Positions 1 to 64,000 of a DNA stretch of 64,000 nucleotides are shown in pieces. The notes beneath the pieces are model-generated. The model saw only the letters and a program-made list of their open reading frames with translations, did not search any database and was not told the origin of the DNA. The position numbers were made by a program, and so were the translations under genes. Every line of letters begins with the position of its first letter. Position 1 is the stretch's first letter. The stretch comes from Schistosoma haematobium (taxonomy: Eukaryota > Platyhelminthes > Trematoda > Strigeidida > Schistosomatidae), in the NCBI RefSeq assembly GCF_000699445.3, contig NC_067196.1, positions 71,679,864 to 71,743,863 on the forward strand, given 5' to 3'.

Positions 1-319
1 GAGTCGCGGATGACTGATCACCACTACAGGAAGACTGTGTGGCAGTTAACCGATAAGATCCCCTGTATGTTAAATATCAGAAGGCAGTTGATGGCTGTAG
101 TTGAAATGTATTTGTTGGCGATCTCGTGGTATCTAAAGAATATCGAGATCGTGACAGGTTACAAGTGTGGTTACTGAGTGTAACCGAATTCGTGCAAGAT
201 CACAATCAACGGAAGAATATATGTGTTTTGGTACAGTTAAACAAGCAAGTACGGTAAAACAACCCCTGGTACTATTGGTTATAATAATAATTGTTTCCAT
301 AACACCAATCGCGCTTTCT

Positions 320-520
320 TGATAAAAGTAGGTCACTACAGGAACCCCACGCTAGAAAGGATTTACACTTTTGATACGTAGCTACAAGATAATGAGTCCA
401 TTGAAGCTAGACCACCATGGAAAAGCTGGAAGCACTGGACGGCCGTTTCGTCCCACTGTGGGACTGCTCAGCAGTGCGCATCCACGATCCTGCCTCGCAA
501 GATAATAAAATGTACATGAA
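320..520 (-). repeat. Dispersed tRNA-like/SINE-like repeat copy
   Basis: Shares the blocks gctggaagcactgga, actgctcagcagtgcgcatc and catccacgatcc with a copy in the arms at 39690-39850 (and its mirror at 14680-14850). In those copies the same repeat includes a Pol III B-box-like GGTTCGAATCCC on the opposite strand. This copy lacks the B-box part. Family identity is inferred from the shared blocks only. Confidence 0.5.
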
Positions 521-559
521 GTGCATTCTACATGATTATTTAATGGATGCATTTTTTTT

Positions 560-1960
560 CCTAGAATGATCAACATAATTCATTTGTACGGTGATAGAAA
601 CATATATCATTCATTATTCCAATATATCGATTACTGTAGATTTATGGGTGGATGTGTGAGATAAAGTAAATTACACAAATCTCAAATTCATTAAATTTAG
701 GTCATGTCAAAATGGTAATAATAAATGCATGCATATTATTTTGAAAAATTAACACAAAGAATAATTGTGTAAATGTAATTTCAGTCATTGTTTTTAGTAA
801 ACGTATTCATTGTAAAACGCTTCTCAGTCAATGTGTACACATTTTCATTAATCATATACACAGTATTCATTGCATAATACAAATGATATTGCATCAACAT
901 GTGACTGCATTAATTTGATAATGTAAATATCATCAATTAGACATTTAAGCATATCATTTGCTGAAAAACATTGATGTCAACAAACAGCATTATTAAAATT
1001 AACAATAAATATTGAAGTTATAAGCCTTTGAATAAACGATAAGCAATTTTTTCAGGTAAATATGTAACAACTCTACCTTAGTTATGCATAATCGTACTGG
1101 ACTATTGTTTAAATATAAGGCGCTAAAATGAGCTAGGTTTATTGTTGTAATTTTGTAAGTGGATTTATTAAGTGAACAAGGTTTGTAATTGTTAAACGGT
1201 GGACAGAGGAAATGAAATCATATGATGTGTCCAGGTAATGACTGCACTTATGAGACCAGACCACTGACACACACCCTCCTACATCACTAATGAACTGATA
1301 TCAAATACAGGACCACTATTCAGAAGGATAGGTTTTTTTAATCTAATAAAATAACATACCTGTGTTCAAGTTGTTAACAGAAAAATAAACATAAACAGAT
1401 GTTACAGGCAATAAAACAGCATCAATCTTGTCGGTTGTTCACTCCAATACATAAGGACGTAACTGTTAATTATAAATTTTTCTCATTAAAATAGAAATTG
1501 CTTCAATGAAGCAAAGTTCAAACTAGTACTGACACTATTAAGTAATCAATTTAAAACACAGACTAAATTAACCACAATAGGTGTAATAAAAGTGTGGATT
1601 GTGTGCATATTTGTGTAAGTAGTTCAAATATAGAGCTCGGAAAACTGGTTGACTAATGCTTATTTGATACATCGATTAAGTAAAAGAGTATTCCAGAAAT
1701 CATACTTACAAACAAATAAACTATATGCACTTAAACTTTAGGAAATTTAAATGAAACGTTAGGATTCGAAAAAAATACAGTCTCATTTAAGAATTTGGTT
1801 TAATACACTACATTTTTGTAAACAAAAAACCATATTTTTTTGTGAAACATGATTACAAAAAATCATTGTGATAAACCAAATAATCCGAAGAAAGGCTATT
1901 TGGTAGTTGGAATAAATGCATCACGTTAAAATTAAACACTTGTTATCATAAATAATAGCT
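560..1960. other. AT-rich non-coding stretch
   Basis: No open frame, RNA gene or recognisable transposon part is seen. It is composed of short A/T-rich runs. Confidence 0.6.
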
Positions 1961-2075
1961 AGAAAGAAGTAACTCAAGGAGTTGCGCTAATGCTGTCCAA
2001 AGTAGCATGTAGGATTGGGAACCCCATGGATCCAGAATCATCAAATCATCATTTAAAACAAAGGAGGGAATTACG

Positions 2076-2948
2076 GTGAATGTTATCAAGTGTTATTCAC
2101 TCACCAATGATAGCATTGACGACGATAAACATCAGTTCTATGATAGGCTGCAATCAATTATAGAGAAATGCCCAAGAAAGAACCTCACCATTCTGATGGG
2201 AGATCTAAATGCCAAAGTCGGAATAGACAACACCGGATATGGAGATATCATGGGACGACATGGACTGGGAGAAAGAAACGAAAATGAGGAAAGATTTGCG
2301 AATCTGTGTGTATTCAACAAATTGGTCATAGGGGGAACAATATTCCCACACAAACGTATACACAAAGCTACGTGGGTCTCACCGGATCACAATACAGAGA
2401 ACCAGATAGATCATATTTGCATCAACAAAAAATTCCGAAGGACAATTGAAGATGTGAGAACCAGAAGAGGAGCTGACGTAGCTTCAGATCACCACCTAGT
2501 TGCGACCAATTTAAAACTGAAGCTAAAGAAGAACTGGACAACTGGACAAACAGCATTACAAAGGTTTAATACAGCCTTCCTTCGAGATACTAACAAAATC
2601 AACGAATTCAAGATAGCTCTCAACAACAGGTTCCAAGCACTACAGGATCTACTGAAGGAAGAAGAAACTACCATGGAGGACAACTGGAAAGGTATCAAAG
2701 AAGCATTAACTTCAACGTGTCAAGAGGTTCTGGGTCTAAAAAAGCACCATCATAAGGAATGGATCTCTATGGAAACACTGGACAAGATCAAAGAAAGGAA
2801 GAACAAGAAGACAGCAATTAACAACAGCCGAATACGAACAGAGAAAGTCCAAGCACAAGCTGAATACATAGAAGCAAACAAGAAAGTGAAGAAGAGCATT
2901 AGAGCCAACAAGAAGAAATACGTGGAAGAACTAGCAACGACGGAGTAA
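2076..2948 (+). pseudogene. RTE LINE endonuclease domain (C-terminal part) and linker
   Basis: A 290-codon open frame. Seen: LTILMGDLNAKVG (catalytic GDxN block of exonuclease/endonuclease/phosphatase-fold LINE endonucleases), NQIDHICI, and GADVASDHHLVA (the SDH catalytic motif near the domain end). A Lys-rich helical linker to the reverse transcriptase follows. The frame continues upstream without a stop to about 1990, so the ATG at 2076 is not the native start; the domain's first part is missing. It ends at an in-frame TAA (2946-2948), after which the same frame continues to be recognisable. Confidence 0.85.
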
Positions 2949-3128
2949 AAAGCTGCAACAGAAGGAAATATGAAACAGCCTTACAATACAACGAAGAAAC
3001 TAGCAGGGTTATATAGTAAACCAAAGAGACCGGTCAAGGACTAAGAAGGCAGGCCAATCACTGAAATTCAACAACAGCGGAACAGATGGGTAGAATACTT
3101 CGAGGAACTCCTGAATAGACCGGCTCCA

Positions 3129-4298
3129 ATGAATCCACCGGACATCGAAGCAGCACATACAGGTCTTCCTATAGATGTCAATCCACCAACGACGGAAGAA
3201 ATCAGAATGGCCATCAGACAAATCAAGAGCGAGAAAGCAGCAGGACCCGACAATATACCAGCTAAAGCACTGAAGTCAGACATTAAAGTAACTACAAACA
3301 TGCTTCACCTTCTATTCAAAAAGATTTGGGAGGAGGGAAAAGTGCCGATGGACTGGAAAGAAGGACACCTCATCAAGATTCCAAAGAAAGGAGATCTGAG
3401 CAAATGTGAAAACTACAGAGGCACTACACTACTGTCAGTACCAGGGAAAGTCTTCAACAGAGTGTTGTTGAACCGGATGAAAGACGAAGTAGACGCCCGA
3501 CTTCGTGACCAACAGGCAGGATTCCGTAAGGACCGGTCGTGCAGAGACCAAATCGCCACACTACGGATCGTCGTCGAACAATCAGTCGGATGAAACTCGT
3601 CATTATACATCAACTTCATTGATTATGAAAAAGCGTTTGACAGTGTAGATAGGAGAACGTTATGGAAACTTCGACACTACGGAGTTCCTGAGAAGATTGT
3701 CAATATTATCCGGAGCTCATACGACGGACTACAGTGCAAGGTCGTGCATGGAGGACAGATGCCAGATGCATTCCAAGTAAGGACCGGAGTCAGACAAGGC
3801 TGTTTACTCTCTCCCTTCCTTTTTCTCCTGGTGGTCGACTGGATTATGAGGACCTCGACATCTGAAGGAAAACACGGAATACAATGGACAGCTCAGAATC
3901 AATTAGACGATTTGGACTTCGCAGATGACCTAGCCCTCCTATCGCATACACACGAACTGATGCAGATAAAGACAACCAGTGTAGCAGCAGTCTCTGCATC
4001 AATAGGCCTCAGCATACACAAAGGGAAAACCAAGGTCCTCAAATTTAAAACGGAGAACAGCAATCCAATCACTCTTGATGGCGAAACTCCGAAAGATGTA
4101 GAATCCTTCACATACCTGGGAAGCATCAACGATGAACAAGGAGGCTCAGATGCAGACATAAAGGCAAGGATTAGCAAAGCAACAGCCGCATTCCTACGAT
4201 TGAAGAACATATGGAACTCAAAACAACTTTCAACCAATATCAAAGTCACAATCTTCAATACGAACGTCAAGACAGTCAGTCTTACTGTACGGAGCTGA
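3129..4298 (+). pseudogene. RTE LINE reverse transcriptase, broken by in-frame stops and a frameshift
   Basis: It stays in one frame with the endonuclease part. Motifs in order: AAGPDNIPA; NYRGTTLLSVPGKVFNRVLL; QQAGFRKDRSC; INFIDYEKAFDSVDRR (RT block A); TGVRQGCLLSPFLFLLVVD (block B); LDFADDLALLSH, a FADD form of the catalytic YxDD box; and a FTYLGS block. In-frame stops occur before this segment (about 3042) and at 3591-3593, where the usual Trp codon has become TGA. A frameshift near 4275 moves the downstream LYGAETW motif to another frame, and the tail runs to about 4680. This copy cannot make an intact polymerase. Confidence 0.88.
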
Positions 4299-4724
4299 AA
4301 CTTGGAGAACTACAACAACCATCATCTAGAAGGTACAAGTATTTATAAATAGCTGTCTACGCAAGATACTCAACATCCATTGGCCGGATACCATCAGCAA
4401 CAGATTTTTGTGGGAGAGAACAAACTAGCTTCCAAATGAAGAGGAAATTAGGAAAAGACGTCGGGAATGGATAGGACATACATTACGCAAATCACTTAAC
4501 TGAACCACGAGGCAAGCCCTAACTTGGACTCCTGAAGGGAAACGGAAAAGAGGAAGGCCAAAAAACACATTACGACAGGAAACAGAATCAGATATGGAAA
4601 GGATGAATAACAACTAGAAAGAGCTGGAAAGGATTGCTTTGGACAGGGTTGGATGAAGAATGCTGGTAAGAGGCTTATTCTTCTTCACGAGGAGTAACAG
4701 GCGTAAGTAAGTAAGAAAGAAGTA

Positions 4725-6797
4725 CACAATAATCGAGAAATTTTTTTTAAAAATTATACCCAATGATTTGAAAAACTTGAGAATATAAACCTCAAAAGAA
4801 GCATGCATTAATCTGAATACGGTTCAAGGGTGACGAAATTATGAGCATGTAATGTACTAGCGATAACTAGGGGATTCGGAACTTTTGGAACTACTATGTA
4901 GCGAATTATCTTTATCTTTATTATGTCACTTAAATAATTGGTTTATAGTATTTTAATTTTGTTCTATTTTTAAGGTTTCGTTTAATGCATTAGCAGTCGG
5001 TATACGTTTTACCATTCCTAAATCACTGTTAATTAATTACGTACCTATTACCCAGTTTTGCATCACTTCTGGCTTCGTTATTTACCAACCATGACTTTAT
5101 CTGTGGCATGTGGTCGTCCGTTAACTAATGTATGTAATTCTATTAGTGTTTGAGTTATAGAAGCAGAAGGTTACTCGACCTGCTTTGTTCGACTTTTGAA
5201 CGGCTATTAGAATAGAGGTAAATTGTATCTTTGATCAATAAGAATAACGATTTTCACTGTTATTGTGTACGGACATTTGTTATTCGTCAAATTATGTTAT
5301 TGGTCAAGTGAAGATCAGCTGTCAGATAAGCATGAAGCTTACACGAAACTAGTGAACTATATCTCGTGATTCGATTGAGGACATGTAGAAGGATTGAGGA
5401 GACTAGAATTTTGTACCGAACAGCACTTCCCGACACTTAATAATCCTTTTTGAGCAAAAATATTCGATGAAACAATAGATCACTTTAATTATCTAGTTCA
5501 TTTTTATACTAAAATCTGTTCAGTAACACAGATACCCATGACATATTATGTCGAATATCATTTATCCGTTTACATGTATGTTCTAAAGCTATTACGTCGA
5601 GAAGTCAGATATACAACTACTCACAAACCTTAATGAACACTTTCCAAAGAAACTTTATCGGGATAGCCAGACATCACTTGAGCGTTATGTGCCTCAAATG
5701 GGATATGAGGAAGATATCAAAAGTATTTCTATTTTAATCAATAAACAGTAAAAGTGTGATTTACTCGTATTTACAGAGATCATAGTGACTAAAGTTAAAA
5801 TCTAACTTTTATATTCTGGAAAATTCAAAGATTTCGAACTATCAGTCATAAGTAGAGACGTAAACAACGTGATTTAATCCCTTCCTTTTCAAACTATAGT
5901 GACAATTAATACTGTTAAAATAATGTACTACCGTTAATATTGAAAATTTGTCATTGTAGTTACTTGATAAGAATTTCTTCTAAAGCACTTTTCACTCCAT
6001 TCTCAATAATCAGATGCTCAGTAATGAATAATAGCATTTCTCAATGTGAAGACATGTCTTCAATATCCTAGAATTGTGTAGCTCAATTAACAGCTTATAT
6101 CAACATTTCAGACGATTGGTTTTATCCATCCGTCAGTTGATAAATCACCTAAACGAGACACTGATCATATTAAAAGGCACAATAACTACTTCTAAATGAA
6201 ACAATTTATTTTGCAAAATATTACAAAAATTTGTTATTCAGAATTAAAGTGTGAAGAGTACTAGGGTAATAGAGAGAAATAAACTGGTTAGTATTCAAAA
6301 TTTCTACTTTTTCTTATCAATATCCTGTGATTTGGTTATGATCACTGCATATTTTCATGCTTACTTTAAAAGAAACTTAGAACTGAGTAATTAAAAAAGT
6401 TGAAATTAATAACACAACGATCAGCTCAAGTGCCAAATGTTGCATCAATAACGGTCTCTATCACCAACTAGCTTATGAAAGGAAGTGAAGTAAGTGAGTG
6501 CTTTAACTGTTTCTTTAGCCTAAACCTCTGCATGTGTTCAGAAATCTTGGTTGGATTTTTCAACTTGCGTCACTTGTGACGTAGATGAGATGCAAATCTA
6601 ACGACCAGAGAGAAAGTATATCGAGAAGCGGCCGCTCTGTATTAATTTAAGACTGCAAAACAGACTTAAAGATAGCAGACACATATAAGCTGGACAATTT
6701 TAATGATTCGTGTTTTCAAAGCATTGTTCGAAAACCATAGAATGACCGAGTTAGCGATGTTGAGGTTAAGCGTAGAGTAAATTGATATTCCAATATC
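4725..6797. other. AT-rich non-coding stretch
   Basis: I see no gene, no motif-bearing frame and no match to other repeats in this window. Confidence 0.55.
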
Positions 6798-7253
6798 TGA
6801 CTCCAGTTAGACCGGATGAATGGTTGTTATAGAAATTTACATGTCGCCAATTCTCGTATATAATCATCAACTTGCATCGCGTTGGTGAATAACGTAATTA
6901 AAAAAAAGTCGAATACAAGAATGGATATCTGAAATATGCATATTTCGTACTGTCTTCAGTCTGAACAGATGATCAAAGAAATGAAGCGAAACGAAATAAT
7001 ACGTGGTGGATAAGGCGTCTGAGCCAAATCCATTTAGCTAAGCGTGAATAGAAATTTATAGTCAGACAAAAATATGTTACAGACATGTAGTGAGTAAGAT
7101 AGCAAATGCACACACATACGCTTACATAAAAACAATCAAGGTTGATAAGAGAATAATCGACAAGGTCAAAATGTGACTCAAGAAGAATAAATAGATTGGC
7201 TTGTCTGGAATCTAGAATAAGCCATTTGGACTTGAATAGCAACCGACACTACA
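6798..7253 (-). mobile_element. Solo-LTR-like dispersed element, copy 1
   Basis: A 456-bp block that aligns over its length to 17166-17626 and, inverted, to about 36894-37354. Read on the minus strand it begins tgtagtgtcgg and ends ggagtca. It carries a TATAAAT box in its first half (complement at 7053-7059), as an LTR promoter would. I saw no clear target-site duplication or internal retroelement coding sequence, so an alternative is a non-autonomous DNA transposon. Confidence 0.45.
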
Positions 7254-7329
7254 AGTAATAAGAGAAGCTGACAAGTCGGTTGAAGAGGTTATGAATATTA
7301 ATCAACCAAGGTGGTTAGTGTATTTATTA

Positions 7330-7940
7330 CGTATGCCTAAACACTGTTTATTTTGACACGCCATACTTCCTGGTGTAAGGGTGAGTTGGAATAAAGCTGG
7401 GGTAACCAAAACATGACATGGAATCAGTTTCTGTAGTCATAGAGTATTTTTCTAAACCTTGCTAGAAGAAGCAGACTATTTGGTTGGGATTCGTATTATA
7501 ATAACAAGCAATCGCTGAAGACTGAGTGAAGTATCAGAATCGGTCAAAATTGCGTAGATACATGTGCTGTATATAATCCTCTAGATTTTGAGCTCTGGAA
7601 TTCATTTACACAAAGCTTTACATCCTGTTCTTTTTTTAACCATATTCTTCATGCCATGACATGGCTCAGAATCGATCACTATGGTGTAGGTGTATAAACT
7701 CGCTGCCTTCCCTTAAGCTAAGAGATTAAAATTGCTTCATAACTTTCTTTATACGTACGAAATCTTTCTTCCTGTACCATATCCTTATATGCAATCTTTC
7801 TTTTATGTATTACCACCATTGTCTTAATTACTCCTATGAATCCGGTGTTCATCCTGCTGTGCTAATGCGGTATGGCAACTTGGACCGATGTATATATGTG
7901 CCTGATTCTACGTTGTAGCTGACTGACTAACTTTATGTCT
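7330..7940 (+). mobile_element. Decayed RTE (SR2-like) LINE 3' end
   Basis: Diverged copy of the 3' end of the element at 46240-47955. Recognisable blocks are cgtatgcctaaacactg (the RMPN region), ggaataaagctggggtaaccaaaacatgacatgg, atgccatgacatggctcagaatcg, and the terminal gcggtatggcaacttggacc...ctacgttgtagctgactgact tail. No reading frame survives. Confidence 0.65.
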
Positions 7941-9451
7941 AATCTCTCTCATTATAGTGACAACGACATCATTTCGACTTATTTACTACTCATTGTGTTA
8001 ATTTAATCTCATCGTGTTAATGTGGTATGACATTTAGGTCAACATAAATCACCGTTTTTTTTTATCTCAAAGCACACATCACTCATTTAAAACATTGTTT
8101 TCAATTACGTTAAAATGAAACATCGATGAATTTGGTTTTTACATGATAAAGACTTTCAAACCTAGTTAATTCACATAAATTGTTATTACAAATAACTCTC
8201 TGATCAACTGAGAAATATATAAACGCGAAAATCGAAAATGATGGTAGAATGAGAATGTATGTATTCTGTAGTTCTGTACGTACACCTGGTAAAAACATGC
8301 ACTGAAAATAAAATTCAGATATGACAGATTCGCATACATTTTTCTTAAAAAATATCATTCTTAGATTTACGTCTAAATAGAGTAAGTCAATTGGTAGAAA
8401 ACTGTCACGTCTTTTATCAGTTTCAAAAGTTTAAGTGTCTAGAAAGTCATTGGTTGAACATGATTTTATTCATAATAAAAAGAAGTTAACATTCAAATGT
8501 TCTTACTCACACTAAAAATAAAAGCCAAGTATTTTATCATGTGTATAAAATTGTGTCAAGGACAATTGTTAAATCGTTTGATTGTAATAACCCCAAAAGT
8601 ATTTTAGATATCTGGTATGATTTAAATGTAAACTCTCTTATTAACCTTCACAGTAACACGGAAATATTGAGTTGATAACAGAGTATAATGTATAGGACAA
8701 AATATGGTAGACCACCTTTTTATGCACATTTGAAAAATGCTTGTTAAACAGGAATAATACAACACGAATACAAGTGTGGATTCTTTAATACCTTCGAAGC
8801 ATTAATTAATTTAGCTGAGACAACCCATTAAACCATGTTCATGTTTGCTGGGGATAGAAATCCGCAGACATTGAGTAACTTATCATAACTCATTACTTAG
8901 AAAACGTACGTGAGTAGAGCATCTTGATCAAGACAGTCATATTATTAGTACGTATGAAGGATTCATAAAGTAGTCAGCAAACCAAGACAAATACATTAGT
9001 TTGTGAACTCAGTGGTTTTAAAGTGTAGCCGTAATAACTAAGTGACAACGAGATGATAAGGATAAGTTGGTAGAGGTTACATTTGGCACAAACAAAAGTC
9101 AATCGCAGTTACACAGATTTGTTAATTCTTTAATTTTATCAAAATGTGAAAAAATAATAACGTTTGTGTAATAAGCAATAACAAGCAAACATTTATCACC
9201 ATCAATAACAAAACTAGTTTCAATCTTCTGAAAACATACTCGTAAGTAAACATTGTAAGGGATTCAAATTCGAAAATTTGATTTAAAAGTCTAGTACTAA
9301 CCCAATTTCTTATGATAAGAGAGCATGAGATCAAGTATGATGCATTAAAATAGTCGAAAACTTACTTTTCTCAGCACCATAAAACGCATCAGGAAAAATA
9401 CTCCGATAGATGCCAAACCGCTTAGAAGAGGTGAGAGAAACCATGATCCAA

Positions 9452-12400
9452 CTAAATTCAAATGGATAAAACAACGTGACAACAATCAAATCAACGTTAT
9501 CTATTTTAAGAAGTAATGATGCTTACAAGTCATGTTAGGTTGATGATAAACAAAATGTGATATAATCATTATCGAGTATACAATTCATGGGTGATAGTAG
9601 AAAGTCAACAATTAATTTCGTAGACTTAAGTTATTTGCTTATTATTAATATTGGTGTGTTATTTCATTTAGTCTATATTTTGAAACAAAATCTTGTATAA
9701 TATTATCTATGTTATAAGATGCTTTCATAAACGCTGTACGAAAGGTATAATTTCTATTTGTAAAAGTCTCAGAGATTAAAATTCAATAGTTATAACAATT
9801 CACCTAACAGCATGATCTGGTTTACTACAAGGAAATAATCAAAATTATCTAAAATAGAATAAGTTGAACGTTATTTTACACTAAATTGTTCAGTCACATT
9901 TACAGTATTAACATGAATCATCCAGTGAAAAAAATATATCAGAACAGCCGTATATGATGTTGAATATATTATGTGGACGTCATTCTTATAGAGTGGTTAT
10001 AAAAGGCATTATGCCATGGTCAGAATTACTTTCGACCTAATCTATCTTCGATAGTTTTGACTTTTTCCATGGAGAAGCTCAGATTGGACTGCCGAATCAA
10101 ATTCTGAATGCACTTCATTTGAATTTCTGAAATTTTTACAGATATAATTTATAACCAATTTCTTCCGCGACCAATTTTGTGAAAATACTCGCCCAAATCT
10201 CGGCGAGACTTCAATTAGAGTAATAAGCATGTAAAAATGACAGACGACATTGTAAACCCTTGGGTTAATGAAATGAATACTGGTCACGAATGCATATCTG
10301 GATGTTGACAACAACTGAACACTGATGACCAACTTTAACACAGACGGGCGGAATTAAGTCTACATGTTGAACAACTGAAAAGTTTGCAAAAACTTGACAA
10401 TTTCTAATTACAATTTATAAAGATACAGTCTTTAAATATTAATAAGAAATCTGGTAAAAGTATGGTGCGGGGACGAGCCACTCACAGTCAAGAGTGCAAA
10501 TTTTAGGCTTTTGTGTGAAATTCAAAGATTACGTATAATCAACAGTACAAATACTTTCGTATGTCTTTCAAAACGTTTAAAATGATTATAGATAATTATC
10601 TTTTGCAACTGTATAGTGAAAATGATATTACTAAACGCATCAAATGATCAATCCTTTTTCTGTAGATTATATATAACTGGCAAATCAACACTATCCCTAT
10701 AATCCTAACTCTAAACTTTTAATCCTGTAACAAACTTTAACCTGGTAACAGTACATTATATAGACGAACTAATCACATAGTGCCTTTTGTATTCTCGAGT
10801 GAAATTCATTCATCCATATGGCAACAGAGTATTCTTTCACTTCAGCTGACGCCATTTCGTGATGAAAACCCTAACTCTAACTTCGGACAATGTAGGGACT
10901 CCTAAGAATTTTTGGGGTCCTTTAAAGTATTCAAAAAGATGGATGGTCTATATTCATGAGGACGAGTTTATATGTAGTTGTTTCTTCGACTTACAAACAA
11001 AGTAACTTTCAAAAGACATTGATAGATTTATTTCATGAAATCTGTATACAATTCTTTTACATAACCTATCCATTTATAAAATCTACTTCCTGATCGTCTA
11101 GAAACTAGATGGAAATTCGTCGCAGTTGTCTTAAACTCATCCTTATACTGTACTGTTACCAGAAATACTAGCATTAATTCAAAGAAACGTTCACCATTTT
11201 CATAATTTACAATGGATATTACATTTTTATCCCCTTACTGCTCTAGAAAGCATTCATTTATGGTAATTGTTAAAAGTGTACATCAGAAAATTAAACGATT
11301 ATTAAAACAATGCAATTGTAAGTTGAACTTGCACAGAAATATGTTGTGGCTAAAAATAAAATCAAATGATAAAAGAAATTTCGTGATCAGTAAGTAGATC
11401 GGTTTAACATAAGATGGTTAATGTTAGCATCCAATAATTACATTTTGAGTGTGTCTACATTGGTTACTGTCAACATGAGAATATTTCAACTTTTCCTAGT
11501 CTACCAATAAGAATTCTTAAAATCGTTTGAAACTGACTAGTAAACATATTAGTTCGGACAAAATTTTATTGGACACAAAACTCAGTTAATATTTTCGATT
11601 CGAGATTTCCTTAAAAACAGATTTCCAGTAGTTCTTTTTAAGAGAATTAAGTTTACGTTCCTTATTATCAATAAATTATGGCTCGCTCCTTGTTCATCAC
11701 CAAACCGAATCATTTAAACACATGAATTAAAAATACCTTTGGTTTCAACAACAGTTAAGTATTGTAGTAATTTGTTATATTAGTTATACAATATAATAAA
11801 TAATTTGTCGATAAGAGAAATATTTGATTTTGATACTTAATAATCTTGTTGTCCAAGAAATATAGGTTAAAGAGCTTGACTAAGTGATTAAAGTTTGGTG
11901 AAAGCCTAACGTATATTAACTTATTGACTTGTTTATTCAAATAATCATATCTTGACAGGTTATATCACCGGAGTTTTAGTCACAGATAAGCCAAAAACTT
12001 AATTTCATGCAGTCAAACAGTTAACTGGAGAATGAAGGAAATTTCACAGCTTATGTAATAATTTGTTTCATTACACGCCTACGTGACTTATTCAAACATT
12101 TGCACAGAATTTATTCTAATCTTTCCAGTTATTCTATGACACATACATTTATTCTCGTTAATTAGTCCAGTGCAAGCTTGAGCACGTTTTGTACATCTGT
12201 GTATAATAGTACGTATATGCATATCCCATTCCTGTATTTCTTACATGATTTATAAAACCTGTCACCTTACTATTCTCTGAGTCGGTGTACTACCGAACTT
12301 CAGTGATTTGTACACTCTGTAGACCTTTTATTTGTTTGTCTGTCATTCGACATCAGCATGTTTGAAGTATACGTACAAGTCGTGCTTGACTTTTATTATC

Positions 12401-12693
12401 TAAGTTGTATCAACATGATTTTTCGACAGAATGTATACGAAGTAAGTAGGATATACATTTCATTAGTCTGAAAATATGTCTTCTGTCTAGTTCACTTATT
12501 TATGGAGAACAATTCATTCTGACCAGTCATATCAATTAACATAAGTCTATACAGCATGAATGTATCTAAAGTCAAGTGAGGAAACTGAACAAATTTATCC
12601 CACTTTAAAAAAGATAACTAGTCCTTTACAAGGTATCATTACCAAGGTTTGATTTGATAATTTCGAATGAATTGAGCATTGGGTAGATTGTTA
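9452..12693. other. Intron 3 equivalent of the inverted gene copy, mostly featureless
   Basis: AT-rich. The only structure I see is a small dispersed motif at about 10850-10890 (cgtgatgaaaaccctaactctaac) that recurs at 24070-24165, 30640-30715 and about 52160-52205. The mirrored right-arm stretch is 41834-45078. Confidence 0.5.
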
Positions 12694-12920
12694 TAAATAA
12701 ATAATATATTTGTAATATCCTAATGAGTAGAAAATTAGATTTTCTGACGTTTCGTGACTTAGTGTAAGTCACTTCTTCAGAGAATAAATAACCAAATTAA
12801 AATTAATCCAAGTTTAATTTGGTTATTTATTCTCTGAAGAAGTGACTTACACTAAGTCACGAAACGTCGGAAAATCTAATTCTCTACTCATTAGGATATT
12901 ACAAATATATTACTTATTTA
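12694..12920. repeat. Nested foldback palindrome (108-bp arms, 11-bp loop) in left arm
   Basis: 12694-12801 is the near-perfect reverse complement of 12813-12920 around the loop at 12802-12812. Arm pairs sum to 25614 throughout, so there are no indels; I noticed only a few mismatches. The arms include cctaatgagtagaaaattag and acgtttcgtgacttagtgta. The same structure occurs in the right arm. It is most likely a foldback/MITE-type DNA element; I see no flanking duplication that proves this. Confidence 0.85.
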
Positions 12921-13319
12921 CAGCCCTTTACAAGTTTTTAAAAAACTATTTTGGGAAAACTTAACTAAGCTCTGTATGAAAATATTTGATTTATAGTTTA
13001 TAAAAACGAATGAAAGGAATTACACAGAAAATAAGGTCCAAGTCACACGATTAAAGTCAATTCTATCCAATAACAACATTAGCTATCGTTACCATCCTAT
13101 AATATGGCCATGATAGCATTCCATATTTATGTACAAACAAATAAAATGAACAGTTCTACATGTACAGTTGCATAAAATATATGTAAAAACAGGATTATTA
13201 ACAGTCAAGTTATCAAATTATGTAGTATGAATATATTATACAAAAAGTTAATACTTATTCAATCCTTATAAGTATAAAGTGTCAATAAGTAGGACAGTAA
13301 ATTAATTATAATCATTATT

Positions 13320-13476
13320 GGAAGCAGACATCAAAAGGATGAATTGCAACTGAAAATAACTGCAAAGGATTGCTCATGACAGTGTTGGCTGCAGAATGCT
13401 GGTGGACGACCTATGCTCCTCCACGATGGGTAACAGGCATAAGCATGTAAATATTATTATTATTATTATTATTACT
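13320..13476 (+). mobile_element. Short RTE LINE 3' tail with (TTA)n, left arm
   Basis: About 110 bp matches the very end of the element at 1972-4713 (aaggattg...cagaatgctggt...cctc..cga..agtaacaggc), then a TTA microsatellite. In that element the corresponding frame ends with a short Trp/Arg-rich tail. This is an extreme 5' truncation. Mirrored at 41046-41207. Confidence 0.65.
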
Positions 13477-14679
13477 CAATAATTTGGCATATTTAATTGA
13501 ACTGTCATGCTATAGACACGAATGTAGGCAAAATATAATAAAATCCTGAAATTGACGAAATTGATTACAGTATTTTTAATGTGAAGTAAATCTCGAAAAG
13601 GTGTATTTTTCTTATTTAAACAGGGAAAGTCATGTAACTTTCAATAAAAAAGACCAATGTGAATGAAAAGTAAAGCCTGGAAATACAATGTAAGTTACAG
13701 TATTTAAATAGTATCATGTTTCTTCTCTAAATTACTTACAACACTATTATTATGATTATAAAACTGCTCAGTAGTTCAAGGAATAAAACTATTATTTGGT
13801 CTATGAGATTATTCATTATATTTAGTTTATCTTAGTCCACTATTATATAAATCACTACCGTCATAGAATATATAGATTTCCCATCCAACCAATGTGATCA
13901 CTTAAATTACAGCAAGTACTATTCATAATTAGGTGGTGAAGACTCAGCATTATCAAACCATGAACAATAAATACATACTAACTAATTGTAGCATTTCATA
14001 GCGGAGCAAAAAGAGAAAAGTGTTGAAGTAAACACGAAGAATATAGGCAAACAGAAATATTATTTCTAAAATACCAAAGCGAAGGACAAATAAACAATGG
14101 AACAAATAGCAAACTGGTCAGAAACGATTAAATTCTCACTACTTGAAGAAAAATAAATACGAAATATATCTTTGCACCGATGACATCATACTCAAACGAC
14201 TGTATCTAGTGTTCTCCTGTAAATATAAATCAGATGTAAGTTTTGCTTTGGATCTTAGATACCTCATTCTACTGCGAAATAGATCTATGTTAACTTCGTT
14301 TTCAAAAACTGAGACTACTATTATTTAATTTTGTTCTAAATATAGAAAAGCGAAACATTACTTCAAGCAACTCGGTGTATTATATTTTTGCGTTGTTTGT
14401 GGAACCATCATTGTGACAGAATTTGCATATGCATATAATTTTACATAAATAGTAGAAATCAGCTGAGTGAACACATACAATCATTGTTGAGTCAGATGAT
14501 GAAATATACCGTCTAATCCTGATCACCTAACATGGGAAAACACATCAATAAAGTAAGTTTAATCCAGGAACAAACTGTTTGACTATATACATAGTGTGCA
14601 GTAGAAACTGTTCCAAAACGTATAACCATATATACAAAACACAATACGTATATAAAATCTAACACTTATCACCTTTGTT

Positions 14680-14850
14680 CTGTAGACAGGAAGTCCTGGG
14701 TTCGAATCCCGGTTCTGGGATCGTGGATACACACTACTTAGGAGTCGCACGCTAGAATGAAAAGGCAGTCTAGTGCTTCCAATTTTCGGATGGCTGTCTG
14801 ATTTAAATCGGTTTGTGATTTCATTGAAACTCAACAATCTCCACAACCTC
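14680..14850 (+). repeat. tRNA-like (SINE-like) repeat with B box, left arm
   Basis: Contains gtcctgggttcgaatcccgg, a near-consensus Pol III B box (GGTTCGAATCCC) in a short T-arm-like hairpin, followed by a body shared with 320-520. There is no full cloverleaf, so it is a tRNA-derived repeat rather than a tRNA gene. Twin at 39670-39840 on the minus strand. Confidence 0.55.
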
Positions 14851-16589
14851 AGACTGACAAAAATGTTTGACGTATTATGATTCCCACGTAGTTAAAAAGC
14901 GATAATAAGGAAAAACAGACTATGTTTAGATTTTGTAATGTAACTTTTATAGCTTATTAATTATCAGAATGTCTTATGATTTAAAATCTCTCCTAGGTTT
15001 TATCAAATCATCCGTTTTCTGTTAGGCTTTTCTAAATCATGTGGATTATCCTACGCTCCAGCATAAGAATACAACAAAGTGAGATTTACGAAATATTCTG
15101 TAGTTTACTATTGAAAATCAAGGTGCATAAAGTACATTATATAGATAGCCATGTCTAGTTGTCTAGGCCTAAGCAGTTATTTATTTATCAAAAGGGAACT
15201 AGATTTTACCAATAGCAATAGCTATCGTAAGAAAAATAGTTTAATTCATAAAGATACTGTGAGGAGCATTAATGCTTAAGCATTTGACGCATAAAGGGAC
15301 AAATTACTTACATTTCTAAACATTTCTAAATGGTAATAATAACTTTACTAACAAGTAGAATTCATGCTGTTCAAGTTTGAAATGGGACTCAAACTACAAA
15401 GTTATGAATTCGTATGAAATCATAATCATTCATATAGGGTTAAAATCTCTACTACACGAATAAATAACTACTGCAGTATCGAGTAAACAATATCACTACT
15501 AAATAATTTATTCTCATTAAATTATCAAAAGTGTATTCAGAAAAATAATTATCATGTTCATTATCTTTATATTAAAAAAACTCTTACCAATTTTGAGTAG
15601 TCCTTTCCATTGAATAGCATTGAGTCCAAAAACAACAAGACTAAAACCCATCGTTGCACCTACAATACTATGTGTGCCAGAGACTGGAAGACGGAAGAAT
15701 GTAGCAACCAAAAGCCAAATACAAGAACCTATAGACAAATGAAACAAATATAACAGAAAATGGTAGAAAAAGGTTACTCGAAATAGTGAATACCTCCGTA
15801 AACTCTATCAGTATATGTATAATTCTATGAATACAGTTTACTGATGATAAAAGCTTATGATTATCAAATACATCCACTTAATGTCAATTATTTGATATTC
15901 GAGTTTAATTAACTGATATGCGCCCGTCAGAATAGAGATTAAGAAAACTGTCAGAAGTTATCTTTTAACCATTATACTAACTATGCTACATACCTGAAAT
16001 AATCTCAAAATGTTAGAGTTAATCCCAAATTGAATAATACATAATAACAGTGTATACATTTAACTGCTTGTCATGAGTTCATTAGACCCAATATTACAGG
16101 CTTTGAGCAAACATAACATTTGCTAAACAAGTATACAAATATCTAATTGGTTCGTTTTTATTCAATAAAAATAAATAGCATTAAAAAATATGCCTATCAC
16201 AAATGCAACCAATAATAAATTTTGATAAGTCACAAATTATTTTACAACAAAGATTATTTTAACAGGAAATTAGCAATCACCTTGAGAAAAGTAAATATTT
16301 GTTAAGAACATGGAGTATAAATGTGCCAACTTGACATTAAAACTATAATCACAAAAACTACGTTGGATTCTGCACACAGTTTCACTCAAACATAGGATAA
16401 AAACTAACAAATAACTTGACAATTATTTTATCAATATTGTAATAAGTACGTCATTGTTTTGGAATAATAAAATCTCCTTTTAAAACTGACTAAGTATTTA
16501 AGATTTTTAAAGTTGTCATCAAATGTTTTATTGTGCAAAAGACATTAAACAGTTTGGTAACAACTGTAATTTAACAGTTGATATTAGTC

Positions 16590-17160
16590 AATCACAACGT
16601 AGAACCTATACGCATGTACATCGGTTCAAGTTGCCATACCCGAATAGCACAGAAAGATGAAGTTGTTGTCAGGCCAGATCCTAAAATAGTAGAGGTAGTA
16701 GCAGTATCAGTGGTAATAGGCAATATTGGACATCGAAGATATGACTCGAAAAGAAAATATAAATTAGCAGAATAACGACAAAGAATGGATGCACCTGAGC
16801 CGTTCCAAACGATTTAGAGCCATGTCATTCAACGTCTCCAACCATTGATTACGATAATCATGTAACCGTCGACCAGGTAGTACTTATTAACACTAGTTAA
16901 ATCCAGATGTCAGTGACTCCATGGATTGATGTCATGTTTTGGTTTGGCTGCCCCATAGCTTCCCTCCAGCCTACTCCTGCACCAGAAAACATCGACTGTC
17001 GAGGTAGGCGGTGGTTGGGCATACGCAACACATGTCCCAAACACCTCAGTTGATGTAGATTTATTAGATAATCAATCGGTTTCCTATCTTTGCCTAGTAC
17101 TCTATTCCTAACCCAGACATTGAATATTCCGTGATCTCAAAATACACTTCTAGTGGCATT
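16590..17160 (-). mobile_element. RTE (SR2-like) LINE 3' fragment, left arm
   Basis: Minus-strand copy of the last part of the RTE at 46240-47955: a VLGKD...[15 protein letters not shown] block, then the 3' UTR ending near the tggcaacttgaaccgatgta tail. In-frame stops and deletions make it non-coding. Twin at 37360-37930 (+). Confidence 0.75.
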
Positions 17161-17165
17161 ATATC

Positions 17166-17626
17166 TAACTCCAGTTAGATCGTTTCTGATTGTTATCGAG
17201 ATATATACATGTTGCCAATCCTCGACTTAACTCGCGTTAGTGAATAACGGAATTAAAGTAAGACAAATACAAGAATGAGTTTTGAATAAGTATATTTTGT
17301 ACAATCATTGATCGGAATAGACAATCAGAAAGACGGAGCGAAGGAAGAGAAGAGGAGAGAGTGAAACGAAACGAACCGGAGAAGATATGTCAATCAAATC
17401 AACTGAACCAAGAGTTACTCAATATTTCTAGTCAGACAAAAAACAGGTTACAGACATGTGATGAGTCGAATAACAAATGCACACACATACGCTTACATAA
17501 AAACGGTCAAGGTTGATAAGCGAATAATTAACAAAGTCAAAAATGTGACTCAAGGAGAATGAATGAATTGGCCTGTCCGAAAGCTAGAATAAGCTATATG
17601 GGCTTGACATAGTGCCAGCCACGTCA
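17166..17626 (-). mobile_element. Solo-LTR-like dispersed element, copy 2 (left arm)
   Basis: Aligns over its whole length to 6798-7253, including the shared run aaatgcacacacatacgctt. It contains a purine-rich stretch (aagaagaggagagagtgaaa) absent from copy 1. It adjoins the RTE fragment at a small palindrome, atctaactccagttagat (17163-17180). Confidence 0.45.
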
Positions 17627-18814
17627 AAGCCCCCTGTAGAAAATAGCGAATTAACCTTAAAATGTCTGTTTTCGAAATTAACACAGAAGATGTGTGCAGT
17701 TAACGTAAACAATAACTAGCGAACAAAAATTGTACTGTATCTGATAGAGTAGTGTCGCGTAAGAAGTGAATGTATTGTCATACTTATGTAAAAAGTACAT
17801 GAATATTGTAAAGATGGGGAAAAATGGAATGTTAGCATGCGATTATGAGCAAATTATCAAGCGTACAAAAAATCAACATACATTTATTTCGTGACTGTTT
17901 GAATGATTAAATGACACGTTCGTATGAGCGATTCAAAATATCGTGAAAACAGAGTGATAAATCGTTCATGGGTATGACAGAGAAATATACCGTGAGAATA
18001 AGTAGGTTGCAAGTTGTCTGATGTATGAGCAGGTAGTAAATATATCGGAAATATATGACATGTGATAGCCATATATCCGCAAAAATGAAAGATAATAACC
18101 AAGTCATTGATGCGATAATTGACCCAGAACAAAATAAAGATGAGATATCCTAGCAAAAAGCTTATCAGAATTAAAGGCATCCACAGACATAACAAATGAT
18201 ATCGAAATGAAAAATGTTTGGTATAGCATTAAAATGATCTCGCCTAAGTAAATGTGTGTAAAAATAGGGCGGAAATGGCACGAAAAAAAATTGAGCGGAC
18301 TCACTCAAGACAGGAAAGTTTTACGTTATTGAATAATAGAAAACAGTCCAGTGAGTTTCAAATGTTATAACGTGAATGGAATGTTCATAAAATTATAATT
18401 TCTTCGGTGAGTGATATGATTGTGTATATGTCATAATCCAATGTCAGCACGAACAAAAATAATAATTCCACGTTAGGTGATGATATGACATTAATGTAAT
18501 CATGAGAATATGATAATTATAGTCATAATGGGACGATCCATCAAAACGATAAGTGAGCAGAGTTGACACGAAGACAAAGTACATATAGGATAATGCGATC
18601 TGAGCATGTCCATGTCGCTGCTGTACCGGTGATGATGAATGCATCGGATTAGAGATTAAGTCGTTTGAGTTCCTCATCTACTAAGTCAGCCACTTTGTCC
18701 GTTTATCACACCCATAGAGTTCGAGATGTACACCGTCTGTCCAGATTTGCAGGATGCGTTTGGTCCGAAATCGAACTTACAACTTTATTAGTGTGATGAT
18801 GATATCATCTATGA
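17627..18814. other. Unclassified block in intron 2 equivalent, left arm
   Basis: Includes a 103-codon hydrophobic minus-strand frame (17884-18195) with no recognisable domain, duplicated in the right arm as 36326-36637. Base composition is less AT-extreme than the flanks and it sits between two transposon fragments, so it is probably another degraded element. The right-arm mirror is 35707-36893. Confidence 0.35.
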
Positions 18815-19780
18815 GGTTATCGAGTTCTTCCTGTCCCGTTTAGCTGGACAGCACACAAGCGACTGTTTATTCGAGTCCCGTCTAGGAAAGCCTGTTTTAA
18901 GTTGGAATTTAATGCTAGACCTACACCAGCGAGGTCACGGGAACTAGCAGTGGGGTCTCCAGTCACTTTTAGGGCAAATCGTCCCGATTCTTTATACTGA
19001 CAAGGTGAGGTCAAATGAATGACTGTACTTGGACCCTGTATGAGCGTTTCGGAGACGCATTACACGTTGATAGCGCGAGACTCTAGGGTTTTAGCTAAAG
19101 GAGCATGTTGTGTCATCCGACACAAGGTTCGAATATTAAAAGCTCCAACATATAGTTTAGAGCATAGTTTCAAGAGACCAGAAATAACATTTCGTGAACT
19201 CAAATCATTAATGTTAGTGGCACGTGGTGATAAAGATAAGTTAGAAGGGTTATTCATTGGGATGAAAGAATTATTAGGAGATAAAGGAGTGGTTCCATCG
19301 TCAATAAGATGACCTCGGGTGCTGATAGTAGTATTAGAATGGTTGTCACTTCCCGGTTGCCCACACCGCAGAAAGATATTTCTTCTTGAGGGACCTGAAA
19401 AGGATGTTGAATTAGTGGTGGTCTTGGAGAACTAGGAGTGTGACCACAGAGCCCAAAGGACAACTGCTTAAGGCCAGTTGCGCACGGGCTTTATATGGGA
19501 CGTTTTGATGAGTTTGCTTCGCACTTCAAAACGCCTTACCGCCGGATGCAGATGCTGGTTGTCCGAAGAAAACACTTTACTGCACCCACACTCCACTACA
19601 GTCAGCAGTACGATCTGGCCTGCGGGCCTTAAGTTGCTGCTTTTAGCATTACCGTCTTCCAACCGACCTCCCTGGTGTGGCAGCACCTAAAGAAACAAGT
19701 GCTTACCCCGACATAGTTCAGTAGAATCATCACGATAGGCAAGTCTGACCACCACATCGATAGCAGCTATGGTCGAGCGA
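18815..19780 (-). mobile_element. 5' region of an RTE LINE (UTR plus start of endonuclease), left arm
   Basis: The minus strand carries an endonuclease N-terminus-like frame with [11 protein letters not shown], then an ETR-type block lost by frameshift, [17 protein letters not shown], and [12 protein letters not shown]. These are the first motifs of LINE apurinic endonucleases in this clade. The GC-richer sequence to about 19780 is probably the 5' UTR, also found degraded at 53090-53490. Twin at 34741-35706 (+). Confidence 0.65.
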
Positions 19781-21039
19781 ACGTTGATATATATAAAGTA
19801 AAATAGCTCATTATCACTAGGAGAATTATTATCATATCAGTTTTATTTAATTCATGTATAACTGTTAGCACCAGAGATTAAATGTAGTTCATTACTTTTG
19901 AAATCCAGAAAAAAGTTATATAGTGAAAAAATACTATTTTCATAGACCTACCACCCAGAGCAGCAACCTGTCCGGCCATTAAGAGTACATGCCCGTTGTC
20001 GATGGTTTGAAAAAGTTCGACACTAACAATACCTTTCCGTATGGTATTGGAAACTTTAGCACCTGAAGAAGCACGCACGTATATATATAACCAAACTAAA
20101 TTTACCTAAAAGAACAGAACCGCTTAATTCACAGATTGTAGCAAGAATACAAGCTTGTTTCAGTGTTAATACTTTGGCCCCAACACTAGTCCCGAATGAA
20201 TTTGCCACATCATTTGCACCAATTCCAAAAGCAAGAATAAAAGCTATTATGAAACCAACGACGACCATCCATATTTGGTCTTCAGGGATCAACATGGTTC
20301 ATAAGAACCAAAGACTGCAAGATAAGATCTTAATATCACACGCTCAAGTAAACTGGTGGGTTGAAAAATAGAAAACAGATATATTGTAGATGTTTGCTGA
20401 TAAACAAAGAAAAACACCAAAGATATATGTATATCTGGTTATACGAACCAAGGTTATAACTTAGATGGATGTAGACCTTCCCTAAGTTTCTAGAGATAAG
20501 CTCAAAATGATAAAACAAGATGATCTATTAGATCACGTGAACACTTCTTTAATTTCAAGATTCGAGCTAGCGTATAACGTTATGAGATTTCATGCATTCA
20601 TGTCAGACATTTTTTCGCCTAAATGTCCAGTTTTGTAATTTTCCCATACTGTTTCTATAAAGTATCGAAGCAAAAAGAGGAAAAATGTATTCCATAAACT
20701 TCATTGTTTGTTGAGCTGGCTTTATAAAATGTAGTCACAAATTTATTGAAAAAGTACACATTATTGAGTAGACGATCGACAGCGCCACAGTATTACTATA
20801 TAGATCTACCCCGGAATTGGTGACACTGGTAGTAATCATGAGCATGTTTGATAACGTATCTCCACTTCAACCCAAGATTTCATCTCTTGAGTAATCGAGA
20901 GCTCTATAGACAGTATCTACAACAATCACCCACTAAGTTCTAAGTTCAACTCTTAAGATGTTAGTGGGTTAGCCATATGAGTAAACATACAGGTAAACAA
21001 CACACTCTAGGATTCAGGTACATCCTGTTTAGTTTTATG

Positions 21040-21601
21040 ATTACCACATCAATTTAGAAGAGGTTACGCGGGTGACATGTTAGTTATCCTGAAGAGAGAT
21101 CACTTGCAAATATTCGTAGGTTGGTCGACGTTAACAACTACAGCAAATTTACAATTAAAGAAACAGAAGACAGGGTCTTGTTCTTTGATATTTTAGGCAA
21201 CAGAGTAAACAGAGGGACGTAAAAAACAAGTATGGAAAAAACTAAGGTACACAAAGCAAGTATTAAAAGCTACAACAGCATACAAAACGAATTATGTTCA
21301 GACACTAATCACAGAAGTAAAAAAAACAACTCTGGCAACCAAGAAACAGATCGCCCTACGATGTGCGAAACTCATCTCAGAAATCATCACAAGGGCTCTA
21401 AAGCTCTTTGGAATAACCGTCGCCCACAAACCAATGCAACCACTCTATTTCATTCTATACAGACCAAAAGACAACAACAAAAGAAGAGAAATGAGACATC
21501 ATTTACAAAATAAATTGCACCAACTACGGGACCTATCACACTGAACAAATTGAACGTCCTCCTCATCTATCCATAAATGAACACGGATCAGCAATAGAGA
21601 G

Positions 21602-21602
<1 letters not shown>
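21040..21602 (+). mobile_element. Penelope-like element fragment (RT end plus GIY-YIG-type region), left arm
   Basis: In shifting frames I read a degraded RT catalytic region (GYAGDMLVILKR in place of YVDD), FTIKETEDRVLFFDILGNRV (the IPFLDVL-like block), a linker (KASIKSYNSIQNELCSDTN), then AHKPMQPLYFILYRPKD and a Cys/Tyr/His region ending INEHGSAIER. This resembles the RPKD...GIY-YIG endonuclease region of Penelope-like retroelements. Frameshifts break it. It stops abruptly at the ATTT tail of the inserted RTE. Twin at 32919-33481 (-). Confidence 0.6.
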
Positions 21603-21661
<59 letters not shown>

Positions 21662-21664
21662 TTT
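21603..21664. repeat. (ATTT)n microsatellite, expanded in left arm
   Basis: About fifteen TTTA units. The equivalent in the right arm (32899-32917) has about four. This single difference accounts for the 39-bp shift in arm pairing. Confidence 0.95.
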
Positions 21665-22275
21665 GGACACATGAATATTGGTACAAGAGAGCGCCAATAT
21701 ATATGCGCCACACAAAACAATGAAAATTCGAGAGGAATACAAAGAAAGAAAAAAAGCTAAGGAGCGCAACAAAAAAGAGAGAACGATAACGAAGAGATTG
21801 GTGTACGGTAATGTGCTAGTAATCAGGGAACGCAAAGGTACAATCGGAAGAAATCTTTCAGGTAAGGGAGACAGAACCACTTTTTATGAAGAAAGTAAAA
21901 GAAGGTTACAGCAGGATCGCCACTGGCTTCTATTCTGAGACATATCTGATAACGTCTCTAGCCACTGTGTAGCACCATCTCTCAGACCCCAACCAGGGAG
22001 TCGTGAAGGACCAACACAAGCCAGTCCTTTGCAGCTTTCTTTCATGCCACGACACCATGTCATGCACTGACCACCTCTCCGCTTCTTCCAACCAGTCCCA
22101 GAGTCGGCAAATAATGCACGACGTGGAATTCTCTGGGACGACATTCGGAGAACATGTCCAAGCCACCGAAGTCGGTGTTTCAAGATGGTGACACTAATTG
22201 AATTATCATCTCTGTGCCCGAACACACGATGCCGAACCTCTGCATTACTGACATGGTGTTGCCACTGATATCGAC
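21603..22275 (-). mobile_element. RTE LINE 3' end inserted in the Penelope-like element, left arm
   Basis: The minus strand encodes the C-terminal RTE tail: [54 protein letters not shown] and LPGWGLRDGATQWLETL, ending near 21884. A 3' UTR and a long (ATTT)n tail (21603-21664) follow. The coding frame before the tail is open over 163 codons. Twin at 32285-32917 (+). Confidence 0.8.
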
Positions 22276-23715
22276 ATATGTAGACAACCATGGACGTGAG
22301 TTTAACTAGAGAGAATTCGAAACTATCTGCAAGAGAAATCCCAAGACGGCCAGGGAACCTCCATGGGGAAAACACTTAAGTCCGTTGGGAATAAACAGGT
22401 GCATTGATGTCCACCCAATCTACGAACCTACATGAAATAGGCCAATTAATCATAGTGTTAGATTTCAACCAGCAAAGACAGTCGATACGAATACAACGAC
22501 AAATGAAGGTAACAAAGTGTACGAAGGTACCAAGTAATAAACATGGCCATGGGAACAGATAGATGTAGTGTTTGTGGAACAACCAGAAATCTCACTTCTA
22601 CGTGGAGTAGGGGTTTAAGACTTTGTCCAGAATAACAACTAAAAATCGACAGTCAAATCACCTAACTTACAAAACAAAACCACCAGAAATTAGTCCATAT
22701 GGCAAACTTTACTGCTACAGAAGCATAACATAGCTCATTACATCAGAATATTTACAAACAAAATTGGTAGTAAACAGATAAAAGTTATTCAATGCACTAA
22801 AATTTTACTTCATTTGAGGGTTTAATTCACAAGCGCCACCAAGTTTCCGTCAAAGTCTTAAAACGAAGAAAAAAGATCTCACAGAAGCTGGTGTTACTTT
22901 AAACAACAGGGAAATCGTTGAAAAGCGTCTTGAATTCTAGTAAATCATTAATTAGACCTGAAAATCCAGTGTTAAACAGATTTCTAGTTGGATTTTATTC
23001 GTTCTCTTAGACTGCTGTTCCGATGTTTACTTTTATAAAACTTCCGGTGATGTCATTTTTACCACGTGGTTTTTATCTTTGTTTATTGAACTTACTGGAC
23101 TGATATGAAGTTTGATAACAAGAATCAACACACAACCGTATCGAGTTCTACGCTGAGATTATTGACAAACTAGTTTCTCCTGCATTATATCACCTATATT
23201 GAGAAATGGGTGGAAATTCTAAACAATTTCAGCTTTCTTAATTTATTAATTCATTGGATATACTCCCGATGTTTGTGATATATAGCTGATGTAAATACGC
23301 CTATTTAGTTCTTGGTAATTAACGACCTCAAGAACAGTCAACGAAGCCAAACAAGATAGTTATTCAGTTAATTAAAGATAGTACAATGATAAAACTAACA
23401 GGTAGCGGCATAAGTGTATCAGCCATATCGGCATGTAATTACAGTAATTTTCATTTGACTTTTACAGTAACTGAGTACGGAACAAGACCAATCAAATTGG
23501 CGAGATGTAGACAAAACAATAAATACGAATCCCTGTGTTACTGAATCATTCTATCAATCCAACATTTACATGAGCTGGATTACATTAGTGTATCATCATC
23601 AAGCCCTTTTTGGAACCCATTGTCGATACATTTCCATCACATAGACCAACTCAGAATTTTTCGGTACAAATCTATGAGGAAACAAATGACATACCGTGAT
23701 CTGACTGCATGTTAT
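22276..23715. other. Innermost part of left arm, no gene seen
   Basis: Non-repetitive, AT-rich sequence upstream of the inverted transporter copy; mirror at 30844-32284. It may contain the promoter or a noncoding first exon of the transporter, but I see no decisive TATA or initiator signal. Confidence 0.4.
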
Positions 23716-24069
23716 CTGTTATGTATTTAGATCGAAATTTTACGATCAATCACTGAAAGTTCTCAAGGTTATCGACAATATCTAACGTTATTAGTGTCGA
23801 TTACGATACAGCATACAGCACACACACACGTAACAGAAGTGGTTTCTGAACAATTTATTCATCGCTTTATAACTCGAAATGCATGACGTTATTGAGCAAT
23901 CTCAAGTTTATGATTTCGAGAGGTACACTGAAATTTCGTTTTAGATCAAGAATCATGAGTTTAGATAAAACCATAATTCACGGACAACTTTGGAGCAACC
24001 CTGGACCGATCGTAAGAGTGGTAACCTACGGATAAGGACTAAACAAGGGTTGCAAAGCAGTTAGAATTC

Positions 24070-24165
24070 TTATTTACGGTTGATGGTTAGGGTTAAAAAT
24101 CACATTTAAGGTTTTCATCACGAACTGACATCATCTATAGTGCCAAAACTCTATTCAGCCAAATT
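24070..24165 (+). repeat. Small dispersed repeat with degenerate telomere-like core, copy near spacer left edge
   Basis: Contains ggttgatggttagggtt and ggttttcatcacgaactgac, then a tgccaaaac block. The copy at 30640-30715 is inverted relative to it; other copies lie at about 10850 and 52160. The TTAGGG-like word is imperfect and not tandem. Confidence 0.6.
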
Positions 24166-24568
24166 TATCGATCCATTTCACGCCTAAATTTTTAACTTGC
24201 TATCTTATAGCTGATCGGTTCGTCCATAGATTATAGTCTTGCACAAGTTGAATTATCATGTGTTAGGCGACATAAGTTTCACAATGAGGTTATCGTTGTG
24301 GTATTGAATACAAAAAATTGGTTGCGATTTTAAAAATACTTCTTTATTAATCTGCAACAATTAAAAATAAAAAATAAACCTTACAAAAACGAAGCAAGCG
24401 AAAAATAACGTGGCAAACAATCAACGCGCCAAGAGTTGATAGTAAAACTAAAGCTTTGTGATCGGTAATAACAAGTTCAAGGGCAAACTGTTATACAAAT
24501 TTTATACAAGTCTTTAGGTATGTTTACTTCCTGCAATCAGCAAATTCAATGTTTATTTTCAATTTTAG

Positions 24569-24759
24569 ATGAAAATGTTATTTTTAGTAGTTACTTGTAT
24601 TTGCGCAGTTTTCAGTAATAAAGGTAGTAGGTTAGTGAATCTATGTTAATCCTGTCATATTACCTTTCAGTGAGGTCCGAATTCTCCTTGAAAATATTTA
24701 CTGATGGGGCTGATACCACTTGTTCGTGCACGGCGTTCCTGTCATTGACTAGTCGATGA
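24569..24759 (+). CDS. Possible tiny spliced ORF with signal-peptide-like first exon
   Basis: Exon 24569-24623 reads MKMLFLVVTCICAVFSNK, a good secretory signal shape (Met-Lys, then a hydrophobic core). It begins right after aattttag and ends at a gtagta donor. A 47-bp candidate intron (24624-24670, ending ttacctttcag) leads to a 29-codon second exon ending in TGA at 24757-24759. Secreted schistosome micro-exon genes have short exons and a first exon coding a signal peptide, but tiny introns are general in this genus. The second exon overlaps, antisense, the 3' coding end of a CR1-like LINE, which argues against it. I cannot name the product. Confidence 0.2.
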
Positions 24760-27280
24760 GAGAACTGGACCCTACTTTAAGTTTATTAGATTGCGGTTTG
24801 TGAACCTTCTGGCTATGACCTCGGAGATTATTAGTACTATGAGAAGCAGAAAGATAAGGCATATTAACACCCAACTCATCATTAAAGGTACGAATTATCA
24901 GTATAAGGTCACCTCGCGTCCTACTGTATAGGTAAATAAGTCCCCAAAATAAATAGCTCTGTAGGTTTTCGACCACATTAGTTTTAACAGACGCACTTGG
25001 CTGAAAGCGCTCCGTCATGCATTCGCACCAAATCACAAGCGGAATCACCGTGCTCAAAATCCACTGCAATCGATAGCCAGTCTAGATCAGACAATTCTCG
25101 ATAATATTAGTAACCTATCAAATATATCTTCGACTTTTGACTAGGTGGGCACGATTCACAGTAGAGGGTGTTACTGGTTAAAGTGTTATCAAACTCTAAA
25201 TACCTGCGACATGTTCACTACGATATGACAAGGAGGAAAGGTTTCGAAGTTTTAAGCGCTCATCGTATGAAAGTTTGGAAATGCCCTTCGTTAATTTTGT
25301 TCTCACATGCTGAACATGCTCAAATTAGTTATTGTCCCTTATCAGACATGGGCTAGCTGCTTGGATACAATACTCTAAGTGTGATCTTACATAGATGGAA
25401 TATAAATTTCGAAACATCTCGTTAAAGCATTTGAGTGCTCGCCGAAGTGACCATAACTCACGAAAACCTTCGACAGCAGCTGCGTTGCATCACGCAGTTG
25501 TTTCCGAGTCATGACTTATTATTGCTCGCAAATCTTTGTGTTATTGAACGCGTGGATGAGATGTACTATCAATAGTAATAATGATAATTATTACCGTGTC
25601 CGATGTTCATGAGAACACTTTTCCTAGAATTAACTTCTAAGCACCAACCTCGAACACATCTGACTAATCAGTCTAAGATCAAAATGATCAGCCCCATTTT
25701 TTTACTGTTCCCCAGATTTTGACATCATCTGCAAGCAATAATGTCGACAACTTAGGCAATAGCGGTAGTTCATTTACATAGCGAAGGAAAGGCAGGAGAC
25801 CTAAGATAGTACCTTCGGGTGCACCACATTTGACCGGCTCGCATTCGTAAAGCGTTCCATTGTGACTCAATCTCTCTCGCTCTGCGATCACATTTGAAAT
25901 GTCCTATCCATTCATGTACAACACCTGTTATTCCGAAGCTCGAGAGCTTCTGCATAAGACCCAAGTGTTAACCCTCGTCAAACGCTTTTATAAAGTCTAT
26001 GGATATCATATCGACAGACAGATTGTTGTCTAGGGTTTCTGTACAATCCTCTCTCGCAATAAGTAAGTTAGTCAAGCATGAATGCTTGTTACGAAACCCA
26101 TGTTGCTCAGGAGTTAACAGATTGTGTGAATCTATGTGACTTAGTAACTTAACCCGAATTATCTTTTCAAGAAGCTTAACGACTGTACTGTTTAGACTGA
26201 TACGATCTGCCTCTGACCATCTTTAAAAATAGGACTGACTATAGAGTCTTTCCGATCTCTAGGGAGTTGAGCGATTGATAGAGCGCCGCGAGAGGTCTTG
26301 AAATAATGTCCTCAGATGACAGCAATCGTGGATGTAACCCGTCAGGTCCTCGTACCTTACAAGGTTTGAGGTTAGTTATCAACGGAAGAACAGTTTCCTC
26401 AGTCACATGTTCAGACTCTATGGTTGGGATCATGGTGCGATTGGGACAAGTATTTGTAACAATATGGGCGGAGTAGACTCCGCTAAAATATTTTGAGAAA
26501 AGTTCAGCCTTTGCACGATCTGATTCAGCTAGTAAATTTCAACTTTCATGTAACAGTATTGAGGTATTACCATCACTACATTTTGTTCTCCGTATAAAAC
26601 AAAAATAATCGTTTTGGACAAGCATGGCTATCATACGCAAACTGTAGTTCATAATTAGTAAAGGATTCCGCTATGGTCTTTTTCATATAACCCGGATATT
26701 TTATACTCATACTTAAATGTTGCGTGTCCTATCAACAAGAATCAGTCCCAGAAGTGTTTTCTACGCATCAACAGCTCCCGGGCTCCCTTATTAACCCATG
26801 GAAGACAATGTGATAGCTTAATTGTTGACCATTGGATAAACGGCTATGTTACGGTCTCTAATATAACCTCAAACTCATTTCATTTGCCTTCAATCGATCG
26901 ATCCGCATCGACCGACCAGTCAGCCGAGTTAGAACAGTTTCTGATGGCCGAAATATTAGCTCGCCAGATATTGAGACGGGGTGAAGAATATACAAATTGT
27001 ATGCCATGTGTCCTAAACTTAAAGTAAAGTACAATGTGATCACTATTCACCAGTGAGGTATGGTACTGAATGTCGATGACATCCTCACAGTGGTGTGTAA
27101 GGACAAGGTCCAGCAATGACGGGTCACGTTCCAAGTCATTATGTGTTGGTTTTGCGATACAACATACAATTGCACACTGAATAATGGTTGATAGAAGGTC
27201 GTTATCGAAACCTCCCACCTGGAGCTGTAAGCCATGTAAAGTTGGTATATGGTGCGATGAAGTCTTCAAACACGAGACAA
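24660..27280 (-). mobile_element. CR1/SR1-like LINE: endonuclease end, RT and C-terminus, decayed
   Basis: The minus strand, read from 27269 down, gives LLDLVLTHHCEDV and VNSDHIVLYFKF (endonuclease SDH end); KPCKVRGPDGLHPRLLSSED and PLAALYQSL (RT start); CGAPEGTILGLLPFLRYVNE with LLADDVKIW (block B and ADD catalytic box, 25891-25700); LSYDERLK (about 25270); SRTRGDLILI (about 24920); LRGHSQKVHKP; and a terminal Trp/Asn-type tail to about 24665. The frames are separated by stops and frameshifts. A 280-bp repeat interrupts it at 24942-25213. It is dead. Confidence 0.8.
24942..25213 (+). repeat. Dispersed repeat family R280, copy 1 (inside LINE RT)
   Basis: Starts aaaataaatagctctgtagg and ends near gtgttactggttaaagtgtt plus aaactctaaatac. 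It splits the LINE frame between LSYR and RTRGDLI, so it inserted after the LINE. Copies 2 and 3 are at 28717-29024 and 29757-30026, all on the same strand. A SINE is likely; I did not recognise a hammerhead core. Confidence 0.75.
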
Positions 27281-28716
27281 CAATCTGCCTTACTCCATAA
27301 AACAGATGTGTCTTAAGATACAGTCGTCAGTTAGACAATACGTACTGCTGTATTTTCCTCTGATAGTCACTATAAGCATGGCAGATGAATTACCTACGTT
27401 TGTAAAACTGCTTGATCAAACCCTCACTTGCACTGATCTTGCACGTACGAACATATCTGTGCCCCACTCAGACATCATAGGCTCTCTCTATGTTTAGACC
27501 AAACTGGACTTCAAGTTCAGTTTGCCTTATTTTTCCTACTTTGCAGTTGTACTAGTTACTTTTTCCACCATTTCTTCACTTGGAGTGGACAGGTAACTCA
27601 CTGAACCTGTTGATACTGTTCAACTAAACTCGGTCGCTAAGGGACACTCACTACCACCCTCAGAAAGTCAAGAGGACCGCACAATCGATTGCCTACTACC
27701 AGTGGTCTTGCATCTATGGAGCCTGTTACCCATCAACTGGTTAGGACAACACAAAATAACATCAGCACTAAGTTAATGTGAGTTTCTTCCTGTTTATTCT
27801 TTATTAACTTTTTACTTTTCTGTACACTAGGTTGACTATCAGTTAATATTATTTCGTCACTCGTTACCTTATCTACAACTCATATACTTCTATACTTTTC
27901 CGCCTGCTTTAATAAACAACTATCCTACATTATACCCTTCTTAATGCTTATACTCTGATTGGCAAACTATACTATAATATAGTCAACAGAAGCACTGCAT
28001 CGATGCCTTATCCACAGTTTATAACTTGTAACTGCCTGACAAGCATGTAAAATGGTACTTTTAGAAATAGTGCTTTCCAACAGGATGTGAAACACAGAGG
28101 ATTGTGTGAGGTATGACGTATATACAAAAATAAGCCTAAATGAGCTTAACATCACAAAAGGAGGGAGGGCGGAGTTACTGACCAGCAAGCATTGTTGGTG
28201 AGGGCGATAACTTCAATTCACCCGTGTTTGTGGGGGCAGAACACTTTGAAGGTATCAAGCACTTTATGATTGAGAATAAGTCAATCAATCTTTGATATAG
28301 ATTGTTTTCCTACACTCACCACTCAGACTCACGTTTCCAATATTATGCTGGATTAGCTATTCTACTAAGACAACCTATAACATGCTAACTCGGACTTTTA
28401 CACTAAGATTGTGTGGCTGGCATCGGATGGACAAAAAAAGAAAGAAAAAAATTAGACAACAAAAGATATAGTCATTATTATTCTTAACACTTCATCCTCT
28501 ATACACACACCCTTCGAATAAACCGCTTTCCTTGTACCAGCCTTGACTTCCTTTCCTTCATGTGGGCTTACTCCAAATTGTTAAACGACACAACTCATTA
28601 CTACATTCTCTAATATGGAGCCTCTCACTTTATGTCACTCCAACAAGAGATAATATGAATTTAATCCAATTTATTATACCTCTGTTTGTTCTACTACAGA
28701 CTATTGTAGCGTTAGA
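27281..28716. other. Unclassified insertion splitting the LINE endonuclease
   Basis: About 1.4 kb with no recognisable domain. A 63-codon + strand frame (27306-27497) includes MADELPTFVKLLDQTLTC but has no motif I know. Pyrimidine-rich tracts and several aataaa words suggest degraded retroelement or UTR sequence. Confidence 0.35.
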
Positions 28717-29024
28717 GAAATCCCTAAAATAAATAGCTCTGTAAGTTTTCGACATTGGATGTTGACCACATTAGTTTTAATGGACTCATCTGACTGAAGG
28801 AGCTCGGTCGTGCATCCACACCAGCTCACGAGCGCGAACGCCGTGCCCAACAACCCCTGCAACCTCCAGACAGTTTAGGACAGACGATCCTCGGTGTACT
28901 GATAGCCTATCAAATATATCTTCGAACCTCCTCGCTCCTGTCTTTTGATTTCATTTGGTGGGTGCGCTTCATATTAAAAGGTGTTACTGGGTAAAGTGTC
29001 GTCAAAATCCGAATACCAGTGGCA
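28717..29024 (+). repeat. Dispersed repeat family R280, copy 2
   Basis: Shares aaaataaatagctctgtaag, gaccacattagttttaa, cctatcaaatatatcttcga and gtgttactgggtaaagtgtc with copy 1, and has gacattggatgttgac, which copy 3 also has but copy 1 lacks. It sits in the insertion that splits the LINE endonuclease. Confidence 0.75.
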
Positions 29025-29366
29025 TTTTCAATGTTTAGCGACGTTTGACGTTCATATTCAAGTGCCTTGCTGCCCTTCTGTTTCTTTTTTCTTTCTTCAG
29101 AATCTTCCTCTGAGGGCAGAGCTATGGAACTTCTGACGTCCGGAAGAAACTTGACGTACGCGTCCCCTCAAAATCATAGCTTACAGCAAGGGCTCTACGA
29201 GTCTACTTTATAACAACTGTAAACTTAAAAAGTTGGGAAGCATGCCGTGAACCAACAAATTTTGTAATTTGTAGATCATGCCAGTAAAAATGGCGTTACA
29301 CGCTCATGCAGAGATTTATCATCATCATTAATACTATCCCGTTTCTAGACTTAATTATACAACGTG

Positions 29367-29609
29367 CTACCTTACATCTACGACTAACATGCACCTCGAT
29401 ATGATTGGTTGTATACGAAAGTGATCCCTAAGGTATAACATTCTGCCTCCTCCCTCAAGAATTAAAATTCTATCACTTCTAATAAAGATGTAGCGTGCGA
29501 TGGTGTGAGAACAGTCTACATCTACGGCGAGCCAAGTTTCTGTGACAACAATTATATCAGAACTTAATTCATCCACCCTAAAACTTAACTCAGACGTTTT
29601 TTTTTCCAA
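29367..29609 (-). pseudogene. CR1-like LINE endonuclease N-terminal fragment
   Basis: An 80-codon frame with SELSFRVDELSSDIIVVTET (LINE endonuclease ETWL block), ETWLAVDVDCSHTI, IRSDR and EGGGRMLYLRD. It belongs with the endonuclease end at about 27269 but is separated by about 2.1 kb of inserted sequence, where about 150-250 bp would be expected. Confidence 0.75.
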
Positions 29610-29756
29610 AGACTACTGACGTTCGTGTAGCACACATTTAAGGTGTTTCGGGAATCATTTATTCTACCCATACTGGTCTCGGAAGCATTGGCTGCCATGA
29701 CCTGACCACACGAAAACTCCTAATCGTAAGATTCGTCCCTTTAGTGGCAAATGAAT

Positions 29757-30026
29757 CTCCAAAGTCAGTAGTTACGTAGGTCATCGACATTTGATGCTGA
29801 CCATATTATTCTAACGAACTCACCTATGTGAAGGCGCTCGGTCTCACATCCGCATCAGATCATGAGTGGGAATGCTGTGCTCCTATAAGCACCAGCCGGC
29901 TTAAATTCGATAGACTATCAAATATATCGTCGAACCTCTTCGCTTCTGACTTCTGGTTTGACTGGGTTGGCAAACTTCGATTAGAGATGTTACTGGTTAT
30001 TGTGATGCTAAACTCTGAATACTTTT
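29757..30026 (+). repeat. Dispersed repeat family R280, copy 3
   Basis: The most diverged copy: tcgacatttgatgctgacca, ctatcaaatatatcgtcgaa, gatgttactggttattgtga and aaactctgaatac. The left end is weak. Confidence 0.65.
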
Positions 30027-30639
30027 TGCATCTTTAAGCACAAATGAGTTCATTTGATTAAAAGCAGTTCCTCTGAACATCTGGTGGCCTGACGCAAAAT
30101 ATAAATCCGATAGCGTAACTTTATTACAATATGACGCAAAGATCTCATGTAATTTGGAACTGTGTAGGAGGCTGTTATAACACTTTTAAACTTAAGTCAC
30201 AAGTAATAGTCAGTAAAGCATGAGATCAGAGTATTTAGACAGTTTATTTGAATAACAACAGTAGTATAGGAATCGATGATGTCCATTTTACATTTTGTAC
30301 CGATGAACTTTAAGTGTCAAAATAAAAGAAGAAAATGGTTTTTATTTTAGTCGTTGCGAAGCTTTTGGATGTACACGTCACTATGAGTCAGAAGACTCAA
30401 AAAGCCTCAGAAAAAGCCGAAAAGTTAGCAACCAGTACATTTCTACAATTACGAGTGGAAAAAATCTGTCGCTTGGTATCTTCTCTAGGTGCTTGAAGTA
30501 TACGGTTTTCAGGTGAGCACTTTACGTGAAAATCTCCTGTCCATGTATTGTTAGGCGAAACTACAATCTGTGGATGAACCAATCAGATCTGCGATAACAG
30601 GACTCGGGTTTTAGCGCGAATTTCAAACACTCCATCGTC
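30027..30639. other. Spacer right part, unclassified
   Basis: One + strand frame near 30337-30499 reads SQKTQKASEKAEKLATSTFL and is amphipathic and Lys/Ala-rich; I cannot assign it. Nothing else is seen. Confidence 0.3.
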
Positions 30640-30715
30640 TAAATACTATTTTGGCATTATAGCTGATGTCAGTTCGTGATGAAAACCCGAAGAAAAATTC
30701 CTAACTCTAACCATC
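30640..30715 (-). repeat. Small dispersed repeat, copy near spacer right edge
   Basis: Reverse-complement relative of 24070-24165: ttggcattatagctgatgtc, agttcgtgatgaaaac and ctaactctaaccatcaactg. The flanks of the two copies are unrelated and their pairing sum (about 54797) is off the arm axis, so they look like dispersed copies rather than decayed arm sequence. Confidence 0.55.
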
Positions 30716-32284
30716 AACTGTAAATCATAATTCTAATTACTCACACAGGTTTATAACCCTTATCTAGTCCTAGTTAGTAGGTTGACATTTTCAAGGTCAC
30801 TTTAACGTTGCTCGACGGACAACCATTAATTACCGTATCACGTATAACATGCAGTCAGATCACGGTATGTCATTTGTTTCCTCATAGATTTGTACCGAAA
30901 AATTCTGAGTTGGTCTATGTGATGGAAATGTATCGACAATGGGTTCCAAAAAGGGCTTGATGATGATACACTAATGTAATCCAGCTCATGTAAATGTTGG
31001 ATTGATAGAATGATTCAGTAACACAGGGATTCGTATTTATTGTTTTGTCTACATCTCGCCAATTTGATTGGTCTTGTTCCGTACTCAGTTACTGTAAAAG
31101 TCAAATGAAAATTACTGTAATTACATGCCGATATGGCTGATACACTTATGCCGCTACCTGTTAGTTTTATCATTGTACTATCTTTAATTAACTGAATAAC
31201 TATCTTGTTTGGCTTCGTTGACTGTTCTTGAGGTCGTTAATTACCAAGAACTAAATAGGCGTATTTACATCAGCTATATATCACAAACATCGGGAGTATA
31301 TCCAATGAATTAATAAATTAAGAAAGCTGAAATTGTTTAGAATTTCCACCCATTTCTCAATATAGGTGATATAATGCAGGAGAAACTAGTTTGTCAATAA
31401 TCTCAGCGTAGAACTCGATACGGTTGTGTGTTGATTCTTGTTATCAAACTTCATATCAGTCCAGTAAGTTCAATAAACAAAGATAAAAACCACGTGGTAA
31501 AAATGACATCACCGGAAGTTTTATAAAAGTAAACATCGGAACAGCAGTCTAAGAGAACGAATAAAATCCAACTAGAAATCTGTTTAACACTGGATTTTCA
31601 GGTCTAATTAATGATTTACTAGAATTCAAGACGCTTTTCAACGATTTCCCTGTTGTTTAAAGTAACACCAGCTTCTGTGAGATCTTTTTTTCTTCGTTTT
31701 AAGACTTTGACGGAAACTTGGTGGCGCTTGTGAATTAAACCCTCAAATGAAGTAAAATTTTAGTGCATTGAATAACTTTTATCTGTTTACTACCAATTTT
31801 GTTTGTAAATATTCTGATGTAATGAGCTATGTTATGCTTCTGTAGCAGTAAAGTTTGCCATATGGACTAATTTCTGGTGGTTTTGTTTTGTAAGTTAGGT
31901 GATTTGACTGTCGATTTTTAGTTGTTATTCTGGACAAAGTCTTAAACCCCTACTCCACGTAGAAGTGAGATTTCTGGTTGTTCCACAAACACTACATCTA
32001 TCTGTTCCCATGGCCATGTTTATTACTTGGTACCTTCGTACACTTTGTTACCTTCATTTGTCGTTGTATTCGTATCGACTGTCTTTGCTGGTTGAAATCT
32101 AACACTATGATTAATTGGCCTATTTCATGTAGGTTCGTAGATTGGGTGGACATCAATGCACCTGTTTATTCCCAACGGACTTAAGTGTTTTCCCCATGGA
32201 GGTTCCCTGGCCGTCTTGGGATTTCTCTTGCAGATAGTTTCGAATTCTCTCTAGTTAAACTCACGTCCATGGTTGTCTACATAT

Positions 32285-32917
32285 GTCGATATCAGTGGCA
32301 ACACCATGTCAGTAATGCAGAGGTTCGGCATCGTGTGTTCGGGCACAGAGATGATAATTCAATTAGTGTCACCATCTTGAAACACCGACTTCGGTGGCTT
32401 GGACATGTTCTCCGAATGTCGTCCCAGAGAATTCCACGTCGTGCATTATTTGCCGACTCTGGGACTGGTTGGAAGAAGCGGAGAGGTGGTCAGTGCATGA
32501 CATGGTGTCGTGGCATGAAAGAAAGCTGCAAAGGACTGGCTTGTGTTGGTCCTTCACGACTCCCTGGTTGGGGTCTGAGAGATGGTGCTACACAGTGGCT
32601 AGAGACGTTATCAGATATGTCTCAGAATAGAAGCCAGTGGCGATCCTGCTGTAACCTTCTTTTACTTTCTTCATAAAAAGTGGTTCTGTCTCCCTTACCT
32701 GAAAGATTTCTTCCGATTGTACCTTTGCGTTCCCTGATTACTAGCACATTACCGTACACCAATCTCTTCGTTATCGTTCTCTCTTTTTTTGTTGCGCTCC
32801 TTAGCTTTTTTTTTCTTTCTTTGTATTCCTCTCGAATTTTCATTGTTTTGTGTGGCGCATATATATTGGCGCTCTCTTGTACCAATATTCATGTGTCCAA
32901 ATAAATAAATAAATAAT
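32285..32917 (+). mobile_element. RTE LINE 3' end inserted in the Penelope-like element, right arm
   Basis: Mirror of 21603-22275. The open frame (32185-32676) includes unrelated upstream codons before the recognisable RTE tail begins near 32288. The terminal AAAT run is only about 19 bp here (32899-32917) against about 62 bp in the left arm. Confidence 0.8.
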
Positions 32918-32918
32918 C

Positions 32919-33481
32919 TCTCTATTGCTGATCCGTGTTCATTTATGGATAGATGAGGAGGACGTTCAATTTGTTCAGTGTGATAGGTCCCGTAGTTGGT
33001 GCAATTTATTTTGTAAATGATGTCTCATTTCTCTTCTTTTGTTGTTGTCTTTTGGTCTGTATAGAATGAAATAGAGTGGTTGCATTGGTTTGTGGGCGAC
33101 GGTTATTCCAAAGAGCTTTAGAGCCCTTGTGATGATTTCTGAGATGAGTTTCGCACATCGTAGGGCGATCTGTTTCTTGGTTGCCAGAGTTGTTTTTTTT
33201 TTACTTCTGTGATTAGTGTCTGAACATAATTCGTTTTGTATGCTGTTGTAGCTTTTAATACTTGCTTTGTGTACCTTAGTTTTTTCCATACTTGTTTTTT
33301 ACGTCCCTCTGTTTACTCTGTTGCCTAAAATATCAAAGAACAAGACCCTGTCTTCTGTTTCTTTAATTGTAAATTTGCTGTAGTTGTTAACGTCGACCAA
33401 CCTACGAATATTTGCAAGTGATCTCTCTTCAGGATAACTAACATGTCACCCGCGTAACCTCTTCTAAATTGATGTGGTAAT
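32919..33481 (-). mobile_element. Penelope-like element fragment, right arm
   Basis: Mirror of 21040-21602. A 10-base T run here versus 8 in the left arm keeps the frame open longer (104 codons, 33289-32975), which shows the RPKD region better. It lies about 0.75 kb upstream of the transporter start codon. Confidence 0.6.
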
Positions 33482-34225
33482 CATAAAACTAAACAGGATG
33501 TACCTGAATCCTAGAGTGTGTTGTTTACCTGTATGTTTACTCATATGGCTAACCCACTAACATCTTAAGAGTTGAACTTAGAACTTAGTGGGTGATTGTT
33601 GTAGATACTGTCTATAGAGCTCTCGATTACTCAAGAGATGAAATCTTGGGTTGAAGTGGAGATACGTTATCAAACATGCTCATGATTACTACCAGTGTCA
33701 CCAATTCCGGGGTAGATCTATATAGTAATACTGTGGCGCTGTCGATCGTCTACTCAATAATGTGTACTTTTTCAATAAATTTGTGACTACATTTTATAAA
33801 GCCAGCTCAACAAACAATGAAGTTTATGGAATACATTTTTCCTCTTTTTGCTTCGATACTTTATAGAAACAGTATGGGAAAATTACAAAACTGGACATTT
33901 AGGCGAAAAAATGTCTGACATGAATGCATGAAATCTCATAACGTTATACGCTAGCTCGAGTCTTGAAATTAAAGAAGTGTTCACGTGATCTAATAGATCA
34001 TCTTGTTTTATCATTTTGAGCTTATCTCTAGAAACTTAGGGAAGGTCTACATCCATCTAAGTTATAACCTTGGTTCGTATAACCAGATATACATATATCT
34101 TTGGTGTTTTTCTTTGTTTATCAGCAAACATCTACAATATATCTGTTTTCTATTTTTCAACCCACCAGTTTACTTGAGCGTGTGATATTAAGATCTTATC
34201 TTGCAGTCTTTGGTTCTTATGAACC

Positions 34226-34415
34226 ATGTTGATCCCTGAAGACCAAATATGGATGGTCGTCGTTGGTTTCATAATAGCTTTTATTCTTGCTTTTGGAATT
34301 GGTGCAAATGATGTGGCAAATTCATTCGGGACTAGTGTTGGGGCCAAAGTATTAACACTGAAACAAGCTTGTATTCTTGCTACAATCTGTGAATTAAGCG
34401 GTTCTGTTCTTTTAG
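34226..34415 (+). CDS. SLC20-like gene, coding exon 1
   Basis: Encodes residues 1-63 plus one base: MLIPEDQIW, a hydrophobic helix, the PiT signature [10 protein letters not shown], and the [10 protein letters not shown] stretch typical of the family. The donor is gtaaat. A TGA at 34220-34222 is in frame, so the ATG at 34226 is the first possible start in this exon. Possible 3' splice sites for an upstream noncoding exon are the AGs near 34167 and 34206; I cannot tell which is used. An identical exon lies inverted at 20106-20295. Confidence 0.9.
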
Positions 34416-37400
34416 GTAAATTTAGTTTGGTTATATATATACGTGCGTGCTTCTTCAGGTGCTAAAGTTTCCAATACCATACGGAAAGGTATTGTTAGTG
34501 TCGAACTTTTTCAAACCATCGACAACGGGCATGTACTCTTAATGGCCGGACAGGTTGCTGCTCTGGGTGGTAGGTCTATGAAAATAGTATTTTTTTCACT
34601 ATATAACTTTTTTTCTGGATTTCAAAAGTAATGAACTACATTTAATCTCTGGTGCTAACAGTTATACATGAATTAAATAAAACTGATATGATAATAATTC
34701 TCCTAGTGATAATGAGCTATTTTACTTTATATATATCAACGTTCGCTCGACCATAGCTGCTATCGATGTGGTGGTCAGACTTGCCTATCGTGATGATTCT
34801 ACTGAACTATGTCGGGGTAAGCACTTGTTTCTTTAGGTGCTGCCACACCAGGGAGGTCGGTTGGAAGACGGTAATGCTAAAAGCAGCAACTTAAGGCCCG
34901 CAGGCCAGATCGTACTGCTGACTGTAGTGGAGTGTGGGTGCAGTAAAGTGTTTTCTTCGGACAACCAGCATCTGCATCCGGCGGTAAGGCGTTTTGAAGT
35001 GCGAAGCAAACTCATCAAAACGTCCCATATAAAGCCCGTGCGCAACTGGCCTTAAGCAGTTGTCCTTTGGGCTCTGTGGTCACACTCCTAGTTCTCCAAG
35101 ACCACCACTAATTCAACATCCTTTTCAGGTCCCTCAAGAAGAAATATCTTTCTGCGGTGTGGGCAACCGGGAAGTGACAACCATTCTAATACTACTATCA
35201 GCACCCGAGGTCATCTTATTGACGATGGAACCACTCCTTTATCTCCTAATAATTCTTTCATCCCAATGAATAACCCTTCTAACTTATCTTTATCACCACG
35301 TGCCACTAACATTAATGATTTGAGTTCACGAAATGTTATTTCTGGTCTCTTGAAACTATGCTCTAAACTATATGTTGGAGCTTTTAATATTCGAACCTTG
35401 TGTCGGATGACACAACATGCTCCTTTAGCTAAAACCCTAGAGTCTCGCGCTATCAACGTGTAATGCGTCTCCGAAACGCTCATACAGGGTCCAAGTACAG
35501 TCATTCATTTGACCTCACCTTGTCAGTATAAAGAATCGGGACGATTTGCCCTAAAAGTGACTGGAGACCCCACTGCTAGTTCCCGTGACCTCGCTGGTGT
35601 AGGTCTAGCATTAAATTCCAACTTAAAACAGGCTTTCCTAGACGGGACTCGAATAAACAGTCGCTTGTGTGCTGTCCAGCTAAACGGGACAGGAAGAACT
35701 CGATAACCTCATAGATGATATCATCATCACACTAATAAAGTTGTAAGTTCGATTTCGGACCAAACGCATCCTGCAAATCTGGACAGACGGTGTACATCTC
35801 GAACTCTATGGGTGTGATAAACGGACAAAGTGGCTGACTTAGTAGATGAGGAACTCAAACGACTTAATCTCTAATCCGATGCATTCATCATCACCGGTAC
35901 AGCAGCGACATGGACATGCTCAGATCGCATTATCCTATATGTACTTTGTCTTCGTGTCAACTCTGCTCACTTATCGTTTTGATGGATCGTCCCATTATGA
36001 CTATAATTATCATATTCTCATGATTACATTAATGTCATATCATCACCTAACGTGGAATTATTATTTTTGTTCGTGCTGACATTGGATTATGACATATACA
36101 CAATCATATCACTCACCGAAGAAATTATAATTTTATGAACATTCCATTCACGTTATAACATTTGAAACTCACTGGACTGTTTTCTATTATTCAATAACGT
36201 AAAACTTTCCTGTCTTGAGTGAGTCCGCTCAATTTTTTCGTGCCATTTCCGCCCTATTTTTACACACATTTACTTAGGCGAGATCATTTTAATGCTATAC
36301 CAAACATTTTTCATTTCGATATCATTTGTTATGTCTGTGGATGCCTTTAATTCTGATAAGCTTTTTGCTAGGATATCTCATCTTTATTTTGTTCTGGGTC
36401 AATTATCGCATCAATGACTTGGTTATTATCTTTCATTTTTGCGGATATATGGCTATCACATGTCATATATTTCCGATATATTTACTACCTGCTCATACAT
36501 CAGACAACTTGCAACCTACTTATTCTCACGGTATATTTCTCTGTCATACCCATGAACGATTTATCACTCTGTTTTCACGATATTTTGAATCGCTCATACG
36601 AACGTGTCATTTAATCATTCAAACAGTCACGAAATAAATGTATGTTGATTTTTGTACGCTTGATAATTTGCTCATAATCGCATGCTAACATTCCATTTTT
36701 CCCCATCTTTACAATATTCATGTACTTTTTACATAAGTATGACAATACATTCACTTCTTACGCGACACTACTCTATCAGATACAGTACAATTTTTGTTCG
36801 CTAGTTATTGTTTACGTTAACTGCACACATCTTCTGTGTTAATTTCGAAAACAGACATTTTAAGGTTAATTCGCTATTTTCTACAGGGGCTTTGACGTGG
36901 CTGGCACTATGTCAAGCCCATATAGCTTATTCTAGCTTTCGGACAGGCCAATTCATTCATTCTCCTTGAGTCACATTTTTGACTTTGTTAATTATTCGCT
37001 TATCAACCTTGACCGTTTTTATGTAAGCGTATGTGTGTGCATTTGTTATTCGACTCATCACATGTCTGTAACCTGTTTTTTGTCTGACTAGAAATATTGA
37101 GTAACTCTTGGTTCAGTTGATTTGATTGACATATCTTCTCCGGTTCGTTTCGTTTCACTCTCTCCTCTTCTCTTCCTTCGCTCCGTCTTTCTGATTGTCT
37201 ATTCCGATCAATGATTGTACAAAATATACTTATTCAAAACTCATTCTTGTATTTGTCTTACTTTAATTCCGTTATTCACTAACGCGAGTTAAGTCGAGGA
37301 TTGGCAACATGTATATATCTCGATAACAATCAGAAACGATCTAACTGGAGTTAGATATAATGCCACTAGAAGTGTATTTTGAGATCACGGAATATTCAAT

Positions 37401-40400
37401 GTCTGGGTTAGGAATAGAGTACTAGGCAAAGATAGGAAACCGATTGATTATCTAATAAATCTACATCAACTGAGGTGTTTGGGACATGTGTTGCGTATGC
37501 CCAACCACCGCCTACCTCGACAGTCGATGTTTTCTGGTGCAGGAGTAGGCTGGAGGGAAGCTATGGGGCAGCCAAACCAAAACATGACATCAATCCATGG
37601 AGTCACTGACATCTGGATTTAACTAGTGTTAATAAGTACTACCTGGTCGACGGTTACATGATTATCGTAATCAATGGTTGGAGACGTTGAATGACATGGC
37701 TCTAAATCGTTTGGAACGGCTCAGGTGCATCCATTCTTTGTCGTTATTCTGCTAATTTATATTTTCTTTTCGAGTCATATCTTCGATGTCCAATATTGCC
37801 TATTACCACTGATACTGCTACTACCTCTACTATTTTAGGATCTGGCCTGACAACAACTTCATCTTTCTGTGCTATTCGGGTATGGCAACTTGAACCGATG
37901 TACATGCGTATAGGTTCTACGTTGTGATTGACTAATATCAACTGTTAAATTACAGTTGTTACCAAACTGTTTAATGTCTTTTGCACAATAAAACATTTGA
38001 TGACAACTTTAAAAATCTTAAATACTTAGTCAGTTTTAAAAGGAGATTTTATTATTCCAAAACAATGACGTACTTATTACAATATTGATAAAATAATTGT
38101 CAAGTTATTTGTTAGTTTTTATCCTATGTTTGAGTGAAACTGTGTGCAGAATCCAACGTAGTTTTTGTGATTATAGTTTTAATGTCAAGTTGGCACATTT
38201 ATACTCCATGTTCTTAACAAATATTTACTTTTCTCAAGGTGATTGCTAATTTCCTGTTAAAATAATCTTTGTTGTAAAATAATTTGTGACTTATCAAAAT
38301 TTATTATTGGTTGCATTTGTGATAGGCATATTTTTTAATGCTATTTATTTTTATTGAATAAAAACGAACCAATTAGATATTTGTATACTTGTTTAGCAAA
38401 TGTTATGTTTGCTCAAAGCCTGTAATATTGGGTCTAATGAACTCATGACAAGCAGTTAAATGTATACACTGTTATTATGTATTATTCAATTTGGGATTAA
38501 CTCTAACATTTTGAGATTATTTCAGGTATGTAGCATAGTTAGTATAATGGTTAAAAGATAACTTCTGACAGTTTTCTTAATCTCTATTCTGACGGGCGCA
38601 TATCAGTTAATTAAACTCGAATATCAAATAATTGACATTAAGTGGATGTATTTGATAATCATAAGCTTTTATCATCAGTAAACTGTATTCATAGAATTAT
38701 ACATATACTGATAGAGTTTACGGAGGTATTCACTATTTCGAGTAACCTTTTTCTACCATTTTCTGTTATATTTGTTTCATTTGTCTATAGGTTCTTGTAT
38801 TTGGCTTTTGGTTGCTACATTCTTCCGTCTTCCAGTCTCTGGCACACATAGTATTGTAGGTGCAACGATGGGTTTTAGTCTTGTTGTTTTTGGACTCAAT
38901 GCTATTCAATGGAAAGGACTACTCAAAATTGGTAAGAGTTTTTTTTTAATATAAAGATAATGAACATGATAATTATTTTTCTGAATACACTTTTGATAAT
39001 TTAATGAGAATAAATTATTTAGTAGTGATATTGTTTACTCGATACTGCAGTAGTTATTTATTCGTGTAGTAGAGATTTTAACCCTATATGAATGATTATG
39101 ATTTCATACGAATTCATAACTTTGTAGTTTGAGTCCCATTTCAAACTTGAACAGCATGAATTCTACTTGTTAGTAAAGTTATTATTACCATTTAGAAATG
39201 TTTAGAAATGTAAGTAATTTGTCCCTTTATGCGTCAAATGCTTAAGCATTAATGCTCCTCACAGTATCTTTATGAATTAAACTATTTTTCTTACGATAGC
39301 TATTGCTATTGGTAAAATCTAGTTCCCTTTTGATAAATAAATAACTGCTTAGGCCTAGACAACTAGACATGGCTATTTATATAATGTACTTTATGCACCT
39401 TGATTTTCAATAGTAAACTACAGAATATTTCGTAAATCTCACTTTGTTGTATTCTTATGCTGGAGCGTAGGATAATCCACATGATTTAGAAAAGCCTAAC
39501 AGAAAACGGATGATTTGATAAAACCTAGGAGAGATTTTAAATCATAAGACATTCTGATAATTAATAAGCTATAAAAGTTACATTACAAAATCTAAACATA
39601 GTCTGTTTTTCCTTATTATCGCTTTTTAACTACGTGGGAATCATAATACGTCAAACATTTTTGTCAGTCTGAGGTTGTGGAGATTGTTGAGTTTCAATGA
39701 AATCACAAACCGATTTAAATCAGACAGCCATCCGAAAATTGGAAGCACTAGACTGCCTTTTCATTCTAGCGTGCGACTCCTAAGTAGTGTGTATCCACGA
39801 TCCCAGAACCGGGATTCGAACCCAGGACTTCCTGTCTACAGAACAAAGGTGATAAGTGTTAGATTTTATATACGTATTGTGTTTTGTATATATGGTTATA
39901 CGTTTTGGAACAGTTTCTACTGCACACTATGTATATAGTCAAACAGTTTGTTCCTGGATTAAACTTACTTTATTGATGTGTTTTCCCATGTTAGGTGATC
40001 AGGATTAGACGGTATATTTCATCATCTGACTCAACAATGATTGTATGTGTTCACTCAGCTGATTTCTACTATTTATGTAAAATTATATGCATATGCAAAT
40101 TCTGTCACAATGATGGTTCCACAAACAACGCAAAAATATAATACACCGAGTTGCTTGAAGTAATGTTTCGCTTTTCTATATTTAGAACAAAATTAAATAA
40201 TAGTAGTCTCAGTTTTTTGAAAACGAAGTTAACATAGATCTATTTCGCAGTAGAATGAGGTATCTAAGATCCAAAGCAAAACTTACATCTGATTTATATT
40301 TACAGGAGAACACTAGATACAGTCGTTTGAGTATGATGTCATCGGTGCAAAGATATATTTCGTATTTATTTTTTCTTCAAGTAGTGAGAATTTAATCGTT

Positions 40401-43400
40401 TCTGACCAGTTTGCTATTTGTTCCATTGTTTATTTGTCCTTCGCTTTGGTATTTTAGAAATAATATTTCTGTTTGCCTATATTCTTCGTGTTTACTTCAA
40501 CACTTTTCTCTTTTGCTCCGCTATGAAATGCTACAATTAGTTAGTATGTATTTATTGTTCATGGTTTGATAATGCTGAGTCTTCACCACCTAATTATGAA
40601 TAGTACTTGCTGTAATTTAAGTGATCACATTGGTTGGATGGGAAATCTATATATTCTATGACGGTAGTGATTTATATAATAGTGGACTAAGATAAACTAA
40701 ATATAATGAATAATCTCATAGACCAAATAATAGTTTTATTCCTTGAACTACTGAGCAGTTTTATAATCATAATAATAGTGTTGTAAGTAATTTAGAGAAG
40801 AAACATGATACTATTTAAATACTGTAACTTACATTGTATTTCCAGGCTTTACTTTTCATTCACATTGGTCTTTTTATTGAAAGTTACATGACTTTCCCTG
40901 TTTAAATAAGAAAAATACACCTTTTCGAGATTTACTTCACATTAAAAATACTGTAATCAATTTCGTCAATTTCAGGATTTTATTATATTTTGCCTACATT
41001 CGTGTCTATAGCATGACAGTTCAATTAAATATGCCAAATTATTGAGTAATAATAATAATAATAATAATAATAATATTTACATGCTTATGCCTGTTACCCA
41101 TCGTGGAGGAGCATAGGTCGTCCACCAGCATTCTGCAGCCAACACTGTCATGAGCAATCCTTTGCAGTTATTTTCAGTTGCAATTCATCCTTTTGATGTC
41201 TGCTTCCAATAATGATTATAATTAATTTACTGTCCTACTTATTGACACTTTATACTTATAAGGATTGAATAAGTATTAACTTTTTGTATAATATATTCAT
41301 ACTACATAATTTGATAACTTGACTGTTAATAATCCTGTTTTTACATATATTTTATGCAACTGTACATGTAGAACTGTTCATTTTATTTGTTTGTACATAA
41401 ATATGGAATGCTATCATGGCCATATTATAGGATGGTAACGATAGCTAATGTTGTTATTGGATAGAATTGACTTTAATCGTGTGACTTGGACCTTATTTTC
41501 TGTGTAATTCCTTTCATTCGTTTTTATAAACTATAAATCAAATATTTTCATACAGAGCTTAGTTAAGTTTTCCCAAAATAGTTTTTTAAAAACTTGTAAA
41601 GGGCTGTAAATAAGTAATATATTTGTAATATCCTAATGAGTAGAGAATTAGATTTTCCGACGTTTCGTGACTTAGTGTAAGTCACTTCTTCAGAGAATAA
41701 ATAACCAAATTAAACTTGGATTAATTTTAATTTGGTTATTTATTCTCTGAAGAAGTGACTTACACTAAGTCACGAAACGTCAGAAAATCTAATTTTCTAC
41801 TCATTAGGATATTACAAATATATTATTTATTTATAACAATCTACCCAATGCTCAATTCATTCGAAATTATCAAATCAAACCTTGGTAATGATACCTTGTA
41901 AAGGACTAGTTATCTTTTTTAAAGTGGGATAAATTTGTTCAGTTTCCTCACTTGACTTTAGATACATTCATGCTGTATAGACTTATGTTAATTGATATGA
42001 CTGGTCAGAATGAATTGTTCTCCATAAATAAGTGAACTAGACAGAAGACATATTTTCAGACTAATGAAATGTATATCCTACTTACTTCGTATACATTCTG
42101 TCGAAAAATCATGTTGATACAACTTAGATAATAAAAGTCAAGCACGACTTGTACGTATACTTCAAACATGCTGATGTCGAATGACAGACAAACAAATAAA
42201 AGGTCTACAGAGTGTACAAATCACTGAAGTTCGGTAGTACACCGACTCAGAGAATAGTAAGGTGACAGGTTTTATAAATCATGTAAGAAATACAGGAATG
42301 GGATATGCATATACGTACTATTATACACAGATGTACAAAACGTGCTCAAGCTTGCACTGGACTAATTAACGAGAATAAATGTATGTGTCATAGAATAACT
42401 GGAAAGATTAGAATAAATTCTGTGCAAATGTTTGAATAAGTCACGTAGGCGTGTAATGAAACAAATTATTACATAAGCTGTGAAATTTCCTTCATTCTCC
42501 AGTTAACTGTTTGACTGCATGAAATTAAGTTTTTGGCTTATCTGTGACTAAAACTCCGGTGATATAACCTGTCAAGATATGATTATTTGAATAAACAAGT
42601 CAATAAGTTAATATACGTTAGGCTTTCACCAAACTTTAATCACTTAGTCAAGCTCTTTAACCTATATTTCTTGGACAACAAGATTATTAAGTATCAAAAT
42701 CAAATATTTCTCTTATCGACAAATTATTTATTATATTGTATAACTAATATAACAAATTACTACAATACTTAACTGTTGTTGAAACCAAAGGTATTTTTAA
42801 TTCATGTGTTTAAATGATTCGGTTTGGTGATGAACAAGGAGCGAGCCATAATTTATTGATAATAAGGAACGTAAACTTAATTCTCTTAAAAAGAACTACT
42901 GGAAATCTGTTTTTAAGGAAATCTCGAATCGAAAATATTAACTGAGTTTTGTGTCCAATAAAATTTTGTCCGAACTAATATGTTTACTAGTCAGTTTCAA
43001 ACGATTTTAAGAATTCTTATTGGTAGACTAGGAAAAGTTGAAATATTCTCATGTTGACAGTAACCAATGTAGACACACTCAAAATGTAATTATTGGATGC
43101 TAACATTAACCATCTTATGTTAAACCGATCTACTTACTGATCACGAAATTTCTTTTATCATTTGATTTTATTTTTAGCCACAACATATTTCTGTGCAAGT
43201 TCAACTTACAATTGCATTGTTTTAATAATCGTTTAATTTTCTGATGTACACTTTTAACAATTACCATAAATGAATGCTTTCTAGAGCAGTAAGGGGATAA
43301 AAATGTAATATCCATTGTAAATTATGAAAATGGTGAACGTTTCTTTGAATTAATGCTAGTATTTCTGGTAACAGTACAGTATAAGGATGAGTTTAAGACA

Positions 43401-46400
43401 ACTGCGACGAATTTCCATCTAGTTTCTAGACGATCAGGAAGTAGATTTTATAAATGGATAGGTTATGTAAAAGAATTGTATACAGATTTCATGAAATAAA
43501 TCTATCAATGTCTTTTGAAAGTTACTTTGTTTGTAAGTCGAAGAAACAACTACATATAAACTCGTCCTCATGAATATAGACCATCCATCTTTTTGAATAC
43601 TTTAAAGGACCCCAAAAAATTCTTAGGAGTCCCTACATTGTCCGAAGTTAGAGTTAGGGTTTTCATCACGAAATGGCGTCAGCTGAAGTGAAAGAATACT
43701 CTGTTGCCATATGGATGAATGAATTTCACTCGAGAATACAAAAGGCACTATGTGATTAGTTCGTCTATATAATGTACTGTTACCAGGTTAAAGTTTGTTA
43801 CAGGATTAAAAGTTTAGAGTTAGGATTATAGGGATAGTGTTGATTTGCCAGTTATATATAATCTACAGAAAAAGGATTGATCATTTGATGCGTTTAGTAA
43901 TATCATTTTCACTATACAGTTGCAAAAGATAATTATCTATAATCATTTTAAACGTTTTGAAAGACATACGAAAGTATTTGTACTGTTGATTATACGTAAT
44001 CTTTGAATTTCACACAAAAGCCTAAAATTTGCACTCTTGACTGTGAGTGGCTCGTCCCCGCACCATACTTTTACCAGATTTCTTATTAATATTTAAAGAC
44101 TGTATCTTTATAAATTGTAATTAGAAATTGTCAAGTTTTTTGCAAACTTTTCAGTTGTTCAACATGTAGACTTAATTCCGCCCGTCTGTGTTAAAGTTGG
44201 TCATCAGTGTTCAGTTGTTGTCAACATCCAGATATGCATTCGTGACCAGTATTCATTTCATTAACCCAAGGGTTTACAATGTCGTCTGTCATTTTTACAT
44301 GCTTATTACTCTAATTGAAGTCTCGCCGAGATTTGGGCGAGTATTTTCACAAAAATTGGTCGCGGAAGAAATTGGTTATAAATTATATCTGTAAAAATTT
44401 CAGAAATTCAAATGAAGTGCATTCAGAATTTGATTCGGCAGTCCAATCTGAGCTTCTCCATGGAAAAAGTCAAAACTATCGAAGATAGATTAGGTCGAAA
44501 GTAATTCTGACCATGGCATAATGCCTTTTATAACCACTCTATAAGAATGACGTCCACATAATATATTCAACATCATGTACGGCTGTTCTGATATATTTTT
44601 TTCACTGGATGATTCATGTTAATACTGTAAATGTGACTGAACAATTTAGTGTAAAATAACGTTCAACTTATTCTATTTTAGATAATTTTGATTATTTCCT
44701 TGTAGTAAACCAGATCATGCTGTTAGGTGAATTGTTATAACTATTGAATTTTAATCTCTGAGACTTTTACAAATAGAAATTATACCTTTCGTACAGCGTT
44801 TATGAAAGCATCTTATAACATAGATAATATTATACAAGATTTTGTTTCAAAATATAGACTAAATGAAATAACACACCAATATTAATAATAAGCAAATAAC
44901 TTAAGTCTACGAAATTAATTGTTGACTTTCTACTATCACCCATGAATTGTATACTCGATAATGATTATATCACATTTTGTTTATCATCAACCTAACATGA
45001 CTTGTAAGCATCATTACTTCTTAAAATAGATAACGTTGATTTGATTGTTGTCACGTTGTTTTATCCATTTGAATTTAGTTGGATCATGGTTTCTCTCACC
45101 TCTTCTAAGCGGTTTGGCATCTATCGGAGTATTTTTCCTGATGCGTTTTATGGTGCTGAGAAAAGTAAGTTTTCGACTATTTTAATGCATCATACTTGAT
45201 CTCATGCTCTCTTATCATAAGAAATTGGGTTAGTACTAGACTTTTAAATCAAATTTTCGAATTTGAATCCCTTACAATGTTTACTTACGAGTATGTTTTC
45301 AGAAGATTGAAACTAGTTTTGTTATTGATGGTGATAAATGTTTGCTTGTTATTGCTTATTACACAAACGTTATTATTTTTTCACATTTTGATAAAATTAA
45401 AGAATTAACAAATCTGTGTAACTGCGATTGACTTTTGTTTGTGCCAAATGTAACCTCTACCAACTTATCCTTATCATCTCGTTGTCACTTAGTTATTACG
45501 GCTACACTTTAAAACCACTGAGTTCACAAACTAATGTATTTGTCTTGGTTTGCTGACTACTTTATGAATCCTTCATACGTACTAATAATATGACTGTCTT
45601 GATCAAGATGCTCTACTCACGTACGTTTTCTAAGTAATGAGTTATGATAAGTTACTCAATGTCTGCGGATTTCTATCCCCAGCAAACATGAACATGGTTT
45701 AATGGGTTGTCTCAGCTAAATTAATTAATGCTTCGAAGGTATTAAAGAATCCACACTTGTATTCGTGTTGTATTATTCCTGTTTAACAAGCATTTTTCAA
45801 ATGTGCATAAAAAGGTGGTCTACCATATTTTGTCCTATACATTATACTCTGTTATCAACTCAATATTTCCGTGTTACTGTGAAGGTTAATAAGAGAGTTT
45901 ACATTTAAATCATACCAGATATCTAAAATACTTTTGGGGTTATTACAATCAAACGATTTAACAATTGTCCTTGACACAATTTTATACACATGATAAAATA
46001 CTTGGCTTTTATTTTTAGTGTGAGTAAGAACATTTGAATGTTAACTTCTTTTTATTATGAATAAAATCATGTTCAACCAATGACTTTCTAGACACTTAAA
46101 CTTTTGAAACTGATAAAAGACGTGACAGTTTTCTACCAATTGACTTACTCTATTTAGACGTAAATCTAAGAATGATATTTTTTAAGAAAAATGTATTCGA
46201 ATCTCTGATATCTGACTTTTATTTCCGGATTTGATATATTAGCAATGAGATTAACCGAGGTCTTAGGTAGAATTTGGGAACTGGACGTAATCCCATCTGA
46301 CTGGTCTCAATCACTGATTGTGCCAGCCTATAAGAAAGGACAAAAGTCATCTTGTGACAATCACGGAGTAATCAGTTTGACTAATATAGTGTCTAAAATA

Positions 46401-49400
46401 TTAGCCTCAATAATACTTCGACGCCTAATCAAAGCTCGTGAAGAGCAGATTAGAGAAAACCAGGCCGGTTTTCGACCTGGACGTGGTTGTATAGATCAGA
46501 TATTTACACTACGTCAAGTTCTAGAACACAGACACACATTCAGACGCCCCACAATAGTAGTATTTCTCGACCTTAAGGCGGTATTAGACTCTGTTGATCG
46601 TGAGGTTCTATGGCAGTGTTTGTCACTGAAAGGAGTACCAAAGAAGTACATTAACCTTGTGAAGGCTCTCTACTCGAACACAACTGGTCGAGTGAGAGCT
46701 TATGGCGAACTGTCATCAGAATTGATTACCTCAAGTGGTGTTCGTCAGGGCTGTCCACTCTCCCCATTCTTGTTCAACTTTGTCGTCGACGTACTTTTAG
46801 AGATAACACTCTCCTCATCTAAATTTCCAGGGGTTGAACTTCTACCGGGAGGTTCACTTGTTGACTTAGAATATGCTGATGACATAGTTTTATTTGGTGA
46901 AGACTCTGACAAAGTGCAGAGTCTTCTGACCACTCTAAGCAACAATGCAAGCATGTTCGGGATGCGATTCTCTCCCTCGAAATGCAAAATGTTGCTTCAG
47001 GATTGGGTTACATCGACACCCGAACTAGTGATAGGGAGTGAAGTAGTTGAGTGTGTCTACCGCTTCACTTATCTTGGAAGTCTCATCAGCCCTTGTGGTT
47101 CAGTGTGTGACGAAATCTCAGCACGGATACAGAAGGCTCGACTAGCTTTTGCCAACTTCCGTCATTTATGGCGTAGGCGAGATATCCGTCTATCAACCAA
47201 AGGACGGGTTTACTGCGCAGCAGTTCGTTCCGTCCTACTTTATGGCAGTGAAACATGGCTGGTAAGAGTAGAAGATATCCGTAGGTTACTAGTATTTGAT
47301 CATAGGTGTCTTCGAAACATTGCTCGTATATCCTGGGACCATCGAGTAAGTAACACAGTTGTTAGGAAACGGGTACTAGGTAAAGATGGCAAATCAATTG
47401 ATGAAGTAGTGAAACTTCATCAGTTGAGATGGCTGGGACACGTGTTACGTATGCCCAACGGCCGACTACCTCGACGTGCTATGTTCAGTGGTATATGAGT
47501 AGGTTGGAGGAAAGCTAGAGGCGGCCAGACCAAAACATGGCACAAGTCCATGAAGTCACTGACAAGTGGACTGAGTCATGTTTGTAGGTGTAGACTACCT
47601 GGTTGGAGACCACGAGATGATAGCAACCGATGGTTAGAGACCCAGAATGACATGGCTCAAAATCGTTTGCGATGGCGCAGGTGCATCCACTCTCTGTGTT
47701 CTCCCAAATTCTAATCTTCTGAATTCTTCATATCCCGTTCTTATTACTCTTTCCAAATTTATTTCACTGGATTATACTCTTTAAATAACATCTCCAAACC
47801 CTAATCTTCCCGATTACTGCTTATACTCTTATTACCTCTACCACTACGGGATTTGAATCTACCACTGCATCTCTGTACTAATGTGGTGTGGCAACTCGAA
47901 CTGATGTACGTACGTACAAAGTTCTACGTTGTTACTGACTGACTGACTGCGTCCTTTCGAATACGTTCTGTCGCAATTGTTTCGATATGAACGTTCGCGA
48001 TCGGCCCGTCGACATATTACTTTTACGCTACTGAGGTGAGCATCTTGGAATACTAATGAAGTCGTGTCTTCGGATCTTAGATTTCTTAATTCATTGTCCG
48101 TCTTCTGCAACTTTGCCAGACCTCGATAATCAATTCCATTTGGAATATGCGCGTTTATCGTTGTTCTTGATGGTGCATCTATTACCTCGTTGAATTGGCT
48201 TTTAATATATCGTATGTTCTGCGTTGTCCGAGAAATAAATTATAAATGTCGGATTTCTCTCGCAGATTAATTATCTTGCTTGGCGCTTAATGCTTTTGTG
48301 AACGGTTTATGATCCGTGTTCACAGTAAAATTTGTACATTCCGCCATATGTTGGAAACGCTTTTTGCCAAGTAAATTGCTAGTAATTCTCTTCCAAATGT
48401 ACTATACCCAGTTTGTTTGGGATTCAATCTCTTTGAGATAAATGAAAGCGGTTTCCTTGTGCTATTAAATAACTGTTGCAAAACGGCTCCTTTCGATGCA
48501 TTCGATGCTTCAGTCATGATAGCTAGTGGCATTTCACTCCTTCTTCTAGCTAGCATCGTCTTTTGTAAAGTGCTTTCTTGGCGTTCTCGAATGCCTGTAT
48601 CGCCTCTGATAACAGATGGAACGTCCGGCCATGTCCACGCAATGCACTCATCAATGGCTGTAGTATTGCCTCACAATTCAGGATAAATCGCTTATAATAA
48701 TTTATTAGCCTGAGAAATCGTCGAAACGTCTTCCGTGATTCAGATAACGTGTTGTATCGGATAGCATCGACTTCCACTGGGACTGGCGTAATACCTTGGG
48801 AAGTTACCATATGACCTAGGAACTGTAAGGGTCGCTTTCCAAATTCACACTTCTCAACGTTTTTAGAGATATCATGTTCTCGTAGTCTCATGAATAGTTG
48901 TCGTAGTTGCTGTAGATGCTGTAGATGCTCGTCTATCGTATCGCTGGCTACTGGTAAGTCGTCGATTTGCGCATATACTCCTGGTAAACATCTGATGGCT
49001 TGGTCAGTAAATCGCTGTAAGGTTTGCGCTGCATTAGTCAATCCGAAAGGCATGTGCAGAAATTAATATAACCCGAACGGAGTCGTTGCTGCTGTTTTCG
49101 GTATGTATTTTGGCGCGACATGAATGTGGTAATATGCTCCAACTAGGTCAATCGTGGGTATGTGGTATAGAATATCTGTCAGTTATTGTTCGTTTGTTAA
49201 GTTCTTGACAGTTTCTAATCGACGTCCTGACAAAAAGTCTAATGACTTGAAGCAATACTGATATTTGTTAGATCCTATGTTGATTTTGAATGACTGGTAA
49301 GCCGTATATTTTATCCTATAAAACTTAGCTATACAAATAACTTTAAAAGACATTACTGTTAGCTGTTTTCCATCAGCGACACTTAACTCAAATTCAAAAT

Positions 49401-52400
49401 GACCGCCTGTCGATTTAGATAACTTAACATTTAAAATAAATTATTGTGTAGTCATGACAGTAGCCGTATTGACTAGACTACATTACTTGAGTAGTAGATT
49501 TTAAGCAATATCCCCAATTTCTTAACAATGCAGTGATGTCCATCTAATAACGTTTTCTACTTTAGTCATTTTTATGTTCGTATTTAATGAGATTTGTCGT
49601 GTTGTCAGACTACTCTTCCATTATTTCTAATTTCATTCTTTTACGCAAATCCAACATGATTTATTCTTCTACCAGACAATATTTGTTGGGTTTAATTTAA
49701 ATTATTAATCTTATCTCTCTACAAAAGCTCATCACATACTAGTCATGTAGACATGCGTGTGTATATGTTAACGTGTGTGTGTCCATATTTCTTTAATACA
49801 TAACTATCTAATGAAGACCGAAGTCGGAAAAACACGGGAAAGAAAACTGATTCTATAGTTGTTTCTGATTTTGTTGTCGTTATTAGTTTTCTGTCATTCT
49901 TTATGTACGTGACATTCTTTTATGTGCATTGTTATTGCACAAGAATGTCTATAGAGTGTTTTAGTCGGTATATGTGTATATATCCTGTGTGTTGGTTGAA
50001 TCTTATGTAAAATCACTATTTTACACTGAACATTTGTTTCTTTAAAAATGGATTTCGTTGTTGTTTTTTTCACTGCTTTCACTCTACATTTATTTGTTTA
50101 TGTTTAGGAATTTGTGACACAATTATTTGTGCAGATTTTAAAAACAAAACAGACATTGTAAATATATATCTATATATAATTCGTAGGCAGACAGTCTACT
50201 CATAGAGCAAGTCGAATGTAACTGACACAAAGATGTGAACAATGGTATCTGCGTAATATATTTGTAAAAATAACACATCTTTTCCAGGACTACGTAAAAC
50301 TATAAGTAAAATAATCTGAGTATTAATATTGTTATTCAAAACGATATATATATATAACCTTGTGATTTGCCGTTTCAACTCAATAGGCTTGAATTGTCCG
50401 TGATGGATAAATGGGCATTTATTATTTATATAGAAGTCATTCCTCTTCTTATCTTCAATGTTTATTATTTTATTGATAGACAGTGAAATAGCTGTTAGCA
50501 TACTGACTGTTTTTTGAATCCTTCAGTTAGAATAGTGATGAAAGTAGTAAATTCTAACAAAAAGTTTCTCAACATTTCTGGTTTCTGTATTTCCAAGTTA
50601 GTTCCTAGTGTGAATGTTTACAAGTGAAGGATGAAATCCAACCGCAGTCTTGATCAATGCTGAATAAGGATTTTTAAGTTTTTCGTTGAATATATAATTA
50701 GTGAGGTTCATTGATCTCTCCGTTTATATCAGTCATATGTTTCTGATCATCTACTTACACTACATGTAGTCTATCCAGATTTCAGGTTCCACTAGTCTTA
50801 GTTTCTATTCAGTCTATAATAAGACAAACATCCACATTATTCACGTGTATTAAAAGAATTAACTGTATGTTATTTCAAATTGTTCAGAAACAAACATAAA
50901 TCCATCATACAGTCATGTGAATTAAAATGAAGTTCATTCCGTAAACTGAACAAGTGCAATTTTATATATTCACTTTTATGTATTCACTTTAATTGAGACA
51001 CAAAACTTTATTTTATCATGAAATTAGTTCATTTAGAAGTAACTACTCTAATAAATGTTTAGTTCCAACTTTAATGGTACGATTCATGTGAAAAACCTAC
51101 ATTGAAATTAAGTGTAATCGAATTAAATTTCATTTATATTAGCACACTGAACAAGAAAGTATTTAGAAACTTTAATCGTAACTTTTTATCATTTAAAAAT
51201 GACTCTGTGATATTATGAAATCAGTCAATCACTTTATATACCTTATGAACAAATGTGAACTTAACTGATTTTATCACTAAATATGCATCCGTTTATCTAG
51301 AATCATTCTAATTTGTTAACGAATATGTAATTTCCTTATTTCTACTCTTAAATAAATTCATTAAATTCTGTGAACTGATGAATTGAATTACTGATCAAGT
51401 TGATAAAATTCGGTGAAGTTCACGAACTTTATAACATTCATGAAGTTCTCAGGATTATCCATAGTTAATTTTATCATACTGAATAATGACTGATATACAA
51501 ATTTTTCTAAATAGTTACTGATACATTTCTCTAATAACACACAACATTTCTGATAATCAAGGTTACCATATCTTTGCCAACTAATGCACTCGTTATCAAC
51601 AGTAAAATGATTGTGTCAATATTATACTTACTAAATAATTAGTGCAGTCTTTATATAAATCAGCTCTAATAGGGGTGAATATTTTTCTTTAACTGTGTTA
51701 CATTACCTGGACATAGACCTTCATCCGACTATGATCACATTCTCTTCATTTTTTGTGTTTTCATTTATTCTTTTCTAAATTATGGTTATATATATTTATA
51801 GATGGTAAACCTATAATTGACTTTGTAAAGTTCATTTATACTTTGTTTTTAAAAGAAAATAGAGCAGTTTTATTCTATTTTGTTTAGAGTTTTCTTTACA
51901 ATATAATCTTCAAACATTTGAACTGTAACACAAACCTCCAAGCAGATATTAAGAACAAAAATGCAGATTATCTATCAATTTTGCTTACAGTATTACATTA
52001 AGAGCTTGTGGTTGTTGAAAGTTTAATAGAGTTACCGGTGTAACGATAATTCATGGACTACCTTTGAGCTACACTGAAGTGACCTTGAGAGTGTCCACCT
52101 TATAACTAGGACCAAATGAGAGTTGTAAACCAGTGTGAAGAATTAGAATGATCATTAACAGTTGATGGTTAAGGTTAGGGATTAGATTTAGGGTTTTCAT
52201 TACAATGGGTAAATATCTCGCAGTCTATAATTGACTGTTGAAAACAGTGATTCTGACCCAGTGAATTAGCTGGTCAGTTATGTGCAGTTGTAGAATCTGG
52301 TAATTAAGTATATTGACTCAATTTGCTACACTACAGTATTACCAATCAAATAGAGGTAGTAGCATCAGCGACAGTAAAATAGATCAGTCATAAAGAATAT

Positions 52401-55400
52401 GATTAGAGAACAAATGATAGATGACTAATAATGTCCTAGTAAAGAGCCGTCAATTTTTGACACATCTTTTAATGGTAAATACTTCCACAAAACGTCTCGA
52501 TCACTAAAGCCAAATACTGCCGTCGCGTCAAGGAATACTATCTTTATCAGAAGTCGGTTAGTATGCCTATGTTCTGTAAAAGTGCGAAGATTTGATCGGT
52601 GGATCGACACCTTGTTCTAAAACCATGCTGGCTTTCTAAAGCTTCCAGTTCACTACCCTTAATTAAGTGTTGGGTTATTTTTAAGACGGCTATTCTAGAC
52701 AATACAGATCGAAGGAATTCCTCTGTGGTTATCAGAAGTGGATTTATGTCCTTCCTATTTAATTAATACGATCAGACGCCATTACGTGCCAATTCTGCAC
52801 TGATGACGATGTGGTTTACTTGAGTTTGTGTTTGAGTTGGCTTTGCTGGTCACTACGATGGACAATGTTTCTCTTTATGGGCATTTTTAGGCTTATGAAA
52901 GTTAGGGATATTTTTATAAAATTGATCATTTTGTTTTTCCGAACTGCAGTTGGTTTGAGCGCTGTCAGAGACTGGAAGAATGTAACGGTGTTTTTCTTTG
53001 TCGTGTTGGGTTCATACAATACTATTCAAGTGGACGGCGCGGCGCGCAAGTAAAGGTGCAGTCCAGAAGACCTCGTTTTGCTTTTGGATTAAATGAAATA
53101 GTTACACAATTTAGGAGAGTGACTGTATAGCGTAAGCGATAATTGCTTGAGGCCGGTTACACGCGACCTTTCCATGAGGATTTTTAATGTGTTAGCTCTG
53201 TACTTTAAAAGGCATTCCCTTCTCAGTCAGGAATCTTTGATACATGATGAAGTGTGATATATTTGTAACCTGTCTTCTCTAACCCCTGCTTTCTATTGTG
53301 GAATGAGGTGATCTCTAGAGATCCTGGTTGTTGCGATCATATTCCAGTACAGTTTTCAGTATAACGTTCTTCAACTGAACTGTCTCACGTAGTTGGACCT
53401 CAGAGGAACGAGCGTTCCCGTTAATATTCTTCTGTTGGGTCACTACGATAGGTGGACTCGATCACCATACCGATGTGGAAATCTCCGGTAGGGACTTATT
53501 ATCATCTAAGTTGCCGCGAGATCGTAGCTTGATAACGTGTGAATTTGTGAATGTGTGCTATTGATAAGTTGTCAATATGGCCGAAACAGTCACCAATAAT
53601 TCTGTGGCATTTTTCAGTAGTGTTTTAGGTAAAACCAGTTAATGATAAAATTGATTTCAAAATAATATCTTGGTTTCTAATTATGAAAGGGATTGTCTTA
53701 CTGTATGAACAGAAATTTGTGCTGATATTGTGAGCTACTGGCTTGTACACCTAACATGCTAATTAATTGCACACAATGATTATAACCACCTCATTCCAAA
53801 CTATTTGGAACATGATTAAACTTAGAGTGACTAATACTGAACTAAGCTCATTATTATTGTATTTCTATGTCGCTCGAATGTTTCTAAATCAATTGTGCAA
53901 TAATCGATAGTCTAGTGCATGATGTGTTGTCTTTATTTGAACATAAACAACATTTGAAAGACAAAATAAATCCATAAAAAAATATACCGCTAGTATTTTA
54001 ACAGTTTATTCGATTAATAAACTGTCAAGTGAGTGCATATTTTATAAAGTTAACTATACAGTTATTCATTTCAAAGGGAATATTTCGAGATATTTTATTC
54101 TCACTGTATTAATTACTGTTTATATTTGACCAGATATTATGGTTATGAATATAATTGGTAATGTTAGGACCGATTTGTCAATGATTTGTTTGTCAACGTG
54201 TTTGAATCAGGTTAACTGCTTTTGTGAAAGTACATACATAAGCCTTACCCATAACTCCTTCTTTTCTTAATTATGTACCTTCATGGTTATGACAGGTTAT
54301 CAGATCTATAAATAGCGTTATGATTTGTAATCCGGAATATAGAATAAGATTTTTCGGTTCATACCAGGTATCGAATAATTCACCAAACGGTAAAAATACT
54401 CCTCCATCATATCGTAAGTGCCATCGTGTACAACTAGAAGAATTCTTACTTATGAATATGAAAGTTCTGAGTATCCTTAATTTTTCTAATAAGTTTTATT
54501 AACTGATCAACAGTTCCTTTTAATATTCAGACCACCCTGTTCGACAACTATCATCGTAAAATCATAGTGACTGCACAATAATATAGATTACTGAAATCTA
54601 AACAATCGAATGGACTTTCTAAACATTCCTAGTGTGTAATTAAAGTATTTATGTCAGATGTTACGTTGTAAGTGAAACCAGCCATGAATATGAACAAAGG
54701 TGTAAAAACTGTAACGTTTATGTTACTTTCATGTAACCTTGTATTAATGAAACCGTGCATATATATGTACAGTAAAGTTTAATTTTAATCTTAGAGAGAT
54801 GTGTTTATTTATTCATTCGTAAAAGGTTATTCTTAATTTCAAGTGAAATCATTTTAGATGACCGCTGATGAATAATAGCACAACGTGTAAATACATTTGT
54901 AATTTTGTGCATTGTAAACGCTAAAATGAATAAATAAATCTTAAAATTTATTTACTAAATCACTGTACATACTTGGAAGTGTTTTCATTTATTACAAATG
55001 ATTTATTAACATGCCCGTCATTGTTTTTTTTTATTAAAGTGTTTTTGTTATTTGTCTATCGAATTATAAACTTACTATTGTAAGAGGATATTGTAAATAT
55101 ATATAGATGTATCCTATTATTTGTGGAACGAAGTATCTTGGAGTGTTTAACATTGTCTATTTAATTATTTATTTGTTTTACAGGAAGATCCTCTTGAACC
55201 TGCACTTAAACTTATTCCAGGTTTTTTCGGCACAGTGGTTCTGGTCAATAGTTTTTCAATATTTTACGAAGGACCTTCATGTACGTTAGCTGCAAATTGT
55301 CATCGATATTTTCATTAAAACGACAGTTGTTACGCTTGTTGTAATAGATATTTATTTAAGTGTTGAAATTGTTTGATAATTTGTCAGTGATAAAAATAAT

Positions 55401-58400
55401 TATTGATGTATTTCGCGGATATTTTTATAATGTGGATTGTTACTAAAATGCACTACAGAACTTATTTGATGGTAGCTTTCTGGACATTTTACTTAAATCT
55501 AGCACGAAATGCACTTGACTGAGATAAGTTAACTAGTTTTTCAATGCTTTTATCCATTCGAATCAAGTTTCTGTATAGTGTATCGGTTTAATGTGTTTAT
55601 ATAAATAGCGATTTCTATGCACAAAATTGAACTATACGACCGGTATAGTAAGAATAATGAATTAATCTAGAATTGCTCTGACAAATATACCCTTCAGTTA
55701 TCTGGTAGTTTATGGTGTTGGCTCTAATGCAAGCGAAAATGTTTTTAATGTTTCTTCGATATTTATATGAATGTCAGCAAAGTAGGTATGTTGAATGGAG
55801 TATGCGAGTTAGTGCATTATAATTCTTGTCGCAGTGTTGTCAACTCACCTTAGTAAATAATTAAATATTAAAGTGAACATGAGCGTGCGGTGTTTGAAGC
55901 AAGCAGTACTGGGTTCGAGTTGTTGAGTAAAAGACCAACACTAGGATTCGGTCACATTGGGCAATAGAGTCCTAAAGGGAAAGAGACGCGCATCAATACG
56001 TTTGATAAAAAGATCAAAGTCGATTGATCATAATATCATTTTCATCCACACAAACAAATACTTGGATAAATAACAATAATATCAGTTATGTTCTTCTAAA
56101 TTAAGTTTGTCATTTTTTTCTTGAAAAAGGTTTCTATTTACAAAACAAATTATCACTGTATTTCACTTCCTTACTTTTGTTAATTCGGATTTTACCTAAG
56201 TTGTGTTATTTTTTCCCATTGAATTTGACAACGACTGTATTGGAATATTACAAGTAAGTTGTAAGTGTTTATCTTCCGTAATATTGACCAGCGTACTAAC
56301 ATCGCGGCAATAATTTATGAAAGAAAACATGGACGGAAGTTGGTTGATTCTGATATTCTTATTGTTTAACAAATAATTTAGAAACATTTTACTCTACTGG
56401 ATTAAATAATCTGTATAATTTCATATAGAGGTTTGGTACATAAATTTAAAGTATTACAGTTAGATTGTTCCTTTTTATTTATCTCTTGGTTTATGTGTTC
56501 AATCCTACTCAATATGTGGATTGATGTGTATGTTGGTATTTGATAAATATTCCAGGTTCTATTTCTATATAAGCTTGAATAACCGATAGTGTGAATTTGT
56601 GATTGATACCAAATTTAAAATGACAAGAGTGTTTATACTACTATGGTGTTGATAAGAATCATAAGTACACATGGTATGCGTGAAGTCCATTAGAATGTAT
56701 ACAATAAACATGGTATGATGATTTTACCATTTCAATCAACTTCATTTAATATAAATATCCTATATTTTTCATAATAATTGTATATTTCCGTCTAGATTAC
56801 TACAATAACTGCTTCTCTTATATATAATAATTAAATTGTTATTGAAAATATGTTGATATTTGAAATAATTATGGATGTAATTAATTACTTTATATTTTTG
56901 TGTATTTTTTCCAGTCTCCAATCTACTTACATTTGTATGAACAGTCGATTATCAACTAACCCTATCTGAACTACATATACACATGCTTGTGTTTTTCCTC
57001 TTTGTAGTGCTGAAATTCGATAGGATACCTCTTTATGGAATATTTATAATTAGCTGTGGTTTAGGTATTATCACTGTTCTACTTGTGAAGTTTGTTTGGG
57101 TACCTTTGGTTCGTCGACATATTTTAAGTAAGTCGTTACTCTAGTAATCTGATGTATTCTATTGTGACTGTAAGATTTAGCTTGCCGTAAATGGACAGAG
57201 AGTAGACTGTGTTGAATTATGCAATTATATATTCCAGTCACCAAATGTGATTCGTGTGCTTTGATTATGGTGAGATTGTGAATGCATACCACTGAAGATT
57301 CAAGGTTTATGTGAAATGTCCCTGTATTAACCTCTGAGTTTTCGGCACCTGTATCAACGAAATAACTTTATGCTAAAGGTTTTCTCCTGATGTTTGTTTT
57401 ATTGATAATCGCTTAAGCCTTTTGATGCTCGTTAAACAATAATCACTGATTTTTCTTGTTGAGCTATTGAACTAGCCAGACAGGACAGTTTATTTATAAT
57501 CTATGTGACTTCATAATCACTAACGTCATAAACGGATGAGCAGACGAGTCAAAGAAAGCTGAATTTCATCTGACGTCACACATTCCAAATAAGTGATTGT
57601 TTGTTGTGTCAAAGAGATAAAGAAAGGATTAAGTGACAAATACCACACTTTATTTGTCGCAACGTGCGGTGTCCGTGACTTGATACTGATACCATAGTCT
57701 TTCTATATGCGAACCCGACTACCCAAGAGAAGATATGGGTAGTAAGAATGGAAGTTGATTTGGTGAAATCGACTCATATGCATGTGCACTTATGTGTATA
57801 TTCCATAGGTAATGAGGTGTACCAAAAGGTTTGTGTGTGATCCTTTGAAAACGAAAGCATTTATCGGCCAGTCACAACCACTTATGATTTGAGGATTTCC
57901 GATTGACTCGTTGTAACAGTGTTTTCCAAATAACTATTTTGTTTAAAACTGATTAGTTACAGAATATACTCACTGCTACTGACCGAATAAGTTAAGCACT
58001 ACATTGAGAAGCTAATAACCGGAGTAAATATGAATCTATATCATCAAATTGGATTTTTTTCAGAAAAGTAATTAAACTTCTGTTTTCTTGACCAGTTAAT
58101 TTCGTCGACAAAATATAAATGTAAAACGTAACCACTTATATTGTGAGGTTATTGTTTTTCTTACTCAATTCCTCTATCTTTGAACATTTGACGTTTATCT
58201 TTGTCGATTACGGAAACTGTGATTTTATTTCTCATGATAAAGGATTGAAGGGTCCTAGTGAGAAAACTGGAGAATCTCCCGTAGGTTTTGTGTATCTTGG
58301 ATTATCACTGATAAATCTGATGACTTAGAATAGTTCAGTGATATAACTGTCCATCTTTCTGGATTAGATTATATCACTGACTATTGATTGAGGCCAGCTA

Positions 58401-61400
58401 AATCACGTGATCATTGTGAATAAGCATTTCACTGAATGATTGTTTTTCTGCAGAAGAGTAACAGAAATATGAGATGCTATACTACATGTGGGTAGTAGGT
58501 CGTATGGTAACTGAGAAATTAAGGTGATATTCAAACTAGGAAATAGTTAAATAGATGTAAATACAGTGCAGAACAATCCTGTACAAATGTTTAAATACGT
58601 TTCGAAGGAGAAACGTAATTATCGCAGATTAAGATCAAATGAACTTAACTGTTGGTCAAAGATAGTTTACTTTGAGATTAAAATCACAGATATTATCATC
58701 TGTTTGCCTGCGTTCAGCTGACAACAATTCATATAAGGAATGACTTCTTATTGTTATAACTTGTGAACCTGTATGCCCTGTCTATTGTATAATGCCACGA
58801 TACCGCCAATCAGAGAGCAGCGAATTATCGACCGAACCAGTGACGCATAAAACACGTGCGAGCAGCCTAGAGGTCCTGATTGGTCCTGCTTTATGCCTGG
58901 TCCAGCCAGTTGAGTCCACAACACCAATCTCAGCCTCTGCAATACGAATCATTTATTTCAAGCATACTGGGTTTATATATCAACCAGACAGACCACATGT
59001 ATCATAAAACATGAAAGAATATTTGTACAAGAATTAGCCAAATGTGGCTGTGAGTGAGAGAGATAGTAATTGATAGACTGGGCATAACTGAAGAATGGTA
59101 AATCGTATAATAATAGTTCATAGGTCAAAATAAAACTCATAATAAGGGGGACATGAATATGAAAAATTTAGTTGCATAACAATTATACGATAAAAATATA
59201 CTCATAGTATTGGTCCATAAATGGATCCCAAAAATTACCATTCATTATTCTTATCGGGACATAACACGTACAGATTTATTATTATATAATCCGATCTATA
59301 AATGTGTATACATTTAAGAGGTCTTTTGCATTAATAATTAAGATATTTCGGAAGTAAGAATGAATTAAACAGCTTTATAACTTCATGTTTCATTTTCAGT
59401 GTTATGACTTTAAATTCTTACAGAACTGTGTTTTAATTTTACAAAAATGAAACCTGACTAATACACGGTAATTATGAACCTGTTTCGATTTTTCTTTAAT
59501 GTGTGATAAATGAAGTAAAATGTAATTGTGTTTCATTGACGCTATAGATTCGCTTACAACAACTTACAGATTGTACGTAATTTTTACATTGACTAAAATA
59601 TTCGGCTAATTCGGTGTTCATGCATTTTTATAGCTGGAGAATCGAGTAGACATATTTTAAAAGGCTATTGTTCCCGTAAGAGCAAAAAGAAATTGTCTGT
59701 CGCTGTAGACGATAAATATCAATCTGTTGAGGATAATAAATCTTCCAAACTTTCAAGCAGTAATCATGAATCGATTGATATGGATACGTATGTACCTCGT
59801 GCAGAGGGAGAGGCTGTGGTTGGATTTCGAAACAATGTTGCCAAAGGAAATACAGATGACAAAGACAAACTTGGACGATTTACTAATGAAAATAATGGTG
59901 TATTGCAGGGATTAGAAAATCAAAATAAAGTTTCAAGTCGTAAGTTTTGTTTTGTAAAATAAAGCCTCACTTGCGTTATCCCCAAGGTTGCATTGACACG
60001 AAATTCGTAATCATTTTCATAGTTAAAATCTCATGGAGATTAGATGCAGATTTATAGTTATATATACTTTGTAAAGCACAATTTGGTGACAGTAATTTAT
60101 TATGATTATCCTTATGAATTTGGATAAAACCAGGCTGTTAGTTAAAACAGAAATATGTGGATATAGTATGTCATGGATTCTATTCATTTACGATTGTGTT
60201 GAGATATAAGATTAGTCATAGCACACAAACAAGGAGCTGAAATGGGGTGTTATCATTGATGTTTTCTATAGATACATGTTGGAAAGCCCACCTGAAGATC
60301 AGCATAGAAAAATACGAAGAAAGAAGCTTGCTAAGATGATCTGTGTGACAGTTGTACGAAACCTAAAAGGATTTACATAAGTTTGAATAATTGGGTTAGT
60401 GGGAATCACTCAATAATTGTAAAAGTATGTTTTGGAGTGTATGGAATAATAAGTAACTTTCTAAAGATCGCCTAAATGATCATAATTATAATATCAACGG
60501 AAACGAAAGTATTATTGAGTGGGTTTTATGGTGATTGGTTTAATTTGAAGGTGGCATTCGTCACAGTTTGACCTCAGTCGGTATACCATTAGTGACCAGT
60601 GGGGTTGGGTACTGAACGTTAGTTTAATCGTAGTATGGGGCTCCACGACTATGCTCACTTACACTTATATATATCCATATTTGAATGCTTTCTAAATATC
60701 GTCATTCCTCTTTGTTAAGTATATATGGCGAACTCTCAACTTCGATTCACAGTTCCAGTACAAGCGTGAATCGTCTACGTATGCTGATAGTGGTTGGTTG
60801 ATTAGACCATATCTGATATAAATAAGCTGCAGTCTACTTTGTCACATTTACAGGATGAAAGAAAATGAAGTATTTTCCTGTAGATTAAACTTGTTTAAAA
60901 ATAGTGACATTTTGATTGTAAGTGTAAACTACATTTCTCAAACGTGTAAATAGTTAATTTTAAGAAAATGCGATTACTTAACCTGAATGAGAGCAAGTTC
61001 TGTGAAATTCAAACGTCTAAGTAAAAGTGTTTCAACATCATTAAAAGAAAGTAAGCCGACTGTTCACCCTATGGTACTGTTTCTCTAAGTGTTACGTAAT
61101 CGGTATAAAATTTCAATGTCAGTTGTTAATAAAAAAGGATTAGTTACACACTGTTCACTTCATCGGTGAAGAAATCTGTTTCTACAAAAATGTAGACATA
61201 ATTTAGAACACTTGCTCTTGAGTAGAACACTTTATGAATACGTCAATTTTATTGTATATATTTCTGTCAAAATGTTTTTTCCCCTTTTTTTCTTGTGAGT
61301 AACACTGGTTATTATTATTAGTAGTATGAACTCTGAAATTGTATAGAAGTGGGCACTGTTTATTAGAATAATGATACATTAAAATTAATTATTAACTTTA

Positions 61401-63786
61401 CTGTGTACTTCTAATGATTTAACTCGTTAATTTACTTATGAGTAATAGGAATATAGTGAAGAAAATGTTTATTCTCTATAGAATGTTGTTAGGAATGATT
61501 ACATAGAAACGGTTAAACTATGTATGATAAGTGGCTTCATTTTATTTAGAGTAAAGTGAAGTGACCTCATGTGAAATCGTTATCAGTTTATCACTTGTTC
61601 TATAGAACATATATTTCAGTGAAATTAAGCGTTGCTAAGTTTTATTTGGCCTGATTTTTATACTGACACACAGTTGGCTTCTCAAGAAATCAAGATAATT
61701 TCATAGTGTAAATGAAATAATAAATTTTTTCCATGATTATATCCAAAGTGAAATCTTTATATTATTATTATTGTTATTATTATTATTATGATTATTATTA
61801 TTATTATGATTATTATTATTATTACTAAGACTACACTGAACCTAGTAAACGTTAATGGATGAATGTATATAAATGTAAACAACCCGTTTTTAGTGCTATT
61901 TGATTTGGTTATACGTTGCAATGATTGACATGAATTTACTTGTTTTGGCAAACCTAAATCTTCCCAAACTTAATCATGTCGCATCATTTTTATTCTAAGT
62001 TTATTCTTATTTGTATGAGATTTTTATATCTGCTCCCTTCTTTTTACATTTCTTTCATATGTTCCATAGATTTCGAAGTGAAACCAAGTAATCCAGATGA
62101 AACAGTTTATAAAAGAAATCAGTTAAATAAGGTTTTGGATTATTCACCAAATGATCAAAATGCCATCACGGATGGTAGTCATAATTTAACTAATGGTAAA
62201 ATGAATGTATCATTTCCTCCTAACCTGTCTACAATTGGTGAAGTGAGTATTGTGATTTAGTATTTATCTTCCTTTACTACTGTATCTTTTGGGATATACA
62301 TATGACTTAATTAAATTACTAGATAGTGTTGAATGATTACTGTATATCAACCAATAAGAGGAAAGTGAATATGCGTAGTTTAGTTACTTAACAATTATAC
62401 AATAGAAATGTATGTATAGTGTTAATCCATGAATGGATCCCAGCAGTTAGCATTCACTATTCTCATTGAGACATATCAGGAGGCTAGCACAAATGAACAT
62501 CCAACCAGGTTGGTACATTAAATCATTAAAATTCGGTGGTTTATCCAGTCAGTGGTTTCGATCATTGCACAGAGCCCTACAAGGTTGTATTCCAGTGTCC
62601 GTAAATGGACTCCATTATGATTGAACGACACTGATCCTGGTGACATGTATATCCTACTTGACTTCATATATACTCTGTCGACTAAACGCTTTAATACCAC
62701 ATAGTCATGAAAATTCAGACAGGAGAAGCTGAAAAAGTTTATTCGGTGAACAATGAATGACTTCGTCCTTATATAGAGTGAATAATACATGAATTACAGA
62801 TGACCAATTAAAGCAGAGACAACAGACAGGCATATGGCAAGTACACATAAAACTGTTTGAAGTTAACCGTAAATAATTAACAAGTGGATATATACGAAAA
62901 CGACAAATGAATACACTATGATCAGTAAAGTTAAATTTAAATATACACAGGTCAGTTTATGGTCACCTAACAGTTTATAGAAGTCTATCGTACTAATTCA
63001 TGATATAGCTGAAAGTTTGATTATGTTTATGACTCAAGTTTATATGGGTCACTCCATCATACAGTGAAAGATACATGATGTGCTGCAAGGTAACTTGTGG
63101 TTATTAGATTCGTTTTTTATTACATATCTTCCTCCTTGTTTATATACTATTTATATTCTATTGCAAATAATCCTAAATGCACATGCTATAATTTTTAAAC
63201 GATGTATTTTCTGCCAAACCTTGCCACCTTTTGGATTATTAATTTGTATATTCTTTGTTCACTTATGTTTCAATATGATGGGAATTTTTCGGTATTTGGG
63301 TTGAATGAAAGTCGAGAAATTTCTAACTTCAGAGATCGTATTAATTATTTCTGTTGCATTTGTGAATCGTTTGTTTTCCAAACTAGCGATGAACAGAGAG
63401 TGGATATTACCCTAGATACCTTGTATTCACAGTGCAATTGAAGAGTTATGTTTTAGGTCTATTTTGTGTGGGAGAAAATGAAACCATGCTGAAAAGAAGC
63501 AGTCTGAACTATTCTGCAAATAAGTATTTTGCATGATATCATTTGTTTCAACTGAATGATTAGACCAATTTTAAGCCTATATATTGTGACGTATAACACA
63601 TGAAATGCATTGTTAATATTTTTGCTACATATAATCTTCACTTAATTATTACTCATTCTTCTGGATATAGGAACCAGATCCTATCGATTCAGTTAAAGAT
63701 CGTCCTGCTGAAGCTCAAGTTTTCTCTTCTTTACAAATTTTAACAGCTGTTTTTGGATCATTTGCTCATGGTGGTAATGATGTAAG
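34226..63786 (+). CDS. PiT/SLC20-family sodium-dependent phosphate transporter, nine exons, 3' end outside window
   Basis: Predicted spliced CDS: 34226-34415, 34459-34569, 38791-38931, 45079-45164, 55184-55280, 57008-57127, 59634-59939, 62070-62242, 63671-63786. All junctions are GT..AG and the reading phase holds throughout, giving 446 codons. The family moves inorganic phosphate into cells with Na+ across the plasma membrane. Seen: a first membrane segment ending in [14 protein letters not shown] (residues 26-39, the PiT signature with its Asp), then [14 protein letters not shown] (about 115-128), [10 protein letters not shown], a hydrophilic loop at about 243-420, and the second inverted-repeat motif [10 protein letters not shown] (437-446). 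Human PiT proteins are about 650-680 residues, so roughly the last third lies beyond 64000. The start ATG has an in-frame TGA two codons upstream. The first four exons lie in the right arm of the large inverted repeat; exons 5-9 are single copy here. Family assignment is firm; substrate and localisation are inferred from the family. Confidence 0.9.
34459..34569 (+). CDS. SLC20-like gene, coding exon 2
   Basis: Follows a 43-bp intron (34416-34458, gtaaat...ttcttcag), the tiny 5' intron type common in schistosome genes. It encodes residues 64-100 plus one base: [11 protein letters not shown], then the [11 protein letters not shown] helix, matching the human PiT stretch after SVLLGAKVS. The donor is gtaggt. 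Inverted twin at 19952-20062. Confidence 0.88.
34741..35706 (+). mobile_element. 5' region of an RTE LINE (UTR plus start of endonuclease), right arm
   Basis: Mirror of 18815-19780, in transporter intron 2, in sense with the gene. Frames at 34837-35055, 35060-35269, 35266-35463 and 35509-35706 are frameshifted pieces of one element. It is cut off after the first endonuclease motifs, so it is a 5' fragment. That is unusual, because most LINE copies lose the 5' end. Confidence 0.65.
35707..36893. other. Unclassified block in transporter intron 2, right arm
   Basis: Mirror of 17627-18814. It lies between a LINE 5' fragment and an LTR-like element. The short open frames here (35846-36079, 36326-36637) show no motif, and the arm twin gives no independent support for coding. 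Confidence 0.35.
36894..37354 (+). mobile_element. Solo-LTR-like dispersed element, right-arm twin
   Basis: Mirror of 17166-17626 in transporter intron 2, in sense with the transporter gene. If its TATA-type promoter were active it would read toward exon 3. Confidence 0.45.
37360..37930 (+). mobile_element. RTE (SR2-like) LINE 3' fragment, right arm
   Basis: Begins abruptly after the LTR-like block. Visible coding remnants are [29 protein letters not shown] and [11 protein letters not shown]; the 3' UTR then ends in ctacgttgtgattgact. This is the 3' end of the same family as 46240-47955. It lies in transporter intron 2. Confidence 0.75.
38791..38931 (+). CDS. SLC20-like gene, coding exon 3
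   Basis: The acceptor is ttgtctatag and the donor gtaaga. It encodes [20 protein letters not shown] and then [11 protein letters not shown], a highly conserved PiT segment (PISGTHCIVGATIGFSLV in mammals). The phase matches exons 2 and 4. The upstream intron is about 4.2 kb and is packed with LINE fragments and an LTR-like block. Inverted twin at 15588-15728. Confidence 0.9.
39670..39840 (-). repeat. tRNA-like (SINE-like) repeat with B box, right arm
   Basis: Mirror of 14680-14850, in transporter intron 3. The B-box complement gggattcgaaccc lies near 39812. Confidence 0.55.
41046..41207 (-). mobile_element. Short RTE LINE 3' tail with (TAA)n, right arm
   Basis: Reverse-complement twin of 13320-13476, in transporter intron 3. 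The TAA run is at 41046-41076. Confidence 0.65.
41607..41833. repeat. Nested foldback palindrome, right-arm copy
   Basis: Mirror of 12694-12920 (paired positions sum to 54527). It has the same 227-bp length and the same short loop. It lies in the intron between transporter exons 3 and 4. Confidence 0.85.
45079..45164 (+). CDS. SLC20-like gene, coding exon 4
   Basis: The acceptor is gaatttag and the donor gtaagt. It encodes [11 protein letters not shown] followed by a hydrophobic helix and VLRK, matching the mammalian MSWFVSPLLSG segment. It ends in phase 0. This is the last exon shared by both arms: the palindrome ends about 1.07 kb downstream, inside the next intron. Inverted twin at 9366-9451. 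Confidence 0.88.
46240..47955 (+). mobile_element. 5'-truncated RTE (SR2-like) LINE at the palindrome edge
   Basis: Starts in the RT domain ([20 protein letters not shown]) and runs through the C-terminal tail and 3' UTR to the gttactgactgactgactg tail (about 47930-47949), typical of RTE tandem-repeat ends. It begins within about 15 bp of the end of the 15.4-kb right arm. Its 3' end abuts a minus-strand gypsy fragment. Confidence 0.85.
46245..47714 (+). pseudogene. RTE LINE reverse transcriptase and C-terminal tail, one in-frame stop
   Basis: An open frame of 417 codons to a TGA at 47496-47498, after which the same frame continues as [20 protein letters not shown] to a TAA near 47714. Motifs: [38 protein letters not shown] (block A, with Val for the usual Ala/Phe pair); [20 protein letters not shown] (block B); [10 protein letters not shown] (intact YADD catalytic box); [11 protein letters not shown]; and the GSETW and [10 protein letters not shown] tail blocks. 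It has no endonuclease domain because of 5' truncation. It is the best preserved polymerase in the window but is not autonomous. Confidence 0.88.
47950..49200 (-). mobile_element. Ty3/gypsy-type pol fragment (RT, RNase H, post-RNase H linker)
   Basis: Minus strand. About 49190-49060: a stop-interrupted [14 protein letters not shown] and TPFGLY block. 49053-48550: [20 protein letters not shown], then [11 protein letters not shown] in place of the usual YxDD-type box, and KCEFG...[11 protein letters not shown]. 48556-48320: RNase H-like [24 protein letters not shown] and [14 protein letters not shown]. 48110-47950: the pre-integrase linker. Frameshifts and stops break it, the integrase part is missing, and no LTRs were seen. 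This is an old copy. Confidence 0.75.
49201..52150. other. Large intron 4 interior, no gene seen
   Basis: AT-rich. A minus-strand frame from about 49430 to 49195 (including [20 protein letters not shown]) is open but unassigned and may be upstream gypsy sequence. Confidence 0.4.
52400..53500 (-). mobile_element. Decayed RTE LINE with internal deletion
   Basis: The minus strand from 53490 to 53090 resembles the RTE 5' region at 18815-19780 (ttgaggccggtta.gcgac.., tactttaaaaggc, ggtcactacgatagg). At 52610-52425 an RT block-A fragment reads [30 protein letters not shown], comparable to the same block at about 46540. The middle is missing or unrecognisable, so this may be one element or two. Confidence 0.5.
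53500..55183. other. Intron 4 end, no gene seen
   Basis: AT-rich sequence with no motif-bearing frame. Confidence 0.45.
55184..55280 (+). CDS. SLC20-like gene, coding exon 5
   Basis: The acceptor is tgttttacag and the donor gtacgt. It encodes [20 protein letters not shown] then [12 protein letters not shown], corresponding to the DPVPNGLRALP...INLFSIMYTGAP region of animal PiTs. It is the first exon outside the inverted repeat, about 10 kb after exon 4, across an intron holding an RTE LINE, a gypsy fragment and a decayed RTE. No inverted twin is in the window. Confidence 0.85.
55855..56010 (+). repeat. Possible degenerate tRNA-like repeat
   Basis: Contains gtgcggtgtttgaagcaagc and tactgggttcgagttgttga, similar to the B-box region at 14690-14720. 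It is weak, with no second landmark. Confidence 0.25.
57008..57127 (+). CDS. SLC20-like gene, coding exon 6
   Basis: The acceptor is ctctttgtag and the donor gtaagt. It encodes [10 protein letters not shown], a transmembrane helix ([20 protein letters not shown]) and VPLVRRHIL. It aligns to the LLGFDKLPLWG...helix segment of vertebrate PiT that leads into the large central loop. Confidence 0.87.
57128..58740. other. Intron 6, first part, no feature seen
   Basis: No recognised frame or repeat. Confidence 0.4.
58741..59010 (-). repeat. GC-richer block with TATA and AATAAA words, possible LTR-like repeat
   Basis: It stands out from its AT-rich intron. On the minus strand gatatataaaccc is followed about 15 bp later by aataaatga, then a GC-richer stretch. 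Solo LTR is one reading. I see no second copy in the window, so this is tentative. Confidence 0.3.
59126..59265 (+). repeat. Intronic dispersed repeat R140, copy 1
   Basis: Shares gaatatg, tttagtt, aacaattatac, a tatagtgtta/catagtattg block, tccat.aatggatccca and attcactattctcatt-like words with copy 2 at 62345-62480, in the same orientation. Confidence 0.6.
59634..59939 (+). CDS. SLC20-like gene, coding exon 7 (central cytoplasmic loop)
   Basis: The acceptor is gcatttttatag and the donor gtaagt; the phase matches both neighbours. The 102 codons are hydrophilic and rich in Lys, Ser, Asp, Asn and Glu ([20 protein letters not shown] near the start). This is the poorly conserved intracellular loop of PiT transporters. 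I assign it by position and phase rather than by motif. Confidence 0.75.
61755..61830. repeat. (TTA)n microsatellite with TTG/ATG interruptions
   Basis: About 75 bp of TTA units broken by gtt and atga variants. It lies in the intron between exons 7 and 8. Confidence 0.9.
62070..62242 (+). CDS. SLC20-like gene, coding exon 8 (central loop)
   Basis: The acceptor is gttccatag and the donor gtgagt. It is open in the phase required by exon 7 and ends in phase 0, as exon 9 requires. It is hydrophilic and Asn/Asp/Pro-rich (for example [20 protein letters not shown]). No family motif is expected in this loop. A longer open frame extends upstream of the acceptor but is AT-rich intron. Confidence 0.7.
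62345..62480 (+). repeat. Intronic dispersed repeat R140, copy 2
   Basis: Diverged direct copy of 59126-59265, located in the intron after exon 8. It contains gtgaatatgcgtagtttagt and catgaatggatcccagcag. Confidence 0.6.
63671..63786 (+). CDS. SLC20-like gene, coding exon 9 (second PiT repeat begins)
   Basis: The acceptor is ctggatatag and the donor gtatgg. It encodes an acidic stretch, then [20 protein letters not shown] then NDV. This is the diagnostic start of the second half of PiT proteins ([24 protein letters not shown] in mammals). The exon ends after two bases of the next codon. The remaining exons must lie beyond 64000. Confidence 0.9.
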
Positions 63787-64000
63787 GTATGGATATTTAA
63801 CATATTTTTTCAATAAATCAAACTGTGTATATAAGAAAAATTCACTTATATTACTACCATTGAAGTATATTCAGTAATCAGAACTTAAGATTAGTTATAA
63901 TTGATATAAAATACGAGTTGAATCCCCATGAAATATAACTTCTAGAAACTTTGTAGATATTACAAAGATAATATCTATCATGAGACCAATTTAGAAAGAT

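Follow-up and report, generated by a model that had tools for sequence, protein, structure and literature searches.

Haplotypic duplication in long-read assemblies produces near-identical copies of a locus that differ mostly in homopolymers, and missed-adapter or fold-back reads give a palindrome that lacks a unique spacer. Biological counterparts have also been described. Sequenced human fold-back inverted duplications carry a few-kilobase spacer between the inverted copies (PMC3907307), and sex-chromosome palindromes, as reported for the human Y (PMC3723533) and the willow W (PMC7023750), comprise gene-bearing arms longer than 10 kb around a spacer. Human Y palindrome arms are reported to be 99.94–99.997% identical, and gene conversion to homogenise microsatellites (both PMC4233959), with conversion tracts of about 2 kb on average (PMC3723533). 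A long-read catalogue of S. mansoni lists 311 inversions among 17,446 structural variants (cited in PMC13235503, in whose main text the string 'inverted dup' occurs 0 times). Among literature titles and abstract openings on inverted duplication, palindromes or gene conversion in Schistosoma, we found no structure of either biological kind; overlap in terms was only partial, in a study of flatworm small RNAs (PMC5594548) and another of satellites on the S. mansoni W (PMC8490949).

Here we analyse an inverted repeat in a 64,000-nucleotide stretch of Schistosoma haematobium contig NC_067196.1 (the window). The initial annotation had described its overall geometry; our analysis adds the gene that the arms carry, a PiT transporter, and the direction of the duplication.

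Architecture of the inverted repeat

The assembled sequence contains an inverted repeat (Table 1). Arms of about 15.4 kb around a 7.1-kb spacer had been proposed initially, and both self-BLAST of the window and MAFFT alignment of the arms upheld this layout. Positions 8306–21620 matched 46224–32899 in inverted orientation at 99.78% identity and 21647–23715 matched 32916–30844 at 99.81%; the remaining inverted matches among those listed were the two copies of a hairpin of about 227 bp (12694–12920 and 41607–41833, one per arm), which is 94.7% self-complementary and looks like a fold-back MITE. At the inner edge, arm identity was flat up to the boundary, with the closest substitution 3.1 kb away, and just past the boundary 8/32 columns were identical, which is the chance level. 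At the outer edge, 26 of the outermost 32 columns were identical (chance 3e-10) and 8 of the next 32 outward (again the chance level), so that divergence steps from 19% to almost zero within 32 bp. Self-BLAST and the edge column counts together exclude chance similarity of the arms.

Table 1. Coordinates of features in the window, in order of position.
Feature	Position	Strand	Basis or remark
Left flank (A)	1–8301		Further RTE-like fragments reach about 7940; tblastn at E 1e-3 gives no PiT exon
RTE-like retrotransposon, left flank	2013–4298	+	Pfam RVT_1/endonuclease on ORFs
Left arm, inverted copy	8302–23715	-	PiT exons 1–4 on minus strand; self-BLAST, MAFFT
Left-arm outer edge	8302–8333		26/32 columns agree with right arm
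PiT exon 4, left copy	9366–9451	-	Letter-identical to right copy; last exon detected in left copy
Alternative terminal exon, left copy	13505–13545	-	Coordinates transferred from right copy
PiT exon 3, left copy	15588–15728	-	Letter-identical to right copy; Pfam PHO4 on enclosing ORF
PiT exon 2, left copy	19952–20062	-	Letter-identical to right copy
PiT exon 1 (ATG), left copy	20106–20295	-	Letter-identical to right copy; Pfam PHO4 on enclosing ORF
Spacer	23716–30843		7,128 bp; single copy within window save short dispersed repeats
Dispersed repeat, spacer left end	24023–24148	+	Inverted partner of 30649–30783
Inverted partner repeat, spacer right end	30649–30836	-	Match to another copy stops 8 bp from right arm
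Right arm	30844–46229	+	Belongs to long PiT gene; exons 1–4 and ~3.4 kb upstream of ATG
PiT exon 1, right copy	34226–34415	+	Exon model
PiT exon 2, right copy	34459–34569	+	Exon model
PiT exon 3, right copy	38791–38931	+	Exon model
Alternative terminal exon, right copy	40976–41016	+	AG acceptor before; stop included
PiT exon 4, right copy	45079–45164	+	Exon model
5′-truncated RTE-like retrotransposon	46238–47958	+	Ends approximate, by eye; RVT_1 4.2e-32
PiT exon 5	55184–55280	+	Right flank only (exon model, tblastn)
PiT exon 6	57008–57127	+	Right flank only (exon model, tblastn)
PiT exon 7	59634–59939	+	Right flank only (exon model, tblastn)
PiT exon 8	62070–62242	+	Right flank only (exon model, tblastn)
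PiT exon 9	63671–63781	+	Right flank only; gene continues past window end

Exons 1–4 of a PiT gene lie in both arms

A nine-exon PiT model spans 34226–63781 on the plus strand, with AG before exons 2–9 and GT after every exon; its reading frame is open over 445 aa. Over that length the product shares 99% identity with P0001, an S. intercalatum protein of 587 aa (5/445 residues differ; its cluster has 39 members), and it differs from an S. bovis protein at 5/331 aligned residues. These identities by themselves point to the S. haematobium group as the likeliest source of the window. The right copy belongs to the SLC20/PiT transporters (Pfam PHO4): its exon 1 and exon 3 ORFs match the profile (scanned on the identical left-copy exons), and P0001 spans positions 1–350 of 350 in PHO4 (PF01384), a full-profile coverage that comes from this relative, with the right copy itself read up to exon 9 at the window end. 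A tblastn search of the left flank and spacer with six PiT relatives (E 1e-3, within the window) found none of exons 5–9. These exons lie only in the right flank, and thus the right arm is part of a long gene, whereas the left arm holds a 5′-only copy that ends in intron 4. Unlike an SLC20/PiT transporter, the left copy does not contain the two halves of the protein; within the window it has exons 1–4 only (176 aa) or could specify a 160-aa short form.

The short form corresponds to P0241, a protein of 160 aa from the S. guineensis annotation (8 member sequences, on a 34.6-kb contig). P0241 consists of exons 1–3 and a terminal exon within intron 3, found in both arms; it is encoded in full within each arm, its residues 148–160 match left-arm positions 13546–13508 at 100%, and it covers PHO4 profile positions 1–129. 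It may be a genuine isoform, or it may reflect gene prediction on a fragmentary sequence.

A literature search combining Schistosoma, phosphate transporter and SLC20 returned no papers. Two further observations concern PiT models in related species. The S. turkestanicum PiT proteins P0003 and P0007, each assigned to a contig of 85,426,258 nucleotides, differ at 14/485 aligned residues; every difference falls within residues 69–390 of 581, with none beyond, a lead toward a possible second and diverged copy of the 5′ PiT exons in that species. In one S. intercalatum model, P0002, the stretch 56121–56254 (plus strand), intronic in our model, is read as coding and replaces exon 5 together with the start of exon 6; this is probably a gene-prediction error.

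The arms differ by three core substitutions

The MAFFT alignment resolved 28 groups of differences between the arms. Single-nucleotide and homopolymer changes had been anticipated by the initial annotation, as had one microsatellite difference, of which the alignment revealed two. Nine groups are substitution sites, six of them in the outer 32 bp (8303–8333) and three elsewhere (9953 T/C, 15144 G/A and 20561 T/C, all transitions). The core, defined as the 15,382 bp left once the outer 32 bp are excluded, therefore carries 3 substitutions and is 99.98% identical without indels.

Another 17 groups are homopolymer-length differences, and all indels lie within homopolymers except for the two microsatellites: a tetranucleotide (TTAT) at 21603 with 15.5 units in one arm and about 4.5 in the other, a gap of 11 units, and a six-base TAT/TAA difference at 13451. 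Homopolymer runs were discordant in 14/24 cases at length ≥6 compared with 3/62 at length 5 (6/2,643 discordant runs of length 2–3 were left out of the 17 and ascribed to alignment around microsatellites or substitutions). This dependence on run length behaves like long-read consensus error, which is the probable source of most of the indels. Because the indels behave in this way, core divergence was taken from the three substitutions, giving ~2e-4 per site with a Poisson upper bound of 5.7e-4; any errors among the substitutions would lower this figure. Each of the three might itself reflect consensus error or allelic variation, and the six at the outer edge may derive from an error-prone or imperfectly matched junction.

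Repeats within and around the arms

Retrotransposon pieces were duplicated along with the arms, as the initial annotation had recognised; for example, pieces at 22279–21887 and 32281–32673 have equal scores. Those insertions thus predate the duplication. In the left flank, reverse transcriptase (RT) matches also occur at 6633–7862. Just outside the right arm, the 5′-truncated RTE-like element begins ~10–20 bp from the outer edge; protein P0121 matches 46218–47711 at 93%, with poor agreement before the residues LAMRLTEV. At the inner edge of the same arm, the dispersed-repeat match that ends 8 bp away is 161 bp long. The inverted pair of repeats near the spacer ends is 135 bp long at 75% identity, with a 24-bp perfect core. 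The minus strand of the spacer also bears remnants of an old LINE-like RT (tblastn RT matches at 25878–26514), in which RVT_1 matched 25971–26222 at 1.9e-06, just under the curated cut-off. Three copies of a unit of ~300 bp (24921–25217, 28701–29030 and 29754–30022), 67–69% alike in two pairings, likewise lie in the spacer.

Several elements in the flanks are recorded here as observations in their own right. Intron 4 of the right copy contains, beyond its RTE-like element, the remains of an LTR-type element (RVT_1, RT_RNaseH) at 48323–49062 on the minus strand. A match to Rfam mir-3492 (47061–47138, minus strand, 81.7 bits) is antisense within the RT frame of the 46238–47958 element, suggesting that this microRNA family may be retrotransposon-derived. 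A type I hammerhead ribozyme occupies 432–477 on the minus strand (41.9 bits); hammerhead ribozymes are known from schistosome SINE-like elements. A tRNA scan of the window found none, and a search of viral contigs gave a pattern match for one stretch and no encoded relative of the PiT gene.

Proposed origin of the inverted copy

We propose that the left arm probably arose recently as an inverted duplicate of the PiT gene, truncated to its 5′ half, through replication template switching or fold-back. The initial annotation had offered a very recent event, ongoing gene conversion or a head-to-head joining of haplotypes; the few core substitutions, the flat identity, the 5′-only copy and the 11-unit microsatellite difference, which conversion, if frequent, would be apt to remove, favour the first of these. 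Under this proposal, reverse-orientation copying by a replication fork or broken end would have taken in 15.4 kb from the 5′ half of the gene and stopped in intron 4 beside the 5′-truncated retrotransposon, and the 7.1-kb spacer would be the stretch separating the start point from the fold. Template switching or fold-back is the likeliest maker of the copy, although our confidence in choosing between the two is low. With a mutation rate of 8.1e-9 per bp per generation (a regression estimate) and 0.2 years per generation, both S. mansoni values from PMC4754680, 3 substitutions in 15,382 bp correspond to ~12,000 generations (95% Poisson range 2,500–35,000), or ~2,400 years; the event would be younger if some of the substitutions are consensus errors.

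The closest likeness is to human non-recurrent inverted duplications with a disomic spacer, as described in PMC3907307. Like those, this locus has a unique spacer of a few kilobases (7,128 bp, by comparison within the window) and inverted repeats near the spacer ends, and the proximity of the right arm's edges to dispersed-repeat ends counts in favour of our proposal. It differs from the human cases in PMC3907307 in being interstitial in the assembly, in extending over 15.4 kb only and in showing no terminal deletion or translocation within the 64-kb window. It differs also at the inner junction, which has neither a hybrid repeat nor clean inverted microhomology; this absence of a fold-back hallmark argues against our proposal, as do the six substitutions in the outer 32 bp, which simple copying leaves unexplained.

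Three more specific routes were considered and set aside. A crossover inside the inverted pair of the spacer is disfavoured because the pair begins not at the junction but ~250–300 bp inside the left end of the spacer, separated from the left arm by that much unlike sequence. A longer duplication, split on the right by the RTE insertion, would be expected to resume in the left flank, where no clear homology beyond the element was found: the best score near 1 kb was 29, reached by 5/200 mononucleotide shuffles (maximum 30), a borderline result, and that over the whole flank was 36, reached by 33/200 (maximum 42). A target-site duplication around the left arm was not apparent either, the shared sequences being 8-mers only, none at the edges, in a comparison made without a control.

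If the left arm is such a copy, it may be transcribed pointing away from the spacer, since ~3.4 kb of upstream sequence is retained. Its possible products would then be limited to the short form of 160 aa or a protein ending after exon 4, with no full transporter. Recombination between the arms would occasionally flip the spacer.

Assembly and conversion as alternatives

The strongest competing explanation, which we consider unlikely but worth serious attention, is an assembly artefact in which a contig bearing the gene (spacer, arm and flank) was joined to a piece from the other haplotype or another locus with the same arm, making the left arm or its placement unreal. The 17 discordant homopolymer sites point to an error-prone consensus, and near-identity with differences mainly in homopolymers is the likeness of haplotypic duplication in long-read assemblies; here, however, the copies are inverted, with a spacer between them and unlike flanks. 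The S. curassoni assembly, one from the S. haematobium group, was built from PacBio reads, corrected with those same reads, whose N50 of 16.6 kb barely exceeds an arm (PMC9387932), and the origin of P0241 from a 34.6-kb S. guineensis contig is as expected of a leftover haplotig.

Whether the arms could be two alleles depends on the diversity assumed. At the lowest of the S. mansoni population values for π considered here from PMC9305930, 4.97e-4, 7.6 substitutions are expected and P(≤3) is 0.054, so that three is few yet still conceivable for alleles; at another of those values, 1.45e-3, 22 are expected and P(≤3) falls to 4e-7. The 11-unit tetranucleotide difference also speaks against an artefact, as do the flanks. 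The 8.3-kb left flank and 17.8-kb right flank share only two same-strand retrotransposon-tail matches (76 and 50 bp, 78%), and no inverted continuation between them stood clearly above shuffles. The flanks being unlike, two alleles alone are insufficient, and one or more junctions, genuine or chimeric, must also be invoked; the earlier suggestion of two haplotypes assembled head to head is accordingly inadequate by itself, though possible with an extra junction. The related idea that the left flank is an allelic intron 4 was rejected for lack of non-transposon homology to the right flank, with the reservation that exon 5 could sit just outside the window.

That gene conversion between the arms has preserved the uniformity of an old palindrome, in the manner of a Y or W chromosome, appears improbable. 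The core identity is in line with that of human Y palindromes, and the locus shares with the sex-chromosome palindromes of PMC3723533 and PMC7023750 arms longer than 10 kb and more than 99.9% identical (3 substitutions in 15,382 bp, the outer 32 bp and indels being uncounted), a spacer and a gene in the arms; the 19% divergence of the outer 32 bp could likewise be read as lying beyond the reach of conversion. Conversion would nevertheless be expected to leave a gradient, whereas divergence drops from 19% to about zero within 32 bp at the outer edge and the inner edge has no such step. The tetranucleotide has also stayed at 15.5 and about 4.5 units where homogenisation is expected and, in contrast to the palindromes of those two reports, one arm here holds only a 5′ gene fragment. 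Steady conversion between the arms is not needed to explain the data.

A bolder version of this idea, a flatworm Y/W-type palindrome in the S. haematobium group with conversion-kept PiT 5′ halves, possibly on Z/W, and a left copy serving as dedicated source of the short form, strikes us as very improbable. Among the Schistosoma relatives listed, PiT lies on sequences of 85–91 Mb in five entries (three species) and on a 45.6-kb sequence in S. bovis; the large sequences fit chromosome 1, if this is the largest S. curassoni scaffold (89.6 Mb), or Z (88.18 Mb), sizes given in PMC9387932. An origin in a missed-adapter read fits poorly with the unique 7.1-kb spacer and the unlike flanks.

Implications

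If the left arm is an artefact, the annotation of the PiT gene in this assembly needs correcting. If it is real, the presence of two copies would confound the mapping of short reads, and with it expression counts and variant calling, across PiT exons 1–4. A real left arm would also make the locus a very young inverted duplication in a parasite genome, with junctions that can be read before they decay, and would provide a natural half-gene copy that has retained its upstream region, next to a spacer able to flip.
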